From positions 20,290 through 84,289 of the forward strand of contig CADBZW010000017.1 in assembly GCA_902799345.1 (NCBI GenBank): 64,000 nucleotides of DNA, in the 5' to 3' direction. The DNA comes from an uncultured Bacteroidia bacterium. Its GTDB lineage: Bacteria; Bacteroidota; Bacteroidia; Bacteroidales; F082. The notes under the pieces were generated by a model. It did not search any database and had not been told where the DNA came from. It was given only the letters and a program-made list of their open reading frames with translations. Below are positions 1-64,000 of the stretch, piece by piece (within the stretch, counting starts at the first letter, position 1; each line of letters starts with the position of its first letter). The position numbers were made by a program, and so were the translations under genes.

Positions 1-2120
1 TCTAGGCTACCAGGGTTAAAGGCGCCTCCGTTGATTTTACGGTAGAACTTATAGCCCTCGGCATCGCTTTGGAAGATGGGATACTCAGGCGTGTCTTCGC
101 GGCTCGATTTGTTGTCGCCCTTGTCGATGAACAGACGGCCTTTCAGTCGTTCCAACGTGCCGTCGACGGGGATGATCTCTCTGTTGTCGCGCGCATAAAA
201 ACGCAGCGAATCCACCTTGGGCATCCTGATAGTGAACTCATCATAAAGGAACAAGCAGTCCTTGGTGAAAAACTCAAACATTCCAGCCAGGATACCGCCC
301 GAAAACTTGAAGTTTTTGTTCTTTTTCAACGTAATTCTGCCATTGTCGGGCACGATGACCACGTGTTTACGGTCGCTCAACGAAATGGCAGGACCCTCAT
401 AGCCATCAATTTGGCTGGTAATACCATAAACGAGCAGGTCGTTGGTACCTAAGTCAAGACGCATATTGGGCTGGCGGTTGGTAGTTACCGTATGAAGCTT
501 AATCACGTCATAGTCAATAGCTTGATTATACGAGTCGACCACGTCGAAAAAACGAGGCAAAGCCGTCACCCATTGTGTTTGGGCATCATATTCCATATAA
601 CCCTCCGCCTGCAGCTTCAACACCAAAGAGATAACCTGCTCAGTAGGATATCCGAGATACGATGTCAAGTCACCAAGATAAAAATGCACTTGACGATCCA
701 CATTGCTGAAGCCTTTCAGGAACTTCTCCACTCGTATCATCGGGTGCGTGCCGTCGAGTCCTTGCAAACGCTTGAAGTCGTCGTTACGGAAATAGTTGAC
801 CGACACCACATCACCCTCACTCCTATGGTTGACGCCTTCCATGCGTCTGAAATCCACGACGCTTTCGTCGATATCCCAATACATGGCCTCCAAAAAGATG
901 TCGACGCCGTGGTAATAATCATGGAAAGGTGCGTCGCCAAAGTCTTTTTCCGAGCGATAAACAATCAGGCGGCGGCTCTTGTTGTCGTATCTGAAGCCCA
1001 AACCATTATGGTAGATGGAGTCCAAGCTCATGCGACCCGCCACTGTGTCAGGCAGATACAAGCGCATCATTGCGCGGTCTGACACCAAAAGTTCATCCTC
1101 TGACATCGTAAAACGCCCCGACTCCACCTTCACCACCTCGGTGCCGTTGCGATGGAAATGGAACATGGCCTTGTTATTGACGCCACCAAACACCTCCACA
1201 AGGTTACCCATCATGCCGATGCCACCCTCAAAATCAACGTTCCTCAGGATGTTGGGAATACGATAGTCGGAGCGGTATGACTTCACGCGCGGATACATGG
1301 TCCTCTCATTCGGGGCATTCACCTGCACCTTGTCCTCAAAACGACATAATATCTGCTGGTTGAAATGGTTGCGTTCATTGAACAACACCGAGTCGATGGC
1401 GTACTCGGAACGGTTAAGGTCGATGGTGTAGAAATCGGGGAAGGTCACAAAGACACTTTCTGCCGAGATGCCAAATCGCGACCAGTCGGCGCGTCCTCCC
1501 TGGCCTCTCCAACTGTTGTCCTCCATCGAATAGACGCCTTTCGTCTGCTTGATGACCGACTCATCGTTTTGTGTGGCCAGCACCAAGGTACCATCCACGA
1601 CCAGTTCGAACTTGTCGGCTTTAGGGAATCCTATCAACGCATCACGGACCGACCACTTGGAGTTGCCCTTCGCCGACAGAACCTTGTCGACAAAGAGGTC
1701 GCGGCACGACTTCAGGTATTTGTCAATGCCGTTCATCGACTTCTGTGCCTTGGCTTCCGTAAATGTCAGCCAGTTGTTCACATCTTTATGAGTCAATCCC
1801 GCAGTTGGGACCTTTTGCAACGCAGCCACAAAATTGAACGTATTGGGATAGGCTCGCGTGCCGCCCTTGGAATGGAACAACTCGCAAAGACGCATCACCA
1901 TATTGATTTCAGCGTCCGAATAATAGCTATCCCATGCACCACGAAACGCCTTCATCATAACGGCGGCGTCATCGCGCTCCTGTTTCGATGCGGCAGTACC
2001 CAGATAAGCAGTCAACTGATCATAAAACGCATTTTTCTCAGTGGGATAAAACGCCTGGGCAAACGCCGACGACGCATCCATAAAGAGCGACAAAATTGCA
2101 ATAAGGATCCCTTTTTTCAT
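1..2120 (-). CDS. Large exported protein of unknown function, 3' end beyond the window
   Basis: An uninterrupted reading frame runs on the minus strand from ATG at 2118-2120 to the window edge, giving at least 706 residues. It opens with a Sec signal peptide (MKKGILIAILSLFMDASSAFA, probable cleavage before QAF). The rest is soluble-looking, with no further membrane segment and no catalytic motif that I recognise. Aromatic residues and alternating hydrophobic stretches suggest a beta-rich periplasmic or outer-membrane-associated protein. It lies 33 bases after prmA in the same direction. The gap holds imperfect copies of TCAATTCTCAAT, an intergenic repeat style seen elsewhere here. Plus-strand frames over this region lack a start context and look like antisense shadows. 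Function is unknown. Confidence 0.85.
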   Translation of the reverse strand, partial: MKKGILIAILSLFMDASSAFAQAFYPTEKNAFYDQLTAYLGTAASKQERDDAAVMMKAFRGAWDSYYSDAEINMVMRLCELFHSKGGTRAYPNTFNFVAALQKVPTAGLTHKDVNNWLTFTEAKAQKSMNGIDKYLKSCRDLFVDKVLSAKGNSKWSVRDALIGFPKADKFELVVDGTLVLATQNDESVIKQTKGVYSMEDNSWRGQGGRADWSRFGISAESVFVTFPDFYTIDLNRSEYAIDSVLFNERNHFNQQILCRFEDKVQVNAPNERTMYPRVKSYRSDYRIPNILRNVDFEGGIGMMGNLVEVFGGVNNKAMFHFHRNGTEVVKVESGRFTMSEDELLVSDRAMMRLYLPDTVAGRMSLDSIYHNGLGFRYDNKSRRLIVYRSEKDFGDAPFHDYYHGVDIFLEAMYWDIDESVVDFRRMEGVNHRSEGDVVSVNYFRNDDFKRLQGLDGTHPMIRVEKFLKGFSNVDRQVHFYLGDLTSYLGYPTEQVISLVLKLQAEGYMEYDAQTQWVTALPRFFDVVDSYNQAIDYDVIKLHTVTTNRQPNMRLDLGTNDLLVYGITSQIDGYEGPAISLSDRKHVVIVPDNGRITLKKNKNFKFSGGILAGMFEFFTKDCLFLYDEFTIRMPKVDSLRFYARDNREIIPVDGTLERLKGRLFIDKGDNKSSREDTPEYPIFQSDAEGYKFYRKINGGAFNPGSL

Positions 2121-2153
2121 CCGAATTCTCAATTATCAATTCTCAATTCTCAA

Positions 2154-2981
2154 TTACTTAACGAACTCAGCAGCCACCCAGTTGTTCCGACTCAGATGGC
2201 GACGATACCGCATGCCCAAGCGCTCTGCCTCTGCCTTGATGCTGTCCAAATCCTCAGTGTAGAATCCGCTGAAGAAGATGTGAGCATCGGGCTTCATGGC
2301 GGCAACATAATAATGCATGTCGCGCAAAAGGATGTTGCGGTTGATGTTGGCCAGCACCACATCGAACTGTCCTTTGATAGCCAAGGCATCGCCAAGGACG
2401 ATTTCGATGTCGGAGATGCCGTTTAGTTCGATGTTGGTGAAGGCGTTACGATAGGCCCACTCGTCGTTGTCGATGGCAACGGTGCGGGCGGCACCCAACT
2501 TTTTGGCGAGGATGGCCAACACTGCAGTGCCGCTGCCCATGTCGAGGATGTCTTTCCCTTTGAAGTCGGTCTCCAGCATCAGCTGGATGATTTGTGCCGT
2601 CGTCTCATGATTGGCCGTGCCAAACGACATTTTGGGCTCGATGACTAGGTCGAACTCGAAGCTCGGATCGGGGTCGTGGAAGGGCGCGCGCACACGGCAG
2701 CGCTCGTTGACCACCACGGGCTGGTAGGAAGCCTCCCATAGCTCATTCCAGTCCTTGTCGGGCATCTCCTCCACCTTCAGCAGATGGATGTCAAAGAAGG
2801 CGGAGTCCGACAAAAGACCTTCCACGGCGAGGTCATCGCGGCACTCTGCGGAGCAATAGGCTTTCAGGCATCGGTCCTCGTCCATGAAAGAATCGAAACC
2901 GATCTCCGCCAACATCGTGGTCAGCATGTCGTGCTGGATGTCGGACGACGGCGCGGTAAATGTGTATTCAAAGGTCTTCAT
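2154..2981 (-). CDS. prmA: Ribosomal protein L11 methyltransferase PrmA
   Basis: 275 residues. Class I SAM-dependent methyltransferase; the PrmA family trimethylates ribosomal protein L11 in the cytoplasm. The N-terminal substrate-recognition part is followed by the SAM site DMGSGTAVLAILA (about residues 146-158) and a DVVLANINRNIL motif that matches the PrmA signature N-I/L-N. The length is slightly short of proteobacterial PrmA (about 293), as is usual in Bacteroidetes. The start codon overlaps the tpiA stop (ATGA), so the two are probably translationally coupled. Confidence 0.93.
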   Translation of the reverse strand: MKTFEYTFTAPSSDIQHDMLTTMLAEIGFDSFMDEDRCLKAYCSAECRDDLAVEGLLSDSAFFDIHLLKVEEMPDKDWNELWEASYQPVVVNERCRVRAPFHDPDPSFEFDLVIEPKMSFGTANHETTAQIIQLMLETDFKGKDILDMGSGTAVLAILAKKLGAARTVAIDNDEWAYRNAFTNIELNGISDIEIVLGDALAIKGQFDVVLANINRNILLRDMHYYVAAMKPDAHIFFSGFYTEDLDSIKAEAERLGMRYRRHLSRNNWVAAEFVK

Positions 2982-3757
2982 TCTTCGCCAATATGTGAGG
3001 CCTGGTTGCAGATGGAGACGAAGTCCTCTGCCTTGAGCGAGGCGCCGCCGATGAGGCCGCCGTCGACGTCGGGCTGCGAGAACAGCTCCGTGGCGTTCTT
3101 GGCATTGCAGCTGCCGCCGTAGAGGATGCGGATATCGTCGGCCGTGGCTTCGTCATAGTGTTCCTTGATCAGAGAGCGAATGAAAGCATGCATCTCCTGC
3201 GCCTGCTCAGGCGTGGCGGTCTTACCCGTGCCGATGGCCCAAACGGGTTCATAGGCGATGATGGCATCGTAGATGGCATCGCCGTCCAAGTGGAACAGAC
3301 CTTTCTCCAGTTGTTCCTTGACGACCTCGAAATGGCGCCCTGCCTCACGCTCTTCGAGCACCTCACCGACGCAGTAGATGGGCGACATGTTGTTCTCAAT
3401 CAAGCGGTTGATCTTCTCGGCAAGGATTTCATTGGTCTCGCCAAAATATTTTCTCCTCTCGCTGTGACCGACGATGCAGTAGTCCACGTCGATGGATTTC
3501 AGCATCTTGGCCGACACTTCGCCCGTGTAGGCGCCCTTGTCGTAGGCGCTGCAGTTCTGCGCGCCCACGTTGAAGCGCTGCTCATCAAACTCATAGTCCG
3601 TCAGCATCTCAAGATAAGGGAAGGGCGGGCAGATGATGACTTCGCAGTCCAGTTCTTCTTGTTCGTCAAGGCGGTCAAGGATTTCGTCGACCAAAGTTTC
3701 GGCCTCATCGAAAGTGAGGTTCATTTTCCAGTTTCCAGCAACGATTTTGCTTCTCAT
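2978..3757 (-). CDS. tpiA: Triosephosphate isomerase
   Basis: 259 residues, normal for the family. It interconverts dihydroxyacetone phosphate and glyceraldehyde 3-phosphate in glycolysis and gluconeogenesis. The catalytic residues are visible: Lys in GNWKMN near residue 12, His in VGHSERR near residue 98 and Glu in AYEPVWAIGTG near residue 170, plus the phosphate-gripping YGGS near the C-terminus. The gene has its own -7 box just beyond the stop of the upstream esterase, and about 84 bases separate that box from the start. That leader is A+T rich, with repeated TTTAAAGATTTAA-like words. It overlaps prmA by four bases. Confidence 0.97.
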   Translation of the reverse strand: MRSKIVAGNWKMNLTFDEAETLVDEILDRLDEQEELDCEVIICPPFPYLEMLTDYEFDEQRFNVGAQNCSAYDKGAYTGEVSAKMLKSIDVDYCIVGHSERRKYFGETNEILAEKINRLIENNMSPIYCVGEVLEEREAGRHFEVVKEQLEKGLFHLDGDAIYDAIIAYEPVWAIGTGKTATPEQAQEMHAFIRSLIKEHYDEATADDIRILYGGSCNAKNATELFSQPDVDGGLIGGASLKAEDFVSICNQASHIGEE

Positions 3758-3840
3758 AATATTTATAATTTAAAGATTTAATATTCAAAGATTTAAAGAC
3801 TCAGAAATTTAAAAGCAGCTGAACAAATTCATCTAAACTA

Positions 3841-3848
3841 CAAATATA
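3841..3848 (-). promoter_or_regulatory. tpiA: Bacteroidetes -7 box for tpiA-prmA
   Basis: Minus-strand TATATTTG fits TAnnTTTG. A TTTG (minus strand of 3865-3868) lies 16 bases upstream as a -33 element and abuts the stop codon of the upstream esterase gene. Confidence 0.6.
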
Positions 3849-3868
3849 CGATTTTTTTCATTAACAAA

Positions 3869-4819
3869 TCACTTTACTCTTAATTTCTTTCCAACCCTCA
3901 ACACATCGGTTTTCTTCATCTTGTTCAACTTGCAAAGGATAGACACCGTGGTATTGTTTTCCACGGCTATCGAGTTTAGCGTCTCCCCTTTCTTGACGAT
4001 ATGATACTGCCTTTCAGTTTCATTGGGATTTCTGGCATCGATGACCTTGACCAGATTGCTTCGGGTAAGGTCGGCGAAAGCGTCTTTCAAGGTCTCAGCC
4101 GTTATCTCTACATTTCTGTCAACGCTGCGCAATGAATCGTTCAACCGATGTGAAAACAGCCATTCGTAGGTCTCTTCAAGATAGAAGACACGTGCCAAGC
4201 GTGTGTGGTTCACGCCTTTGAAACGGTCATAAATCAGCCGCGTCGTATCGCCGCAATCTGCCATAGCCTCGACCACCCTATCGGAGCAACCCACCGGCAC
4301 TGCCGTATCTGCCGTACCATGGATAATCCACAAGGGAACCTCGTTGAGGCCACACAATTCGGGCTCCGTAGCGCCACCACAAAGCGCCATCGCTGCAGCC
4401 ACGTCGTCGGGATAGGTCGCCGCAAAGTCAAGCGTCCCGTAGCCGCCCATGCTCATGCCTAACACATAGAAGCGATCCATGTCGACAGAATAGTGCTTTT
4501 TCACCCAGTCGATGACTTCCATCACCTTGGCGGGTTGCCAGGCACCCGAGGTCTGTGGAGCGACAATCACCGCATCAATCTTGCGGCCACGCGACACCGC
4601 GTCGATGCAGCCGTAGTTGCGCACCAGGTTCAGGTTATGTCCAGAGAGACTTTTGCCATGAAGGAACAGCACCAAAGGCTTCTTTTCGGAAGTGGAATAA
4701 TCATCGGGCAGATACAGCCAAAAGTCGTAGCCGTCCTTGATGAAGTCACGGCACGCCATCAACTGGGCCTTGCAAAGCAAGGGCAACAGGCAGAACAGCA
4801 AAAAGACCCATTTCTTCAT
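3869..4819 (-). CDS. Secreted alpha/beta-hydrolase (esterase/PHB depolymerase-like) with C-terminal LysM
   Basis: 316 residues from ATG at 4817-4819. I prefer this start because a classic signal peptide follows (MKKWVFLLFCLLPLLCKAQ). A GTG 15 codons upstream would bury it. The hydrolase domain (about 20-215) has LFLHGKSLSG as oxyanion loop, the nucleophile elbow GMSMGGYG, Asp in HGTADTAVPV and His in GVNHTR. The last ~50 residues (YHIVKKGETLNSIA onward) form a LysM module that should bind peptidoglycan. This suggests a periplasmic esterase anchored to the wall. It overlaps the thioesterase stop by ATGA and sits last in the DUF1599 gene run. The substrate cannot be read from sequence. Confidence 0.85.
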   Translation of the reverse strand: MKKWVFLLFCLLPLLCKAQLMACRDFIKDGYDFWLYLPDDYSTSEKKPLVLFLHGKSLSGHNLNLVRNYGCIDAVSRGRKIDAVIVAPQTSGAWQPAKVMEVIDWVKKHYSVDMDRFYVLGMSMGGYGTLDFAATYPDDVAAAMALCGGATEPELCGLNEVPLWIIHGTADTAVPVGCSDRVVEAMADCGDTTRLIYDRFKGVNHTRLARVFYLEETYEWLFSHRLNDSLRSVDRNVEITAETLKDAFADLTRSNLVKVIDARNPNETERQYHIVKKGETLNSIAVENNTTVSILCKLNKMKKTDVLRVGKKLRVK

Positions 4820-5592
4820 GCTTCGCTTTGATTCATTGGTGAAAAAGTTGCCATGCATCGGCACACTTCCGTCTCCTTACCCGTCGTCTCGGTCTTCACC
4901 AAGCGCACACAATACTCATTCTCAGAAGTTTGCTCACGATAAAAGCTCAGCTTCTCGCCTTCATGCGCTTCGGCAACGTATGCGATTTCGAAACGCTTGA
5001 GACGATGCTCACGATACCAGGCAATGTCCCACAGGTCCAGCACATGCTCAATATATTTTACCGAGTTGACGTGCCCGTTGATGTCAATGTCATTGTAGTT
5101 GACATCAATAGTCCGCACCAAGGCGGCGTTTCCCGACATCTTTACACGACCGCCTTTCTCAATCGGGCAGGGGTTGTCGTCCACGATCCAGTTGTTGATG
5201 GCACCTTGGTCGATGGAATAGATGTCGGTGGGCTGCCTTGTCTCCGTGTCGATCATCGCCCAGATGGAACGGCCATAGCCGTAGACCTTACCGTTGCCGT
5301 CCGACACGCAGAAATTACGGCTAGTGAAGAACTTCATCGCGCCCTCCACCCATGTCTCAATGGTGTAACGCTCATGTTGCGATGGCATCTCCTCCATCTC
5401 AATGGCCAGCCTCGACAGCACCCACGAACGCTTGATGGTCATCAGGTATTTCATGCCGAAGCCACGGTCGGTGGAATGAAAATCGGCGGCATTGAGCATC
5501 TGGTTGCCCAAATGTCCCAAAAACATCCGTCCTGAGAAGTCGCAATGGAACGGTTCTGCCACAAATTCGTATTTACCTATTTTGTTCATCAT
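4816..5592 (-). CDS. Acyl-ACP thioesterase (FatA/FatB-like family)
   Basis: 258 residues. It has a double hot-dog architecture typical of acyl-ACP thioesterases, which release free fatty acids from acyl-carrier protein in the cytoplasm. The N-terminal half contains MKYLMTIKRSWVLSRLAIEM and a TWVEGAMKFFTSRNF segment. The C-terminal half has the family signature DIDINGHVNSVKYIEHVLD. No signal peptide. The gene overlaps both neighbours by ATGA (permease upstream, esterase downstream), so the three are probably one transcription and translation unit. Chain-length preference is unknown. Confidence 0.88.
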   Translation of the reverse strand: MMNKIGKYEFVAEPFHCDFSGRMFLGHLGNQMLNAADFHSTDRGFGMKYLMTIKRSWVLSRLAIEMEEMPSQHERYTIETWVEGAMKFFTSRNFCVSDGNGKVYGYGRSIWAMIDTETRQPTDIYSIDQGAINNWIVDDNPCPIEKGGRVKMSGNAALVRTIDVNYNDIDINGHVNSVKYIEHVLDLWDIAWYREHRLKRFEIAYVAEAHEGEKLSFYREQTSENEYCVRLVKTETTGKETEVCRCMATFSPMNQSEA

Positions 5593-6644
5593 GAAATTCT
5601 TACACGTGGGTCAATAAACCCATAAATAATATCCACTACGATATTCACGATAATCAGCATGACCGCGATGAGCAGCACCGCACCCATGATGACCGGAAAA
5701 TCGTACTTGTCCAAGGCGTCGACCACCACCACGCCGATGCCCTTCCAGTCGAAGACGTACTCCACGAAGACGGCACCCGCCAGCAACGAGGCAAACCATC
5801 CCGAAACGGCTGTCACCACTGGGTTCAAGGCGTTGCGTAAGATGACGCGGAAAGGCTTCAAGCCCTTGGCTCGTGCCGTGCGCACATAGTCCATCGACAT
5901 GGCTTCGAGCAGCGAGGTACGCGTCAGCTCAGTCACCACGGCCAAGGGGCGCATTCCCAAGGTCAACGCAGGCAAGATGAGGTTGCGCAGACTCAAGAAC
6001 TCTCCCCTGCCGTATTCATCGACGGTGTAAAGGCTTCCAGTCATACCCAATCCTGTATAGTGTTCCAAAAGGAATCCGAAAATCCATGCCATCAGGATGG
6101 CGGCGAAGAACGAGGGCAACGACATGCCTATGGTGGTGATGAAAAGCGTCAACTTATTGAGAAACTTGGTATTGAACACTGCCGTCAGGATGCCTATGAG
6201 CAGGCCCAGCACCATGGCGATGGAAATGGATACCGCCGCCAAGAGCAAGGTATTAGGGAAGGCTTCTCCCAAAATGTCGGAGACCTTCCGCTTGCTTTGG
6301 TACGACATCCTCAGATAGGGCGCTTTCAGCACCACCGCCGTCGAGCCGATGGTGGCTATTTTGGCGTAATGGCCTATCTTATCTAGCTTTTGTGTACCTT
6401 CAGAGACATCGTAAAACGAAACCGGCACCAAGTCATTGAGGTAGTCCACATATTGTTTCCCAAGACTTTGGTTGAGGCCCAACTCTTCACGGATGGCGTT
6501 GACCGACGCTTCGTCGGCACGCTGTCCGAGCATCATCTGGGCAGGGTCACCAGGCAGGATGTTGAACAGGAAAAACACCAGCGTCGCGACACCCCAAAGC
6601 ACCGCGATACCGTATAACAACTTCCTGATGATGTAACTGCCCAT
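5589..6644 (-). CDS. ABC transporter permease, DppB/OppB type
   Basis: 351 residues. Inner-membrane permease of the peptide/nickel family. The N-terminal IRKLLYGIAVLWGVATLVFFL helix is followed by the LPGDP motif, then further membrane segments and the EAA loop (MDYVRTARAKGLKPFRVILRNAL) that contacts the ATPase. Such permeases normally act as DppB-DppC pairs with DppD/DppF ATPases, but none of these lies beside it. The only matching part in the window is the SBP_bac_5-type binding protein at 57748-59412. It starts 4 bases after the BT_3928-like gene and overlaps the thioesterase by ATGA. Confidence 0.93.
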   Translation of the reverse strand: MGSYIIRKLLYGIAVLWGVATLVFFLFNILPGDPAQMMLGQRADEASVNAIREELGLNQSLGKQYVDYLNDLVPVSFYDVSEGTQKLDKIGHYAKIATIGSTAVVLKAPYLRMSYQSKRKVSDILGEAFPNTLLLAAVSISIAMVLGLLIGILTAVFNTKFLNKLTLFITTIGMSLPSFFAAILMAWIFGFLLEHYTGLGMTGSLYTVDEYGRGEFLSLRNLILPALTLGMRPLAVVTELTRTSLLEAMSMDYVRTARAKGLKPFRVILRNALNPVVTAVSGWFASLLAGAVFVEYVFDWKGIGVVVVDALDKYDFPVIMGAVLLIAVMLIIVNIVVDIIYGFIDPRVRIS

Positions 6645-6648
6645 TACG

Positions 6649-7905
6649 TCAGAAGATCTTCAAGGCTTTTGAGAAATCGATGGCACTCCACTTGTCTTTC
6701 ACCAATCCGTTGTCGAGCCAAATCAACCCAGGATTGAAACGCACTATCGTCTTGATTTCCAACTCATCGGCATAATAGACCTCGTTAAGGAAATCGTATG
6801 TCTCACTTAACTGTTCGACGACTTCGGGCGGGTTGGCGACGGTCCAAATCACAGTGAAATCGTGTTCCTCGGCGGCATCGACGATTTCCCGCATCTTGGC
6901 CCATTCTTTTTCAGTCACCTTGGTCAGGTCGTTCGAGGTGAACATCAAGAGGTTCTCGGTGGCGAGGATGTCCTCCGTGACGTCGTTGCCGTCAACATCC
7001 AAGGCACTGAAGCCAAGGAAATTGCCACCGCCTTCCAGACGTTGGTCGACAAACTCCCACTGCGACATCCACACCGAGTCGTTCCAAGGATAATTGGGCG
7101 AGACATACTCTTGAATCTCGCCTGTGGCTTTATTCCTATAAGTCAGGTAGATCTTGCTCTCCCCTGTCTCTGTGGTCATCTGCTTGCCCACCTTCCAATT
7201 CATGAAGTCGACGACCGGCAGATGGCGGTAGTTGTAAATCTCGAAGCATAGGAACGCCAAGGCAAATACGGTTGCCAGCAGGAACTGTATCGGCTTCGAC
7301 AGGTCGTTTTTCAAACGTTTGTTGCACAAGACCAAAGGCACAAGCACCGCATCGATGACGAGGTTCTTGTAGAAGGTCTGCCAGTTGGTCATCTTGATGG
7401 CCGTACCGAAGCAGCCGCAGTCGGGCACCAGGTCATATAAGGCGTCAAACAAGGTGGTGAAGGTGAAGAACAACATCAACAGCGTGGCGCCCAGCACCGC
7501 CAAGCGCGGATAGACCTTGATAATCAAACAGATGCCAACGATAAACTCCGCCAAAATCATCAGCATAGCCAGGACTAAAGCCGCATTGTTCAGCCAAGTC
7601 ATGCCGTACACGGCAAGATAATCCAGCATCTTGTATTTCGTCCCCAAAGGATCTACGCCCTTGGTAAAGCTGCTGAAGATGAACAAGGCACCCACCAAGA
7701 GGCGGCAGATGGTCAACGCGGCATCGCTGTATCTTTTGCCAAAGACAAACGATGCCAACAAGTTAAGCAGTAAGACAAGTAAAAACCAAAGATGATAAGC
7801 CGGCAGGAAGTAAATGCCCACCGCACATGCCAAGGCGACCAAAATGCTCACCCAGGGAATAGAGTTATGTTGTTTCTTCATCGTTCTTCTTTTTGCAATG
7901 CTCAT
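6649..7905 (-). CDS. BT_3928-like family membrane protein (DoxX/MauE-like with C-terminal thioredoxin-like part)
   Basis: 418 residues. The N-terminal half has about six hydrophobic segments of the DoxX/MauE type, including FIFSSFTKGVDPLGTKYKML and a PDCGCFG cysteine motif near residue 150 as in MauE-like proteins. The C-terminal ~180 residues are extracytoplasmic and look thioredoxin-fold-like (DVTEDILATENLLMFTSNDL, then VIWTVAN). I see no CxxC there, so redox activity is doubtful. The start at 7905 overlaps the DUF1599 stop by ATGA; an in-frame ATG at 7881 (MKKQHNSIP) is also possible. Pairing with DUF1599 and tpiA is, to my knowledge, common in Bacteroidales. The exact role is unknown. Confidence 0.8.
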   Translation of the reverse strand: MSIAKRRTMKKQHNSIPWVSILVALACAVGIYFLPAYHLWFLLVLLLNLLASFVFGKRYSDAALTICRLLVGALFIFSSFTKGVDPLGTKYKMLDYLAVYGMTWLNNAALVLAMLMILAEFIVGICLIIKVYPRLAVLGATLLMLFFTFTTLFDALYDLVPDCGCFGTAIKMTNWQTFYKNLVIDAVLVPLVLCNKRLKNDLSKPIQFLLATVFALAFLCFEIYNYRHLPVVDFMNWKVGKQMTTETGESKIYLTYRNKATGEIQEYVSPNYPWNDSVWMSQWEFVDQRLEGGGNFLGFSALDVDGNDVTEDILATENLLMFTSNDLTKVTEKEWAKMREIVDAAEEHDFTVIWTVANPPEVVEQLSETYDFLNEVYYADELEIKTIVRFNPGLIWLDNGLVKDKWSAIDFSKALKIF

Positions 7906-8444
7906 TCACTCATCAAAATCAGGGCAAACACGGCATAGTTGATCATGTCATAATAGTTGGCGTCGAGACCTTCTGACACCAAGGTTTGTCCGTTATGGTC
8001 CTCGATGCTCTTGGTACGCAACACCTTACTCATTATCAGGTCGGTGATGGAACTGACCCGCATGTCGCGCCAAGCCTCGTCGTAGTCGTGGTTCTTGCGC
8101 GTCATCAACTCGTAAGCCTCGGTGGTGACCTTGTCGTACAAGGCCGTCGCCTCCTCAGCTGTCAGGTCAGGCTGGTCGACCACGCCCAGTTGCAGTTGGA
8201 TGATGCCCATGGCCGCATAGTTGACAATGCCGATGAACTCGGGCTCGATGCCTTCGTCCACAAGTTGTTCTGTTGTCGTCTGCAAAGTCCTGATTCTCTT
8301 TACCTTGATAAAAATCTGGTCCGTAATGGACGGCGTGCGCAGGATGCGCCAGGCCGGGCCATAGTCCTTCATCTTATCAACAAACATCTTGCGGCATTGC
8401 GCCAAAACGCTATGAAATTGGGCTTTTGTGTCTTTCTTTTGCAT
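7902..8444 (-). CDS. DUF1599 protein with two tandem copies of the domain
   Basis: 180 residues and no signal peptide. The chain is an internal duplication: KDYGPAWRILRTPSITDQIF (first half) aligns with HDYDEAWRDMRVSSITDLIM (second half). Each is followed by a K(V)xRx(x)xxI/L stretch and an E...GI/GL...NYA(A/V) segment. The family is widespread in Bacteroidetes and has no biochemical assignment I can vouch for. It is the first gene of the minus-strand run and shares a palindromic divergent promoter with folP. Confidence 0.85.
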   Translation of the reverse strand: MQKKDTKAQFHSVLAQCRKMFVDKMKDYGPAWRILRTPSITDQIFIKVKRIRTLQTTTEQLVDEGIEPEFIGIVNYAAMGIIQLQLGVVDQPDLTAEEATALYDKVTTEAYELMTRKNHDYDEAWRDMRVSSITDLIMSKVLRTKSIEDHNGQTLVSEGLDANYYDMINYAVFALILMSE

Positions 8445-8452
8445 GAAAAATG

Positions 8453-8468
8453 TATTTTTGCAAAAATA
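8453..8468. promoter_or_regulatory. Palindromic divergent -7 box shared by DUF1599 gene and folP
   Basis: TATTTTTGCAAAAATA is a perfect 16-bp palindrome. Read on the plus strand, 8453-8461 is a TAnnTTTGC box for folP (start 8481). Read on the minus strand, 8460-8468 is the same box for the DUF1599 gene (start 8444). The two -7 boxes overlap by two bases, so only one sigma-RNA polymerase could occupy the site at a time. Confidence 0.6.
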
Positions 8469-8480
8469 AAACTTTTTTCA

Positions 8481-9329
8481 ATGCTGCGACTCAATTTAAA
8501 CAATAAAACCCTCATTTTCGACCGCCCCGCCGTCATGGGCATCCTTAACGTCACGCCTGACTCTTTTTCCGACGGTGGGCGTTTCAACCAGATGGGCAAA
8601 GCCTTGCACCATTGCGAACAGATGATTGCCGACGGCGCCGACTTCATCGACATCGGCGGCTGTTCCACAAGGCCCAACAACGCCATTGCCACCGAGAGCG
8701 AGGAAATGGAGCGCATCATCCCCATCTTGAAAGCCATCCGAAAGGCCTTCCCCGACACTCTGATTTCCATCGACACGTTCAGGAAAAATGTCGCTGAAGC
8801 CTGCGTCAACGAAGGCGCCGACCTCATCAACGACATCTCGGGCGGGCTTTTCGACGATGAGATGCTGCCTTACATCGGCAAAAACCACATCCCCTACGTG
8901 ATGATGCACTGCATCGGCACGCCCGAGACCATGCACCAATACACACTCGGCGGCGACATCCACCAAATCGTGATGGACTTCTTCGCACTGCAATGCAAGA
9001 CCTTAGAAGCCTACGGCGAGCAGCAAATCATCCTCGACCCGGGCATCGGCTTCGGCAAGAGTCTTGAAGCCAACTATCAGTTGCTCAACGACTTGAACCG
9101 CTATCGCTACAACGGCCTGCCCATCCTCATCGGCATCTCAAGGAAGTCATTAATCAACAAGGTATTGAACACCACGCCCGACACCGCCGAGAACGGGACG
9201 ACCGTGCTGAACACCATCGCCCTGCTCAACGGGGCCGACATCTTGCGTGTCCACGACGTGAAAAATGCACGCGAAGCCATCGAATTGGTAGGGACTTTTT
9301 GTAATTTTGCAGCAAATTTGAAACCATGA
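8481..9329 (+). CDS. folP: Dihydropteroate synthase
   Basis: 282 residues, normal for the family. It condenses 6-hydroxymethyl-dihydropterin pyrophosphate with p-aminobenzoate in folate synthesis and is the sulfonamide target. MGILNVTPDSFSDGG (about residues 18-32) and DFIDIGGCSTRPN (about 52-64) are the pterin and pyrophosphate loops. The second usually reads DIGGESTRP, so Cys replaces Glu here. ILDPGIGFGK and GISRKS are also present. The start at 8481 follows the divergent promoter; longer in-frame extensions would run through the DUF1599 gene. The stop overlaps the cdaA start (ATGA). Confidence 0.96.
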   Translation: MLRLNLNNKTLIFDRPAVMGILNVTPDSFSDGGRFNQMGKALHHCEQMIADGADFIDIGGCSTRPNNAIATESEEMERIIPILKAIRKAFPDTLISIDTFRKNVAEACVNEGADLINDISGGLFDDEMLPYIGKNHIPYVMMHCIGTPETMHQYTLGGDIHQIVMDFFALQCKTLEAYGEQQIILDPGIGFGKSLEANYQLLNDLNRYRYNGLPILIGISRKSLINKVLNTTPDTAENGTTVLNTIALLNGADILRVHDVKNAREAIELVGTFCNFAANLKP

Positions 9330-10099
9330 TCGACCTGTTCATACAAATCCGTGTCTTCGACATCATCGACATCATCCTGGTAGCGGCCTTGTTCTTCGGG
9401 CTGTACCGCCTGCTGAAAGGCACCTCCGCCATGAGCATCTTCATAGGCATCGTAGCCATCTTCCTCATCTGGCAGCTGGTCAAGTTCTTGCAAATGGAAA
9501 TGCTAACCGCCATCCTTGGTGCTTTCGTCAGCGTGGGCTTCATCGCGCTCATCATCATCTTCCAACCAGAGATCAGACGATTCCTGTTTACCATCGGAGC
9601 CCAAGCCCAGGAAGGCAAGCTGTCACGAAAATTCAAGTTCCTGAAAGTCAGGAGCAACGTGGATTTGGACATTGACGCACTCGTCAAGGCCTGCACCAAC
9701 ATGTCGGACATCAAACAAGGCGCCCTCATCTTGTTGACGCGCAAAAACGACTTGGACGACATCATCGCGACCGGTGTGGTGGTCAACGCGGACATCAGCA
9801 ACCCGTTGATTGAGAACATCTTTTTCAAGAACAGTCCTTTGCACGACGGTGCCATGGTCATCCGCCACAACCGCATCACCGCAGCCCGCTGCATCCTTCC
9901 CGTGACGCAAAAGACCAACATTCCAGGCCATTACGGATTGCGTCACCGCGCCGCCATCGGCGTGACCGAGGTCAACGACTGCATCGCCGTCGTCGTCTCG
10001 GAGGAGACCGGCACCATCAGCATGGTGACGGGAGGCGAAATCCAAACCGTACAACGGGAACAACTAAAGGAAATGATTGAGAAGGAGTTGAGAGTTTAG
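9326..10099 (+). CDS. cdaA: Diadenylate cyclase CdaA (c-di-AMP synthase)
   Basis: 257 residues. Three N-terminal membrane helices (about residues 10-80) precede a DisA_N-type diadenylate cyclase domain that makes c-di-AMP from two ATP. The catalytic DGAMVI and GLRHRAA motifs are intact (about residues 172 and 205). In other phyla cdaA sits with cdaR and glmM; here it is coupled to folP by an ATGA overlap. The C-terminal codons (KELRV then stop) lie inside a GTTGAGAGTTTAGAG repeat word that also occurs in the amgK-rapZ linker. Confidence 0.95.
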   Translation: MIDLFIQIRVFDIIDIILVAALFFGLYRLLKGTSAMSIFIGIVAIFLIWQLVKFLQMEMLTAILGAFVSVGFIALIIIFQPEIRRFLFTIGAQAQEGKLSRKFKFLKVRSNVDLDIDALVKACTNMSDIKQGALILLTRKNDLDDIIATGVVVNADISNPLIENIFFKNSPLHDGAMVIRHNRITAARCILPVTQKTNIPGHYGLRHRAAIGVTEVNDCIAVVVSEETGTISMVTGGEIQTVQREQLKEMIEKELRV

Positions 10100-10131
10100 A
10101 GTTGAAGTGTTGTTTAACACTCAACACTAAA

Positions 10132-10905
10132 CTATTCTATTTCAATGAAACGATCCTCGTCCTCCGCATAACGGAGTTTTTGTTTATACGGGTCGTAACG
10201 CAGCAGCAGCTGATAGTTGTAATTCCTCTTCTTCAATTCAGCACCCACATAGCTATTCATCATGTAGTCGTAGGTGTAGCCCGCATAGAGCTTGCCCAGA
10301 TACACGGCATAGTTGTAAACATCCTTGAGTTCAAGGGTGTCGATGGAATACTTATAGTCAATCTTGTTCTCCCAGAAGGAATAGTCCGTCTTCGAGTCGA
10401 AACCATCCATGAGGTTGTGCTCGCAAAACAGCACTGGCCTCCAATCGCCGTCGTTGACCTCAAACCATGAAGCCACATTGACCGTATTCAAGGGGTGCTT
10501 ATAGCTGTATTCGTCAGTGTCACTGAAGAGATAGTCCTCGTACTCCGTGATGCGCCCAGAGACCTCCACTCGCGAAAGCACCACCATCCAATGCACGGAA
10601 TCCACCTGCACTTGGTCAGGGTCTTCGGGCACGTACACTTCAAGGCCATAATCACCCAATGCCTTGGCATAAGCGTTATACATGACATCGAGAAACAGGT
10701 CCTGATTGAAGCCGTTCAACACCTGGGTTTGCTGGCCGAGCTGGGTATTGTATTCCACCTTCACGTCAGCGCTTTCCGGGAAATAGACCGCCACCTGTGT
10801 GTTGGCCTTTTCCGCCACGAAGGTTTTTGCCAATTTCAGTTCCGTTTGGCAGCTCGAAAGCATCAACGCACAGAATAATCCTATGAGAAATAGACACTTT
10901 TTCAT
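10132..10905 (-). CDS. Putative lipoprotein of unknown function
   Basis: 257 residues. The N-terminus MKKCLFLIGLFCALMLSSCQ is a lipoprotein signal with lipobox LSSC, so the protein is probably membrane-anchored. The mature part is acidic and rich in Tyr and Asp, with no enzymatic motif I recognise. The start overlaps the parC stop (ATGA), so it is likely co-expressed with topoisomerase IV; the link is positional only. The gene is convergent with cdaA across 32 bases. Confidence 0.8.
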   Translation of the reverse strand: MKKCLFLIGLFCALMLSSCQTELKLAKTFVAEKANTQVAVYFPESADVKVEYNTQLGQQTQVLNGFNQDLFLDVMYNAYAKALGDYGLEVYVPEDPDQVQVDSVHWMVVLSRVEVSGRITEYEDYLFSDTDEYSYKHPLNTVNVASWFEVNDGDWRPVLFCEHNLMDGFDSKTDYSFWENKIDYKYSIDTLELKDVYNYAVYLGKLYAGYTYDYMMNSYVGAELKKRNYNYQLLLRYDPYKQKLRYAEDEDRFIEIE

Positions 10906-13688
10906 TCCAATTCACTTCCAAATAAATCCATCTGCACGCCGTCACCTTGAGGTTTCACGACCTCCATCGGGACATCGGCAGGATTGACCACCACTTTTAC
11001 TTCTTTTTCGGGTTCGCCAGCAGTATCCTGCTCTTCAACTCCTTCGGCAGGCTCACCAGCCTCAGAATCAGCAGGCTCATCTTCACTCGGCTCGGGTTGG
11101 AAAGGCTCCAAGAACTGCCAGCTGTCGATCTCTCTCGTCGAGAGGCGTTTGCCTTTGGCCTTGTAGCTCTTGATGCCGATGAACTCTTCCACGTTGACCT
11201 CGTCGTCGGGGAAGCTGTTGCCAGCATCGCTGACCTTGTAGCTCAACAGCAGGCGAGGCAACACGTCGGTACTCATTCCCAGATACTTTGCCTCGGGATG
11301 CTCGCCGATGAAGGAGGTGCGGGTATTCAACTTGGTCTCAGCCTCGATGCAGAAACGCTTTAGATAGTGTTTCTGCGTCTCGCCTTCGATATAAACCACG
11401 GAGAAAATCTCATCCGGGTCGAACTTGCGAATCTCCACCATGTCGTCGTCGAAGTGCGTGTTGAGGTCGAAGCCCGAAATCTTGAACTCGCCGTTGCTGA
11501 AGATTTGCAGGATCTTGTCCTCACCTTCGAAAGCGCCAAGGTATTGTCCGCGCTTGTCGGCGTTGAGGCGGCGCACCGTGTCGTCAAACCAGATGTCGCG
11601 AGCGTTGAGCGTAGAGACGCCTTCCCCACCCTTCTTCACTTCCTTGACCTCGTATTTCGTGAGCAGGTTGCCTCTGGCATCGCGGCCCTTCACGGCCAAC
11701 TCAGCGAAGTCGTAGTCGACGGTTTTCTGCTTCTTGTTGAACAGCACCAGGGTCACCTTGATAATCTCGGCCTCGCCATTGGGATTCGGAGAGAAATAAC
11801 GCACCTTCGAACCGGGTTTGCCTTGCGTGAGGTCGTATTCCTTGTCGCGGGTGATGCCTTTCACGGCGAAGCGTTTCACATAATGCGGCGCGCCGTTCTT
11901 GCCATCACGATAGACGACATTGTAGGTCGTGCGGTCATCGTTCTTGTGGAACACATGCACATGGATGATCTTCTGGCCCACAAAGAGTTTAGGCTGAAGC
12001 TTGGTAACCATGTACTTACCGTCTTCATGGAACACGATGATGTCGTCCATGTCGGAGCAATCGCACACATACTCGTAGGCTTCCTTGTTCTTCTCGCGTT
12101 TCAGGCCCTCGCCCGTGCAGACGAAGCCTTCGTCCTTGTTGACGTAAAGCTTCTCGTTGTTGGCAGCCACTGCCACGGCGGAGATATTGTCGAAGTTGCG
12201 GATCTCGGTCTTGCGCTCGCGGCCTTCGCCATATTTTTCTTTGATGTGCAGGAAATAGTCGATGGTATAGTCCACGATATGGTCGAGGTTGTAGCGTGCC
12301 TCTTCCATGCGTTGTTCAAGGTCAGCCAACTGTTCGTCGGCCTTCTTGATATCGAATCGTGAGATCTTACGGACGGGCTTCTCACAGAGTTTCTCCACGT
12401 CTTCACGTGTCACGTCACGTTTCAGCAGCTTGCGGTACTTGTCGAAGCGGCGCTCGATACCCGTATAAAGGGCGTCCCAATCGGGATATTCCTTGCTTTC
12501 CAATTCCTTGTAGATGCCTTTCTCGAAGAAAATCTTCTCCAGCGACACCCAATGCCAGCTGTTCTCCAACTCATCAATCAATATGCGGAGTTCGAGGCTT
12601 AGAAGCTCCATCGTGCGGTCGGTGCTGAGTTTCAGTATCTCGCTTACACCCATGAAGGCCGGATGCTGGTTGACGATGACGCAGGCATTGGGCGAAATCG
12701 ACACCTCACAATCAGTGAAAGCATAGAGCGCGTCGATAGTCTGGTCGGGCGAGACTCCAGGATTCAGGTAAATCACGATTTCGCATTGCTCGGCGGTATT
12801 GTCGTCGATTTTCTTGATCTTGATCTTGCCTTTGTCGTTGCACTTCACGATGCTGTCGATGACGCCGCCCGTGGTGGTTCCGTATGGTATCTCGCTAATA
12901 ATCAGAGTTTTCTTATCCTGCTGGCTGATACGTGCGCGGATGCGCACCTTGCCGCCACGCAGGCCATCGTTGTAGTTGGTCACGTCCATCAGGCCGCCTG
13001 TCGGGAAGTCAGGATATAGTGTGAAAGGCTCATCGCGCAGATAGGCGATGGAGGCGTCAATCAACTCGTTGAAGTTATGTGGCAAGAACTTGGATGCCAG
13101 ACCCACGGCGATGCCTTCCGTGCCTTGCGCCAGCAGCAGCGGGAACTTCACCGGCAGCGACACAGGCTCGGCGTTACGGTTGTCGTAGGAACGCGTCCAG
13201 TCGGTGGTCTTGTGGTTGAAGACGACCTCTTTGGCGAATTTGGAGAGGCGTGCCTCGATGTAACGCGGGGCAGCCGCATCGTCGCCCGTGAGGATGTTAC
13301 CGAAATTACCTTGGGTATCGATGAGCAGGTCTTTCTGTGCCAGCTGCACGAGGGCGTCACCGATGGAGGCATCGCCGTGCGGGTGATATTTCATCGTGTT
13401 ACCCACGATGTTGGCCACCTTGTTGAAACGACCGTCGTCGAGTTCGTCCATCGAATGCAGGATGCGGCGCTGCACCGGCTTCAGGCCGTCCTCGATAGCC
13501 GGCACGGCGCGTTCGAGGATGACGTAGGAGGCATAGTCGAGAAACCAGTTCTCGAACATGCCTTTCAGCGGAATGACATGATGCTCATCTTCTTGCTCTT
13601 GGGCCTGGGCATCCTCGACGCCTTCCATAGTTTCGTCAATGGGCTGCTCGTCCAAGGGTTCGTTTTCGTTCTTTTCTTCGGTATCCAT
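10902..13688 (-). CDS. parC: DNA topoisomerase IV subunit A (GyrA/ParC family)
   Basis: 928 residues. It carries the DNA-cleavage and wrapping functions of a type IIA topoisomerase for decatenation. The start at 13688 (MDTEEKNENEPL) follows a clear -7 box; upstream codons would overlap that promoter. A ~35-residue acidic leader precedes the winged-helix cleavage domain, with KYHPHGDASIGDALVQLAQ (Ala at the usual quinolone-determining Ser position) and active-site Tyr143 in APRYIEAR. A beta-propeller C-terminal domain follows. The last ~70 residues are very acidic and end in QMDLFGSELE, which resembles a sliding-clamp-binding peptide. A GyrA assignment is less likely given the QMDLF tail and diverged propeller, but sequence alone does not exclude it. 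Confidence 0.88.
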   Translation of the reverse strand: MDTEEKNENEPLDEQPIDETMEGVEDAQAQEQEDEHHVIPLKGMFENWFLDYASYVILERAVPAIEDGLKPVQRRILHSMDELDDGRFNKVANIVGNTMKYHPHGDASIGDALVQLAQKDLLIDTQGNFGNILTGDDAAAPRYIEARLSKFAKEVVFNHKTTDWTRSYDNRNAEPVSLPVKFPLLLAQGTEGIAVGLASKFLPHNFNELIDASIAYLRDEPFTLYPDFPTGGLMDVTNYNDGLRGGKVRIRARISQQDKKTLIISEIPYGTTTGGVIDSIVKCNDKGKIKIKKIDDNTAEQCEIVIYLNPGVSPDQTIDALYAFTDCEVSISPNACVIVNQHPAFMGVSEILKLSTDRTMELLSLELRILIDELENSWHWVSLEKIFFEKGIYKELESKEYPDWDALYTGIERRFDKYRKLLKRDVTREDVEKLCEKPVRKISRFDIKKADEQLADLEQRMEEARYNLDHIVDYTIDYFLHIKEKYGEGRERKTEIRNFDNISAVAVAANNEKLYVNKDEGFVCTGEGLKREKNKEAYEYVCDCSDMDDIIVFHEDGKYMVTKLQPKLFVGQKIIHVHVFHKNDDRTTYNVVYRDGKNGAPHYVKRFAVKGITRDKEYDLTQGKPGSKVRYFSPNPNGEAEIIKVTLVLFNKKQKTVDYDFAELAVKGRDARGNLLTKYEVKEVKKGGEGVSTLNARDIWFDDTVRRLNADKRGQYLGAFEGEDKILQIFSNGEFKISGFDLNTHFDDDMVEIRKFDPDEIFSVVYIEGETQKHYLKRFCIEAETKLNTRTSFIGEHPEAKYLGMSTDVLPRLLLSYKVSDAGNSFPDDEVNVEEFIGIKSYKAKGKRLSTREIDSWQFLEPFQPEPSEDEPADSEAGEPAEGVEEQDTAGEPEKEVKVVVNPADVPMEVVKPQGDGVQMDLFGSELE

Positions 13689-13707
13689 TGTTCGTTTTCT
13701 ACTGCTT

Positions 13708-13716
13708 GCAAAAATA
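13708..13716 (-). promoter_or_regulatory. parC: -7 box for parC and lipoprotein gene
   Basis: Minus-strand TATTTTTGC, 20 bases upstream of the parC ATG. It supports the 13688 start. Confidence 0.6.
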
Positions 13717-13748
13717 GGAAAAAAACGGCAGCTACAAATTGCCATCCA

Positions 13749-16697
13749 TTACTTTTCGGTCAATTTTTGATACATTTTAAACAGCCGAGCCACAATCTCG
13801 CTCTCGGTGGCATCTTTTGGGAAACCGTATGCCTCAAGCACAGCGGCATCGTTGGCGCGATGGGCACGGCGAAGCTCTATGGGCATTAAATCGGGGTCGT
13901 ACAAATCCGCCAAAGAACTATCTGGATACAAAGCTCTCGCATCAAGAATTGCGCGTGCGGTTTGTATAATCTTTTCAAGTTGTGTATCCGAAGGTTGAGG
14001 CCAAGGGAAGTCGTTGTAAACTATGTCTTTGGAATAACGATAGTCAGATTTCAATCGTCCGGCAACGACTCTCATCCATGCCATATGGACACTCGATTCC
14101 AAAATCCCAAAATGATATTCTGAGGCATTGGGGATAATGGTAACCAGATTGGTTGGAATAGTATCACCAGTCAAGAAGCCCATCGGTACATACCTCCTTT
14201 TTTCCGACGAAACAGCAGGAACAATAATATATGCCTCGGGGTTCAAAGTCTCACGGAAAAGATGCGGTTGGTCAGCCAATTTTTGCCGACCTTTGTCGGG
14301 TGAAGAAAGCCTGTCTTTTCGACAAGCAACAACCCTTTCATATACCAAAGGCATTTTTTTGATTTCTACAGGCGAAGCACCAACAAGCCAAAGACAATAC
14401 CTAGCCTTGTTATTAATAAACTCCTCGCTGCCAACAAGTTTTTTAATGTATTTTAGTGCCGAAGGTTCCTTCTTTATAAAATCTTCATAATCCCGTGCTT
14501 CAACGATGAGATTGCCACCATCAGCAGGCCTGTCCCCAGTTGTCATTTTAGGCACATCGCAAAGCGGCAGGTTTCTACCTTCTATGAAAACATCTTCGGA
14601 GTCAATGAGATATCCATTGATGTTGGATGCTTCGATACATGCATCATGATCATAAATCATCTTCTTTTGCTCAGTATGATTAGCCGAGAAACCAATAATC
14701 ACGCAATGCACATGGGCTTTCTGGTTGGCTTCACTATCCCAAACGAATGCTCTCCATGCAAAGTCGATATGAACCCCATACCGCGACATTATTGGCTTCC
14801 AAATAGCCGCCACTTGTTCGCCTTGGGTTATACTATTGGTTGAAACGAACGCTGCCCTGGTATTCGGGCTTGACTCCATTAGTCTTGCCGCTTTGAAATA
14901 CCAACCCGATACATAGTCAACCTTTCCTGACATTTTGTAAGGCTTGCCTTTCTCATCGACCAATACAGATAAAAGGTCCTTCTTTTGCTCTTCATTTTGG
15001 ATAGAATAGCCCAGGAAGGGAGGATTACCCATAATGTAATCAAAAACAACATGATAAAAAGTAGGAGTCTTTTGAGATTGGGTCACAACCTCTTTGGTGT
15101 GAATTTCAAGGTTTTCGTAATACACAGGACCTTCTCCTGCCATCGTCACCGGATTGTCATTCAAATCCGTGTATGCCACAGTCCGCTTGGCATAGATTAT
15201 AGGAGTGTCTTCTTTCAATTCCCACTCATCCCATGACAAACGCAAAGCATTCCCTTCCTTAATATTAGTATATCGCTTCAATGGTAACGGGTCAAGGATG
15301 AAGCCCACTATCTCGTCGGTCTCCTGCATCATCTGCGATTCGGCAATCCAAAGGGCCGTTTGAGCCACCGCGCAGGCAAAATCGTTGATTTCGATGCCAT
15401 AGAACTGACTGATACTCACTTTGATGGGGTCGGCCATCTCACCAATGACACGGTCGGTGCCATAAATGATTCGCAACGCTTCGTTTTCGAGTCGGCGCAG
15501 CGAGGTATAGGATTCTGTGAGGAAGTTACCCGAACCACATGCAGGGTCAAGAAACTTCAACGAAGCCAACTTTTCTTGGAAAGCAAGTGCTTTGTCCCTT
15601 TTGGCCTTTGCCATCGTGACGGCCTTAATATCAGCCAATTCCTTCTTCAAGTCGTCCAAAAACAACGGGTCGATGACTTTGCGGATGTTCTCGATAGAGG
15701 TGTAATGCATTCCTCCGGCGCGGCGTGTTTCAGGGTTGAGGGTGCTTTCAAACACGGCACCGAAAATGGTTGGCGAAATCAGGCTCCAATCGAAATCGTC
15801 GGATGCACGCTGGAGGATAAGTTCACGGATTTCATCATTGATGCGTGGAATCTCGATGTCGCCAGCAAACATACCACCATTGACGTAAGGGAACGCAGCC
15901 AGTTTTTCATCCATATAGGGATCGCGGTCCTCAGGCTTGGTGTCCAACACATGGAACAATTCTATCAGCTTTGTCCTGAAATCGGCAGCCGAAAACTGAG
16001 CCATGTAATCATGGAACATGTTCTTGCTTCCAAAAACACCCGCATCCTCGGAATAAAGGCAAAACACCAATCGGACACAGAGCTTATTAAGGGCTTTCTG
16101 CGACTCCAGATTACTGGGGTCTTTGTATTGGGCAAGTATCTTGTCGTACAACACACCGACAATCTCACCCGCCTTGATGCTGACTTCCACCCCCCTCTTG
16201 ATGTGTGCATTGGCATCATTCACCAAGAAAGCCAAACGGTGATATTCCTTTTCCAAATCGGCCAATTGGATCACTTCAGGCGCGTCATTGGGATGCTCCA
16301 TGTCGTGCACTTCAAAAGTAGTGAAGTTGCAAGCCACAATCCACCGCGGCGCCATCGACAAAGGCAGACCTGCGGCATAGCGACGTGCTTGCTGATAAGG
16401 TGTGAGTTCCGCTCCATCACTTTGCTTAGCCTTGGCAGAGAGGTCGACATGCGAACCTTTCTGCTCAATCAGAACTTTAGTAACACTGATATATGCATCA
16501 ATGAAGTCAGAGCCTTTTTCTTTGGTGATGGTCTTCACAGGAAGCTCAAACTGCATCCATGCCATTGGGTTATCGATACCGAAGACATTATGCAGCAACT
16601 CCAGCCAAAAACGCTGGGTTTCACCTTTCTCATAGCCTTTACCCATCCAATCCTTAGCGAATTGTCTGGCTGCTTGTTTTTGTGTTGTGTTTGACAT
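13749..16697 (-). CDS. MmeI-like single-chain restriction-modification enzyme (type IIL/IIG)
   Basis: 982 residues, close to MmeI (about 920). One polypeptide appears to carry both activities. The N-terminal nuclease has Asp67 (FIDAYI) and Glu78/Lys80 (VLIEQKG), matching the D-(x)n-ExK active site of MmeI. A helical spacer follows, then the gamma-type N6-adenine methyltransferase with motif I LDPACGSGNF near residue 384 and motif IV GNPPF near 557. The C-terminal third should be the target-recognition part. The sequence is visibly more A+T rich than its neighbours, and the gene stands alone between housekeeping genes, which suggests horizontal acquisition. A BREX PglX is a weaker alternative, because no BREX genes are nearby. 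Both catalytic centres look intact. Confidence 0.88.
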   Translation of the reverse strand: MSNTTQKQAARQFAKDWMGKGYEKGETQRFWLELLHNVFGIDNPMAWMQFELPVKTITKEKGSDFIDAYISVTKVLIEQKGSHVDLSAKAKQSDGAELTPYQQARRYAAGLPLSMAPRWIVACNFTTFEVHDMEHPNDAPEVIQLADLEKEYHRLAFLVNDANAHIKRGVEVSIKAGEIVGVLYDKILAQYKDPSNLESQKALNKLCVRLVFCLYSEDAGVFGSKNMFHDYMAQFSAADFRTKLIELFHVLDTKPEDRDPYMDEKLAAFPYVNGGMFAGDIEIPRINDEIRELILQRASDDFDWSLISPTIFGAVFESTLNPETRRAGGMHYTSIENIRKVIDPLFLDDLKKELADIKAVTMAKAKRDKALAFQEKLASLKFLDPACGSGNFLTESYTSLRRLENEALRIIYGTDRVIGEMADPIKVSISQFYGIEINDFACAVAQTALWIAESQMMQETDEIVGFILDPLPLKRYTNIKEGNALRLSWDEWELKEDTPIIYAKRTVAYTDLNDNPVTMAGEGPVYYENLEIHTKEVVTQSQKTPTFYHVVFDYIMGNPPFLGYSIQNEEQKKDLLSVLVDEKGKPYKMSGKVDYVSGWYFKAARLMESSPNTRAAFVSTNSITQGEQVAAIWKPIMSRYGVHIDFAWRAFVWDSEANQKAHVHCVIIGFSANHTEQKKMIYDHDACIEASNINGYLIDSEDVFIEGRNLPLCDVPKMTTGDRPADGGNLIVEARDYEDFIKKEPSALKYIKKLVGSEEFINNKARYCLWLVGASPVEIKKMPLVYERVVACRKDRLSSPDKGRQKLADQPHLFRETLNPEAYIIVPAVSSEKRRYVPMGFLTGDTIPTNLVTIIPNASEYHFGILESSVHMAWMRVVAGRLKSDYRYSKDIVYNDFPWPQPSDTQLEKIIQTARAILDARALYPDSSLADLYDPDLMPIELRRAHRANDAAVLEAYGFPKDATESEIVARLFKMYQKLTEK

Positions 16698-16721
16698 TTT
16701 TACATCATCCTATTATGGCTT

Positions 16722-16729
16722 CAAAGATA
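16722..16729 (-). promoter_or_regulatory. -7 box for the MmeI-like gene
   Basis: Minus-strand TATCTTTG, 24 bases upstream of the start codon; it gives the gene its own Bacteroidetes-type promoter. Confidence 0.5.
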
Positions 16730-16774
16730 TGCATTTTTTCTGAGTAAAATGCGCTTTTTTGTTAAAAAGAAACT

Positions 16775-18799
16775 TCACTTCCAAAACCGCAGCACGGCAA
16801 TTTCTCCCAACAAAGCCAGCAATGCTATCAAAGCAAAGAGTTTCCATTGCGAACCTTGGTGGGCCATGGCTTCCACCAGGTCGGCGGTGGCGAAGTCAGA
16901 AGTGTCGAGGACTGCAGCCACGTCGAAACCAGCTTTTTTGAATACAGGCTCGATGGCATCGCGCTCGGCGAAGTCCATCTTCGACTCCACACGGCTTTCG
17001 TTCCAGGCGGTCACACGATTCACCGTGTCGTTAACGAGCAGGTCATAGAAACCCGCCGCTGGCAGGTTGTCATTCAGATAGAGATACACCTTGCCGTTGC
17101 GCACTTCCGAGGCAGGCATCATCTCATAGTTTCTTTCGGCGTTGGCCAAGAGGAAGTGATGGTCGCCTTCGAGACTCATCCCACCTAGCACGAGCATCTT
17201 ATCCTGCCCTATCGTATAGGCCAACTTATCCAACTTGCCACCCATGAAGGCCATCTTGACCATCATCGGCACGAAAAGGGCGTTGTCGGCAAGGTCACTC
17301 CACTGGGAGGTCAAGGTCGTAGCCATCACGAAGGCCTGTCCCTTCCCCACCGACTCCATCATCAGCAACGGGTCGCCGTTCTGCAAAGTCAGCAGAGGCG
17401 TGGCCAAGCCATTGGGCCGCATCCTGACATGCTGTTTCACCTTGGGCAGGTCGGGATGCTGGGGCAAAGCCAAGATCACGTCGCTGAAGAAGGCATGCTG
17501 CTGGGCTATGTTTTCCACATTCGTGGTGTTGGTGTCGACCTCCATCAAGGTCAAGCCAAGTTTATCATAGAGATAGCGGTCGTTTTTCGGGTCGTCAATC
17601 GAAGGAAACACCACGAGACTGGCGCCTTCGCTGACGGCATCCAGCAGGGTCTGCTGCAAGGTCTCGTTCATTACGGCGCTTTCGTTCACAATCAGCAGCT
17701 GGGCTTGGGCGAGTGCCGACAAGTCGAAGCGCGAAGGCTCCATCAGCGTGTAACGGAACTGCTCGTCGTCGTCAAACAACAGGGCGCAGTGGGTGCCTTG
17801 TTGGCCCAGCTCCACCACCGAGAGACTCGGCTTCACGTTTAAGACAAAGTTGTATGTATCGTCAAAGATGATGGGATGGTCGGTCAAGGCCACACTGCAA
17901 CATTGGTCTCCATTGCTTTCCACCACAAACTGCATCTCGACATCGGACATTCCGTTTTTCTCAATATCGACGGTCGTCGACGCCACCGTCGCGCCGTTCA
18001 TGGTGAAGTTGACAGGCAGGCCTTTCACCTCCTTGTCGCCTTGGTTGACCACTCTCACCATCAAATCATTGGTCAGTCCAGCCTGAACAATGGGCGATGC
18101 CAGCCACACGGTATCAATATAGAGGTTGGTGTTGAACTCAGGCACCATCGGGACGACTACCACCTGCATCGTCGTATCGGCCTTGGCTGCCGACAAATCG
18201 AAGGTGTTGCTTTGGAAATCGGAATAGACGAACAGCGTGGAGCTCGCAAAACCATGCTGCCTGCTGAGCATTCCGAAACGGTCGATCACCTCGCCCATCG
18301 CCACAGGAGCACCGTCGGGGTTCATGCGGTCGAGCTGGTCAAGCATCTCCTCTTGGTTCATCGGGTATTCATTTTGCACCTCGAAGCTGTTGGTCATCAA
18401 GAGATAGCGATTTGACGGGCTGAGTTTGTGCACCAGGTCGCGCGCCGACTGCCGTGCGTCCTCAATCATGGTGGTGCGCTGCGACTGGCCCTTCATGCTC
18501 ATCGAGTTGTCGATATAAACGCCCACGAGGCTCTCCGCCGTGTTGACATTCAGCTGTTTCTCGGGACGATACGGGAACGCGAAGGCCAGCACCAACGCAG
18601 CGATGAATAGGCATCGCAGCAACAGCGTCACCAGATATTTCAGTTTCCGTGTCTTGGCGTTTTCCTGCTGGATGGAACGCAGCACGGCGGTATTGCTGAA
18701 ATACACCAGCTTATGCCGCCTGAAGTTGAATAAGTGGATGATGATGGGTATCAGCAGGGCGAGCAGGCCCCAGAACATATTTGGATAAAGGAAACGCAT
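16775..18799 (-). CDS. BatA-domain / vWA membrane protein
   Basis: 674 residues. The N-terminus (MRFLYPNMFWGLLALLIPIIIHLFNFRRHKLVYFSN) is the BatA-type double-membrane anchor, with a second helix at about 57-75. A von Willebrand factor A domain follows, with the MIDAS motif D97-N-S-M-S. The long central part (about 240-640) is beta-rich and likely periplasmic, and a C-terminal helix (WKLFALIALLALLGEIAVL) closes the chain. Bacteroidetes BatA-domain proteins of this length are common and poorly understood. Metal-dependent ligand binding at the envelope is inferred. No MoxR or other Bat genes are adjacent. Confidence 0.85.
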   Translation of the reverse strand: MRFLYPNMFWGLLALLIPIIIHLFNFRRHKLVYFSNTAVLRSIQQENAKTRKLKYLVTLLLRCLFIAALVLAFAFPYRPEKQLNVNTAESLVGVYIDNSMSMKGQSQRTTMIEDARQSARDLVHKLSPSNRYLLMTNSFEVQNEYPMNQEEMLDQLDRMNPDGAPVAMGEVIDRFGMLSRQHGFASSTLFVYSDFQSNTFDLSAAKADTTMQVVVVPMVPEFNTNLYIDTVWLASPIVQAGLTNDLMVRVVNQGDKEVKGLPVNFTMNGATVASTTVDIEKNGMSDVEMQFVVESNGDQCCSVALTDHPIIFDDTYNFVLNVKPSLSVVELGQQGTHCALLFDDDEQFRYTLMEPSRFDLSALAQAQLLIVNESAVMNETLQQTLLDAVSEGASLVVFPSIDDPKNDRYLYDKLGLTLMEVDTNTTNVENIAQQHAFFSDVILALPQHPDLPKVKQHVRMRPNGLATPLLTLQNGDPLLMMESVGKGQAFVMATTLTSQWSDLADNALFVPMMVKMAFMGGKLDKLAYTIGQDKMLVLGGMSLEGDHHFLLANAERNYEMMPASEVRNGKVYLYLNDNLPAAGFYDLLVNDTVNRVTAWNESRVESKMDFAERDAIEPVFKKAGFDVAAVLDTSDFATADLVEAMAHQGSQWKLFALIALLALLGEIAVLRFWK

Positions 18800-18868
18800 G
18801 TCGTGCAGTTGCTGGTATTCAAGAATGGGCGGATTCGAAAACCCGCCCGTTCTGATGTTTATACTGAA

Positions 18869-19672
18869 TCAATATCCAAAGAGGCCTCTACCCACGCTGC
18901 GACGGCGCACACGGTCATGAGAGAATGTACGGCATGCATCGTCTTCTCTTGCCTTCAACGGGATGCCTATGCTAACGCACACTTCAATGCCTTCCGCGAA
19001 ACGACTGCCCGAGATGTTATAGGCGTTCACGTTCACGGCGGGCACGGCTTCTTCTAGTTCACTCTTCGTATAGGAGTTGAGGAAGCCATGGTGATAGGAA
19101 GCGGTCAACTTGAACAGCATATCAAAGTTGCCAATGGTCACGAGGCTGCGAAGGCCCAAGCCTCCGAATGCTCCGGCATGGATCAACGGGTAATTGGCAT
19201 CGCCCACGTCGATGGTGGCGTCTATAGGAGCGGGATCGGACCTGTCGATGTGGATATGACCTCCCAAACGGTATCCGCCTTCTGCACCCAACTGAATGAA
19301 GGGTTGCAAATAAGGCCGGATGGGAATACGGAATTCAAACGGGATGCGGAAATCGACAAAAGCGACCGACATGGCATAATGCACTTGCATGCCCGAAATA
19401 TGCTCGTAGGTGATGTCGGTGCCACGTTGCACATAGTCGAACTCGGGGGCGATGACGAACACGTCTCCGATGGGGACGTCGACAAAGACACCGCCCGTCG
19501 GCGTAATCTTCCAGGCCTGAGGCAGGCTGCTCAGATATTTGTTGTTGACATAATGCATCCGAGGCATGTTGATGCCACCCTTGACACCAATGGAAACCGC
19601 GTTGTCCTCTTGCGCCATGACGCCAAAGCCAAACAAGGCCAAGAGGGATGCTATCAATATAATTTTCTTCAT
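18869..19672 (-). CDS. Outer-membrane beta-barrel protein (PorT/porin-like family)
   Basis: 267 residues. The signal peptide MKKIILIASLLALFGFGVMAQ is followed by alternating amphipathic strands with many Gly/aromatic girdle residues (SIGVKGGINMPRM, IAPEFDYVQRG, GAEGGYRLGG, GAFGGLGLRSL), the pattern of the small 8-10-strand barrels common in Bacteroidetes. The last ~20 residues (EDDACRTFSHDRVRRRSVG) look unlike a barrel end, and no terminal aromatic strand is visible before them. A late frameshift or an unusual tail is possible. The specific function is unknown. Confidence 0.75.
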   Translation of the reverse strand: MKKIILIASLLALFGFGVMAQEDNAVSIGVKGGINMPRMHYVNNKYLSSLPQAWKITPTGGVFVDVPIGDVFVIAPEFDYVQRGTDITYEHISGMQVHYAMSVAFVDFRIPFEFRIPIRPYLQPFIQLGAEGGYRLGGHIHIDRSDPAPIDATIDVGDANYPLIHAGAFGGLGLRSLVTIGNFDMLFKLTASYHHGFLNSYTKSELEEAVPAVNVNAYNISGSRFAEGIEVCVSIGIPLKAREDDACRTFSHDRVRRRSVGRGLFGY

Positions 19673-19703
19673 GACTCAAACTTTTTCTTCGCGAAACACT
19701 AAA

Positions 19704-20351
19704 CTACCAATCAAAATTCTCGGCTAATCCGTTGCCGTCACGATATATGAAGAACGAGCCTGGAGGATATTGACCCAAAAGGCCTCCCGAATCGTCTTCC
19801 GCTTTCATGATGATGGAAGCAATTGAGAAGTTGGCCATGCCATTGTCGTTCATTGTGCCTTTCATAATGACGCCACGTTTTACCTTGACATGGAACGACT
19901 GCCCATTGAACGGCACATCGTACGCCTTGTCCTCGATGAAATAAACCGTGAAATCTTTGTTGTGGCCCGTCACGAAAACGGTATCTGTCAACTGTTCTGT
20001 GGCTTCGTTCAAGTCCATGGCAACCACGCCATTGTGTTGCTCCGAGAACCGCAGATACACGTTAGGCTCTATTACCGTCAGAGGCCAGGTGCTGACATTG
20101 GAAGTGATGCGCTGCTTGGGGTCGACCACATACGATCCTTCGATTTTGGGCGGAATGGGTCCTTGGGGAATTGTCCCGAAAACGGCATCGAACATTGGCT
20201 TCAACGTGTCGGGAATCACGGTCAAGATGTCGTCAATGTAACGTTCCTCTCCTATCAAGACAATGGTGTTCTCATCGTTTTTCGTACACGACGCAAACAT
20301 CATCCCGAAGAAGACGAGAGCCCAAGCTCCGATTTTCGTTATTCTTTTCAT
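19704..20351 (-). CDS. Putative lipoprotein, unknown function
   Basis: 215 residues from ATG at 20349-20351; a TTG three codons upstream is a weaker alternative. The N-terminus MKRITKIGAWALVFFGMMFASC is a lipoprotein signal with lipobox FASC. The mature protein appears beta-rich and has no motif known to me. It lies 38 bases after the stop of the 877-residue T9SS cargo gene in the same direction, so it may be co-transcribed. Confidence 0.75.
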   Translation of the reverse strand: MKRITKIGAWALVFFGMMFASCTKNDENTIVLIGEERYIDDILTVIPDTLKPMFDAVFGTIPQGPIPPKIEGSYVVDPKQRITSNVSTWPLTVIEPNVYLRFSEQHNGVVAMDLNEATEQLTDTVFVTGHNKDFTVYFIEDKAYDVPFNGQSFHVKVKRGVIMKGTMNDNGMANFSIASIIMKAEDDSGGLLGQYPPGSFFIYRDGNGLAENFDW

Positions 20352-20389
20352 AATTGACAAGTTTTATTTCTAACATCAAAAAGCGTAGT

Positions 20390-23023
20390 TTATTGTTCTA
20401 TAATGACTTTCCTCGTTACCGACCCCTCCTTGCCAGTAGCCACAAAGAAATAGAGCCCACCGGCATTCTTATCAAGGCTATACTGTATCGAATTGGTCGT
20501 TAAGTCATTGTATGTCTGGAAGCTATCCAACAATGCGCCCTTCATGTCATACACTTTGACATTGATTTTTCCCGTAAAGTGTTCGAAACAAAGGGTCATC
20601 TGACCGTTATTGGGATTGGGCATCACGCTGAAGTCTGCGCGATTCCCGTTTTGCTCTTCAATGCCATAATAAGAACACACCAGCCAATACCGCTGCGACA
20701 CACCCTCCTCAGGAGCACAACGGTTAAACACACGCGCCTTCAGCCATACCGTATCGTCCACTATATTGAGCACAAAAACCTTGCAGCATGAGCCCTTATC
20801 CCCTGCAGGTTCAAGTACCCATTGCAGCGACTCATCCTCAAAGCTCCACGTCACCGTATCCCAAATGCATTCCGGATTAGTGTCAGAAATAAAGAAATCA
20901 TAGGCATTGATTTCGAACTCTGAAGCCGTGATCACCCAATGTGGAGCAGGATTATCCCAATCCATGGGACAAATGGGCGTTGGCGAGGGTGTATAGTCCA
21001 GATGCACATTCATAGTCACCACGCTGTCGCAGCCCATCTCGTTGACGTAGGTCCTACGATACGAGCCCGACTTCGTATAGACATGGTCTTCAGGATCATA
21101 AGCGTCATCGGTGGTATAATCAAGCCCTCGGTTATCCCAAAAATAGCTGTCACAACTTTCATCGTAAGGCACCGTAAACTCAGTGGTTTCGTAAGTGTTG
21201 ATTTCAAGATGCAGGACGAAGGTGCTGTCACATTCCTGGTCGCCAAAGACATTATGGAAGGTCTTGACGATTGGGTCTTTGCTTTCGTAATAGGTCTCAC
21301 CTGTAATAGGCCAATAATAGGCGTCACAAGCCACCTTTGTCTCCTCATGATAGTACTCCTCATGGAACTTGAGGTTCAGCCTGTGCTTGATGGGGCAGCC
21401 GCCGTTGGGGTCGTCAAGGACAATCTCGTCGGTTGTGTCTTCATGATAGGTCACACCCGTCTTGTCCCATGTCCAAGAAGGTACGGTCCCGTGTTCATAA
21501 CACTCATATTGATTGAGCACAGGGGGCATTTGAAACTCGCCGACCGACAGCACCAGTTTTTCCACTTTCAGGCAGCCATGAAGGTCCACGGTGTCAAAAT
21601 AGGCGATTTGACCATCCTGGCTATAGCTCACGCCGTGGAAGTTGTAGGTCTCCCCCTCACAGATACTGGGGTCGATGAGTGTTGTGTCATTGGCAGGATA
21701 CACCGTGAGGTTAAGTCTGACGATGCTATCGCACCCATGTGAGGTATGGTCGACATAAACCTCTTGACAGGTTTGGTTATAGGAAACGCCGTAGAACTCA
21801 TAGCTTTCGCCGGCACAGATGTATTCATTGAGGACGGTCTCGTTGGCTGCCGACCAGTTGTCCAAATGCAGATACACGGCCTTGTCACATCCATATTGGG
21901 TTTGAAGGTGGTGCTCATATACTCCAGGTTCACTCACCATTTCACCATAGAAATCGAAAGTGTCGTTCTCACAGATGGTTTCATAGACGTTTTCAGTCTC
22001 ATTGGGATGCACCACAATTGTGATGCTGACATCCAGCGTACTATACCCGTCATCGAAATGGCAGATATAAGTAGTGCTTCCCACGGGAGGAGTGGCCACC
22101 GGATCTTGCGCCGTTGGGTCATTGAGCGTATTGGCAGGGGTCCAGCTATAGGTATAGTTGCCGATGCCGCCCATAGCCATGGCGTGAAGCGTCGTAGATG
22201 CGCCTTCACAAAGTTCGGTATTGTCGGCATCAACCGCCGCCGTCATCGCTTCCACCGCCACCGTGCATTGGGGCGCTCCGACCAAAACCAATTCGCAGAA
22301 CGAGATGTCGTCGAGGCCAAAGTCGTTGCCGCTACCCATGGTGTTTTGGTTCAAAATGGTGATGGTAGCTGAGGTGGAGTTGCCACTAAACCAAAGCTCG
22401 TAGAACTGAAGCCATTGACCAGTATAGGAAGGAGCGGAAAAGACATCACCTATCTGCTGTCCGTTGATGCTAAACTGGAGGCGGGCCTCGTCACCAGCCG
22501 CACTGACCGTGCACACCCAAGTCGAGAAGGCATAGAAGGTATTGGGGGCCACGGTGATTTGCTCCGTCCAGACATTGGTATTAGGCGTCGTCGCACCATT
22601 GACAACCATAAAATTACCCGTACCACCATGACCCGTGCCCAAGAAATCGGGATGGAAATTTGCAGCATTAGGGCCTACATTATAGGTGCTTTCCGGATAC
22701 AAGTCGGAAGAATAGCTATAAGCTGAAGTAAACCCCACATTGCCTTGGTCGAAATTCCCGTTGAAAACGCTCTCGTCGCCTGGGGCATAGCCCGAACAGG
22801 TGTAGGTCGTGGTCACCGAAGGTGAAGCCACCGTAACAGGGCCGTCGGTCACCGACAAGCCCGCTGCAGGCGACCACTGATAATACAAAGCACCGGAAGC
22901 CGTCAAGGTCACCGATTCACCAGGCTGTATAACAGCCGAAGGTGGTGTAATCACCACAGGCTGTGCAAAGGCACATACAGCCAAAAACGTCAATATAATG
23001 GTTGAAAAGAATCTAAATCTCAT
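20390..23023 (-). CDS. T9SS-exported cell-surface protein with Cys-rich repeats
   Basis: 877 residues from ATG at 23021-23023, preferred because the signal peptide (MRFRFFSTIILTFLAVCAFAQ) starts there and the -7 box lies just upstream. An Ig-like region (about 22-85) precedes a jelly-roll, CBM-like domain ending in NDFGLDDISF (about 90-240), then a PKD-like module. Several ~55-residue modules follow, each with a Cys near the start and GCDS/GCL plus an L-x-L strand near the end (STSHGCDSIVRLNLTV type). The C-terminus (MPNPNNGQMTL... KVYDMKGALLDSF... ) is a type A T9SS sorting domain, so the protein is expected to cross the outer membrane and be anchored or released. It is a paralogue of the next gene. 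Confidence 0.88.
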   Translation of the reverse strand: MRFRFFSTIILTFLAVCAFAQPVVITPPSAVIQPGESVTLTASGALYYQWSPAAGLSVTDGPVTVASPSVTTTYTCSGYAPGDESVFNGNFDQGNVGFTSAYSYSSDLYPESTYNVGPNAANFHPDFLGTGHGGTGNFMVVNGATTPNTNVWTEQITVAPNTFYAFSTWVCTVSAAGDEARLQFSINGQQIGDVFSAPSYTGQWLQFYELWFSGNSTSATITILNQNTMGSGNDFGLDDISFCELVLVGAPQCTVAVEAMTAAVDADNTELCEGASTTLHAMAMGGIGNYTYSWTPANTLNDPTAQDPVATPPVGSTTYICHFDDGYSTLDVSITIVVHPNETENVYETICENDTFDFYGEMVSEPGVYEHHLQTQYGCDKAVYLHLDNWSAANETVLNEYICAGESYEFYGVSYNQTCQEVYVDHTSHGCDSIVRLNLTVYPANDTTLIDPSICEGETYNFHGVSYSQDGQIAYFDTVDLHGCLKVEKLVLSVGEFQMPPVLNQYECYEHGTVPSWTWDKTGVTYHEDTTDEIVLDDPNGGCPIKHRLNLKFHEEYYHEETKVACDAYYWPITGETYYESKDPIVKTFHNVFGDQECDSTFVLHLEINTYETTEFTVPYDESCDSYFWDNRGLDYTTDDAYDPEDHVYTKSGSYRRTYVNEMGCDSVVTMNVHLDYTPSPTPICPMDWDNPAPHWVITASEFEINAYDFFISDTNPECIWDTVTWSFEDESLQWVLEPAGDKGSCCKVFVLNIVDDTVWLKARVFNRCAPEEGVSQRYWLVCSYYGIEEQNGNRADFSVMPNPNNGQMTLCFEHFTGKINVKVYDMKGALLDSFQTYNDLTTNSIQYSLDKNAGGLYFFVATGKEGSVTRKVIIEQ

Positions 23024-23040
23024 AAACATATAAATAGCCT

Positions 23041-23049
23041 GCAAATTTA
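23041..23049 (-). promoter_or_regulatory. -7 box for the 877-residue T9SS cargo gene
   Basis: Minus-strand TAAATTTGC, 18 bases upstream of the chosen start. It overlaps the alternative longer reading frame, which argues against that longer start. Confidence 0.55.
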
Positions 23050-23097
23050 GGAAATAATGTGATTGCCTCGCTTATTTGGCTCCAAAAAATACTCAAA

Positions 23098-26000
23098 TCA
23101 ACGACACAGAACCACACGTTTTTTCACCATTCCTTTATCCGTCTTGATTTCAAGCAGATAGACAGAAGGTGCATAGCCAACGAGGTTCATCTCGATATGA
23201 TTGCCACGAGGACACTCCAGGCTTTCAAGCACCTGCCCCATCATGTTGACCAACCTGACATTTTGAATATCCTCGGCTTCAACATGCAGTGTTCCTTTCG
23301 TAGGATTGGGATAGACCTGCACGTCATGAGTCTCTTGCTCCTCGACACCGAAATACCCGGCATTGATGACAATTTCGCGTTCCATCTCGCCACAATCCAA
23401 CGCAGTGAAAATGGCCGTCAATGTAGTCGTCCCAGGTGTACTCACATGGATGAGGCAATGGTCGTTGGCACTTTCAATGACCTGCCAATCAGGATTAGAC
23501 AAAGACCAAGCCACATTGCCATCGATGCCAGTCGAGTCAATCTCGTAACGATACACGCCGCTGACCAAGTTGGAGGCCACAAACACCGAAGTGTCGCCAG
23601 AAATCACACCCATGGCTTCCGAGTCCTTGATTTCGAGTCTGATTTGCACTATGGAATCGCAACCGGCTTGCGTTTCAAGGTTTTCCAACTCAATGAAGAA
23701 GACGCCTGGTTCATCATAGACCACTCCATTAAGCTCATAGTAGTCGCAAGCCTGAAGTTCCAATGTAGTGGTCACCGCCTCTCTCAACATCACATGCATC
23801 ACAACGGTACTGTCACATCCTTGCGAGGTCTGGAAAAGGTGGCTGCAAGTCATCCCATCCGTATTGCATTGGTATTCATACCATTGGAACGGCTCACACG
23901 ACAAGGAATCGAACTCATAAACAAGCTGTTCCGAGAGACTGAAATGGAGGGTGACGAGGCTGTCGCAGCCATACACCGACTGGAAGGTATGCTGATAATC
24001 GCCTTCCGTCTCGCAATAGTGTTCCTGCCACCAAATAGGGCGGCAAGCCACGATGTTGGTATCAGTAGCGACAGGCGCGATGATGTGTAACTGATAGGCG
24101 ACAACACTATCGCAGTGTGTGACCGATGTCTGCAGAGAATCATAGACGATGGCATCATTGTAATAGGGAACACCATGCCACACGAAGCCACTGCATTCGG
24201 TCATGGTGCCTCCATCAACTTGGGTGTCATGGCCAACGGTGAGATTGAGGTAATACCATGTGTCGCAATCCTCTTCATTCGTGGCGGCGACAAACACGGA
24301 GTCGCGGACGCTTTCGGTGTAGACATGGTTCGGATTCATGTCCCAAACGTATGAGTCACAAGCAGTCCGGTCGTAGGTGAAAGCCGCATAGCTGTCGAAA
24401 TTGAGTTGCAATTCCACAATGCTGTCGCAACCCGTAGCATTGGTCAACGTCACAACCGAATACTGTGGTGTGTCTGAATGATAGAAGGTCATCCCATTCC
24501 ACTCATAGGAGTCATGACATGAGGTAATCACATCAGTCACTTGGTCGCTGTGATTGATAACGACTGGTTGGTGGATGATATGACGACACGGATCATAGGT
24601 TTCAAAGTCCAACACTTGGCTCTCATGGATTACCTCTCCCGTCTCAAGGACGTAGTAATCGCACTCTTCAATGGTCTCCAGCCAATCCTCTGCTTCTGCG
24701 ACCACCCTTATCAGCACGGGGCCAGCGATGTAGTCGCCGCAAGAATTATGGGCGATATACCGCAACCAATTGCCATCATAGCTCATCTGCATCGGCATCG
24801 TCGGTGAAATGGCGGTGAAATTGCCATTTTCCGTTGTCGACATCTGCCACTGAGCCAGACGGTCGTTCACATCTTCATTGTTCCAAGTAACGTTTATCTC
24901 AGGTAAGTCGAGGGTCTCTCCTTCACACACTTGCATGGCCGACAGCTGAACATTAGCCGTAGGAGCATCATCGACGCGGAAAGAGACCACATTGCTACTC
25001 ACCTCACCACAACCATTGGTGACCACATAACGGAGGAAGTAGTTACCGCAATTCAAATGGGTCGTCAAGGGGTCGAAGGCAGTGAAAGGTCCATTGGCCG
25101 ATGTGGCATATTCCCAGCCCTGACTGCCGCCTCCGCTATGGTTCATCTGAACCTGTGGTGCCGAAACACCCAGCGGATAGCCCACGCAAACGGTTGAAGG
25201 CGCAATCAAATCAGTCAAGATTTCAGGGGCATGGTTAACAGTCAGAACCAGGGTATAGGTGCTGTCGCATACCTGTGGGTCTTGGCTGACGACGAGGGTA
25301 TCATACACATCGCTCTCGTAATAGGTTTGTTGCGTCTTGGGCCAGTAATAGGATTCACAGGACTCTTGATATTGCGGTGGCGCAATGTAGGCTTCACCTA
25401 AGGTAAAATGCCACGACACTTGTATGGTGCAGCCGTTAGGCGTGACAGAGTCAATCGTGTAATTGCCATTATGGTCACATAATTGGCCGTGATAATAGAT
25501 GTCGTCGCAAGCGGTGATTTCGCCTTCGTTGATAGGGTCGGTGGAATACACGGTAACCTGCGCCGTGTTGGACGAATAGGCTGTTCCACATCCATTGACG
25601 GCTTTGTAACGGATATTGCAGCCATTATAGCTATACGGGATATTGTTATTGTTCAGTGGCTGCCACGTGCCGTTGATTTGTATCTCCCATGACCCTGTGC
25701 CTTGGTTGATATGACGCCAAGTGACTTGAGGAGCAGTCAAGTTGAACGACGAACCTGCGCAAATGCCCGCCGGAGCAGTGACGTTGCCCACCAATGGCTC
25801 GTCGTTGACAGCAGCCTGAGCACTGGCGCCATACACCATACCACATTCGTTTTCAGCAAAATACCGTATTTGGCATCCATTGTATTCGTATGGGATATTA
25901 TTGTTGTTCAAAGACTGCCAGCTGCCATTAATCTGGATTTGCCAGCCTTGGTTGGTAATTGTCGCGCCATTGTTTTGGATGTTAGGCGTCGTCAAGGCAA

Positions 26001-27732
26001 AGCTGCCACCGGCACAGATAGCCGCTGGGGCGGAGACATTGGAGATTACCGGAGCGTCGTTGACATGGATTTGCACGGCATTGCTGACATCGCTGTCACA
26101 ATCGTTGGTCACTTTATAGCGAAGGTACCAGTTGTTATAACTCGTTGGAACGCCTTGTATGTTAAAGGTTTGGAAGTTACCGTTTTGTGTCTGGCAGATT
26201 TCCCAAGTGCCCGTGCCGTCGCCAACGAAATCCGGGATGGCGACATCCAAGTCACCACCGGCACAGATGGCATTGGGGGCTTGTATCGAGCCTGTCACAT
26301 CGGGGGCCGCATTCACAACCAACTGGCGGGCGGGAGAGCTGTAGACCATTCCGCAGTTGCCTTCCACCATGTAACGGATATACCATCCGTTTTGGGCAGC
26401 CGTGATATTGTTCAAGTTGAAACTGCTATAATTACCCGTTTCCGTTGGCGAAGCCACCCAGCCCTGGCTCAAAATCTGGGAGCCATTGGCCGAATAGGCA
26501 GGAGGCGTAAGGGTGAGGCTGCCACCCGCACAAATGGGCTGGACTTGTGGCGTCTGTGCTGAGAAGCTAGGGCCGTCAGTCACCGTGATTTGCACCGCAT
26601 TGCTGGCACCTGTGCCACAGTCGTTGGTGGCGGAGTAACGCACCCACCAGCCATTCATTGACAGAGGAATACTGGTCGGGTCGAATGTGGTCCAGTTGGT
26701 TCCAGTGCTGGTTTGGCATTTCTGCCAAATACCCGTGCCAGAAGGCGTGACCGAAGGCGCGCCAATGCCCAGGCTACCACCAGTGCAAATCACTGAAGGA
26801 GCTGAGATATTCCCTATCGTAGGCGCCTGACTTGTAGTTATAAACACCCACGCCTCGGAATAGACGCCATGTGTCGTCACACGGTATTTGATTTGGTCGG
26901 TGGTAAAGTTGCCGCCCGTAAAAGTATAATAGATGATGTTGTTTGACACGGTGTACGTGCCATGGGACGGATTCGTCACCACGGAAACCACTGCTTCATT
27001 GGCATTGGGCATGATGACATCATTTGACAGCACATCAATCGGGACGGGTTGGCCGTCTTGGCATGCCAAGATGTTGTTATCGTTATTGGCTACGACGCTA
27101 TAAGACACGTCGGGCGTAAAAGAAATGTCGTCTATGCCGAAGTCATCGCCGAAGCCGGAATCCAAGGGGCAGCGGTCATAGATGATAATGGTTGCCGTGG
27201 TGGCAGTGCCACTATTCCAGGTAGCGGCAGGGAACTGGTCCCAATAGCCGCCGCTGACAAACTGTGGTTGCCAATTGTCCGTTCCCACTTGCGTCCCGTT
27301 GATGGTAACTCGGAATCTTGCCCAGGAAGTCGCGCCATTGCCATTACTGATATGGCTAGCCCAAAAAGTAAAGCTGTAGTTTGTGTTTTGTGTAACATTA
27401 ACCGTCGTTGCCCATACCCGATAATTGCTCAGGAGGCCTTTGCCATTGGCAATGAAAAACCGTCCACTTCCAGAGGTATGGTCGCCCATTTCAAACCACT
27501 GGTTATGAAACATATTAGGATTCCTTTTCACCACATATACGCCAGCTTCCGTAAGATACGGCGGCGGGCCATAATAACTGTAATCGGTTTCATATCCTAA
27601 TAATTGGTTATTGTTCTCGAAATTGCCATTGGTGATAAGATTCTGTCCAAAAGCAGGCGCCACAACTATCAATAGCAACGCCAATATGGCTTTTGCCAGT
27701 ATCACATTAACGAAGTTCGATTTTCTTAACAT
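23098..27732 (-). CDS. Giant T9SS-exported surface protein with Ig-like and Cys-rich repeat arrays
   Basis: 1544 residues with a signal peptide ending near FGQNLITNGNFENN. An N-terminal jelly-roll domain ending GDDFGIDDISF (about 30-200) is homologous to the one in the neighbouring cargo protein. Then come one cadherin/Ig-like module and five to seven ~82-residue modules with the recurring signature APxxICAGGSLxL and NxWYIRYxVxNxCG. Next is an array of ~57-residue Cys modules with (G)CDS(x)V-x-L endings. The type A T9SS sorting domain (VYPNPTKGTLHV... VRLVNMMGQVLES...) is at the C-terminus. I infer a surface adhesin or fibrous coat protein. It has no catalytic motif, but the N-terminal domain could bind glycans. 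Confidence 0.9.
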   Translation of the reverse strand: MLRKSNFVNVILAKAILALLLIVVAPAFGQNLITNGNFENNNQLLGYETDYSYYGPPPYLTEAGVYVVKRNPNMFHNQWFEMGDHTSGSGRFFIANGKGLLSNYRVWATTVNVTQNTNYSFTFWASHISNGNGATSWARFRVTINGTQVGTDNWQPQFVSGGYWDQFPAATWNSGTATTATIIIYDRCPLDSGFGDDFGIDDISFTPDVSYSVVANNDNNILACQDGQPVPIDVLSNDVIMPNANEAVVSVVTNPSHGTYTVSNNIIYYTFTGGNFTTDQIKYRVTTHGVYSEAWVFITTSQAPTIGNISAPSVICTGGSLGIGAPSVTPSGTGIWQKCQTSTGTNWTTFDPTSIPLSMNGWWVRYSATNDCGTGASNAVQITVTDGPSFSAQTPQVQPICAGGSLTLTPPAYSANGSQILSQGWVASPTETGNYSSFNLNNITAAQNGWYIRYMVEGNCGMVYSSPARQLVVNAAPDVTGSIQAPNAICAGGDLDVAIPDFVGDGTGTWEICQTQNGNFQTFNIQGVPTSYNNWYLRYKVTNDCDSDVSNAVQIHVNDAPVISNVSAPAAICAGGSFALTTPNIQNNGATITNQGWQIQINGSWQSLNNNNIPYEYNGCQIRYFAENECGMVYGASAQAAVNDEPLVGNVTAPAGICAGSSFNLTAPQVTWRHINQGTGSWEIQINGTWQPLNNNNIPYSYNGCNIRYKAVNGCGTAYSSNTAQVTVYSTDPINEGEITACDDIYYHGQLCDHNGNYTIDSVTPNGCTIQVSWHFTLGEAYIAPPQYQESCESYYWPKTQQTYYESDVYDTLVVSQDPQVCDSTYTLVLTVNHAPEILTDLIAPSTVCVGYPLGVSAPQVQMNHSGGGSQGWEYATSANGPFTAFDPLTTHLNCGNYFLRYVVTNGCGEVSSNVVSFRVDDAPTANVQLSAMQVCEGETLDLPEINVTWNNEDVNDRLAQWQMSTTENGNFTAISPTMPMQMSYDGNWLRYIAHNSCGDYIAGPVLIRVVAEAEDWLETIEECDYYVLETGEVIHESQVLDFETYDPCRHIIHQPVVINHSDQVTDVITSCHDSYEWNGMTFYHSDTPQYSVVTLTNATGCDSIVELQLNFDSYAAFTYDRTACDSYVWDMNPNHVYTESVRDSVFVAATNEEDCDTWYYLNLTVGHDTQVDGGTMTECSGFVWHGVPYYNDAIVYDSLQTSVTHCDSVVAYQLHIIAPVATDTNIVACRPIWWQEHYCETEGDYQHTFQSVYGCDSLVTLHFSLSEQLVYEFDSLSCEPFQWYEYQCNTDGMTCSHLFQTSQGCDSTVVMHVMLREAVTTTLELQACDYYELNGVVYDEPGVFFIELENLETQAGCDSIVQIRLEIKDSEAMGVISGDTSVFVASNLVSGVYRYEIDSTGIDGNVAWSLSNPDWQVIESANDHCLIHVSTPGTTTLTAIFTALDCGEMEREIVINAGYFGVEEQETHDVQVYPNPTKGTLHVEAEDIQNVRLVNMMGQVLESLECPRGNHIEMNLVGYAPSVYLLEIKTDKGMVKKRVVLCR

Positions 27733-27762
27733 TTTGTTTGGACTTTACCTAGTATATTAAAT

Positions 27763-27771
27763 GCAAATATA
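27763..27771 (-). promoter_or_regulatory. -7 box for the giant T9SS cargo gene
   Basis: Minus-strand TATATTTGC, 30 bases upstream of the ATG, with TTTG words 14-18 bases further upstream as a possible -33 element. Confidence 0.6.
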
Positions 27772-27807
27772 GGCAAAAAACGTACCAAACAAAGAAAAAA
27801 AGTTCAT

Positions 27808-28272
27808 TTACAGTGGTTTCCCATCCAAAACGGCCTCTTTCAAGGTGTCGTATTCGTAGGTCAGTTTGAGAGAGAAGAAGGAACGATGTTCGTCGATGAG
27901 GCGGAGGAAAATCTTGTCGCCTTCCCACATGGTGAGGTCAAGCAGGCGTTGTTTTTCAATCCATTCGAGGTCGCCTTCGTTGCATTCGATTTGGTCGCCC
28001 GTCCAGTCGGTGCATACGAAGATGTGCATATGTTCGTCGTCGTAGATGTTATGCACGAAGGTGACGATGCCACAGTAGCGCCATTTCGTGACGGTGAATC
28101 CTGTCTCTTCCCACACCTCGCGCAGCATGCAGTCTTCGGGGCTCTCCCCTTCCTCGAACTTGCCGCCCACGCCGAGCCATTTGTCGTGGTTGAGGTCGTT
28201 TTTTTTCTTTGTGCGGTGCAGCATGAGGTATTGGCTACCGCGCTCTAAGTAACATAACGTGGTTTGTTTCAT
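27808..28272 (-). CDS. NUDIX hydrolase, MutT-like
   Basis: 154 residues from ATG at 28270-28272 (MKQTTLCYLERG). Starts upstream would run into the gdhA terminator. The full NUDIX box is present (GGKFEEGESPEDCMLREVWEETGF, about residues 35-58) with the REVWEE metal site, in the context of an 8-oxo-dGTP diphosphatase (LMLHRTKKKNDLNHDKWLGVGGK). Hydrolysis of an oxidised nucleotide is likely, but the substrate cannot be fixed from sequence. No promoter was recognised. Confidence 0.9.
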   Translation of the reverse strand: MKQTTLCYLERGSQYLMLHRTKKKNDLNHDKWLGVGGKFEEGESPEDCMLREVWEETGFTVTKWRYCGIVTFVHNIYDDEHMHIFVCTDWTGDQIECNEGDLEWIEKQRLLDLTMWEGDKIFLRLIDEHRSFFSLKLTYEYDTLKEAVLDGKPL

Positions 28273-28277
28273 AATGA

Positions 28278-28310
28278 TAAAAAGCAAGGCGGCCTTGTGA
28301 GCCGCCTTGC
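28278..28310 (-). terminator. Rho-independent terminator of gdhA
   Basis: A 10-bp perfect stem (GCAAGGCGGC / GCCGCCTTGC, 28284-28293 and 28301-28310) has a 7-base loop and is followed on the minus strand by TTTTTAT. It lies 25 bases after the gdhA stop. Confidence 0.9.
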
Positions 28311-28334
28311 AAAACCTTTTTTTAGCTCTGGAAA

Positions 28335-29675
28335 TTAGATGATACCCTGAGCGAGCATAGCTTTGGCAACACGCATGAAGCCGGCGATGTTGGCACCCTT
28401 GACGTAGTCAATGGTCTTACCATTCTTACCGTACTCGACGCACATGTCATAGATGTCGTTCATGATCTTGTGCAACTTGACATCGACCTCTTCGGCAGTC
28501 CAGTTGATGTGACCGGCGTTTTGGCAGATTTCAAGGCCAGAAGTGGCGACGCCACCGGCGTTGACGGCCTTACCAGGAGCAAACGGCAGTTTGGCCTTCT
28601 GGAAAGCTGCAATAGCACCAGGCTGGCAGCCCATGTTCGACACTTCAGCGACGAACTTCACGCCATTCTTGATCAGCATGTCGGCGTCTTCTTCGCTAAG
28701 CTCGTTTTGGAAAGCGCAAGGCATAGCGATGTCGCACTTGACGGTCCAAGACTTCTTGCCGGCAGTGAACTTAGCGGCCTTCGGGAACTTGGTGGCCATG
28801 TCTTCAACCTTGTTACGGTTGGAAGCACGCATCTCAAGCATGTAGTCGATCATCTCCTTGGTGATACCGTCCTTGATTTCGCAGACGCCATCAGGACCAG
28901 AGATAGCGATGACCTTGGCACCCATTTCAACAGCCTTGGTGGCAGCGCCCCAAGCCACATTGCCGAAACCAGACAGGGCAATCTTCTTGTCCTTCATGGT
29001 TTCTTTCTTTTCCTTCACCATGCGCTCAACATAGTACATGGCACCGAAACCTGTGGCTTCAGGACGGATCAGAGAACCACCCCAGCCATAGCTCTTACCA
29101 GTCAGAGCGCCAGTGCTGTGTTCACGGGCGAGCTTCTTGTAAGCGCCATAGAGGTAACCGATCTCACGGCCGCCAACGCCGACGTCACCAGCAGGTGAGT
29201 CTTGGTCAGGACCGATGTTTCTCCAAAGCTCATACATGAAGGCCTGGCAGAAACGCATGATTTCAGCGTCGGACTTGCCCGTCGGGTCGAAGTCGGCACC
29301 GCCCTTACCACCGCCGAGAGGCAGGTTGGTCAGGGAGTTCTTGAAGATCTGTTCGAAGCCCAAGAACTTCAGCATGGAGACATTGACAGCCGGGTGGAAG
29401 CGGAGGCCACCTTTGTAAGCGCCAAGAGCGGCATTGTACTGCACACGATAACCTAAGTTCGTGCAGACTTCACCCTTATCGTTGACCCAAGTCACACGGA
29501 AAGTGAAGATACGATCGGGCTCCACAAGGCGCTCGATGATCTTTGCTTTTTCGAATTCGGGATGCTCGTTGTACACTTTCTCAATGGAAACCAGGACCTC
29601 TTCGACGGCCTGCAAATACTCTTTTTCACCAGGATGTTTGGCTTCAAGAGCCTTCATGATTTCTTTTACTTTCAT
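28335..29675 (-). CDS. gdhA: NADP-type glutamate dehydrogenase
   Basis: 446 residues, the usual length of hexameric bacterial enzymes. It reductively aminates 2-oxoglutarate to glutamate. PLGGGKGGADFDP near residue 120 carries the catalytic Lys, preceded by KGGLRFHP. The Rossmann domain is at about 200-370, with the glycine-rich turn ALSGFGNVAWGAA. It is probably monocistronic: a -7 box and a 20-bp palindrome lie upstream, and a strong terminator downstream. Confidence 0.97.
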   Translation of the reverse strand: MKVKEIMKALEAKHPGEKEYLQAVEEVLVSIEKVYNEHPEFEKAKIIERLVEPDRIFTFRVTWVNDKGEVCTNLGYRVQYNAALGAYKGGLRFHPAVNVSMLKFLGFEQIFKNSLTNLPLGGGKGGADFDPTGKSDAEIMRFCQAFMYELWRNIGPDQDSPAGDVGVGGREIGYLYGAYKKLAREHSTGALTGKSYGWGGSLIRPEATGFGAMYYVERMVKEKKETMKDKKIALSGFGNVAWGAATKAVEMGAKVIAISGPDGVCEIKDGITKEMIDYMLEMRASNRNKVEDMATKFPKAAKFTAGKKSWTVKCDIAMPCAFQNELSEEDADMLIKNGVKFVAEVSNMGCQPGAIAAFQKAKLPFAPGKAVNAGGVATSGLEICQNAGHINWTAEEVDVKLHKIMNDIYDMCVEYGKNGKTIDYVKGANIAGFMRVAKAMLAQGII

Positions 29676-29739
29676 TTTTTTGTCTTTAATTAAAGGTTTA
29701 TTATTTGTGTTAGAAAGTTTACTGCTTTTAGAAAGCGGT

Positions 29740-29748
29740 GCAAATGTA
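29740..29748 (-). promoter_or_regulatory. gdhA: -7 box for gdhA
   Basis: Minus-strand TACATTTGC, about 64 bases upstream of the ATG, implying a leader of about 58 bases. Confidence 0.6.
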
Positions 29749-29765
29749 GGACTTTTATTTGAACA

Positions 29766-29785
29766 ATTTCAAATTAATTTGAAAT
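29766..29785. promoter_or_regulatory. 20-bp perfect palindrome at the gdhA -33 region
   Basis: ATTTCAAATTAATTTGAAAT is a perfect inverted repeat, 17 bases upstream of the gdhA -7 box. It covers the expected -33 TTTG, so a dimeric regulator bound here would block or recruit RNA polymerase. The regulator is unknown. Confidence 0.5.
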
Positions 29786-29820
29786 ATTTTCATTTTCCTC
29801 TTTTACCCTTCTTCATTCCC

Positions 29821-32169
29821 TTATTCCACCATCTTTTTGAAAGGGTCGACAGGTCTCAACTCGATCAAATCGCTATCATATTGATAGACACTCCAATATT
29901 GGTTTTCACGACCATTGCTTCTCCCCTCCTTCAGGTAGTCGCGGTTGAAGAAACGGAATTGGGAGTGCAACAGCGGCACATCACAACTGTTGAGGCAATC
30001 CATCATGTCGTCACCGTAGCGCATCAATGCACTGAGGAAGAACATAGCCATGTCGTAGCCCTCGAAGGCATAGTCCTGAGGTTCGGCGGCATACTTCGAC
30101 CTAAACTTTCTCACAAACTGCTTTGCGGCCTCACTCTTATAGTCGACGAAGCCATCGCCAAGATAGATGGCGTTCATCTGCAACAGGTTTTCGACCAGCA
30201 GTTTCTCGAACTTGGCCCAATCAGGGGCACACACCAACGTGATGGGGAAACGGTCGGTCTCCTTCGCCAGGCTATTCAGCATCTGCGTGGCAAACACATT
30301 GTCGTCGCCATAAGCCACAATCACGTTGTTTCTCACACCCGAGAGCTGCGACTTCACCTTGCTGATTTCGCTGTAAGGATAGCGTTTCACTGGGTTAGCC
30401 AGCACCACCTCGTTGGCGTTACCGTTTTTGAAGTCGTCGGTAGAATACACCTGTCCTTCCACTTCGACGGTCTTCACCATGCGGCTACCCATTTCGAGGC
30501 GCTCGCTCTCGTTGCGGGCAAAATGCAAGAACTCGTCGCCAGAAACCTTCACCTCATCGTTTACGGCATGGTTAAGATGATATTCCAACTGGTTTAGGAA
30601 AGCCGTATCAGCGCTTCTTTCCTTGCTGACAATGAATACATTGGCATCATCATATAGATTCTTGACCAAATTCGAAATGGTCATGATTTGGCCCAACTCT
30701 CCAGGCTTCACCTTCACCACATTCGGGTTGTTGACGATGACGGATTCGCGCGTCGAGAGCGGGTTGACCACCACGATATTGTGTTCCTTTGCATATTCCT
30801 CCACCACGGCAAACGACTTGCCGAAGAAGGGCCCCACAATCAAATCCAGATCCATACCACGGATTTGCGAAAGCGCACGTTCAGCAGTAGACACATTGTC
30901 GGTCACATCGATGACGGTGAGGTCCATCCTCAGCCCCTCACTTTCCAGCGTCTCAACGGCCATCATAAAGCCTTCATAATACTGCACGAACGACAAAGAA
31001 CGGGCCTTGTGAAGTCGAGGCAGATTCTCCTTCGTCATATCGAGTCCGCTCACATCGTTCAAATAGAGCGGCACCATCAAGGCCACCTTGTAACGCCTCA
31101 TTGCGTTTTGAGGGTCGGCAGTGCATTGTTCTGATGCCTCAAAGTCATCGTTAAATATGCTTTGCGCCGCTTCCTCTTGGATCGTTATGACCGTTTCCTC
31201 GGAAGGCTGCTCTTCTTCATTCTCAACGACGTCGCCAGACATTTCGTCAATCCAATAGAAATCGGAAACCGGCTGGATGGGTATCAGCACCACTTGATTC
31301 ACGAAAACATGCGAGCCTACCGAGACATTCATCCTGCGAAAATCGTTTTCATCCACTTTCCATCGCTTCAACAGCGACGAGACACGTTCATTGCGCTCAC
31401 AGTTGTGAATGATATAGTCGTTTTCGTTGACGATGTCTGGGATGTTGACGCGTGTCCCTACAGCAGGCTCATCGCTGATGCCCGGGTTGGCCGCCCTCAG
31501 CGCAACGATGTCTATGCCATACTCTTTTGCGATGTCATAAAGGGTCTCACCACTCTGCACGATGCGTGCCTTGCCATCGAAGAAGTCAGACTGCTTGGGC
31601 TTGGATTGCGGCTTCACGACCTTTGGGGTCTCGGCAACGGGTTCAGGCTTTGGCTCCACGACAACCGGCTTTGGTTCCACAACGACCGGTTCCGGCTTAG
31701 GCTCCTCCACTTTCGGCTGAGGCTTGGGTTCAACCACAACAGGCTTTGGTTCGGGCTCAGTCACAACAGGTTCAGGTTCCACAACCACCGGTTCCGGCTT
31801 AGGCTCCTCCACTTTCGGCTCAGGCTTGGTTTCAACCACAACAGGTTTAGGCGCTTCCTCCTCGGGGTCCATAGTTTGGGATTCTGCTTCGGGACGCACG
31901 GGAATACCCAATACATGACCAATTTTCAAGCCTTTTTTCACCTCAGGATTCAATGCCTCGATTTCTTCAACAGAAACGTTGTAGGTCTTTGAAAGTCCCC
32001 AAAGCGTCTCTCCCTGCTTCACATGGTGCATATAATACTCCTTGCCACCAATTCTTGTAGTCTCTTTGGAGCGCACCGAAGGCGTTTGGGCATACACATT
32101 GCCCGAGAGCAACACTACCAGCAGGAATAAAAAAAAGAAAAGAATTCTATTTTTCATTATCTTGTTCAT
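29821..32169 (-). CDS. LysM protein with periplasmic-binding-protein (LpoA-like) C-terminal fold
   Basis: 782 residues from ATG at 32167-32169; 32157 is also possible. A signal peptide (ILFFFLFLLVVLLSGNVYAQ) is followed by a LysM module (YMHHVKQGETLWGLSKTYNV). A ~90-residue linker of repeating EPKPEPVVV/EEPKPEP units comes next, then a second LysM (RIVQSGETLYDIAKEYGI) and a degenerate third. The last ~400 residues (YKVALMVPLYLNDVSG... LDLIVGPFFGKS... NVIVAYGDDN) resemble type I periplasmic binding proteins. I infer a peptidoglycan-bound periplasmic sensor or synthase regulator. It starts 8 bases after guaA. Confidence 0.82.
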   Translation of the reverse strand: MNKIMKNRILFFFLFLLVVLLSGNVYAQTPSVRSKETTRIGGKEYYMHHVKQGETLWGLSKTYNVSVEEIEALNPEVKKGLKIGHVLGIPVRPEAESQTMDPEEEAPKPVVVETKPEPKVEEPKPEPVVVEPEPVVTEPEPKPVVVEPKPQPKVEEPKPEPVVVEPKPVVVEPKPEPVAETPKVVKPQSKPKQSDFFDGKARIVQSGETLYDIAKEYGIDIVALRAANPGISDEPAVGTRVNIPDIVNENDYIIHNCERNERVSSLLKRWKVDENDFRRMNVSVGSHVFVNQVVLIPIQPVSDFYWIDEMSGDVVENEEEQPSEETVITIQEEAAQSIFNDDFEASEQCTADPQNAMRRYKVALMVPLYLNDVSGLDMTKENLPRLHKARSLSFVQYYEGFMMAVETLESEGLRMDLTVIDVTDNVSTAERALSQIRGMDLDLIVGPFFGKSFAVVEEYAKEHNIVVVNPLSTRESVIVNNPNVVKVKPGELGQIMTISNLVKNLYDDANVFIVSKERSADTAFLNQLEYHLNHAVNDEVKVSGDEFLHFARNESERLEMGSRMVKTVEVEGQVYSTDDFKNGNANEVVLANPVKRYPYSEISKVKSQLSGVRNNVIVAYGDDNVFATQMLNSLAKETDRFPITLVCAPDWAKFEKLLVENLLQMNAIYLGDGFVDYKSEAAKQFVRKFRSKYAAEPQDYAFEGYDMAMFFLSALMRYGDDMMDCLNSCDVPLLHSQFRFFNRDYLKEGRSNGRENQYWSVYQYDSDLIELRPVDPFKKMVE

Positions 32170-32177
32170 TTTCAATA

Positions 32178-33752
32178 TCACTCCCATTCAATCGTCGCCG
32201 GTGGCTTCGAGGAGATGTCGTAACACACGCGGTTGACACCCTTCACCTTATTAATAATATCGTTCGACACCTTGGCCATGAACTCGTAGGGCAGATGCAC
32301 CCAGTCGGCGGTCATTCCATCAGTGGAAATCACGGCGCGCAAGGCGATGGTGTACTCATAACTGCGTTCGTCGCCCATCACGCCCACCGACTTAACAGGC
32401 AGGAGCATGGTGCCAGCCTGCCAGATGCTGTCGTAAAGGTTGTCGGCCATCTCATTCGGATACGAAGCACTCGGCAGCTCGCAGGGCCAGTTGCGCAAGC
32501 CTTTGATGAAGATGTCGTCGGCATCGCGGAGGATACGAAGCTTTTCTTCGGTCACTTCGCCCAAGATGCGGATGCCGAGGCTCGGCCCTGGGAAAGGATG
32601 ACGGCCAATGAGCTCGCGCTTGATGCCCAAGGCGCGGCCCACGCGGCGCACCTCGTCCTTGAAGAGGGAACGCAGTGGTTCCACAATCTTCAGGTTCATC
32701 TTCTCGGGCAAGCCGCCCACGTTGTGGTGCGACTTGATCTTGCAACTCGGCCCGTTAACGCTCACGCTTTCGATGACATCGGGATAGATGGTGCCTTGAG
32801 CGAGCCAACGTGCACCTTCGATCTTCTGGGCCTCGGCGTCAAACACGTCAATGAAAGTAGAGCCGATGGCCTTACGCTTAGCCTCGGGGTCGGTGACACC
32901 AGCCAACTTTTGGAGGAAGAGCGGTCCAGCATGAACGCCGATGACGTTCAAGCCCATCTCTTTGTATGAGTCAAGAACATCCTCAAACTCGTTCTTACGC
33001 AGCAAGCCGTTGTCGACGAAGATGCAGGTGAGGTTCTTCCCTATCGCCTTGTTGAGCAACACGGCGGCCACGGTGCTGTCAACGCCTCCCGAGAGGCCGA
33101 GGATGACCTTGTCGTCGCCCAGCTGTTGCTTCAGGCTCGCCACGGTGTTGTCGATGAAGGAGTCGGGCGTCCAGTCGCCCTTGCAGCCACATATACCCAA
33201 CGCAAAGTTAGCCAGCATCTGCGGGCCTTCCTTGGTGTGGAACACCTCGGGGTGGAACTGCACGGCGTAGGTCACCTCGCCGTCAATCTTATAGGCGGCA
33301 TTCTCCACGTCGTCGGTCGAGGCGATGACACGAGCACCAGCGGGCAACTTGGCGATGGTGTCGCCATGGCTCATCCACACCTGGCTCGTCTTGCTCACTC
33401 CCTTGAACAACGGCGAGGCCTCGTCGACGACCGTCAGCATGGCACGGCCATATTCGCGCGCGATGCTGCCGTTGACCTCGCCACCGAAATGCTGCGAGAT
33501 GAACTGCGCGCCATAGCAGATGCCCAGCAGCGGCAGTTTACCCTTGATGTTCGACAGGTCGGCAACAGGCGCCTTCTCGTCGCGCACCGAAAACGGGCTG
33601 CCGCTGAGGATGACACCCTTGACATTAGGGCCGATGGCGGGAATCTTGTTGAAGGGATGGATTTCGCAATAGACATTCAGTTCGCGGAGGCGGCGACCAA
33701 TGAGTTGGGTCACCTGTGAACCGAAATCAAGAATGAGGATCATTTCTTGCAT
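32178..33752 (-). CDS. guaA: GMP synthase (glutamine-hydrolysing)
   Basis: 524 residues from ATG at 33750-33752; 33743 (MILILDFG) is possible too. It converts XMP to GMP with glutamine and ATP. The class I amidotransferase domain has the nucleophile in LLGICYGAQ (near residue 83), plus His/Glu in [10 protein letters not shown]. The ATP-pyrophosphatase domain has the P-loop [11 protein letters not shown] (about 223-233), and the dimerisation domain ends in KPPATIEWE as in all GuaA. The LysM gene follows in the same unit. Confidence 0.98.
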
Positions 33753-33767
33753 AATCGAAAATTTTGT

Positions 33768-33776
33768 GCAAAAATA
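33768..33776 (-). promoter_or_regulatory. guaA: -7 box for guaA
   Basis: Minus-strand TATTTTTGC, 16 bases upstream of the guaA ATG, in the divergent region shared with the PrsW-like gene. Confidence 0.6.
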
Positions 33777-33798
33777 GGCTTTTTTCACGATAAAACCG

Positions 33799-33807
33799 TA
33801 TTTTTGC
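33799..33807 (+). promoter_or_regulatory. -7 box for the PrsW-like gene
   Basis: TATTTTTGC ends 16 bases before the ATG at 33824, back to back with the guaA promoter. Confidence 0.6.
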
Positions 33808-33823
33808 AGAAAAGATTGAAAGT

Positions 33824-34630
33824 ATGGCTATTCTTTACTATCTTCTTCTCCTCGGCATTGCCATCCTTCCTGTCGTCCTTTTGATGGTTTTCATCTATCG
33901 TCAGGACAAGTACCAGAAAGAGCCAGTCAAATCGCTCATCAAAGCCTTTATCGGCGGCATGATTGCCATTCCTTTGGACATCATCATTGTCACCATGCTG
34001 GACCTTGCATTGGGCGAGACCTTCTTGGCACAAACCGTGTTCTTCTCTGCCTTCATGGAGGCCGGCATTCCTGAAGAACTATGTAAGTTCATCATTTTCA
34101 TGATATTCATCTGGCGTGACAAGAACTTCGACGAATATTTCGACGGCATCGTCTACGCCTCTTTCATCGGCCTCGGTTTCGCTTGCGTTGAAAACATCGA
34201 GTATGTGTTCTCCTTCGGTTTCAGCACAGGCATGGTCCGTGCATTGATTTCGGTGCCTGGACATTTCCTGTTTGGCGTGGTGCTCGGCTACTTCCTCTCC
34301 CTGGCGAAGTTCCATCCCAAAAAGCGTGGCACCTATATGTTGACAGGCCTTCTGTTGGCCATGACCGCCCACGGCCTCTTCGACTGGATGCTGATGATCA
34401 CCCAATACCTCAATCCCCTTATCGGGACGCTCATATACTTAGTGTTCATCTGGGGCGACATCAAGCTGTGGAAACTCGGCCTGAAATACATCAACAAACA
34501 ACAAGAGAACTCGCGCAAGCAAGCCCAGGAAGCGAAGGCGGCCGACTTGGAATACCAAATACGCCAAGCCATCCACGGCTACGACTCGGAGTACAAACAT
34601 ATCGACTGGGGTGCAGGCGACAGACGATAA
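33824..34630 (+). CDS. PrsW-family intramembrane metalloprotease
   Basis: 268 residues with about seven to eight membrane helices. The family motifs are present: EE in [14 protein letters not shown] in ACVENIEY, His in [13 protein letters not shown] and His in [11 protein letters not shown]. PrsW cleaves an anti-sigma factor in Bacillus subtilis, and related proteins are intramembrane proteases of the CAAX protease superfamily. The C-terminal ~60 residues are cytoplasmic, charged and probably coiled coil ([20 protein letters not shown]). No anti-sigma factor gene is nearby, so the substrate is unknown. Confidence 0.85.
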
Positions 34631-34638
34631 ATATTTAT

Positions 34639-34647
34639 TACTTTTGC
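34639..34647 (+). promoter_or_regulatory. -7 box for ychF-like gene
   Basis: TACTTTTGC, 22 bases upstream of the ATG at 34670 and just after the PrsW-like stop. Confidence 0.6.
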
Positions 34648-34669
34648 AGCGAATTAAAAACAAATCAAT

Positions 34670-35740
34670 ATGTCACTCAATTGCGGAATCATAGGTCTCT
34701 CAAGCGTTGGCAAGACCACCATATTCAATTGTATATCCAACACTAAGGCAGAAATCGGCTTTGCCTCCAAATCCAACATCGGCATGTGCGAGGTGGTGGA
34801 CGAACGCCTCAAGCTCATCGACAACATCTCTCACTCGAAGCGCATCGTGCCCGCCACGGTCGAAATCGTCGACTTGCCTGGACTGAGCAAAGGCGGTCAG
34901 GGCGTGGGCAACAAACTCCTTGCCGAAGTGCAGACCATGGACGCCTTGATTCATGTCTTGCGTTGTTTCGACGACCCCAACATTCCACACAGTGAAGGCA
35001 GTGTAGACCCCGTGCGCGACATGGAACTCGTTGATTTTGAACTGCAGGTGCGCGACCTGGACTTGGTCACCCGTAAGCTCGAACGCGTTCAAAAACTGTT
35101 GAAAAACGGCGAAAAGGACAACAAGAAAGCTTTCGACGTGCTCACCGTTTACAAGGAGACCCTTGAGAATTTCGGCAACGCCCGCGACGCCAAGGTGGCC
35201 GAGGAAGACAGAAAGTTTGTGCAGGACATACAACTGCTCACCGCCAAACCCATCATCTACGTCTGCAACGTTGACGACGAATCAGCCACTACAGGCAACA
35301 AATACTCCGATGCCGTGAAGGCCGCCTTGAAAGAAGGCCAAGAGATGGTCGTGGTGGCAGGCAAGCTGGAGGCTGAGATCGCCGAACTCGATGCCGACGA
35401 CCGTCAGCTTTTCATGGAAGATGCCGGTCTGACCGAGCCTGGTGTGAACAAACTCGTCCGCACGGCCTACCACACCTTGAACCTACATTCGTTCTTCACT
35501 ACGGGTCCCGACGAGACGAGAGCATGGACCATCCATGTGGGCGACACCGCCCCCATCGCAGCTGGTGCCATCCACAGCGACCTGCAACGTGGCTTCATCC
35601 GCGCCGAGGTGATGAGCACCGAGGACTTCCTGAAATACGGCTCGGAAGCCGCTGTCAAGGAAGCGGGCAAGTTCCGCGTGGAGGGTAAGACATACGTCGT
35701 TCAGGACGGCGACATTTTGAACATTCGATTCAATGTATAG
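34670..35740 (+). CDS. ychF: YchF/Ola1-family nucleotidase, divergent
   Basis: 356 residues, close to YchF (363). An OBG-type nucleotide-binding domain with G1 GLSSVGKTT precedes a coiled-coil insertion (about 120-200) and a C-terminal TGS domain (TIHVGDTAPIAAGAIHSDLQ ... DGDILNIRFNV). The C-terminal half matches YchF very well. In the N-terminal half the switch regions have drifted. The near-invariant FPFCTI-P segment is replaced by GFASKSNIG, and the DIAGLVKGASKGEGLGN loop is shortened to DLPGLSKGGQGVGN. The G4-like element CNVDDES is retained. This may be a specialised paralogue of the canonical protein. Confidence 0.88.
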   Translation: MSLNCGIIGLSSVGKTTIFNCISNTKAEIGFASKSNIGMCEVVDERLKLIDNISHSKRIVPATVEIVDLPGLSKGGQGVGNKLLAEVQTMDALIHVLRCFDDPNIPHSEGSVDPVRDMELVDFELQVRDLDLVTRKLERVQKLLKNGEKDNKKAFDVLTVYKETLENFGNARDAKVAEEDRKFVQDIQLLTAKPIIYVCNVDDESATTGNKYSDAVKAALKEGQEMVVVAGKLEAEIAELDADDRQLFMEDAGLTEPGVNKLVRTAYHTLNLHSFFTTGPDETRAWTIHVGDTAPIAAGAIHSDLQRGFIRAEVMSTEDFLKYGSEAAVKEAGKFRVEGKTYVVQDGDILNIRFNV

Positions 35741-35748
35741 TCTTTAAA

Positions 35749-35768
35749 AACTACAGATTCCACAGATT
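35749..35768 (+). repeat. Left inverted repeat of the GxxExxY cassette
   Basis: AACTACAGATTCCACAGATT matches, in inverted orientation and at 18 of 20 positions, the sequence at 36284-36303. It starts 9 bases after the ychF stop. Confidence 0.75.
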
Positions 35769-35787
35769 ACACTGATTTGCGACAGAT

Positions 35788-35814
35788 AATTTGGAGGACG
35801 CAAGCGTCCAAATT
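35788..35814. repeat. Bulged hairpin upstream of the GxxExxY gene
   Basis: AATTT and GGACG on the left pair with CGTCC and AAATT on the right, with a 3-base bulge (GGA) and a CAAG loop. It lies between the left inverted repeat and the start codon. Confidence 0.4.
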
Positions 35815-35837
35815 GATACAGATAGCCGAAGAAACAA

Positions 35838-36254
35838 ATGGAAACGACCCAGTTTATATACAAAAAAGAAACATATAACATAATTGGGGCTGCCATGGAA
35901 GTCCATAAGACACTTGGCATGGGTTTTCTAGAATCTGTATATCAAGAGGCTATGGAAGTAGAAATGGCAAAGCGAAGTATTCCTTTTGTCTCACAAAAAA
36001 GAATTCAAATTCAATACAAAGATGTTTTACTGAATCAATACTATATCGCAGATTTGTTCTGCTATGACAAAATCATTGTAGAATTGAAGGCTGTTTCAAC
36101 TATTCTCACCGAACACGAAGCTCAAATAATCAACTACATCCATGCTACTGGCATTAAGTTAGGAATGCTATTGAATTTTGGTGAAGAAAGTCTTTATTTC
36201 AAACGTTTTCCTAACATCACCCCAAAACCCATCTGTACTAATCCGCAGCTTTAG
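35838..36254 (+). CDS. GxxExxY family protein (PD-(D/E)XK-like)
   Basis: 138 residues. The signature G-F-L-E-S-V-Y is at about residues 29-35, and the nuclease-like strand IADLFCYDKIIVELKAV follows (Asp, then E-x-K), as in the PDDEXK_3 family. The biochemical role of GxxExxY proteins is not established. The gene is more A+T rich than its neighbours and sits between imperfect inverted repeats, which suggests a small passenger cassette. The stop codon lies in a GCAGCT-TT-AGCTGC hairpin (36245-36258). Confidence 0.88.
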   Translation: METTQFIYKKETYNIIGAAMEVHKTLGMGFLESVYQEAMEVEMAKRSIPFVSQKRIQIQYKDVLLNQYYIADLFCYDKIIVELKAVSTILTEHEAQIINYIHATGIKLGMLLNFGEESLYFKRFPNITPKPICTNPQL

Positions 36255-36283
36255 CTGCAAAATTGCCACAATGCGTTCTGTAA

Positions 36284-36303
36284 AATCTGTACAATCTGTA
36301 GTT
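36284..36303 (-). repeat. Right inverted repeat of the GxxExxY cassette
   Basis: AATCTGTACAATCTGTAGTT is the reverse complement of 35749-35768 at 18 of 20 positions. It ends 12 bases before the idi start codon. Confidence 0.75.
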
Positions 36304-36315
36304 AAAAAAGAAATA

Positions 36316-36837
36316 ATGGAATTTGTTGTTTTAGTCGACAAGAACGACCGCCAAATAGGTTTGATGGAGAAGCAGGCTGCGCATGTCACACCGCATCTGC
36401 ACCGTGCTTTTTCCATATTTATTTTCAACTCGAAAGGCGAGCTGCTCATGCAGCAACGGGCATTCTCCAAGTACCACTCCCCTGGCCTATGGACCAACAC
36501 CTGCTGCAGCCATCCTCGCGATAGCGAGACCCTCGAAGAGGCCACCTCACGCCGACTTTGGGAAGAAATGGGTATGCGTTGCGAGATGCATGAGGTCTAC
36601 ACCTTTATATATAAGGCATACGTCGGCGAAGGTCTGACCGAACACGAGTTCGACCATGTCTTCATCGGGCAAAGCGACGATACCCCGGAAATCAATCCCG
36701 AGGAAGTGGAGTCGTGGAAATACATGAGCCTCGACGACCTGTCGGAGGACCTAAAACTGCACCCCGAGCATTACACCGAGTGGTTCAAGATCACTTTTGA
36801 GGAAATGACGCATCACGCCGAAGTTTTGAAGGCGTAG
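36316..36837 (+). CDS. idi: Isopentenyl-diphosphate delta-isomerase, type I
   Basis: 173 residues, typical of type I IDI (NUDIX fold). It interconverts IPP and DMAPP in isoprenoid synthesis. The catalytic Cys lies in WTNTCCSHP (near residue 60). Metal and catalytic acids are in EEATSRRLWEEMG and LTEHEFDHVF. The ATG at 36316 fits the family start; the frame is open upstream through the right inverted repeat and into the GxxExxY gene, but nothing conserved lies there. No separate promoter was recognised, so the cassette may have landed in its leader. Confidence 0.95.
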   Translation: MEFVVLVDKNDRQIGLMEKQAAHVTPHLHRAFSIFIFNSKGELLMQQRAFSKYHSPGLWTNTCCSHPRDSETLEEATSRRLWEEMGMRCEMHEVYTFIYKAYVGEGLTEHEFDHVFIGQSDDTPEINPEEVESWKYMSLDDLSEDLKLHPEHYTEWFKITFEEMTHHAEVLKA

Positions 36838-36852
36838 AAACGCTCACCTTAT

Positions 36853-36897
36853 CACGGATAGATACACTCGCCCTTTGGGCTCGGTATGACATCCGTG
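36853..36897 (+). repeat. Covarying intercistronic hairpin, copy A
   Basis: Arms CACGGAT / ATCCGTG (7 bp, 36853-36859 and 36891-36897) enclose a 31-base core that starts AGATACACTC and ends TCGGTATGAC, with inner stem GCCC-TTT-GGGC. It lies 15 bases after idi, between co-directional idi and the porin gene. See copies at 42231 and 59398. Confidence 0.8.
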
Positions 36898-36976
36898 GCA
36901 AGGTTCGATATAACATGCTTTCAAAAAGTATTTAGCAAAAAGAAATAGTAAATATACTTACTATCGGTATTTTTAC

Positions 36977-36985
36977 TACTTTTGC
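36977..36985 (+). promoter_or_regulatory. -7 box for the porin gene
   Basis: TACTTTTGC, 38 bases upstream of the ATG at 37024. It argues against the alternative TTG start at 36982, which lies inside it. Confidence 0.65.
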
Positions 36986-37023
36986 AGCGTCAAAAATTGA
37001 AAACGTTATTAAAACCTACTACT

Positions 37024-38277
37024 ATGAAACACAAATTTCGCATTATCGTCGGGATGTTGCTTTTAGCCATTCCGTTGTGTATGAACGCACAAGTGAAGCC
37101 TGTCAAACCCCAGCAAAACCCTCAAAATAACGAGGCTAAAATGAAAGAAAAGCAAGAGGCTGAAAAAATCAGGATTGAACAAGAAAAACTTAACAAGCCC
37201 CAATCCGATATTAAGCCTCAAGTGAAGCCCGTGGATCAGCAGGCCAAACCTGCAGAAGCGCAAGAGAAGCCTGAAAAGAGCAAACCGAAACTCGGTGATT
37301 ACATTCAACTTTCGGGTTTCGTGCAAGGCATGTACCAAGCCAACCTGAGCGACGAAGGTGAGCTGACGAGCAATACTTTCAGGATGCGCCGCGTGCGTCT
37401 GTCCGTCGAAGGTACCCTTTACAAGGGCCTGACCTACAAGATCCAAGGCGACTTCAGCCGTTCGCCCATGCTCGTCGACGCTTACCTGAAGTACAAAGTT
37501 GCCGACGCTTTCGCCATCCAACTCGGTCAGTTCAAGACCCCGTTCTCGCTTGAAAGCCCCATCAATCCCGTCAACCTCGAGATTTTTGACTATGGTGAGA
37601 GCGTCCAGAAACTCGTCGGCTACAGCGATGTTTGCGGCGTGGGTTCATTGGGCCGCGACATCGGTCTGATGGCCACGGGAAAGCTCTTCCCCATCAAAGG
37701 CGGGGAAGGCAACGAATACCATGTTGTGGACTATGCCATCGGCGTGTTCAACGGCAACGGCCCCACTACTACCGACAACAACAACCGCAAGGACATTGTG
37801 GGCCGCCTCGAAGTGCATCCCGGCCTGAAGAACCTGACGCTGAGTGGTTCGTACTACTATGGCAAGTACACCAAAGACGACAACGTCAACTGCACCCGCA
37901 ACCGTTGGGCTGCCGGCGCACAGTACAATGATGGCAAGCTCGTCCTCCGTGGTGAATACATCGGTGGCAAGACAGGAGTGGAACCTACCCTTATCCCTGA
38001 AGACCTCGGCTATTACAACAGCAATGGTTACTATGCTGTGGCTGGCTACAACTTCAAGCTGGGCAAAGAAGGCAATCAGACGCTGATGCCCGTCCTCCGT
38101 TACGAGCATTTCACCGCCGACCAAGCCATCACAAAAGGCGGCACGAATTGGTATACCGCTGGCATCAACTACTGGCCGCTGAAGTGCCTCAACTTCAAGC
38201 TCGACTATTCATTGGTCCAGAAGGAAAGCGGCAGCAACTCACACCGCGTGGTGGGTATCTTGAGCTATAAGTTCTAA
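37024..38277 (+). CDS. Outer-membrane porin, OprO/OprP-like
   Basis: 417 residues. The signal peptide MKHKFRIIVGMLLLAIPLCMNAQ is followed by a ~70-residue Lys/Gln/Glu/Pro-rich, probably coiled-coil segment (NNEAKMKEKQEAEKIRIEQE), as in porins that trimerise through an N-terminal stalk. The barrel starts near residue 92 (GDYIQLSGFVQGMYQ) with the phosphate-selective porin O/P pattern (FRMRRVRLSVEGTL, QLGQFKTPFSLE) and ends in an aromatic Phe (VVGILSYKF). Anion or phosphate selectivity is inferred from the family. It may form a unit with the YeiH-type transporter 39 bases downstream. Confidence 0.9.
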   Translation: MKHKFRIIVGMLLLAIPLCMNAQVKPVKPQQNPQNNEAKMKEKQEAEKIRIEQEKLNKPQSDIKPQVKPVDQQAKPAEAQEKPEKSKPKLGDYIQLSGFVQGMYQANLSDEGELTSNTFRMRRVRLSVEGTLYKGLTYKIQGDFSRSPMLVDAYLKYKVADAFAIQLGQFKTPFSLESPINPVNLEIFDYGESVQKLVGYSDVCGVGSLGRDIGLMATGKLFPIKGGEGNEYHVVDYAIGVFNGNGPTTTDNNNRKDIVGRLEVHPGLKNLTLSGSYYYGKYTKDDNVNCTRNRWAAGAQYNDGKLVLRGEYIGGKTGVEPTLIPEDLGYYNSNGYYAVAGYNFKLGKEGNQTLMPVLRYEHFTADQAITKGGTNWYTAGINYWPLKCLNFKLDYSLVQKESGSNSHRVVGILSYKF

Positions 38278-38279
38278 TC

Positions 38280-38313
38280 TTGAATTTTGAATTTTAAATT
38301 TTGAATTTTGAAT
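38280..38313. repeat. A+T-rich short tandem repeat between porin and transporter genes
   Basis: Four imperfect copies of TTGAATTT(T) in about 34 bases just before the ATG at 38317. This is an intergenic tandem repeat of the sort seen at 2123-2153 and 3758-3810. Confidence 0.6.
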
Positions 38314-38316
38314 CTT

Positions 38317-39660
38317 ATGGCAAACAACAACATCTCCAATATCTGGAAAAAAGAGGACTGGCTGGCCGTGTGGATTGGCTTCATCGTCATCGCCGTGGCC
38401 TGCATCGCTGTACTGACTGGTTCGTTCGACTTCTCCGCCGCCAAGTTCGGCACCTGGCATTGGTGGGAAAACGTGGAAGAAAAGAAATCCTTGGCTGCCC
38501 AATTCAATGGTGAGTTTTGGATCAAGCTGCTTCGCACCTTCTTGGTGACGGGCATCTTGTTTGGCATCGGCATCAAGTTGCAAGGCGAAAAGATTGGAAA
38601 GTTCATTCCCGCTTTCGTTGTGCTGTTCCTCATCTGCATCGTGGTGCGCATGATTAGTGCAGAATACACCCTCAAGATGTACCTCGAATGGGCTTTCTGG
38701 GCCTTGCTCATCGGCCTGCTCATCTCCAACACTGTTGGCACGCCTGATTGGCTGAGACCCGCCATCCGCACTGAATTTTACATCAAGACGGGTTTGGTCA
38801 TCATGGGCTTCTCGGTGCTGTTCAGCAACATCGCCAAGTTCGGCCTCTACGGTCTCGGCATCGCCTGGATTGTGACACCTATCGTCATCATCTTCATGTG
38901 GTGGTTTGGCACCAAGGTGCTGAAAATCGACAACAAGCCTTTGGTCATCACTCTGGCTTCGGCCACTTCGGTGTGCGGCACTAGCGCTGCCATCGCCACG
39001 GGCGCGGCTGCCAAGGCCAAGAAGGAAGACCTCTCGATGGCCATTTCCATCTCCATCATCTTCACCATTTTGATGATGGTGTTCGAGCCGATGATCATCC
39101 GCGCTTGCGGCATGAACCAAATGATGGGCGGCGCCCTCATCGGCGGCACGGTCGACTCGACGGGTGCCGTGGTGCTGGCCGGTAGCGCCCTCGGCGAGGA
39201 AGCCGAACAGGTGGCCTCGTTGGTCAAGATGATCCAAAACATCCTCATCGGTTTCATCGCCTTCTTCGTGGCCATCTTCTTCGCCACCAAGGTCGACAAG
39301 GACCCGAACCAAAAGGTCGGCGCGGGCGAAATCTGGACCCGTTTCCCGAAGTTCATCATCGGTTTCTTCGTGGCTTCGTTGGTCGCCTCGTTCATCATCC
39401 TGCCCCTCACTGACGGCGCAACGGTGAAGTCGATCAACGGCGTGCTCGACCAATACAAGAACTGGGCCTTCGTGCTGGCTTTCACCAGTATCGGCCTCGA
39501 CACCAACTTCAAGAGCCTCTTTAAGCAGATGCAAGGCGGCAAGGTGCTGTGGCTCTACATCGTCGGTCAGGTGTTCAACATCCTGCTCACGCTGTTTGCC
39601 GTGTGGATCCTGCTTTCGGGCGTCATCTTCGAGGTTCCGAATCTTGACATGTTCAAATGA
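38317..39660 (+). CDS. YeiH/PF03601-family membrane transporter (putative sulfate exporter)
   Basis: 447 residues with about eleven membrane helices. The family signature is clear: ATSVCGTSAAIATGAAAKAK (about 222-241) and GGTVDSTGAVVLAGSALGEEAE (about 272-293). The family is annotated as putative sulfate exporters, but the substrate is not proven for this clade. The ATG at 38317 is preferred over a TTG three codons earlier. The stop overlaps the start of a small membrane protein (ATGA), suggesting a two-subunit unit, and a porin lies upstream. Confidence 0.88.
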   Translation: MANNNISNIWKKEDWLAVWIGFIVIAVACIAVLTGSFDFSAAKFGTWHWWENVEEKKSLAAQFNGEFWIKLLRTFLVTGILFGIGIKLQGEKIGKFIPAFVVLFLICIVVRMISAEYTLKMYLEWAFWALLIGLLISNTVGTPDWLRPAIRTEFYIKTGLVIMGFSVLFSNIAKFGLYGLGIAWIVTPIVIIFMWWFGTKVLKIDNKPLVITLASATSVCGTSAAIATGAAAKAKKEDLSMAISISIIFTILMMVFEPMIIRACGMNQMMGGALIGGTVDSTGAVVLAGSALGEEAEQVASLVKMIQNILIGFIAFFVAIFFATKVDKDPNQKVGAGEIWTRFPKFIIGFFVASLVASFIILPLTDGATVKSINGVLDQYKNWAFVLAFTSIGLDTNFKSLFKQMQGGKVLWLYIVGQVFNILLTLFAVWILLSGVIFEVPNLDMFK

Positions 39661-39950
39661 TGAACAAAAACCACAAAATCTTCAAAGTGATTACCATCGT
39701 CGTGGTGGTAATCACTTTGTTTTTGGCCGGCTGGATCATGGCCAACCAATTCGGTCTCGTCGAAGGCTACGACTTCGGCGCGGGAGCATATTATTATGCC
39801 GACATTCCCACCGAGCAATACCAAGAAATCGTCAACGAGGACGCTTACCAAACCTCCGTGCCGAAATGGATCTTTTACGTCCTCTTCTTCGCTTGGGGCT
39901 GGCTGATGTGGCGGCTTTGGGTGTGGATTGAGACGCGGGGAAAGAAATAG
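39657..39950 (+). CDS. Small two-helix membrane protein coupled to the YeiH-type transporter
   Basis: 97 residues. Helix one (VITIVVVVITLFLAGWIMANQF) and helix two (WIFYVLFFAWGWLMWRLWVWI, tryptophan-rich) flank a ~45-residue acidic, Tyr-rich loop (GYDFGAGAYYYADIPTEQY). No family recognised. Overlap with the transporter stop implies coupled translation and a role as accessory subunit, which is inference. Confidence 0.75.
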   Translation: MMNKNHKIFKVITIVVVVITLFLAGWIMANQFGLVEGYDFGAGAYYYADIPTEQYQEIVNEDAYQTSVPKWIFYVLFFAWGWLMWRLWVWIETRGKK

Positions 39951-39981
39951 GCCTTTTGACGTGTAATTCCATTTTTCTTTG

Positions 39982-39990
39982 TAAATTTGC
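39982..39990 (+). promoter_or_regulatory. -7 box for the amgK-rapZ fusion gene
   Basis: TAAATTTGC, 22 bases upstream of the ATG at 40013. Confidence 0.55.
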
Positions 39991-40012
39991 AGAATAGAAA
40001 AATGGAATTTCC

Positions 40013-41506
40013 ATGCAACCCCTAGAAACACAAAACATATTAGCTAAGCTGACGCATTCCATCGGCGAAACGCCTAAGGAAATCCTGCCCATCGCGGAAT
40101 CAGGCTCGGCGAGGAAGTATTTCCGTATCATCACCGACAAACGCAGTTTAATCGGCACCTATAGCAGCAACATCGAAGAAAACGAGGCCTTCCTCACTTT
40201 CAGCAAGCATTTTCATGACCTTGGACTGAACGTGCCGGAGGTCTTTGCCGTCAACGAAGAAAGGACATGCTATTTGCAAAGTGATTTTGGGGATGACAAT
40301 CTGTTTGCTCATGTGCAGAAAGCATTACTAGCTGTCGGCCCTTCGACCCTTCGAGGGGCCTCAGGGACCGCGGGCTCAGGGACCTTGATTCCACTTTATA
40401 AAAAAGCGCTGAGCCATCTGGTAAAACTGCAAGTGCTTGGGCACCAAGGCTTGGACTACAGCAAGGCCTACCCTACCGAACGCTTCGACAGGCAGGCCAT
40501 CATCGACGATCTTAACTATTTCAAGTACTACTTCGTCAAGCCGCACGAGGAAATCGACTTCAACGAGACACGCTTGGGCAAGGACTTCGAAGCCTTCGCC
40601 GACTTTGTCAGCCAAGCGCCCTGCGACTTCTTCATGTACCGCGACTTCCAGTCACGTAACATCATGGTCAAGGATGGCGAGCTATACTTCATCGACTTCC
40701 AAGGTGGACGCAAAGGCCCATTGAACTACGATGTGGTCTCGCTGCTCTATCAGGTGAAGGCGCAGATTCCACAAGCCATACGCGACGAACTAGTCGACTA
40801 TTACAAGGCCGAACTATCGCAATATATGAGCCCAGAAGCCGTCAAATTCGACACCTACCAGCCTTATTTCGTCTATTTACGCCTGATGCAAGTGCTCGGT
40901 GCCTACGGTTTCAGAGGCCTCATCCAAAAGAAATCGCATTTCATCGAGAGTATCCCCTACGCCTTGAAAGAACTGAAAGCCTGGAATGGAACCCACCCGT
41001 TAAACCAATACCCCGAACTCCAAAGCGTCATCTCCCAACTCTCCACTCTAAACTATCCACTCCCAACTGACTCTAAACTCTCAACTCTAAACTCTAAACT
41101 CACAGTAACCATCAACAGTTTCTCATTCAAAAAAGGCTACCCCAACGACTTCAGCGGCAACGGCGGCGGCTTCGTGTTCGACTGCCGTGCCTTGCCCAAT
41201 CCGGGTCGTGAGCCCGAGTTCAAGACCAAGACCGGCCGCGACTGGGAGGTCATCGACTACCTCATGGCCAAGCCACCCGTCCATGTCTTCCTCGACCATG
41301 TGAAAGGCATCGTCGGACAGAGCGTCGACAACTACCGCGAACGGCATTTCAGCAACCTGATGGTGTCGTTTGGCTGCACGGGCGGACAGCACCGTTCAGT
41401 CTTCTTTGCCCAGACCATATACGAATGGCTGAAGGCCACCTATCCTGACATCCATCTGAAACTGAACCACATAGAACGCAAAATCACGGAGGAGCACAAC
41501 GCATGA
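40013..41506 (+). CDS. AmgK-like amino-sugar kinase fused to a RapZ C-terminal domain
   Basis: 497 residues. The N-terminal ~345 residues are an aminoglycoside-phosphotransferase-fold kinase of the AmgK type (anomeric MurNAc/GlcNAc kinase), with catalytic MYRDFQSRNIMV and metal-binding YFIDFQGGRKGPLNYDVVSLL. The last ~135 residues (VTINSFSFKKGYPNDFSGNG ... NLMVSFGCTGGQHRSVFFAQ) are the RapZ C-terminal domain, which binds glucosamine-6-phosphate in E. coli. The joint (about 345-365) is encoded by a TAAACTC-type tandem repeat like those found between genes. A palindromic repeat at 40337-40384 adds about 16 residues (GPSTLRGASGTAGSGT) to the kinase. A MurU-like gene follows directly, so peptidoglycan sugar recycling is the likely role. 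Confidence 0.85.
   Translation: MQPLETQNILAKLTHSIGETPKEILPIAESGSARKYFRIITDKRSLIGTYSSNIEENEAFLTFSKHFHDLGLNVPEVFAVNEERTCYLQSDFGDDNLFAHVQKALLAVGPSTLRGASGTAGSGTLIPLYKKALSHLVKLQVLGHQGLDYSKAYPTERFDRQAIIDDLNYFKYYFVKPHEEIDFNETRLGKDFEAFADFVSQAPCDFFMYRDFQSRNIMVKDGELYFIDFQGGRKGPLNYDVVSLLYQVKAQIPQAIRDELVDYYKAELSQYMSPEAVKFDTYQPYFVYLRLMQVLGAYGFRGLIQKKSHFIESIPYALKELKAWNGTHPLNQYPELQSVISQLSTLNYPLPTDSKLSTLNSKLTVTINSFSFKKGYPNDFSGNGGGFVFDCRALPNPGREPEFKTKTGRDWEVIDYLMAKPPVHVFLDHVKGIVGQSVDNYRERHFSNLMVSFGCTGGQHRSVFFAQTIYEWLKATYPDIHLKLNHIERKITEEHNA
40337..40384. repeat. CCCTTCGA...TCAGGGACC palindromic repeat inserted in a coding sequence
   Basis: GGCCCTTCGACCCTTCGAGG followed by GGCCTCAGGGACCGCGGGCT and CAGGGACC forms overlapping inverted repeats, related to the dispersed CCCTTCGACAGGCTCAGGG element. 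It is translated in frame in the amgK-like domain. A relative is at 59042-59065. Confidence 0.7.
41037..41102. repeat. TAAACTC-type tandem repeat forming an interdomain linker
   Basis: About eight imperfect copies of (A)CTCTAAACT / CTCAACT. The 15-base word at 41071-41085 is the exact reverse complement of 10087-10101 at the end of cdaA. Here it codes for the linker LSTLNYPLPTDSKLSTLNSK. Confidence 0.75.
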
Positions 41507-42312
41507 AGCACGACATCACCGCCATGATACTGGCCGCCGGCTTGGGCACCCGCCTCAAAGCCTTGACGCAAGACAAGCCCAAAGCCTTGGTTCCGCTCAA
41601 CGGCAAGCCTTTGTTGCAGCATTGCATCGAAAACCTCATCGCCAATGGATTCCATCGTATCGTCATCAACGTGCATCATTTTGGCGAACAAATTATTGAT
41701 TTCGTGGAACATCATCAGTTCGATGCCGACATCGAAATCTCCGACGAACGCGACCTGCTGATGGACACGGGTGGCGGCATCGTCAAGGCCACGCCCCTAT
41801 TCAAGAACTCAAAAGCGGTTTTGGTGCATAATGTGGATATCATCAGCAATGTGAACCTTGGCGAGATGAGCAGACAATTCCTGGCATCAGGTGACGATGC
41901 TTGGTTGCTGACGCAAGATAGGGAGACCAACCGCAAACTGCTCTTCCGGGACGACCAGCAACTCATCGGCTGGCGCAATAAGGCAGACGGCAGTTTCAAG
42001 TGGGTTTACGATAGTTTTGGCGAATTCAAGGAGATGGCCTTCAGTGGGCTGCATTTGTTTCGCAGCGAATTGTTTGCTAGTTTTGAATGTAAACCTCAGA
42101 GCGTCATTGATTTGTACCTTTATTTAGCCAAAACCAAGCGCATCCTCTCGAAGCCCATCCAACCCGACTACTGGTTCGACTTGGGCAAACCCGAGCAACT
42201 GGAATACGCCGAAAACTACCTTATTACCAGCCCATGTCATTTCGAGGATTTTGAAGGCATAGATACACTCGCCTTCAAGGCTCGGTATGACATGCCTTCA
42301 AAATCCGAGTAA
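41503..42312 (+). CDS. murU: MurU-like nucleotidyltransferase (MurNAc-1-phosphate uridylyltransferase)
   Basis: 269 residues. The sugar-nucleotidyltransferase fold carries the signature MILAAGLGTRLKALTQDKPK (about residues 7-26), then ALVPLNGKPL and NVDIISN with the metal Asp near 106. With an AmgK-type kinase directly upstream and overlapping by ATGA, UDP-MurNAc salvage is the likely job, as known for the amgK-murU pair of Pseudomonas and of some Bacteroidetes. About 25 C-terminal residues (CHFEDFEGIDTLAFKARYD and on) are encoded by the hairpin repeat at 42231-42309, so the native C-terminus was probably replaced. GlmU-type GlcNAc-1-P activity is an alternative. Confidence 0.82.
   Translation: MKHDITAMILAAGLGTRLKALTQDKPKALVPLNGKPLLQHCIENLIANGFHRIVINVHHFGEQIIDFVEHHQFDADIEISDERDLLMDTGGGIVKATPLFKNSKAVLVHNVDIISNVNLGEMSRQFLASGDDAWLLTQDRETNRKLLFRDDQQLIGWRNKADGSFKWVYDSFGEFKEMAFSGLHLFRSELFASFECKPQSVIDLYLYLAKTKRILSKPIQPDYWFDLGKPEQLEYAENYLITSPCHFEDFEGIDTLAFKARYDMPSKSE
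42231..42309 (+). repeat. Covarying intercistronic hairpin, copy B (within the murU 3' end)
   Basis: 15-bp perfect arms GGATTTTGAAGGCAT / ATGCCTTCAAAATCC (42246-42260 and 42292-42306) enclose a 31-base core that starts AGATACACTC and ends TCGGTATGAC, with inner stem GCCTT-C-AAGGC. The leading CCCATGTCATTTCGAGGATT is shared with copy C. It ends 7 bases before the start of the next gene. Confidence 0.85.
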
Positions 42313-42316
42313 ATCT

Positions 42317-45214
42317 ATGGGCGAAAGCAAGACATTTATTCATAAACTGGCGGACCACATCCAAAGCCACTACGACCTCACCAGGCAGGAGCTAATCGTA
42401 GTTTTCCCCAACAAAAGGGCGGCATTCTATCTGCGTGATGAGCTGAAGAAAAACAGCCAGCAGACCATTTGGATGCCTCAGATGCTCTCCATCCAGGAGG
42501 CTTTCACGCAATGGAGCGGCATCGCACTGGCCGACAGCCTCGACGTGCTCTTTGAACTCATCGACATCGACGCGGAATTGCATATTGAGCAAAACAGCGA
42601 CCTCGGCGTCTTCGGCAGCCAAGCCACTCAGATGGCCAAGGACTTCGACGAGATCGACCAATACGGCTGCGACGCCAAACATGTGTTCAACTATGTCTTG
42701 GACAACAAAAAGCTGGAAATCTGGAACTTCGACGAAGAGAAAAGCAAGGAAAAAGAGGTGAAATATCTTCATTTCTTCCAGTCGCTTTACGATTACTACC
42801 TACGCCTCCGCGATAGGCTCAGCGAGCAAGGCAAAGGCTATTACGGCATGATCACCAGGTACTTGTCGGAGCTGAACGCCGAGGATTTGCTCAAAAAAGT
42901 GGGCGACAGGAAGATCGTCTTCGCCGGCTTCAACGCCTTGACCAATACCGAAGAACGCATCATCGACACCCTCGTGAAAAACGGCGTGGCCGACATCCTT
43001 TTCGACTACGACGCCTACTACCTCGACAGCCCCAACAACGAAGCTGGATTCTTTGGTCGCCGCTACCAAGCTAGACATCCCAACTGGCTCAAAAACGGCA
43101 TTTCCAACCGACTACAGACCGAGGAGAAGCACGTCCACATCATCAGCGCCAGCGGCAACGCCTTGCAGGCCAAAGCCTTACAATCCAAACTACAAGAAAT
43201 CCACGATGAACGCCAAGCCGTCATCCTCCCCGACCAGAACCTGCTCATCCCCGTGCTCAACGGCATCCCCGAAACCTATTCAGGCTTCAACGTCTCCATG
43301 GGTTATCCCTTGGCGAAGACACCCATCAACCAACTGGTCAAGGAATACTTTGCCTTGTGTCGACGCAAACGCATCTCGAGGAAAATCACCGAGAACGAGA
43401 CGGAACGCATTGCCGAGGGCTGGTACATCTGGCCCGTCTTACATCTCATGGACCTCGAAATCGTGAAAATCATTCTACCCCAAAGCGAGCAGGAGGCTTT
43501 CAGCCGTTGGAAATACGAAGCCGTGCAAAACGGGAAATTCATTTTCGAAGACGATGACATTGCGCGTTTGCAGCACATGCCCAAAACCCAGGCTTTTCTT
43601 ACGACTATCCTTCCCAAGTCTGGCGAAAACACACCCGACGCCCTCTTGGATAGCCTCTGCCAAATCATGGCATTTGTCGCCCAGACGATTCAAGAAAGGG
43701 AGATTGTCAAGGAGAGCGTATTCCTCCTCAACCAAGTGAGCGAAACAGGAAAAATCATCAGCAGGCTGCAAAACATCGTTGAGAGTAACGTAAAATACAT
43801 CAACAACTTGCAGAGCGTTGAGACATTATATCGCATGTTGGCCTCGGGCGCAAGTCTGAGACTCAACAGCAGCGCCACTGAGGGCTTGCAGATCATGGGA
43901 TTGCTGGAGACCCGCTGCCTCGACTTTGAGCGTCTGCACCTGCTCAGCGCCAACGAGGGTATCTTGCCCGCCGACAAGTCGCAGGGCAGCTTCATCCCCC
44001 ACTACATCCGCCGTGAATGTGGATTGCCAAGCTATGCCGAGAGCCAAGCGGTGGTGGCCTACCACTTCTATCACCTGCTGCAAAGCGGCAAGGAGATTTA
44101 CCTCTACTTCAACGACCTCGGCGAGACCTTCGGTGGCGAGGCCAGCCGTTTCATCCTGCAAATCAAGCACGAGCTGGACAAAAACGCCAATATACGTGTG
44201 ACGGAGGAATCGTTTAGCAGCATTGCCAATCCCTCACTCGAGGAGAAGCCCCTGTTCGCGAAGAAATCCGAGGAGACCTTAGCGCGGCTGCATTACCTCA
44301 CCCAAGAAAAAGGCCTCTCGCCTTCTTCCCTGTCGACCTATCTCAACTGCCCACTGAAATACTATCTGCATTACATCGCCGACATCAAAGACACGAGTAT
44401 TGAGGAGGACACGGGCACCAACGTCATTGGCAGCATCATCCACGACACACTGGAGTTCCTGTTTGCCGACTATCTCCCCGTCGACGACAAGCTGCAAGTC
44501 ATCGACAAAACGCTGTTCGACGAGAAAATCAAGCCCTTATGGGAGCAGAAGCTGGCGCAGTCTATCTCCAAAAACACGCCCAACGGCTTCCCCGACGTGG
44601 GCTTCAACTACCTCAACCGCGTCACCATCGAGCAGCAGCTGAAGAACTACCTAAAATACACCTCCGAGCAGCTGAAAAACAGCACCTTATCCATCCTAAA
44701 GACCGAAGGAGACCTTCAGGCAACCCTGCAGACCGACCATGGTAGTTACGTCTTCAGTGGCCGCGCCGACCGCATCGACCAATTTGGAGGCCTCATCCGC
44801 GTCATCGACTATAAGACCGGCCATGTTGATAACAACAACCTCAAGGTGCCGGTTCATCACCATGATGAAAATGTCTTAGACTATTTAAAGCTGATTCCAG
44901 AAAAGGCATTACAACTACTCCTCTACAAATACATGTATCTAAAAGAGAATCAAGCACTTTCACCCAAACAAGTCAGCGGCACCATCCATGGTTTGAAATA
45001 CGCCAACAACATAGAGTTTGGCCTATATCAAGAGGCTGCCAAGAGCAATGGTGCCGATGTCGACTTCCTCGGTGACGAATCTTTCATCAGCGACATGGAA
45101 GCCATGCTCGAAGCCGTGGTTACGGAAATGCTTGACACTAACATCCCATTCGTACAGGCCGAAGACAACAAAAAATGCGGGTATTGCGATTTTAGGATGA
45201 TTTGCAAGAGGTAA
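42317..45214 (+). CDS. AddB/RexB-like PD-(D/E)XK nuclease with Fe-S motif
   Basis: 965 residues from ATG at 42317 (MGESKTFIHKLADH). The N-terminal half resembles an inactivated helicase of the AddB type (VVFPNKRAAFYLRDEL; no intact Walker A). The C-terminal nuclease (about 670-965) has SPSSLSTYLNCPLKYYL, GRADRID, VIDYKTGH and the Cys cluster CGYCDFRMIC. Together with the Cys in LNCPLK this gives the four ligands of the AddB [4Fe-4S] cluster. A role in double-strand-break end resection with an AddA partner is inferred; no addA is in the window. The previous gene contributes the hairpin immediately before the start. Confidence 0.88.
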   Translation: MGESKTFIHKLADHIQSHYDLTRQELIVVFPNKRAAFYLRDELKKNSQQTIWMPQMLSIQEAFTQWSGIALADSLDVLFELIDIDAELHIEQNSDLGVFGSQATQMAKDFDEIDQYGCDAKHVFNYVLDNKKLEIWNFDEEKSKEKEVKYLHFFQSLYDYYLRLRDRLSEQGKGYYGMITRYLSELNAEDLLKKVGDRKIVFAGFNALTNTEERIIDTLVKNGVADILFDYDAYYLDSPNNEAGFFGRRYQARHPNWLKNGISNRLQTEEKHVHIISASGNALQAKALQSKLQEIHDERQAVILPDQNLLIPVLNGIPETYSGFNVSMGYPLAKTPINQLVKEYFALCRRKRISRKITENETERIAEGWYIWPVLHLMDLEIVKIILPQSEQEAFSRWKYEAVQNGKFIFEDDDIARLQHMPKTQAFLTTILPKSGENTPDALLDSLCQIMAFVAQTIQEREIVKESVFLLNQVSETGKIISRLQNIVESNVKYINNLQSVETLYRMLASGASLRLNSSATEGLQIMGLLETRCLDFERLHLLSANEGILPADKSQGSFIPHYIRRECGLPSYAESQAVVAYHFYHLLQSGKEIYLYFNDLGETFGGEASRFILQIKHELDKNANIRVTEESFSSIANPSLEEKPLFAKKSEETLARLHYLTQEKGLSPSSLSTYLNCPLKYYLHYIADIKDTSIEEDTGTNVIGSIIHDTLEFLFADYLPVDDKLQVIDKTLFDEKIKPLWEQKLAQSISKNTPNGFPDVGFNYLNRVTIEQQLKNYLKYTSEQLKNSTLSILKTEGDLQATLQTDHGSYVFSGRADRIDQFGGLIRVIDYKTGHVDNNNLKVPVHHHDENVLDYLKLIPEKALQLLLYKYMYLKENQALSPKQVSGTIHGLKYANNIEFGLYQEAAKSNGADVDFLGDESFISDMEAMLEAVVTEMLDTNIPFVQAEDNKKCGYCDFRMICKR

Positions 45215-45217
45215 AAA

Positions 45218-45508
45218 TCAATTCAGCACAATCTCCTTCACAATCTCATTCCCTACCCTCTCGTTCAAGTTCTTCATCAGCAAGGACTTGGAATAACTCA
45301 ATTCGCTGCGTAAGGCGTCGCTGTCGACGCGGACAAACAGCCGTCCTTCCTTGATGGACAAGTCGATGGTGTGCGTGGCGATAAACGGTCCCACCACCTG
45401 AGGCCAGGCTTGGATTACCTTCTGCTCATCCAGATAGCCCGACCCTTTGTGAAGCTCGTAAAACTCCTTGATGAGGTCGCCGAGGGGCTTCACGTCATAG
45501 TACACCAT
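45218..45508 (-). CDS. DUF721 / DciA-like protein
   Basis: 96 residues, typical of short DUF721 proteins. Visible motifs are LGDLIKEFYELH, VIQAWPQVVGPFIATHT and a C-terminal LRSELSYSKSLLMKNLNE. DciA relatives act as ancestral loaders of the replicative helicase, and Bacteroidetes versions sit next to recF as here. It overlaps the recF end by 14 bases, so coupled expression is likely. Convergent with the AddB-like gene (3 bases between stops). Confidence 0.88.
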   Translation of the reverse strand: MVYYDVKPLGDLIKEFYELHKGSGYLDEQKVIQAWPQVVGPFIATHTIDLSIKEGRLFVRVDSDALRSELSYSKSLLMKNLNERVGNEIVKEIVLN

Positions 45509-46622
45509 CGCCGCCTCCTATCTCCTTGACTTGACCTTTGACCACCTCGAAAATCTTATGGTCGATGTTGGTGTTTTCAAACAGCTTCTCCACCCTACCC
45601 TGCTGTGTATCAGTGATAAACACCTGACCGAAATGGTCGTCGCCGACCAAACGCACGAGTTTCATCACGCGTTGGTCGTCAAGCTTATCGAAGATGTCGT
45701 CAAGCAGCAAAATAGGCTTGTAGCCTATCTTCTGGTAGTTGAACTCGAACTGCGCCAGACGAATCGACACCACAAACGACTTCTGCTGTCCCTGCGAGCC
45801 GAAGCGCTTCAAAGGATGGCCGTCAAGGGTAAACTCCAGGTCGTCCTTGTGGATGCCCACGTTGGTATAACCCGAATAGCGGTCCTGCTGCAGGCTTTCC
45901 TCCAGCAATTCGTTCAAAGGTTTCTCATCGAGCCTCGACTGGTAGACCACATTCACCTTCTCCGTGCCGCCCGAGACGATTTCGTAGTAATGCTGGAAGA
46001 TGGGCAGGAACTCCTCCAAAAACTGGCGGCGTTTCGCATGGATGTCGTCGGCGTGCTGGGCCAACTGGTCCTCCCAAAGTCGGAGCAATTCACGGTCAAA
46101 AGTACGGCTTTCGGCAAACTGCTTCAACTGCATATTGCGTTGCAGCAGGGCGCGGTTGTATTTCAGCAAGGCATTGAGATACAAAGGGTCGAACTGCGAG
46201 ATGACGCCGTCGATGAACTTGCGACGGAGATCACTGCCTTCGTTGATGAGGTCGCGGTCGTAGGGCGAAATCATCACCAAAGGAAACTTACCAATATGGT
46301 CGCTGAGACGGTCGTATTCCTTCTTGTTGAAACGGAACGACTTTTTGGCATCGCTTTTCTGCACACACGACACCATCTCGTCGTCCTTGCCATCGTGCGA
46401 GTACACGCCATGGATGGCGAAGAAATCCTGCTCGTGACGGATGTTCTGCTTGTCGGTGGCACTGAAAAAGCTCTTACAGAACGAAAGATAATAGATGGAA
46501 TCGAGGATGTTGGTCTTCCCTGCCCCGTTGAGGCCCACGAAACAATTGACATTCTCCGAAAGCAGCAGGTCAGCCGCTTCGCAGTTCTTAAAGTTAGTCA
46601 GTTTGAGTTCGTGGAGATACAT
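45495..46622 (-). CDS. recF: DNA replication and repair protein RecF
   Basis: 375 residues. An SMC-like ATPase that loads RecA at gaps. The Walker A motif GLNGAGKT is at residues 30-37 and Walker B ILLLDDIFDKLD is near 305. The N-terminal MYLHELKLTNFKN is typical. It starts 3 bases after porQ ends and overlaps DUF721, forming nusB-porQ-recF-DUF721. A long plus-strand frame over it is an antisense shadow. Confidence 0.97.
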   Translation of the reverse strand: MYLHELKLTNFKNCEAADLLLSENVNCFVGLNGAGKTNILDSIYYLSFCKSFFSATDKQNIRHEQDFFAIHGVYSHDGKDDEMVSCVQKSDAKKSFRFNKKEYDRLSDHIGKFPLVMISPYDRDLINEGSDLRRKFIDGVISQFDPLYLNALLKYNRALLQRNMQLKQFAESRTFDRELLRLWEDQLAQHADDIHAKRRQFLEEFLPIFQHYYEIVSGGTEKVNVVYQSRLDEKPLNELLEESLQQDRYSGYTNVGIHKDDLEFTLDGHPLKRFGSQGQQKSFVVSIRLAQFEFNYQKIGYKPILLLDDIFDKLDDQRVMKLVRLVGDDHFGQVFITDTQQGRVEKLFENTNIDHKIFEVVKGQVKEIGGGDGVL

Positions 46623-46625
46623 ACA

Positions 46626-47678
46626 TCATTTAAACTTGCTCAGGTCGATTCGGAGCGTCAGGAAGTTGGGCGAGCCCACGATGTTGTCTCTCGAGCGGGC
46701 ATAGTCGATTTCGAAACCCTTGATCCTCACGCCAACACCGACCGAGAAGCCGACCAAGCTACGCTTTTTGGGCACGCGCATGTTGTGATAAGTCTCGTAG
46801 TTGTAGGCCGCCCTTACGAAGAAATTTTTGCCAATGTTCAACTCGCCGCCGATAATCAGATGGCAGCCCAGGTTGGTGAAGAACTTGGCCGCCTTCGAAG
46901 GCCCGTTGTATTGACCCGTGATGGGATCATAGTAGCCTGACAAATCCAGCGGGTCGTCGTAGATTTTGTTCCAATGTTGGATGTCCTTATAGCCCAAGAT
47001 GATGGTCAAGGGCAGATGGTTGAGTTTCTTGGAAGCGATGAAGTCGAGGGAGAACGGCAGCCATTTGTTTTCCACGTTCAATTCCTGGGCGAAGATCTGT
47101 CGGCCAGCATTGCGTGCGGCAAGTGTCAGTGCCCAGTTGGAATACGACCAATACGTCGCGGCCACATCCACGCCTATGGCGCCCGCGCGGCCTGTCTCAT
47201 ACTGAACGCCAGCATATTTCAGGTTGGCACCGATGCTCCATTTGTCGGTCAGCTCACGACCCCAGCCAAGGGTGATGGCATAATCCGACACGTTGAAAGT
47301 GCTACCGTCGGTGTAACCGTCAGCCTCAGCATACTGGAAATTCCCGTAGTTGTAATACTGCACTGAAGCGGCAAAACTACCCACCTTATCGAAGGTGTGG
47401 CTGTATTGCACCGTGCCGAAGTGGGTGCCCACGTTGAAGTCGCCGACATACGACATCGTTATCTGGTTGTTCATCTCGGGCGAGATGGACGAGGGATTGA
47501 ACACCGCCGTCTGCAAGTCGCCGTCGTGCATGGGCAAAGGCAGTCCGCCCAGCGCCACCACACGGGCAGAGTTGGCATCCGTCAAGGCACGATACAATCC
47601 ATTGCTCACCTGCGCATTGGCTTGCAAAGCAATGAACGACAGCATCATTGCGCCTAAAAAGTATATTGTTCGCTTCAT
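46626..47678 (-). CDS. porQ: Type IX secretion system protein PorQ
   Basis: 350 residues. A signal peptide (MKRTIYFLGAMMLSFIALQANAQ) precedes a FadL-like outer-membrane barrel. The sequence ALTDANSARVVALGGLPLPM, FNPSSISPEMNNQITMSYVG and the closing GFSVGVGVRIKGFEIDYARSRDNI are characteristic of PorQ. PorQ works in the PorU-PorV-PorZ-PorQ attachment complex that releases cargo and joins it to A-LPS. It fits the two T9SS cargo genes at 20-28 kb. It lies between nusB and recF. Confidence 0.9.
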   Translation of the reverse strand: MKRTIYFLGAMMLSFIALQANAQVSNGLYRALTDANSARVVALGGLPLPMHDGDLQTAVFNPSSISPEMNNQITMSYVGDFNVGTHFGTVQYSHTFDKVGSFAASVQYYNYGNFQYAEADGYTDGSTFNVSDYAITLGWGRELTDKWSIGANLKYAGVQYETGRAGAIGVDVAATYWSYSNWALTLAARNAGRQIFAQELNVENKWLPFSLDFIASKKLNHLPLTIILGYKDIQHWNKIYDDPLDLSGYYDPITGQYNGPSKAAKFFTNLGCHLIIGGELNIGKNFFVRAAYNYETYHNMRVPKKRSLVGFSVGVGVRIKGFEIDYARSRDNIVGSPNFLTLRIDLSKFK

Positions 47679-47731
47679 ACTTTCACGTTTTCAGGATAAC
47701 GAATCCTAGTTCATTTTATTGTCCCGTACTC

Positions 47732-48685
47732 TCATTTGTCGACCAATCCCAGGCCCGTCTTCACCAGTTTGCCTTCCTCCTTCAAGATCATGGAAAGACG
47801 GTCCAACATGCCGTTGACGAAACGACGGCTTTCGGGGGTGCTGTAGAACTTCGAGATCTCAATGTATTCGTTGATGGTGACCTTCACGGGGATGGAATGG
47901 AACTCACAAAACTCCGTCAAAGCCATGAAAATCAAAATCTTGTCCATTAAAGCCAAACGGTCGTAGTCCCAGTTGGAGATATTGGCCTTCACCAGTTCCA
48001 TGTATTCATCGGCATGCAGGATGGTCTTCTCAAACAACTTGGTGACAAAGGCCTTGTCGTCCTCCTCATTTTTATAAACCGGAGGCAACATGCTAAACTC
48101 ATCGAAACTGGCAGGCAACTCGCTGATGTACTTCCACAACAAGTAGATGGCCAACTGATAGTCGCTGTTGAACGAAAGGTCGCGGTCGGAATAATAGTCG
48201 TAAAGCAGCCCATTCTCCGGCATGTAAGTCTCAATTACCGTAGCCAAGAAATGCTTGTCATCGGAGAAAGAATCTTTTCCATTCGACATATATTCTTGGT
48301 ATTCTGGAGTTTCCACCAACTTAGCGAACATATTACGAATGAAATCTTCGCGAGAGTCGACCCAAGTGATTTTATATTGATCAACGAGTTGCGCCAAGTG
48401 CTTGTTATCGTCCAAAGCCTTGAGAATCCTGTTGTTGACGAACTTCATATTGGGATTCAGGTCTTCTTCGGTGGGGAAATGTTTCTGTTTGTTCTCCTCG
48501 ATGCGGCGTTCGGCGAACTGCCTGATTTCGACCCAAAAAGAAAGTTGGTAGACAAAGAGTTTATAAAGGTCGTCGACCCCAGCGAGCAACAGTTTTTCGG
48601 CTTGAGGCAGATTGGAACTCTCTGATTGGTGATAGGCGTAGATAGACTGCAGCGCCTTGACTCTCAAAAATCTTCTATTCAGCAT
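47732..48685 (-). CDS. nusB: Transcription antitermination factor NusB (long Bacteroidetes form)
   Basis: 317 residues from ATG at 48683-48685 (MLNRRFLRVKALQSIYAY); upstream codons overlap the promoter. Bacteroidetes NusB is about twice the E. coli size because a ~170-residue helical region precedes the conserved NusB core (about 170-305, ending in DRLALMDKILIFMALTEF and KVTINEYIEISKFYSTPESRRFVNGMLDRL). It binds boxA RNA with NusE in rRNA antitermination. First gene of the porQ-recF unit. Confidence 0.93.
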   Translation of the reverse strand: MLNRRFLRVKALQSIYAYHQSESSNLPQAEKLLLAGVDDLYKLFVYQLSFWVEIRQFAERRIEENKQKHFPTEEDLNPNMKFVNNRILKALDDNKHLAQLVDQYKITWVDSREDFIRNMFAKLVETPEYQEYMSNGKDSFSDDKHFLATVIETYMPENGLLYDYYSDRDLSFNSDYQLAIYLLWKYISELPASFDEFSMLPPVYKNEEDDKAFVTKLFEKTILHADEYMELVKANISNWDYDRLALMDKILIFMALTEFCEFHSIPVKVTINEYIEISKFYSTPESRRFVNGMLDRLSMILKEEGKLVKTGLGLVDK

Positions 48686-48713
48686 AGGTTGGAGTTGTTT
48701 AGCAAAATAAAAT

Positions 48714-48722
48714 GCAAAAGTA
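48714..48722 (-). promoter_or_regulatory. nusB: -7 box for nusB-porQ-recF
   Basis: Minus-strand TACTTTTGC, 29 bases upstream of the nusB ATG. Confidence 0.6.
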
Positions 48723-48792
48723 ACAAAATTTCTCTTTCCATTCCACAGAAAGATTATTTTTCGTTTGTGCAAGAGATATGAAAGAAAAAGTA

Positions 48793-48801
48793 TATCTTTG
48801 C
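48793..48801 (+). promoter_or_regulatory. -7 box for the rubrerythrin gene
   Basis: TATCTTTGC, 43 bases upstream of the ATG at 48845; divergent from the nusB promoter. Confidence 0.6.
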
Positions 48802-48844
48802 ATTTGCATTTTTCGCAAAAACTAACTCAAATAATAGAACCACT

Positions 48845-49390
48845 ATGAAGAAAAAATTCATCTGCCCCATCTGCGGGTATGTACACGAAGGAGAGGAAGC
48901 CCCCGAGCGCTGTCCTCAATGCAAGCAAATCGTTGAATGGAAAGTCGTTGACGAGAGCGCAGCCTTGAACTTTGTCACAGAGCATGTCGTCGGCATTGCC
49001 AAAGGCACCGGCGAGGATATGATCAAAGACCTCAACGCACACTTCATGGGAGAAGCCACGGAGGTGGGCATGTATCTGGCCATGAGCCGCCAAGCCGACC
49101 GCGAGGGCTATCCCGAGATCGCCGAGGCCTTCAAGCGTTACGCCTTCGAAGAGGCTGAGCACTGCGCCAAGTTCGCCGAACTGCTGGGCGACGTGGTGTG
49201 GGACACCAAGACCAACCTCTACAAGCGCATGATCGCCGAATGTGGCGCCTGCGAAGACAAGATGCGCATCGCCCGCGTGGCCAAGGAACGCAACCTCGAC
49301 GCCATCCACGACACCGTCCACGAGATGGCCAAAGACGAAGCCCGCCATGGCAAAGGCTTTGAGGGACTTTACAAACGGTATTTTGAATAA
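48845..49390 (+). CDS. Reverse-order rubrerythrin (N-terminal rubredoxin)
   Basis: 181 residues. The order is inverted relative to classical rubrerythrin: a rubredoxin-like FeCys4 site ([10 protein letters not shown] ... CPQC, residues 8-29) comes first, then a ferritin-like diiron domain with E-x(n)-E-x-x-H pairs ([22 protein letters not shown]). Reverse rubrerythrins reduce H2O2 in anaerobes. Ferritin lies 120 bases downstream, so the two form an oxidative-stress/iron pair. Its own -7 box lies upstream. Confidence 0.9.
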
Positions 49391-49510
49391 ATAGCTGTCA
49401 GCTATCAGCAATCAGCCGTCAGCTTAAATAAACCAAGCTAAAATCTGATTGTTGACTGCTGAAAGCCAACTGAACAACTGAACAACTAAACAACTAAACA
49501 ACTGAAGAAA
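49391..49510. repeat. Intergenic short-repeat region before the ferritin gene
   Basis: It holds repeated CAGCTATCAGCAATCAGCC-like words (49393-49424) and five copies of AACTGAAC/AACTAAAC (49468-49507). No reading frame or clear -7 box was found here. Confidence 0.6.
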
Positions 49511-50023
49511 ATGATTAGCAAGAAATTAGCCAAAGCCATCAACGACCAAATCAACGCTGAGATGTGGTCGGCTTACCTCTATCTGAGCATGTCGCAAGAC
49601 ATCTACGCCAAGGGCTTCCATGGCATCGCCCATTGGTACAAGGTGCAGTTCCTCGAGGAGCAAGCACACGCTGCCATCATGATCAACTACATGCACTCGC
49701 AAGACGCCAAAGTCGTCCTCGCCCCCATCGCTAAGGTGCAGACCGAATGGAAGAGCGTCCTGGCCACTTTTGAGGACACCCTCGCCCACGAGAAGAAGGT
49801 GACCGCCATGATCAACAACCTGTGCGACATCGCCGACGAAGACAAAGACCGCGCAGCCGCCAACTTCCTCGCCTGGTTCATCGACGAACAAGTGGAAGAG
49901 GAAGAAAACGCCCGCGACCTCGTGCGTCAAGCCACAATGATCGGTGACCACATCGGTGGCATGATTATGCTCGACAAGGAGCTCGGCGCCCGTGAATACC
50001 ACACGCCCAGCCCGCTGAAGTAA
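49511..50023 (+). CDS. ftnA: Bacterial non-haem ferritin
   Basis: 170 residues. A four-helix ferritin subunit that stores iron after oxidation at the ferroxidase centre. Ligands are visible in NAEMWSAYLYLSM (Glu17), FLEEQAHAAIM (Glu/His near 50-53) and WFIDEQVEEEENARDL (Glu/Gln near 127-134). It assembles as a 24-mer in the cytoplasm. It is downstream of rubrerythrin and closed by a strong terminator. Confidence 0.95.
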   Translation: MISKKLAKAINDQINAEMWSAYLYLSMSQDIYAKGFHGIAHWYKVQFLEEQAHAAIMINYMHSQDAKVVLAPIAKVQTEWKSVLATFEDTLAHEKKVTAMINNLCDIADEDKDRAAANFLAWFIDEQVEEEENARDLVRQATMIGDHIGGMIMLDKELGAREYHTPSPLK

Positions 50024-50042
50024 TCCTTCCAACGGCAACAAA

Positions 50043-50076
50043 AAAAAGCTCCGCTTCATTGGAAACGGAGCTTTTT
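50043..50076. terminator. Bidirectional terminator between ferritin and the convergent gene
   Basis: The perfect stem AAAAAGCTCCG / CGGAGCTTTTT (11 bp, 12-base loop) carries T or A runs on both sides and serves ferritin on the plus strand and the small exported protein gene on the minus strand. Confidence 0.9.
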
Positions 50077-50090
50077 CTATTTCTGATAAG

Positions 50091-50576
50091 CTAGAAACTC
50101 AATGTCAATCCAACACCTCCTGGCGTCAGGCCTAATTCAAGTTGAACCGTGTCGCCATTCGGGACCTTCCCAAGGCTCTCATTATAAATCGTCGCCCCTT
50201 TCTTTATATGGCTATCCGCCAACACGGACAAACCTAATCCAATTGCCACCACGCCCACTCCTCCGGCGAACACATAGGGATTGAACCTGCCAAAAATCAA
50301 ATTGCCCAGTTCCCACCCCATAGCGAAGCCACCAATTCCAGATAGCGCCAACGAAAAGCCATTCGCAACGCCTGCTTTTTTCATCTCCTTGAGTGCCCAT
50401 TCATCATTGGCGACAATGGCTTTCATGTCCCCAATCTTATTGATATTCCTACCACCTTGATAATACTTATGCCCCAAAAAGCCTTTTTCAATCACGATAG
50501 GCTCATTACTTGATTGTGCATTTATCGATGACAACCCGATAAACAAAACCGTAAATACTAACAATAGCTTTTTCAT
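50091..50576 (-). CDS. Small exported protein with glycine-rich hydrophobic segments
   Basis: 161 residues. The signal peptide MKKLLLVFTVLFIGLSSINAQ precedes a short polar region (GHKYYQGGRNINKIGDMKAI). Two Gly-rich hydrophobic stretches follow (GFSLALSGIGGFAMGWELG and YVFAGGVGVVAIGLGLSVLA), then a C-terminal beta-strand ending in Phe (LTPGGVGLTLSF). This could be a membrane-associated or outer-membrane protein. Similar small proteins are common in Bacteroidetes without known function. It follows the aldo/keto reductase gene by 32 bases. Confidence 0.75.
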   Translation of the reverse strand: MKKLLLVFTVLFIGLSSINAQSSNEPIVIEKGFLGHKYYQGGRNINKIGDMKAIVANDEWALKEMKKAGVANGFSLALSGIGGFAMGWELGNLIFGRFNPYVFAGGVGVVAIGLGLSVLADSHIKKGATIYNESLGKVPNGDTVQLELGLTPGGVGLTLSF

Positions 50577-50608
50577 ATAAAAAACTGTTTCTAAATATAC
50601 AAATCCAC

Positions 50609-51643
50609 TTATAGCTGTTCTCCAGCCTGTTTCTTCGCCCAGTATTCCTTGAAGACCTCATAGTTCTCTTCAAGCAGTCGCGGCGTTTCGAGGCCGTAGG
50701 GGCACTTCTCATGGCAGGCGTTGCAGTGCTGGCAGCCTTCGATTTTCTTCATCTTCTCGGCCCATTCCTCGGTGAGGTAGACGCTATACGGCGCGCGCTT
50801 CAAGAAGAGGCTCATGCGGGCGCAGTCGTTGATTTGGATGCCTGCGGGACAGGGCATACAATAGCCGCAGCCACGGCAGAAGTCGCCCGACAACTCGGCA
50901 CGTTCCTTCTCGATCTTGCGCCACGACGCCGACGACAGCTCAGGCTCATGCTCTTGGTACGACAAGAATTCGTCCAGCTCGCTCTCTCGCTGAATGCCCC
51001 AAATGGGCAGGGCATGGTCGAATTGGTTGAGGAAGGCATAGGCCAAGGCCGAGTCGTTGATGAGGCCGCCAGCCATGGCTTTCATGCAGATGAAGCCCAT
51101 GTTGTGCTTGTAGCAAGCCTCCACAATCTTCTGGTCGGCTTCGGACGAAAGGTACGAGAACGGGTATTGCAGCGTGTCGTAGCAGTCGCGCTCGATGGCT
51201 TCCATGGCCACGTTCTGTCGGTGGTTACTGATGCCGATGAAGCGCACCTTGCCTTGACGTTTGGCCACCTTCATGGCATCGTAGAGGCCTTCCTTGTCGC
51301 CAGGCTTTGGACAATAGGCAGGGTTGTGGAACTGGTACAAATCGAGGTAGTCGGTCTTGAGGTTTTTCAGCGTGGTGTGCAGGTCCTTCCAGAAATCCTC
51401 CATGGTGGTGGCAGCCGTCTTGGAGGCGATGAGCACCTTGTGTCGACGGTCGGCAAAGGCAGCGCCGATTTTCTCCTCGCTGTCGGTATAGAACCGCGCC
51501 GTGTCGTAAAAGTTAATGCCGTTGTCGTAGGCCTTGTGCAACAGATACACTGCCTCTTTCTCGCTGATTCGCTGGATGGGCAAGGCACCGAAGCCGTTCT
51601 TGTTCACCTTCAAGTTGGTCTTGCCTAATGTGATGATCTTCAT
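50609..51643 (-). CDS. Aldo/keto reductase with C-terminal [4Fe-4S] domain
   Basis: 344 residues from ATG at 51641-51643 (MKIITLGKTNLKVNKNGFG). The TIM-barrel reductase has the catalytic set in FYDTARFYTDSEEK (Asp/Tyr) and LIASKTAA (Lys), with YLDLYQFHNP and His. The last ~90 residues add a ferredoxin-like region with CRGCGYCMPCP and CQHCNACHEKCP, giving two Cys clusters. Such fused enzymes are common in anaerobes and probably pass electrons between a ferredoxin and a carbonyl substrate. The substrate is unknown. Divergent from aroQ. Confidence 0.9.
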   Translation of the reverse strand: MKIITLGKTNLKVNKNGFGALPIQRISEKEAVYLLHKAYDNGINFYDTARFYTDSEEKIGAAFADRRHKVLIASKTAATTMEDFWKDLHTTLKNLKTDYLDLYQFHNPAYCPKPGDKEGLYDAMKVAKRQGKVRFIGISNHRQNVAMEAIERDCYDTLQYPFSYLSSEADQKIVEACYKHNMGFICMKAMAGGLINDSALAYAFLNQFDHALPIWGIQRESELDEFLSYQEHEPELSSASWRKIEKERAELSGDFCRGCGYCMPCPAGIQINDCARMSLFLKRAPYSVYLTEEWAEKMKKIEGCQHCNACHEKCPYGLETPRLLEENYEVFKEYWAKKQAGEQL

Positions 51644-51661
51644 AACTACCTGAATTTTGCA

Positions 51662-51669
51662 CAAAATTA
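51662..51669 (-). promoter_or_regulatory. -7 box for the aldo/keto reductase gene
   Basis: Minus-strand TAATTTTG, 18 bases upstream of the ATG at 51643. Confidence 0.5.
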
Positions 51670-51732
51670 AAAAAAGAATTGATACACACCAACTTTTCAG
51701 TCCAAAAAAGTGGGCAAGACCCCGAAAAAACG

Positions 51733-51741
51733 TATTTTTGC
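51733..51741 (+). promoter_or_regulatory. aroQ: -7 box for aroQ
   Basis: TATTTTTGC ends 14 bases before the aroQ ATG. Confidence 0.6.
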
Positions 51742-51755
51742 AAAAAATTCCAACG

Positions 51756-52175
51756 ATGAAAATCCTCATCCTCAACGGCCCGAACCTCAACCTTTTAGGC
51801 AAACGTGAGCCTGAAATCTACGGTCATCTCTCCTTCGAAGAATACCTGGTGCTGCTCCGCGAGCGTTTCCCACAGCACGAGATCACCTACTTCCAGACCA
51901 ACCACGAGGGCGTGTTGATTGACAAGCTGCAAGAGGCTGACGGTCAATACAATGCCGTGGTGATGAACCCGGGAGGCTATGCCCACACCTCCATCGCTTT
52001 GGCCGACTGCATCCGCTCCATCAGCATCCCCGTCATCGAAGTGCACATCTCAGACATCTCGAAACGTGAGCCTTACCGCCGGCATTCTTATACCGCCGAG
52101 GCTTGCATGAAATGGATCTATGGTTTGGGGATGGAAGGCTACGCCGAGGCGATTGAAGCTTTTTCACAAGATTAA
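51756..52175 (+). CDS. aroQ: Type II 3-dehydroquinate dehydratase
   Basis: 139 residues, normal for the dodecameric type II enzyme of the shikimate pathway. The signature ILNGPNLNLLGKREPEIYG is at residues 4-22, with the catalytic Arg (KRE) and Tyr (IYG). NPGGYAHTSIAL and VHISDISKREPYRRHSY carry His and Arg of the active site. The start at 51756 is fixed by the -7 box and the family N-terminus. Confidence 0.97.
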   Translation: MKILILNGPNLNLLGKREPEIYGHLSFEEYLVLLRERFPQHEITYFQTNHEGVLIDKLQEADGQYNAVVMNPGGYAHTSIALADCIRSISIPVIEVHISDISKREPYRRHSYTAEACMKWIYGLGMEGYAEAIEAFSQD

Positions 52176-52233
52176 AGATGCTCCTCATAAAAAAGCAGCG
52201 GCTTGAGGGTGTGACAGTCCAACAATGCCCAGT

Positions 52234-52303
52234 TTCCACAAATAAGGATACACGCTTATACTCAGCGGAATGTGTATTTTTTTAGCACTTTCCGCTGAGT
52301 ATA
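52234..52303 (+). repeat. Left direct repeat of the ATPase cassette (contains an inverted repeat)
   Basis: This 70-base unit recurs at 53759-53828 with four mismatches. The last 50 bases (52254-52303) are identical. Inside are arms TATACTCAGCGGAA / TTCCGCTGAGTATA around a ~19-base loop. Confidence 0.85.
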
Positions 52304-52316
52304 GATGGTTTTTTTC

Positions 52317-52325
52317 TATTTTTGC
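52317..52325 (+). promoter_or_regulatory. -7 box for the cassette ATPase
   Basis: TATTTTTGC, 23 bases upstream of the ATG at 52349 and 13 bases after the left direct repeat. Confidence 0.6.
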
Positions 52326-52348
52326 AGTCGAAAAAATCATGAAACACC

Positions 52349-53770
52349 ATGCTAATTGGAAGAATCAAGGAACAAGAACGGCTGCATAAAGCCGTTGCTG
52401 ATGAAGAATCCACGTTTGTGGCTGTCTACGGACGGCGTCGGGTGGGAAAGACCTACTTGGTACGTGAGACTTTCAGCAACAACTTCACATTTTATCATAC
52501 AGGCCTAGCCAGGTCGCCCATGAAAAAGCAACTTGCCGCATGGCGTCTGTCGCTCAGGGAACACGGATTGAAGACTGCCAAAACGCCTAAAACATGGCTG
52601 GACGCCTTTGATATGTTGAAAGACCTCGTGCGTCAATCAACCAAAACCAAGAAAATCCTGTTCATTGACGAACTTCCATGGATGGACACCCAACGTTCGG
52701 GCTTCGTTTCTGCGCTTGAGCATTTCTGGAACGGATGGGCCTCAGCACGAAAGGATGTCGTCTTGGTTGTATGCGGTTCCGCAACCTCTTGGATTGTCAA
52801 CAAAGTCATCAAAAACCATGGCGGACTTCACAATAGGGTGAACGTGAAAATACACCTGCAACCCTTCACATTGCATGAGTGTGAGGCATACGCCATCCAT
52901 AGAAAACTCGGCATGAGCCGTCGGCAACTGATGGAGTGTTACATGGTGATGGGCGGCATCCCTTACTATTGGTCCAAACTGGAGCGTGGCTACAGTTTGC
53001 AACAAAATATCGACAACTTGTTTTTTGCCCAAGACGGAGAATTGCACGACGAATATGGTGAGCTATATGCGTCTTTGTTCAAAAATCCCGAACCTTATAT
53101 CAAGGTGGTCTACACGCTTGGAACGAAAAAGACAGGCATGACCCGTGAGGAGCTTATCAAGGAAGGCAAACTGATTGATAACGGGAAACTCTCGTCAGTA
53201 TTGGAAGACCTGGAGGCTTGCGGATTCATCAGGAAATACAACGCTTTCGGCTTGAAAACGAAAAACGCCGTGTTCCAACTCATCGACTTCTACACGCTGT
53301 TTTACTACAAATTCATCCAACACAACGCCCAAGGTGACGAGCATTTTTGGTCATCGCAGGCGAGCACCTCGCTCTATTACAACTGGTGTGGTTTGGCCTT
53401 TGAGCGGGTATGCCTTCTCCATCTACCCCAGATCAAGACGGCACTTGGCATCAGCGGGATAGTCAGCAACGCATATTCATGGCGCTCGCTGCCGACAAAG
53501 CAAGGCGAAAAAGGAGCGCAAATTGATTTGCTTATCGACCGCAACGACAATGTCATCGATCTCTGTGAGATGAAATACACCAAGGATCCTTACGAAGAGG
53601 ACAGCGAAGAAGACAAGAAGGTGCAACACCGTCTCTCACGATTCCTTTCCGACACAAAAACGAACAAGGCCGTGCATCTTGTCCTGATTTCCGCCAACAG
53701 TGTTAAGCGCAATGCTTATTCTGATGAATTTCAGTTTGTTATTACCTCAGAAGCACTTTTCCACGAATAA
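52349..53770 (+). CDS. Archaeal-type AAA ATPase with DUF234 C-terminal domain
   Basis: 473 residues. P-loop GRRRVGKTYLVRE (about residues 28-40), Walker B KILFIDELPWMDT (near 108-120), then VVCGSATSWIVNKV as sensor. A helical/winged region follows, and the DUF234 nuclease-like domain begins near residue 340 (GLAFERVCLLHLPQIK ... GAQIDLLIDRNDNVIDLCEMKY, a PD-(D/E)XK-like D...E-x-K pattern). The family is scattered across gut Bacteroidetes in many copies and its function is not established. The gene sits between near-identical direct repeats, and its final codons (FHE, stop) lie in the right one, which suggests a mobile or duplicated cassette. Confidence 0.88.
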   Translation: MLIGRIKEQERLHKAVADEESTFVAVYGRRRVGKTYLVRETFSNNFTFYHTGLARSPMKKQLAAWRLSLREHGLKTAKTPKTWLDAFDMLKDLVRQSTKTKKILFIDELPWMDTQRSGFVSALEHFWNGWASARKDVVLVVCGSATSWIVNKVIKNHGGLHNRVNVKIHLQPFTLHECEAYAIHRKLGMSRRQLMECYMVMGGIPYYWSKLERGYSLQQNIDNLFFAQDGELHDEYGELYASLFKNPEPYIKVVYTLGTKKTGMTREELIKEGKLIDNGKLSSVLEDLEACGFIRKYNAFGLKTKNAVFQLIDFYTLFYYKFIQHNAQGDEHFWSSQASTSLYYNWCGLAFERVCLLHLPQIKTALGISGIVSNAYSWRSLPTKQGEKGAQIDLLIDRNDNVIDLCEMKYTKDPYEEDSEEDKKVQHRLSRFLSDTKTNKAVHLVLISANSVKRNAYSDEFQFVITSEALFHE

Positions 53771-53828
53771 GAACACATGCTTATACTCAGCGGAATGTGT
53801 ATTTTTTTAGCACTTTCCGCTGAGTATA
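53759..53828 (+). repeat. Right direct repeat of the ATPase cassette
   Basis: Copy of 52234-52303 with four mismatches in the first 20 bases and the last 50 bases identical. Here the inverted repeat extends to 16 bp (CTTATACTCAGCGGAA / TTCCGCTGAGTATAAG). Confidence 0.85.
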
Positions 53829-53854
53829 AGACAAATTTTCAACTATCTTACCAG

Positions 53855-53970
53855 TTATAAACCTAGCTCGGCCAAGGCGCTTGCGGGTTGTTCACCTTCC
53901 TTAATCGAGCTGCGCGCAATGAAATGATATGGCGTAAATATAAAATAAAGTGCACAAATAAAAAATAAAG
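53855..53970 (-). pseudogene. Possible remnant of a gene end (no start codon)
   Basis: A minus-strand open frame without a start reads TPYHFIARSSIKEGEQPASA and then LAELGL before its stop, between the cassette repeat and the glycosyltransferase end. It is too short to assign. It could be a leftover of the integration site or chance. Confidence 0.25.
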
Positions 53971-53978
53971 ACGGCTAA

Positions 53979-54998
53979 TTAGCTGAAATCCTCGGGTCGC
54001 AACTCGCTGTATTTCTTTTTTCCGCGGATCACGCTGTCAAACACGATGTTGCGCTTATAAATGCAGCTCACCATCTTGTGATCGCTGCCTTTGCGGTATT
54101 CGCGCAATGATTTCAGGCGCTTGTAGAAGTCCCAGTGCGCCTTGAAGACCATCTGGAAGTCCTTGGGACAGCCCTCGAAGAGGAACTTGAACGCCGCCAC
54201 CCAGTCCAAGAGGATGCGGTAGAAGATGGTACGATGCACCCTTTGTTTGGGAAGGTTCTTCACCAGCAGCGACAGGTTATTGCGGAAGTTCAGGTAGGTC
54301 TTCCGAGGCGAGTTCTTCGACAAGGTGCCGCCACCGATGTGGTAGACCCGTGACTGCGGGCAGCAATACACCTTGTAGCCCGCGTTTTTCAGTCGCCAGC
54401 ACAGGTCGATTTCCTCCATGTGGGCGAAGAAACTGTCGTCCAAGCCTCCGATTTGATGGTACAAATCGGCACGGACGAACATGCAGGCACCTGTAGCCCA
54501 GAAGACTTCCATCGGGTCGTCGTATTGGTGTTCGTCGGTCTCCAGGTTCTGGAACACGCGCCCACGACAAAATGGATAACCATACTTGTCGATGAAGCCG
54601 CCACTGGCACCGGCATATTCAAACTTCTCCTTGTCGTAGTACGACAAAATCTTAGGCTGGCAGGCGGCAATCTGCGGGTCGGCATCCATCATGGCAATGA
54701 CGGGCTCAATCCAGTTGGGTGCCACTTCGATGTCGGAGTTGAGGAGCACATAATAGTCCGCCTCCACCTGACGCAACGCCACGTTGTAGCCCGTGGCAAA
54801 GCCGCCGTTGCTGTCGTTTTCGATCAGACGGATGCAAGGGAAATGCTCACGCATGAACGCCACCGAGTCGTCGGTGGAAGCATTGTCGGCCACGACGACT
54901 TCGGTATAGACCGGGTCGCAGTTGGCGATGACGTTGGGGAGAAACTCCTCAAGGAATTTCTTTCCGTTATAGTTCAATATGACGACGGCCACTTTCAT
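53979..54998 (-). CDS. Glycosyltransferase family 2
   Basis: 339 residues from ATG at 54996-54998 (MKVAVVILNYNGKKFL). The GT-A fold has ILNYNG, VVVADNASTDDS, the NSD metal motif in YYVLLNSDIEV and the acceptor-side FFAHMEEIDLCWRLKNAGYK, as in rhamnosyl-type transferases. The C-terminal ~70 residues (FRNNLSLLVKNLP ... LDWVAAFKFLFEG) may lie on the membrane. It overlaps the acyltransferase stop by ATGA and is last in GWxTD-LpxL-GT2. A cell-envelope glycan role is inferred. Confidence 0.92.
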   Translation of the reverse strand: MKVAVVILNYNGKKFLEEFLPNVIANCDPVYTEVVVADNASTDDSVAFMREHFPCIRLIENDSNGGFATGYNVALRQVEADYYVLLNSDIEVAPNWIEPVIAMMDADPQIAACQPKILSYYDKEKFEYAGASGGFIDKYGYPFCRGRVFQNLETDEHQYDDPMEVFWATGACMFVRADLYHQIGGLDDSFFAHMEEIDLCWRLKNAGYKVYCCPQSRVYHIGGGTLSKNSPRKTYLNFRNNLSLLVKNLPKQRVHRTIFYRILLDWVAAFKFLFEGCPKDFQMVFKAHWDFYKRLKSLREYRKGSDHKMVSCIYKRNIVFDSVIRGKKKYSELRPEDFS

Positions 54999-55876
54999 GC
55001 TGCTTCGGGTCTTTGGTGTTTCCAGCGACGGTGCGACCATAGCCAGTTATCGGGGTTGGCTTGTATAAAACGCTCTAAGCAACGCACATAGCGCTCCATG
55101 ATCTCTCCGTTTTGCGTCTCCTTGGGATTATCCGTAATCAGTTCATATCTAACCTCGTAGAGCCCCCTACCCCGTCTTCGCATATCCACGAAGACAATGG
55201 AATAGTCAAGGCTTTTGGCAATACGCTCGATGCCCGTAAACCAGCAGGTATCCTGATGCAAAAACTCGGTCCAATAGTCCGATGCCAGTCCATGCGGGGT
55301 TTGGTCCGCCATCATCAGCACGGCGTTCCATTGGTTACGACGCTGCACCAGGTGTTTAAAGGCCGTATCCGCCTCTGCGGTCTCCACCGAGATGCCTTTT
55401 GTACGCATCATCAGCATCAACGCGTCGAAAGCGGGGTTTTTCACCTTCTTATAAACAGCCACGTTATTGTAGGGCGCAAACGAAGGTATCATCTTGCCAT
55501 ACCACTCCCAGTTGCCCGAATGAGGGATGGCGTAGAAAATACTCTTTTTCCGTTCAATAAGTCTATCCAGCACCTCGGGATTGACATAGGTGATGCGCTT
55601 GCTGTAGCCATTCGGCCCCATGCACATCATCTTCGGGGCCTCCACGAACAGGTCACAGAGGTTGCGGTAGAAATGTTTTTCGATGGTTTTTATCTCCTTT
55701 TCGTCCTTTTCAGGGAAAGAACGCAAGAGGTTCTGCCTCACTACATTACGACGATAGCGCACCACATGATACATAAGAAAACAATACACATCGGATTTCA
55801 GATAGAGCAGCCAATAGGGTTGGATGGACTGAAAGTCCACCCACCATTTCAGCAAATAAAATCCGATGCTCTTCAT
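54995..55876 (-). CDS. LpxL/HtrB-type lipid A acyltransferase family protein
   Basis: 293 residues. The catalytic HSGNWEW (H-x4-E, near residues 118-124) and the closing NPDNWLWSHRRWKH are family hallmarks. It is expected to add a secondary acyl chain to lipid A at the inner membrane. The N-terminal helix is weak (YWLLYLKSDVYCFLMYHVV), as is common in Bacteroidetes versions. It lies 5 bases after the GWxTD gene and overlaps the glycosyltransferase by 4 bases. Confidence 0.92.
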   Translation of the reverse strand: MKSIGFYLLKWWVDFQSIQPYWLLYLKSDVYCFLMYHVVRYRRNVVRQNLLRSFPEKDEKEIKTIEKHFYRNLCDLFVEAPKMMCMGPNGYSKRITYVNPEVLDRLIERKKSIFYAIPHSGNWEWYGKMIPSFAPYNNVAVYKKVKNPAFDALMLMMRTKGISVETAEADTAFKHLVQRRNQWNAVLMMADQTPHGLASDYWTEFLHQDTCWFTGIERIAKSLDYSIVFVDMRRRGRGLYEVRYELITDNPKETQNGEIMERYVRCLERFIQANPDNWLWSHRRWKHQRPEAA

Positions 55877-55881
55877 TGCTC

Positions 55882-57357
55882 TTATCTCGGATTGTTGTAC
55901 AAATCACCGGCGTGCGAGCCCCAGGTATCTTCAAACTCGGTTTGGTCGACGCCCTGTTCCCTATTGCCAACACCGAGACGCGAATAAATCTCCATCTGCC
56001 AACGGGGATTGTAGGTTTCGCCAACCATATTGGAATGAATGAGTTGGTAATCGCCAGCGGCGGTGTCCTGCGACATGAACACAAAACGTATATTGCGCCT
56101 GTGCATCAGCTCGTAATAAAACCAAATCTCGTAAGGATAGGCATTAGGCTCGTTGGGGCTTTCCATGATTTTGTCAGGCACACCGTACTTGAGGAAGACA
56201 TAGCCACGGTCGGTGCGGTAACCAGGATAGGACGAGGTCTTGAACGACATATTGACGCGGTTCACAGCTGCCATATAATCATCAAAGCCTTGCTTCGGGT
56301 TCATCGGCGAACGTGCGCTCCAGAAGTTGAACAGGAACTGCTGCATGGTCCTCACATCGTCGGTCTTCACGAGGCTGTTGGTATAATCCTGTTCAGTCTC
56401 AGTGCAAACCGGGTATAGATAGTTGATGTATTTGCGCAGCGTGTCGACATCGGTGATAGTGCTCACGAAGGTGTTGGCGATATTCACGCCGCCGAGGTCT
56501 TGCAAGTCATAACCTGCCCCTGGTTTACTGCGTTGGAAGAAGCAGCTATTGGAGCACACCAAGGTGTTGCTGCGGTCGCGCATCTCGATGACAAGGTAAT
56601 AGTTGCCCGAAGGCAGTTCCTTGATATCTATGGTGTTGAGCAGCACATTGACTTTGCTCACGTCAAAGCGCTTGCTGAAGTTATAGTCTTGCATACGGCT
56701 TGACGACTCAACAGTCTCGATGTAGTAGTTGACGAGGAACTTACCCTCATCGTAGAGTTTGTCGCTATTGTACATCTCGGCGTAGAAATGCAGCTTATCC
56801 TCATTGGCGCCATAGAATGGATACACACGAGGCAGGAAATCGTAGCCGCTCTTGGTACACTCCGACGGCTTTTCGGCCTTGGTGTAGGAGTCGAACAACA
56901 AGATGTCGGAAACGGCAGGCGCGTTATCGGGGTAGTTGACTGCCACCGTAACCGTCGAGGTGGGCAAGACATCGCCGCTGTTCATGTCGGTGACGCCAAT
57001 CTCCATCTGGTATTCGCCGTTTTCCAGAGAGAAGCGCTGTTGACAGAGGAAAGCGCCGTCGAGGTTGGCGGTGTCGGTCACCACGGGGCTGTCCACCGCA
57101 ACCTTGGAGAAAGTGGACTCCTCTCCTTTTCTGAAGACGGTCACGACTTGCACCGTAGCCTTAAACTTTCCGGGTTCAAATTCCTTGTAAACCGCCGAAC
57201 GGTTCTCGAAGGCGATGACGTTTTCCACAAAGGGAGATATTCCTGGGGCACAATAAGTTGTCGTTGAGAGGTAAGGCTTCAACTTCTTGGCTTTTGTCTG
57301 CGCGTTGCCCGCCATAGCGAGGAAGGCAAGCATGATGATAATGAATGTTTTTTTCAT
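55882..57357 (-). CDS. GWxTD-domain exported protein
   Basis: 491 residues with signal peptide [20 protein letters not shown]. The N-terminal ~300 residues form beta-rich Ig-like units. The C-terminal GWxTD domain (about 375-480) reads [17 protein letters not shown], with Tyr in place of the name-giving Trp. [20 protein letters not shown] follows. Members are periplasmic or surface proteins of unknown function. Here it leads a unit with lipid A acylation and glycosyl transfer genes, which hints at envelope work. Confidence 0.87.
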
Positions 57358-57379
57358 AGCGAACCTATTATTTCATTTT

Positions 57380-57388
57380 GCAAAAATA
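57380..57388 (-). promoter_or_regulatory. -7 box for the GWxTD-lpxL-GT2 unit
   Basis: Minus-strand TATTTTTGC, 23 bases upstream of the ATG. Confidence 0.6.
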
Positions 57389-57450
57389 GTGATTTCGTTG
57401 CAATTAGGAATTTTTTCAAGAAAAAAAACGCAACCAAACGAAAAATGTTG

Positions 57451-57459
57451 TACTTTTGC
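57451..57459 (+). promoter_or_regulatory. -7 box for the tRNA-Ser pair
   Basis: TACTTTTGC ends only three bases before the mature tRNA 5' end (57463). Transcription should therefore begin at or very near the tRNA itself, leaving almost no leader for RNase P. Confidence 0.6.
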
Positions 57460-57462
57460 AGC

Positions 57463-57574
57463 GGAGATATGGCTGAGTGGTCGATAGCGGCGGTCTTGAA
57501 AACCGTTAAGCCGAAAGGCTTCGGGGGTTCGAATCCCTCTGTCTGCTTCGGGGGTTCGAATCCCTCTGTCTCCG
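57463..57574 (+). tRNA. tRNA-Ser (anticodon TGA) with tandemly duplicated T-arm
   Basis: Acceptor strand GGAGATA (57463-57469), anticodon stem GCGGT/ACCGT with loop CTTGAAA (anticodon TGA), and a long class II variable arm (AGCC-GAAA-GGCT). The T-arm GGGGGTTCGAATCCCTC then appears twice because 27 bases (57519-57545) are repeated at 57546-57572 with one difference. After copy one the acceptor partner is TGTCTGC (one G-G mismatch, ending 57546). After copy two it is TGTCTCC (fully paired, ending 57573). The mature molecule could use either copy, or the gene may be defective. Confidence 0.85.
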
Positions 57575-57627
57575 CAAGGCGGCGCAAGTCGCCTTTATAA
57601 TGAAAAGACCCTGCCTAAGGGCAGTAA

Positions 57628-57713
57628 GGAGAGATGCCGGAGTGGTCGATCGGGGCGGTCTCGAAAACCGTTGAACGCTTTGCGTTCCAAGGGTTCGAAT
57701 CCCTTTCTCTCCG
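57628..57713 (+). tRNA. tRNA-Ser (anticodon CGA)
   Basis: 86 bases. Acceptor GGAGAGA pairs with TCTCTCC, anticodon loop CTCGAAA gives CGA, the variable arm is AACGC-TTT-GCGTT and the T-arm is AAGGGTTCGAATCCCTT. It lies 53 bases after the first tRNA-Ser and is probably co-transcribed with it. Confidence 0.93.
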
Positions 57714-57720
57714 CAAAAAG

Positions 57721-57748
57721 AAAAGGCAAGCTTTGGCTTGCCTTTTTT
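57721..57748 (+). terminator. Terminator after the tRNA-Ser pair
   Basis: Stem AAAAGGCAAG / CTTGCCTTTT with a 6-base loop is followed by more T residues. It ends at the stop codon of the convergent binding-protein gene and may act in both directions. Confidence 0.85.
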
Positions 57749-59412
57749 CATTTATTAGAGATCTTCACCCGCCTCAAATCCAGCAGATTCGTCGGATTGC
57801 TCCCCATGTCCTTCACACGCTTGTTGACGAAACGCAGCACCTCATCGTAGAACAGCACCACCACGGGCGCTTCCTGCATCATCAGGCTGTCCATCTCGGT
57901 GTAGTATTGGGCACGCTGCTCCAAATCGTTGCAGAGCAAGGCTTTGTCATAAAGCTGGTCGTATTTGGGATTGGAATAGTGGCAGTAATTCGGTCCCATA
58001 GGAGCGAAATTACTCGTCGTGAACAGCGAGAGGTAGTTCTCCGCATCGGGGTAGTCGGCCACCCACGATGCACGGAAAAACGGAAGGCTACCGTTGCCTC
58101 TCATGCTACGCAAGGTGGCAGGCGGCATCACCTCCATCTTACATTGCAGCCCGATTTGCTCCACCTGACTCTGCACAAACTTACCAATGTCGGCATAGTC
58201 GGCCACGGTAGAGAGCTGCAATAGATAGCCTTCGAGTTGGTTTTCTTTCACCAATCGCTGCGCCTGCTTCAAGTCGTAGCCGTAGCCGATGCTTGAGCTG
58301 TGTCCAGGCAAACCCACGGGTATCATGCCGCCTGTGCCCGGCTCGCCGATGCCGTTGCGCAGATAACGCAGCATCTTCTCGCGGTCGATACACAGGTTGA
58401 CCGCCTGCCGTAATGCCTTGGCACGTTCAGGTCCCAACGGGTCGTCGGGGTCGATGAAGAACGAGAAATACTCGGTGTTCAGATAAGGCTCGGTAATGAG
58501 GTCAATCTTGTCCACATACTTCTTGCGCAGCTGGCCGTCATAGGTCAGCAGTTCGTCCTTGTAGCGCGCGTCGATGCCCGACATGAAGTCGAACTTGCCC
58601 TTGATGAACTCCAAAAACGCCACCTGCTTGTCGATGAGGAAGCTGACGGAGACGGCGTCGATATAAGGCAGCCTCTCCCCTGCCGCGTCACGCTCGAAAT
58701 AGTCGGGATTCTTGCGGAATACGAGCTTTACGCTCTCTTTCCAATACTGGAACTTGAACGGCCCCGTCCCGACGGGATGGCTGCGGAAGTCGTCGCCGTA
58801 ATACTCGACGGCTTCGTGCGGCACCACCGAGGCGTAGGTCATCGAGAGGATGCCCAAAAACGGCGGGAAAGGCTTGGTCAGCTCGATCTGGAAAGTGGTG
58901 TCGTCCAAGGCCGTGAAGGCATATTGGTCTTCATCGTGTTTCACCGACGAGAATATCCACATGCCAGGCGAGTTCAAGCGCTTGTCGACCACACGGTTAA
59001 AGGAATAGACGAAGTCTTGGGCAGTGACCCTACGAGGAGACGGCCCTTCGACAGGCTCAGGGGCCTGTTTTTCCCCCTTAAAACACTCATCCTCATGGAA
59101 TTGCACATCGTCCCGCAGATGGAAAGTATACACCAGGCCATCCTCGCTGACGTCCCATGACTTGGCCACCATCGGGACGAGGTTCATCTTGTCGTCGAAA
59201 GCCACGAGGCTGTTGAACACCTGGTTGCAGGCCCAGATATGCGGCAAGTCCTTGGCATAGATCGGGTCAAGGGTGAGGATGCCGGCGGATTCGTTGTACT
59301 TGAAGATGGCGAGGTTTTCATCGTCATCATGTCGCTTTCCACATGAAGCGAAGACAAGCAGCACAACCATCACAAGCCATGCCCATAGATTCCTTTCGGA
59401 TTTTATCGGCAT
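57748..59412 (-). CDS. ABC-transporter substrate-binding lipoprotein (SBP_bac_5, peptide type)
   Basis: 554 residues from ATG at 59410-59412. The start MPIKSERNLWAWLVMVVLLVFASC contains a lipobox (FASC). The start codon itself lies in the left arm of hairpin copy C. The family 5 solute-binding fold is clear (LTLDPIYAKDLPHIWACNQV, RVTAQDFVYSFNRV, HPVGTGPFKFQYW, ALRQAVNLCIDREKML). A dispersed palindromic repeat at 59042-59065 adds EKQAPEPVEGPSP-like residues in frame before RRVTAQDF. Oligopeptide uptake is the family role; the lone DppB-type permease at 5589 could be its partner, but the genes are 50 kb apart. Confidence 0.9.
   Translation of the reverse strand: MPIKSERNLWAWLVMVVLLVFASCGKRHDDDENLAIFKYNESAGILTLDPIYAKDLPHIWACNQVFNSLVAFDDKMNLVPMVAKSWDVSEDGLVYTFHLRDDVQFHEDECFKGEKQAPEPVEGPSPRRVTAQDFVYSFNRVVDKRLNSPGMWIFSSVKHDEDQYAFTALDDTTFQIELTKPFPPFLGILSMTYASVVPHEAVEYYGDDFRSHPVGTGPFKFQYWKESVKLVFRKNPDYFERDAAGERLPYIDAVSVSFLIDKQVAFLEFIKGKFDFMSGIDARYKDELLTYDGQLRKKYVDKIDLITEPYLNTEYFSFFIDPDDPLGPERAKALRQAVNLCIDREKMLRYLRNGIGEPGTGGMIPVGLPGHSSSIGYGYDLKQAQRLVKENQLEGYLLQLSTVADYADIGKFVQSQVEQIGLQCKMEVMPPATLRSMRGNGSLPFFRASWVADYPDAENYLSLFTTSNFAPMGPNYCHYSNPKYDQLYDKALLCNDLEQRAQYYTEMDSLMMQEAPVVVLFYDEVLRFVNKRVKDMGSNPTNLLDLRRVKISNK
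59042..59065. repeat. CCCTTCGACAGGCTCAGGG palindromic repeat in a coding sequence
   Basis: GGCCCTTCGACAGGCTCAGG plus GGCC carries inverted arms GGCCC(T) / (A)GGGGCC. It is an instance of the widely dispersed CCTGAGCCTGTCGAAGGG element and is translated as PEPVEGP in the binding protein. Confidence 0.75.
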
Positions 59413-59475
59413 GTCATACCGAACCTTTAGGTGAGTGTATCTATGCCGATAAAATCCTCGGAATGACATGGGCAT
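59398..59475 (-). repeat. Covarying intercistronic hairpin, copy C (carries the start codon of the binding-protein gene)
   Basis: 15-bp perfect arms GGATTTTATCGGCAT / ATGCCGATAAAATCC (59398-59412 and 59443-59457) enclose a 30-base core. On the minus strand the core starts AGATACACTC and ends TCGGTATGAC, with inner stem ACCT-AA-AGGT. The outer GCCCATGTCATTCCGAGGAT (minus strand) matches copy B. It lies between lon and the binding-protein gene, both minus. Confidence 0.85.
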
Positions 59476-59482
59476 TAACTCC

Positions 59483-61978
59483 TTATTTAACCTTAAAACC
59501 AATCACCTCGGGATGGAGGTTGTTCAGATATTTGTTGTAGTCGAGGTCGTTGGTGTCCTGCTCCTTCTCCAAAGCCAGGTCGAGCACCTCCATCATGTTC
59601 TCCACATAATGGAAGTTCAGACCTTCGACATAGTCTTCCTTGATGTCCTTGATGTCGTGCTCGTTGTCGAGTGACAAGATAAGGTCGGTGACGCCGTTGC
59701 GCTTGGCAGCCAGGATCTTCTCCTTCACGCCGCCCACAGGCAACACCTTGCCACGTAGCGTGATCTCGCCCGTCATGGCCAGGTGGCTCTTCACCTTGCG
59801 TTGCGTGAAGGCCGAAGTCAAGGCGGTGAGCATGGTGATGCCCGCCGAAGGGCCGTCCTTAGGCGTGGCGCCCTCTGGGATGTGGACGTGCACGTTCCAA
59901 GCCTCAAACACATCGGGGTTGATGTTGAGTTGCGAGGCATGCGCCTTGATGAACTCGTAGGCGATGGTTGCAGACTCCTTCATCACGTCGCCGAGGTTAC
60001 CCGTCAGCGAGAGGTGTCCTCCACCGCGACTCAAGCTCACCTCGATGGACAGAATCTCGCCGCCCACCTGAGTCCAGGCCAAACCCGTAGCCACACCCGG
60101 CATGGTGTGCTTAATCTCCTCTTCGTCGTGATGCATGGGCACGCCGAGCACCTTGCGAAGGTCGTCCATCGTGATTTTCTTGTCGAAAGCCTCGTCGGTC
60201 ACCACCTGCTTGGCGCGGTAGCGCATCACGTCGCCGATGCGGCGCTCCAGGTTACGCACGCCCGCCTCACGGGTGTAGTCGTCGATGATGTGCATGACGA
60301 TGTCCTTGGAGAAAGTGATTTGCTTGGCGTCCAAGCCGTGTTCCTTCATCTGCTTGGGGATGAGGTGGCGCTTGGCGATTTCGTATTTCTCTTCGCGCAG
60401 GTAACCACTCAGGTCGATGATCTCCATACGGTCGCGCAAGGCGGGATGGATGGTCGAGAGGTTGTTGGCCGTAGCGATGAAGAGGATCTTCGAGAGGTCG
60501 TAGTCCAACTCGATGAAGTTGTCGTAGAAGGCGTTGTTCTGCTCGGGGTCAAGGATTTCGAGCAAGGCAGCCTGAGGGTCACCTTGGACGTTGTTGCCGC
60601 TCACCTTGTCGATTTCGTCGAGGACGAAGACGGGGTTGCCCGACTTCACCTTACGCAGGTTCTGGATGATACGACCCGGCATGGCACCGATATAAGTCTT
60701 TCTGTGTCCACGCAGCTCCGACTCATCGCGCACGCCACCCAATGACATTCTGACATATTTACGGTTCAGCGCACGAGCGATGGACTTGCCCAACGAGGTC
60801 TTACCCACGCCAGGAGGGCCGGCCAAGCAAAGTATCGGCGACTTCATGTCGTTGCGCAGCTTCAAAACGGCCAGATGCTCGACGATGCGGTCTTTCACCT
60901 TGTCCAAGCCGAAATGGTCGGCGTCGAGGATGCGTTGGGCGCGCTTCAGGTCGAAGTTGTCCTTGGTGTATTCCTCCCACGGCAGGTCGACGAGATACTG
61001 CAAGTAATTGAGCTGTATGCCATATTCCGCAGCCTGCGGGTTGGTACGTTCCAGTTTCTTCAGCTCGCGCTCAAAGACGTCCGCCACTTCCTTCGACCAT
61101 TTCTTCTTCTCGGCTTTCTCTGTCAGCTCCTTGACGTCCTGTTCGTTGGGATTGCCGCCCAGCTCTTCCTGGATGGTGCGCAGCTGCTGGTTCAGGTAGT
61201 ATTCGCGTTGCTGCTTGTCCATGTCGACACGCACCTTGCTCTGTATCTGCTGCTTCAGCTCCATCATCTGCTGCTCGTCGGTCAGCACCGCCAAGAGGTC
61301 GGTGGCCATTTGGTTGAGGGTGCGGGCTTCGAGGAGTGATTGTTTGGTAGGCATCTCGGCTTCCACGTTGCTGGCCACGAAATTCATCAGGAAGACCGGG
61401 TCTTCAATGCTCTTGATAGCAAATCCCGCCTCTTGCGGCAGGTTGCGCGAGCGACCGATGACTTGTATGGCCAACTCCTTGACCGACTGCACCAACGCAG
61501 TGAATTTGCGCGTCTTGGGCACCTCTTCTGCCACGGCGAAAGGCACCACGGTGGCTTTCAGGTAAGGTTCCACTTGAGTGGCTTCCACCACCTCGAAGCG
61601 TCGCTTGCCTTGTATGATGACGGTGGTGTTGCCGTCGGGCATCTGCAGGGTCTTTATGATTTGTGCAGCAGTACCCACCTTATACAGGTCGTCGATGGTC
61701 GGGTCTTCCACGTCAGGGTTGACTTGTGCGATGACACCGATGGCCTTGCGTTTGCGGTAGTATTCCTTGACCAAGCGAATGGACTTGTCGCGTCCCACGG
61801 TGATGGGGATGATGACGCCAGGGTAAAGCACCGAGTTGCGCAACGGCAATATCGGCAGTTCCTCCGGCACCTCTTCGTCTTGTCCGAGGCGTTCGTCTTC
61901 GATGGTCAGCACGGGGATGAACTCGGCGTTGGAGTCCACCATATCTGAAAACAATTCGGGTTCAACTTTATAACTCAT
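59483..61978 (-). CDS. lon: ATP-dependent protease Lon
   Basis: 831 residues. An N-terminal substrate-binding LON domain ([19 protein letters not shown]) and coiled coil precede the AAA+ module with [18 protein letters not shown] (Walker A near 380) and [10 protein letters not shown] (Walker B). The serine-lysine protease domain has Ser near residue 711 in [11 protein letters not shown] and Lys in [14 protein letters not shown]. It degrades misfolded and regulatory proteins. The leader contains a GGGCGAC/GTCGCCC hairpin. Hairpin copy C separates it from the downstream binding protein. Confidence 0.98.
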
Positions 61979-62001
61979 AAAAAAGCGTATTTAATTCCAT
62001 G

Positions 62002-62028
62002 GGGCGACAAAATGTCAGTCCGTCGCCC
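62002..62028. promoter_or_regulatory. Inverted repeat in the lon leader
   Basis: GGGCGAC and GTCGCCC (7 bp, 13-base spacer) lie 24-50 bases upstream of the lon ATG, downstream of its -7 box. It could be an RNA hairpin near the ribosome site or an operator. It is not a CIRCE element. Confidence 0.4.
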
Positions 62029-62053
62029 TTCCACACCTTATTATATAGGTGGC

Positions 62054-62062
62054 GCAAAGATA
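62054..62062 (-). promoter_or_regulatory. lon: -7 box for lon
   Basis: Minus-strand TATCTTTGC, 76 bases upstream of the lon ATG. Confidence 0.6.
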
Positions 62063-62083
62063 CGACAATAATAATGCCAAGGC

Positions 62084-62113
62084 AAAAAAAAAGCCCTCGC
62101 GAATGCAAGAGCT
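62084..62113 (-). terminator. Terminator of rpmE2
   Basis: On the minus strand AGCTCTTGC / GCGAGGGCT forms a 9-bp stem with two G-U pairs and a 4-base loop, followed by eight or nine T. It lies 24 bases after the rpmE2 stop. Confidence 0.85.
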
Positions 62114-62136
62114 TCCTTTTTGTCGTTGTGTCCAAC

Positions 62137-62406
62137 TTACTTGGTTTCCTTCTTCTCGAAGAACTTCTTGTACTTGTTGTTGAACTTATCAACACGACCG
62201 GCGCTGTCGACGAGCTTCATCTTACCCGTATAGAAGGGGTGAGAGGCGCTGGAGATTTCGAGCTTCACCAGGGGATATTCGTTGCCGTCTTCCCACTTGA
62301 TGGTTTCCTTAGTGTTGATGGTCGAGCGCGACATGAAGGTCACATCATTCGACATATCTTTGAAAACAACCAGTCTGTAATTCTTAGGGTGAATGTCTTT
62401 TTTCAT
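62137..62406 (-). CDS. rpmE2: 50S ribosomal protein L31, type B
   Basis: 89 residues. [20 protein letters not shown] and [24 protein letters not shown] are the type B L31 signature. The zinc-binding Cys residues of type A are absent, as expected for the C- form. Own -7 box and terminator, so monocistronic. Confidence 0.97.
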
Positions 62407-62434
62407 CGCTTTCTTTCCTTTTGATTTTGAGTGT

Positions 62435-62443
62435 GCAAAAGTA
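62435..62443 (-). promoter_or_regulatory. rpmE2: -7 box for rpmE2
   Basis: Minus-strand TACTTTTGC, 29 bases upstream of the ATG. The rest of 62444-62539 is A+T rich with nothing else recognised. Confidence 0.6.
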
Positions 62444-62539
62444 CAACTTTTTATTGGAATGGCAATTGATTTAGAGAAAAATTTTTGACATATAAAGCAA
62501 TTTACTATTTATCAACACTTTACGCCAAATATCATCATC

Positions 62540-63250
62540 CTATCTCGAAGTACATACCGCCCTGACCGGCCTACCGTAGGCCCTGCAGAAGGTGTCGTAC
62601 AGGTCGCAGTCGTCAAAACTGATGATAAACTGGCAGCCTTTGACGCCGTCGGGCATGTTCTGGTGAAGGGTACTCGACCAATAGGAGCCTATTTCGCCAA
62701 CGTCGCGGTACCTTCCCTCTTCATCAAAACGGCTATCCCCTGCTGGCAGAAAGATACTGTGGCCGTTACGGGCCATGAACACACAGCCTTTCACTCCGTT
62801 GATTGTCGTCCAAGAATAGCAACACTTTGTCAGCAGCTCCACCCATTGTTTATAGGTCGGAGTGCTCCAGCCCTCGCCCCAATTGACCGTGGCGGCGTCA
62901 TCGCTTGGCAGCAATGTTTTCAAGTTGTCAGTGAAGCCGTTATAGCCGAAATCCGAGTGACTACAATACTTAGTTAGTTGGTTGTAATCGCCGTTGCTAT
63001 ATAAATAGGTGCTCCAGTTATAGGTGGTCTTGGGCTCTGTTTCGCCCCAAGCAAAATAGTCGCCGTATTGATCAGGGCTGTCAGCGCCCACGTTGCAAGT
63101 GGCCCACATCGTGCCGCTCGGCAAGCCTAGGTCGACATAATCGTGGCCTTTGAAAGTGCCATTGGTGCCCTCGTATTTCTTACAACCAACGGAAGAGCAC
63201 AGTGCCACCGTCAACACTATGGCGGCTATGGTCTTAGAGAATTTTTGCAT
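62540..63250 (-). CDS. FISUMP-like lipoprotein
   Basis: 236 residues. The N-terminus MQKFSKTIAAIVLTVALCSSVGC is a lipoprotein signal. The body has the FISUMP (Fibrobacter succinogenes major paralogous) pattern: HDYVDLGLPSGTMWATCNVGA, YGDYFAWGETEPKTTYNW, WGEGWSTPTYKQWVELL, IFLPAGDSRFDEEGRYRDVG, GSYWSST and a closing AYGRPVRAVC. These C-type-lectin-like surface proteins occur in many copies in gut Bacteroidetes; the ligand is unknown. Confidence 0.88.
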   Translation of the reverse strand: MQKFSKTIAAIVLTVALCSSVGCKKYEGTNGTFKGHDYVDLGLPSGTMWATCNVGADSPDQYGDYFAWGETEPKTTYNWSTYLYSNGDYNQLTKYCSHSDFGYNGFTDNLKTLLPSDDAATVNWGEGWSTPTYKQWVELLTKCCYSWTTINGVKGCVFMARNGHSIFLPAGDSRFDEEGRYRDVGEIGSYWSSTLHQNMPDGVKGCQFIISFDDCDLYDTFCRAYGRPVRAVCTSR

Positions 63251-63278
63251 AACAATTGGATATAAAAAATTTCACGCC

Positions 63279-63287
63279 GCAAAGGTA
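63279..63287 (-). promoter_or_regulatory. -7 box for the FISUMP lipoprotein gene
   Basis: Minus-strand TACCTTTGC, 29 bases upstream of the ATG. It lies in the 192-base divergent region shared with serC. Confidence 0.6.
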
Positions 63288-63368
63288 GTTATTTTCACAA
63301 AAAACACGCGTTATTCCATAGAAAAACCTAAATATTTCAAAAAAGGTGCAACACATGGTTTTATTTAT

Positions 63369-63377
63369 TATCTTTGC
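63369..63377 (+). promoter_or_regulatory. serC: -7 box for serC
   Basis: TATCTTTGC, 65 bases upstream of the serC ATG, giving an A+T-rich leader of about 58 bases. Confidence 0.6.
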
Positions 63378-63442
63378 AGCAAAATAAACGAGCTAAACTT
63401 AATCAATAAATTATAAACCAACAAATTAAACAACAAACTGTA

Positions 63443-64000
63443 ATGAAACAGGCTTTTAATTTCAATGCAGGTCCTTGCGTCCTGCCCAAGCAAGCTATTG
63501 AAAGCACCGTCAAGGCGCTCTACGATTTCGACAACACCGGCATCGGTATCGCCGAGATTTCACACCGCACCCCAGGTTGGGAGCGTATCATGGCTGAGAC
63601 CCGTCAGCTGTGGCGCGACCTCCTCAACATCCCTGAGGACTACGAAGTCCTCTTCCTCGGTGGTGGTGCTAGCACACAGTTCTTCACTGTGCCCGCCAAC
63701 CTCATGAAGACCAAGGCCGCCTACCTCCAGACCGGCGTCTGGGCCAAGAAGGCCGCCAAGGAAGCCAAGTTGTTCGGTCAGGTCGAGATCGTCGCCAGCA
63801 GCGAAGAGAAGACCTACACCTACATCCCGAAGGGCTACAAGATCCCGCTGGATGCCGACTACTTCCACATCACGACCAACAACACCATCTACGGTACTGA
63901 GATCAAGTACGACATGGACTGCCCCATCATGCTCGTCGCTGACATGAGCTCCGACATCATGAGCCGTCCCGTCGACGTGAAGAAATACGGCCTCATCTAC
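63443..64000 (+). CDS. serC: Phosphoserine aminotransferase, 3' end beyond the window
   Basis: 186 residues are visible of about 360 expected. [19 protein letters not shown] is the typical start, followed by [37 protein letters not shown] and [21 protein letters not shown]. The last of these precedes the PLP-binding lysine, which lies outside the window. It transaminates 3-phosphohydroxypyruvate in serine synthesis. Own promoter. Confidence 0.96.

Follow-up and report, generated by a model that had tools for sequence, protein, structure and literature searches.

Three related palindromes in a stretch of Bacteroidales DNA (the window: 64,000 nucleotides from an uncultured Bacteroidia bacterium, genome G000) raise the question of whether such hairpins are kept for an RNA fold or are mobile DNA, and, if mobile, which enzyme moves them. 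The initial annotation recognized a shared core, AGATACACTC-N10/11-TCGGTATGAC, enclosed by arms that differ between copies and match within each, and proposed selection on the folded form, either as RNA or as single-stranded DNA used by a REP-type transposase. The hairpins are mobile DNA. They are probably non-autonomous, REP-like elements, whose autonomous form would consist of a left armed module, a GIY-YIG nuclease gene and a right armed module.

Architecture of the window copies

The three copies lie at the positions first assigned to them, with core, arms and inner stems as described, but every copy extends further than originally claimed and includes an outer module and a further pair of arms around the hairpin first described (Table 1). 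Each copy is a nested hairpin that includes a variable arm A, a conserved module (GTCATNCCGA/GAGNGNATCT), a variable arm B, the module again (usually antiparallel to the outer one), and a terminal small stem-loop. In general, an armed module is a self-complementary stem of arbitrary sequence followed by AT^GTCATNCC...GGNATCT^AT (carets mark junctions) and then by a small stem-loop. The stem of the module is restricted to 4 bp (ATAC/GTAT), after which come mismatches and either a variable stem or a nested module. Among 103 copies from four genomes, 59 are antiparallel-nested, 5 parallel and 2 mixed, and 37 have no outer module by a simple pattern; side-by-side module pairs are also present. Measured against dinucleotide shuffles, copies 1, 2 and 3 fold strongly both as RNA (z = -3.4, -7.3 and -7.2) and as single-stranded DNA (z = -2.6, -7.6 and -5.8).

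Table 1. Hairpin copies and overlapped host genes, in window coordinates; paired segments are separated by a slash.
Feature	Position	Strand	Remarks
Copy 1, whole nested element	about 36824..36926	+	A arm TTTTGAAGGCGT / ATGCTTTCAAAA; outer module decayed
Copy 1, outer module	AGAAACGCTC 36836-36845 / TCGATATAAC 36905-36914	+	
Copy 1, B arm	36846-36859 / 36891-36904	+	
Copy 1, inner module	36860..36890	+	AGATACACTC-GCCCTTTGGGC-TCGGTATGAC
Copy 2, whole nested element	about 42230..42322	+	A arm GCCCAT / ATGGGC
Copy 2, outer module	GTCATTTCGA 42236-42245 / GAGTAAATCT 42307-42316	+	
Copy 2, B arm	GGATTTTGAAGGCAT 42246-42260 / ATGCCTTCAAAATCC 42292-42306	+	
Copy 2, inner module	42261..42291	+	AGATACACTC-GCCTTCAAGGC-TCGGTATGAC
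Copy 3, whole nested element	about 59379..59475	-	A arm ATGCCCAT / ATGGGCAT
Copy 3, outer module	GTCATTCCGA 59458-59467 / GAAAGGAATCT 59387-59397	-	
Copy 3, B arm	GGATTTTATCGGCAT 59443-59457 / ATGCCGATAAAATCC 59398-59412	-	
Copy 3, inner module	59413..59442	-	AGATACACTC-ACCTAAAGGT-TCGGTATGAC
Host nucleotidyltransferase gene	41503..42312	+	final codons and stop come from copy 2
Host substrate-binding protein ORF, as listed	57748..59502	-	copy 3 overlaps its 5' part

The outer module of copy 1 is less decayed in the ortholog found in genome G064 (L118), and the site of copy 3 is also filled in G064 and G004. Nucleotidyltransferase homologs that have no copy 2 end near its insertion point, and copy 3 may supply the start codon of the substrate-binding protein ORF (the ATG of arm B'). 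A T run directly after the hairpin is absent from all three window copies, and the Rfam matches above the gathering score in the window are two tRNAs, with nothing at the hairpins. The idea that nesting arose when an inner unit entered a B hairpin that was already there and intact was rejected, as an uninterrupted B hairpin (pattern CCGAGGNTTTTN{4,32}AAAANCCGA) occurs in 0 of 99 genomes. From this result the nested form seems to move as a single unit, at least for the B-arm type searched.

Dispersal, arm matching and mobility

The window genome contains 17 exact cores, or 33 copies when one variable base is allowed, three of which are in the window; the core pattern read backwards, as a control, has 0 matches in the same genome. 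Searches with exact half-motifs, which miss diverged copies, find the core pattern in 21 genomes among 99 from the genus; of 149 sampled from the whole order, 1 has it, namely the window's own. The first suggestion that the hairpins form a dispersed family whose fold is kept, and that this family is related to the wider GTCATTCCGAG...GGAATCT repeats, is supported. Many copies occupy the identical site in two or three species, and much of the family is therefore old. The initial annotation also placed the copies between co-directional genes, in one orientation relative to transcription. The placement holds for most copies in G000 (19 of 33) and fails as a general rule, since the other 14 lie between convergent (4) or divergent (3) genes or inside a predicted gene (7), according to a simple purpose-made gene finder. 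The orientation is uniform in the three window copies; beyond them there is only a weak bias, with 13 same and 6 opposite among the 19 co-directional copies and 30 same and 17 opposite across four genomes (orthologs counted repeatedly).

Arm covariation, set beforehand as a test of the proposed fold, extends well beyond the window copies. Once near-identical arms are removed, 54 of the 103 copies are left, and in these the arms are 77.2% Watson-Crick paired with their own partners. Swapping right arms among copies lowers the figure to 45.6% (sd 1.9, and at most 51.5 in 2000 shuffles, which ignore the relatedness of copies). Imperfect arm pairs include 35 G.U and 35 A.C, and on the transcribed strand 22 G.U and 14 A.C, a preference that is not significant. 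Because G.U is no commoner than A.C, the RNA half of the original proposal finds no clear support; the hairpins most likely act as single-stranded or cruciform DNA. Divergence between orthologs is lower in the element than in its flank in 18 of 28 pairs, and the means are 0.156 and 0.125, respectively, with in-place inversions counted as divergence; element divergence reaches 0.35-0.60 in seven pairs, every one at a locus found inverted. Given this mixed result, purifying selection is not claimed.

Orthologous loci record both insertion and inversion. Of 30 orthologous loci compared, 28 lack copy 2, including that of G064, where the flanks are 96 and 98% identical. For other copies of G000 and G064 (15 sites queried), clear empty sites are found at sites 26, 29, 43, 40 and 12, and the insertions at sites 26 and 29 are missing in a close relative. 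The insertion at site 34 sits in the loop of a host hairpin, TTTTTGCC-GTT-GGCAAAAA. The partner genome holds other repeats at sites 32, 36 and 44 and the same element at site 3, and poor alignment at sites 15, 54, 28 and 62 precludes a clean comparison. Inversion between species, affecting the whole element or the inner unit alone, is seen at 9 of 22 orthologous loci and in 13 of 36 ortholog comparisons, counts that leave out one dimer locus. The entire element is inverted between nearly identical flanks in one pair (L020/L131), and inner-only flips in two others (L095/L128 and L021/L158) swap precisely the stretch between the inverted B arms; inversion has occurred, then, at both arm levels. 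Inversion between inverted repeats is also possible by template switching that requires no enzyme.

A GIY-YIG nuclease gene bracketed by modules

Longer relatives of the hairpins carry a gene for a 93-residue GIY-YIG nuclease subfamily (PF01541, 63.4 bits). Across 11 sequences, Y7, Y18, G20, R28 and E65 are invariant and N84 is conserved in at least 90%; we take these to be the catalytic residues of the GIY-YIG fold. Of 20 loci, 18 have the gene between two armed modules of the same architecture, the left one lying upstream (19 loci) and the right one downstream (19 loci), by a rule written after about 14 of the 20 loci had been read. Random placements satisfy the both-side rule in 0/580 and 0/220 cases, and in 5/600 within loci fetched partly for holding the repeat. 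The exact window core stands on both sides of the gene in G004 and G077 and on one side in G064 (3 of the 20 loci); the other 18 loci, including that of the window genome itself (G000:C29), lack the exact core on at least one side and have sister module types instead. Left-right module pairs that lack an ORF also exist. Among the 99 genomes, 21 hold the repeat, 17 the nuclease subfamily (>100 bits) and 12 both (Fisher p = 1.2e-6). Within the 41 close relatives the co-occurrence is weaker (12/8/5/16, p = 0.028), and the subfamily is missing from 9 of the 21 repeat-bearing genomes, several of which are incomplete.

More distant GIY-YIG genes in other phyla lie between CGTC-type palindromes at 44 of 86 loci, whereas displaced placements give 5 of 280. 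This strict motif test fails on at least one side at 42 of the 86 and on both at 13, and the motif also occurs in the unexpected orientation, upstream at 24 and downstream at 30. Some of the failing loci show variant palindromes by eye. A Neisseria record (L282) has CGTCATTCCCGC-type palindromes beside a small GIY-YIG gene.

A tyrosine transposase was rejected as the enzyme because the three Y1_Tnp genes of G000 lie among other repeats (CCCCGTAGGGG, GGCGACGTAAGTCCCTGC and CCTGAAAGGACG, by eye), with a full core at 0 of the 3 loci and one isolated half-motif in L024. Of the transposase proposal, action as single-stranded DNA is the supported part and the REP-type tyrosine enzyme is not. Since modules bracket its gene in the longer relatives, the GIY-YIG nuclease is the prime suspect for spreading the repeats, and we infer that it is the enzyme that presumably mobilises the hairpins. 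A literature search of partial coverage did not find GIY-YIG enzymes paired with palindromic repeats in the titles and abstract openings of the matches listed.

Proposed movement and comparison with known systems

The window copies would be nested miniatures, in which the loop of a left-end-type hairpin (arm A with the outer module) holds a right-end-type hairpin (arm B with the inner module), the ends being assigned by arm resemblance. When the region becomes single-stranded (on the lagging strand or during transcription) or is extruded, the hairpin would expose the AT^GTCAT and ATCT^AT junctions, where the GIY-YIG nuclease would cut; the excised or re-joined hairpin could then enter a new site or be re-sealed in reverse. 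Cutting by this nuclease would drive both movement and flipping. The evidence for this model is wholly comparative. A wider and more tentative possibility is a form of transposition run by GIY-YIG enzymes, with no HUH, DDE, tyrosine or serine enzyme, in which the 93-residue nuclease moves single-stranded armed hairpins, places one within another's loop and flips them in place, and CGTC-type REPs across phyla are its non-autonomous passengers.

The hairpins might instead be passive palindromes that an unknown or extinct transposase spread long ago, with arm matching and inversions arising from template switching during replication and the GIY-YIG gene a passenger or an inserter at repeat sites. 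The lack of a G.U excess in imperfect pairs is what DNA-level palindrome correction predicts, and the sites shared by two or three species and the exactness of the inner flips are also in keeping with the passive reading. Yet a passenger gene would not be expected to lie between inverted modules, as the nuclease gene does at 18 of 20 loci and in other phyla, and the insertions missing in a close relative (copy 2, sites 26 and 29) also speak against this explanation, which we regard as unlikely.

It is highly improbable that the hairpins are RNA elements, serving as terminators or stabilisers of mRNA 3' ends with the RNA fold under selection. The orientation flips between species, the copies inside predicted genes or between convergent or divergent ones, the G.U preference on the transcribed strand that falls short of significance, and the missing T runs all oppose such a role, whereas the strong RNA folds, the 19 of 33 copies between co-directional genes, one copy within a terminator-like hairpin and the 18 of 28 pairs with lower element divergence favor it. 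Nor is there much likelihood that a DNA-uptake or genome-defence nuclease, comparable to the Ssn/NTS pairing reported in Neisseria, recognises the modules as its sites and that they multiply as a by-product rather than by transposition. Conservation of the GIY-YIG residues and the same pairing of gene and palindrome in the Neisseria record are consistent with such sites, which on their own leave the paired left and right ends, the ORF-less pairs, the insertions and the nesting unexplained.

With a tiny nuclease bracketed by modules, together with insertions, ORF-less derivatives and inversions, the enzyme question for CGTC-tagged REPs becomes directly testable. That question, for which the 2013 description reports no dedicated enzyme (PMC3733652), now comes down to short oligonucleotides and a single protein of 93 residues. 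In addition, orthologous sites in this family occur naturally empty, filled or flipped, which makes them useful for studying how hairpins evolve in bacteria, how their arms stay matched and how they alter gene ends.

As described by Di Nocera et al. (2013, PMC3733652), CGTC-tagged REPs are mostly intergenic and occur as inverted pairs, predominantly head-head dimers, some of them inside palindromes; the tag is followed by AT, another AT precedes the mostly CCA unpaired tail, the stem is 8-9 bp and the loop 4-5 nt. The same paper reports no dedicated transposase and no flanked tyrosine transposase gene (PMC3733652). The modules here resemble these REPs in having one of the CGTC/TGTC/CCTC tags, TGTC, in front of AT, and in a stem that starts with AT paired to AT (GTC-AT...AT-CT). 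In contrast to the REPs as reported there, they have a 4-bp AT-N-C stem followed by mismatches and a variable stem in place of 8-9 bp, a CTA(T) tail whose AT pairs within the arm in place of CCA, nested as well as side-by-side arrangement, and a bracketed GIY-YIG gene. Like GTAG REPs (PMC3733652) and REPINs with RAYT, they are miniature paired hairpins, non-autonomous and presumed to be mobilised in trans, but their units end in TGTC and CTA rather than GTAG/GTGG (103 copies, by eye). In contrast to the REPIN/RAYT system, none of the three Y1_Tnp genes found in G000 is flanked by these modules; they carry other repeats.

Sequence relatives of the nuclease include the UPF0213 structures 1zg2 (E = 1.8e-8) and 1ywl (E = 2.4e-7), whose PDB titles say hypothetical and name no repeat partner. 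The Ssn enzymes, GIY-YIG nucleases that act site-specifically on single strands and have a repeated target (the Neisseria NTS), were reportedly described in 2025 as modulating transformation. As in that system, a small GIY-YIG nuclease is paired here with a multicopy sequence, the gene having modules of the shared architecture on both sides (18 of 20 loci); the hairpin here is nested, invertible and mobile, whereas Ssn is not said to be the enzyme of such a hairpin. In IS200/IS605 elements, two hairpin ends surround a small nuclease gene that encodes an HUH/Y1 enzyme. The layout of two hairpin ends around a nuclease gene is alike in the present family, in which the enzyme is a GIY-YIG protein (PF01541) rather than HUH/Y1.

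Anatomy of the hairpin family and covariation of its arms

The three hairpins of the window were each confirmed base by base. A genome pattern search finds their core, AGATACACTC-N-TCGGTATGAC, at 17 places in the window's own genome (G000) and at 33 with one variable base; the same pattern read backwards has no occurrence in G000. The core is present in 21 of the 99 genomes of the genus, and within an order-wide sample of 149 genomes it was found in the window's own genome only. The genus is probably gut-associated, because one of its members, G069, is the rumen MAG RUG13515.

Across 103 copies from four genomes, the layout is arm A - AT - GTCATNCCGA - arm B - AT - AGATACNCTC - stem-loop C - TCGGTATGAC - AT - arm B' - GAGNGNATCT - AT - arm A'. 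The inner and outer modules have the same sequence and as a norm occupy opposite strands. A simple pattern classes 59 copies as antiparallel-nested, 5 as parallel, and 2 as mixed, and recognises no outer module in the other 37. All three window copies have an outer module, which is decayed in copy 1 and clearer in its ortholog in G064, another genome of the genus. A 24-base insert, AAATGCTTTGCATTCGGCGGAGCC or similar, lies within the module tail of the copy 3 orthologs L117 and L149 and at loci L216, L217, and L101; window copy 3 lacks it.

Locations of hairpin copies and other repeats
Feature	Location	Strand	Remarks
Hairpin copy 1	window 36824..36926	+	
Hairpin copy 2	window 42230..42322	+	
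Hairpin copy 3	window 59379..59475	-	
Differing armed hairpin, L194	G000:C9:124700-125100		a different armed hairpin occupies this spot in the partner genome
Differing armed hairpin, L196	G064:C28:3400-3850		as L194
GGCCCTTCGAC...GGGGCC-type repeat	window 40326-40361, 59031-59066		a different repeat; both copies within listed host ORFs
71-base repeat	window 52233-52303, 53758-53828		copies 94% alike; palindrome TATACTCAGCGGAA...TTCCGCTGAGTATA; no relation to the hairpin family
tRNA match	window 57463-57574		112 bases; 27-base part in perfect tandem duplication (57518-57544, 57545-57571)

The initial annotation described the arms as covarying, and this description stood: in 54 de-duplicated copies, 77.2% of B-arm pairs are Watson-Crick, and exchanging the partners lowers this to 45.6% (sd 1.9). 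Past the first three inner positions, every B-arm position is variable, a single position showing as many as four types of pair, and pairing is mostly kept. Of the two folded forms on which it proposed selection, RNA or single-stranded DNA, the RNA form was not supported. The imperfect pairs comprise 35 G.U, 35 A.C, and 115 others, with 22 G.U versus 14 A.C on the transcribed strand; the covariation is therefore no pointer to RNA.

Empty sites and inversions

The gene upstream of copy 2 has protein-search matches in 92 of 99 genus genomes. Among the best 30 loci from that search, the element is absent from 28 and present only in G000 and G069; at the occupied site, the last codons and stop of the upstream gene come from the element itself. 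Fifteen further G000/G064 sites were queried with joined flanks. Absence was clear at sites 26, 29, 43, 40, and 12, and the A arms were part of the inserted segment at sites 26 and 29. At site 34 the element is inserted into a terminator-like host hairpin, in its loop, and the remaining sites had the same or another repeat in place or aligned poorly. The hairpins are very likely mobile, DNA-level elements. The two sites with differing armed hairpins (L194, L196) suggest repeated use or replacement of one target.

Orthologous elements also differ in orientation. In 38 pairs over 23 loci, the inner unit has the same host orientation in 24 and is inverted in 14; setting aside one dimer locus, which contributes a comparison of each kind, leaves inversion in 13 of the 36 other comparisons and at 9 of the 22 other loci. 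At five of these nine loci the complete element, bounded by the A arms, is flipped (e.g., L020/L131, whose flanks are nearly identical); at the other four only the inner unit, bounded by the B arms, is flipped (L021/L158, L095/L128, L108/L135, and L112/L150). Assembly error is unlikely as a general cause in these draft assemblies, because the elements are short. Template switching at inverted repeats could generate the inversions without a dedicated enzyme; cutting and re-sealing at module junctions could also give them.

A small GIY-YIG nuclease as candidate enzyme

A Y1 transposase of the REP/RAYT type was considered as the enzyme and rejected: the three Y1_Tnp genes found in G000 (L022 on C20, L023 on C10, and L024 on C4) each sit within their own repeat family (CCCCGTAGGGG; GGCGACGTAAGTCCCTGC; CCTGAAAGGACG). 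These are possibly RAYT systems that coexist with a GIY-YIG one. In G004, also of this genus, a small GIY-YIG gene is bracketed by modules of exactly the type seen in the window. Searching the genus by GIY-YIG family and then by subfamily gave 21 subfamily matches that score above 100 bits, spread over 17 of the 99 genomes. For the 20 with a locus at hand, and under a detection rule set after about 14 of them had been read (the test was thus not blind), a left module lies upstream in 19, a right module downstream in 19, and both in 18. The two exceptions are L258, which ends 63 bases past the gene, and L264, below the upstream threshold. Random placements had modules on both sides in 0/580 (29 nucleotidyltransferase loci), 0/220 (11 other GIY-YIG/uvrC loci), and 5/600 (30 loci from the joined-flank query, many of them repeat-bearing).

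Typical left arms are GCCTCCCAT|..|ATGGGAGGC and typical right arms GGCTT..GAAAGCAT|..|ATGCTTTC..AAGCC; left-right pairs with a short spacer and no ORF were seen by eye in each of four genomes sampled. The window's exact core is found at 3 of the 20 loci, no more than 350 bases from the gene (both sides in G004 and G077, one side in a G064 copy). The rest, the nuclease locus of the window's own genome (L230) among them, have modules of sister types, for example GTCATTCC...GGAATCT.

Repeat and nuclease co-occur among the 99 genomes (both 12, repeat alone 9, nuclease alone 5, neither 73; p = 1.2e-6). Restricting the comparison to 41 close relatives (nucleotidyltransferase identity at least 72%, plus G004 and G018 added manually) gives 12, 8, 5, and 16 (p = 0.028), so shared ancestry explains part of the association. 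The hairpins likely belong to a GIY-YIG-linked family, and on this sequence evidence the nuclease is the best available candidate for an enzyme that would both mobilise and flip them.

Relation to known systems

CGTC REPs were defined by Di Nocera et al. (2013; PMC3733652), who describe them as having no dedicated transposase and some REP dimers as lying within palindromes. The present modules share a tag and an AT start with CGTC REPs but lack their continuous 8-9 bp stem and CCA tail, and thus are relatives, not members, of the four families of that paper.

Further small GIY-YIG subfamilies in this genus adjoin, by eye, other CGTC-type palindromes (e.g., L202, L204, L212, L222, L234, L235, L243, L246, and L249). 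A repeat similar to the GGCCCTTCGAC...GGGGCC type flanks another small subfamily (L203, L206, L210, L213, L218, and L223). A public genome scan took the best 80 of 563 relatives, of which 79 were used (the same-genus L293 was left out); with 13 of 34 plasmid-collection records these made 92 loci, 86 with full flanks. At 54 of the 86 loci a CGTC-type hairpin in the expected orientation is present upstream of the gene, at 63 downstream, and at 44 on both sides; the corresponding figures for 280 displaced placements are 41, 33, and 5. Neither side has one so oriented at 13 of the 86. The other orientation was found upstream in 24/86 and downstream in 30/86. Among the plasmid-collection records, those of Azospirillum lipoferum, Neisseria gonorrhoeae, and Aeromonas caviae are examples that carry the hairpin in the expected orientation on both sides; by the strict test it is missing from both sides in six of the 13, some with variant palindromes by eye.

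A 2025 paper is reported to cover the Ssn nucleases, single-strand GIY-YIG enzymes whose target is repeated in Neisseria. If so, the pairing of nuclease and repeat is already known, and the novelty here would lie in the nested architecture, in an element of left module, gene, and right module that has ORF-less derivatives, in the empty sites, and in the inversions.
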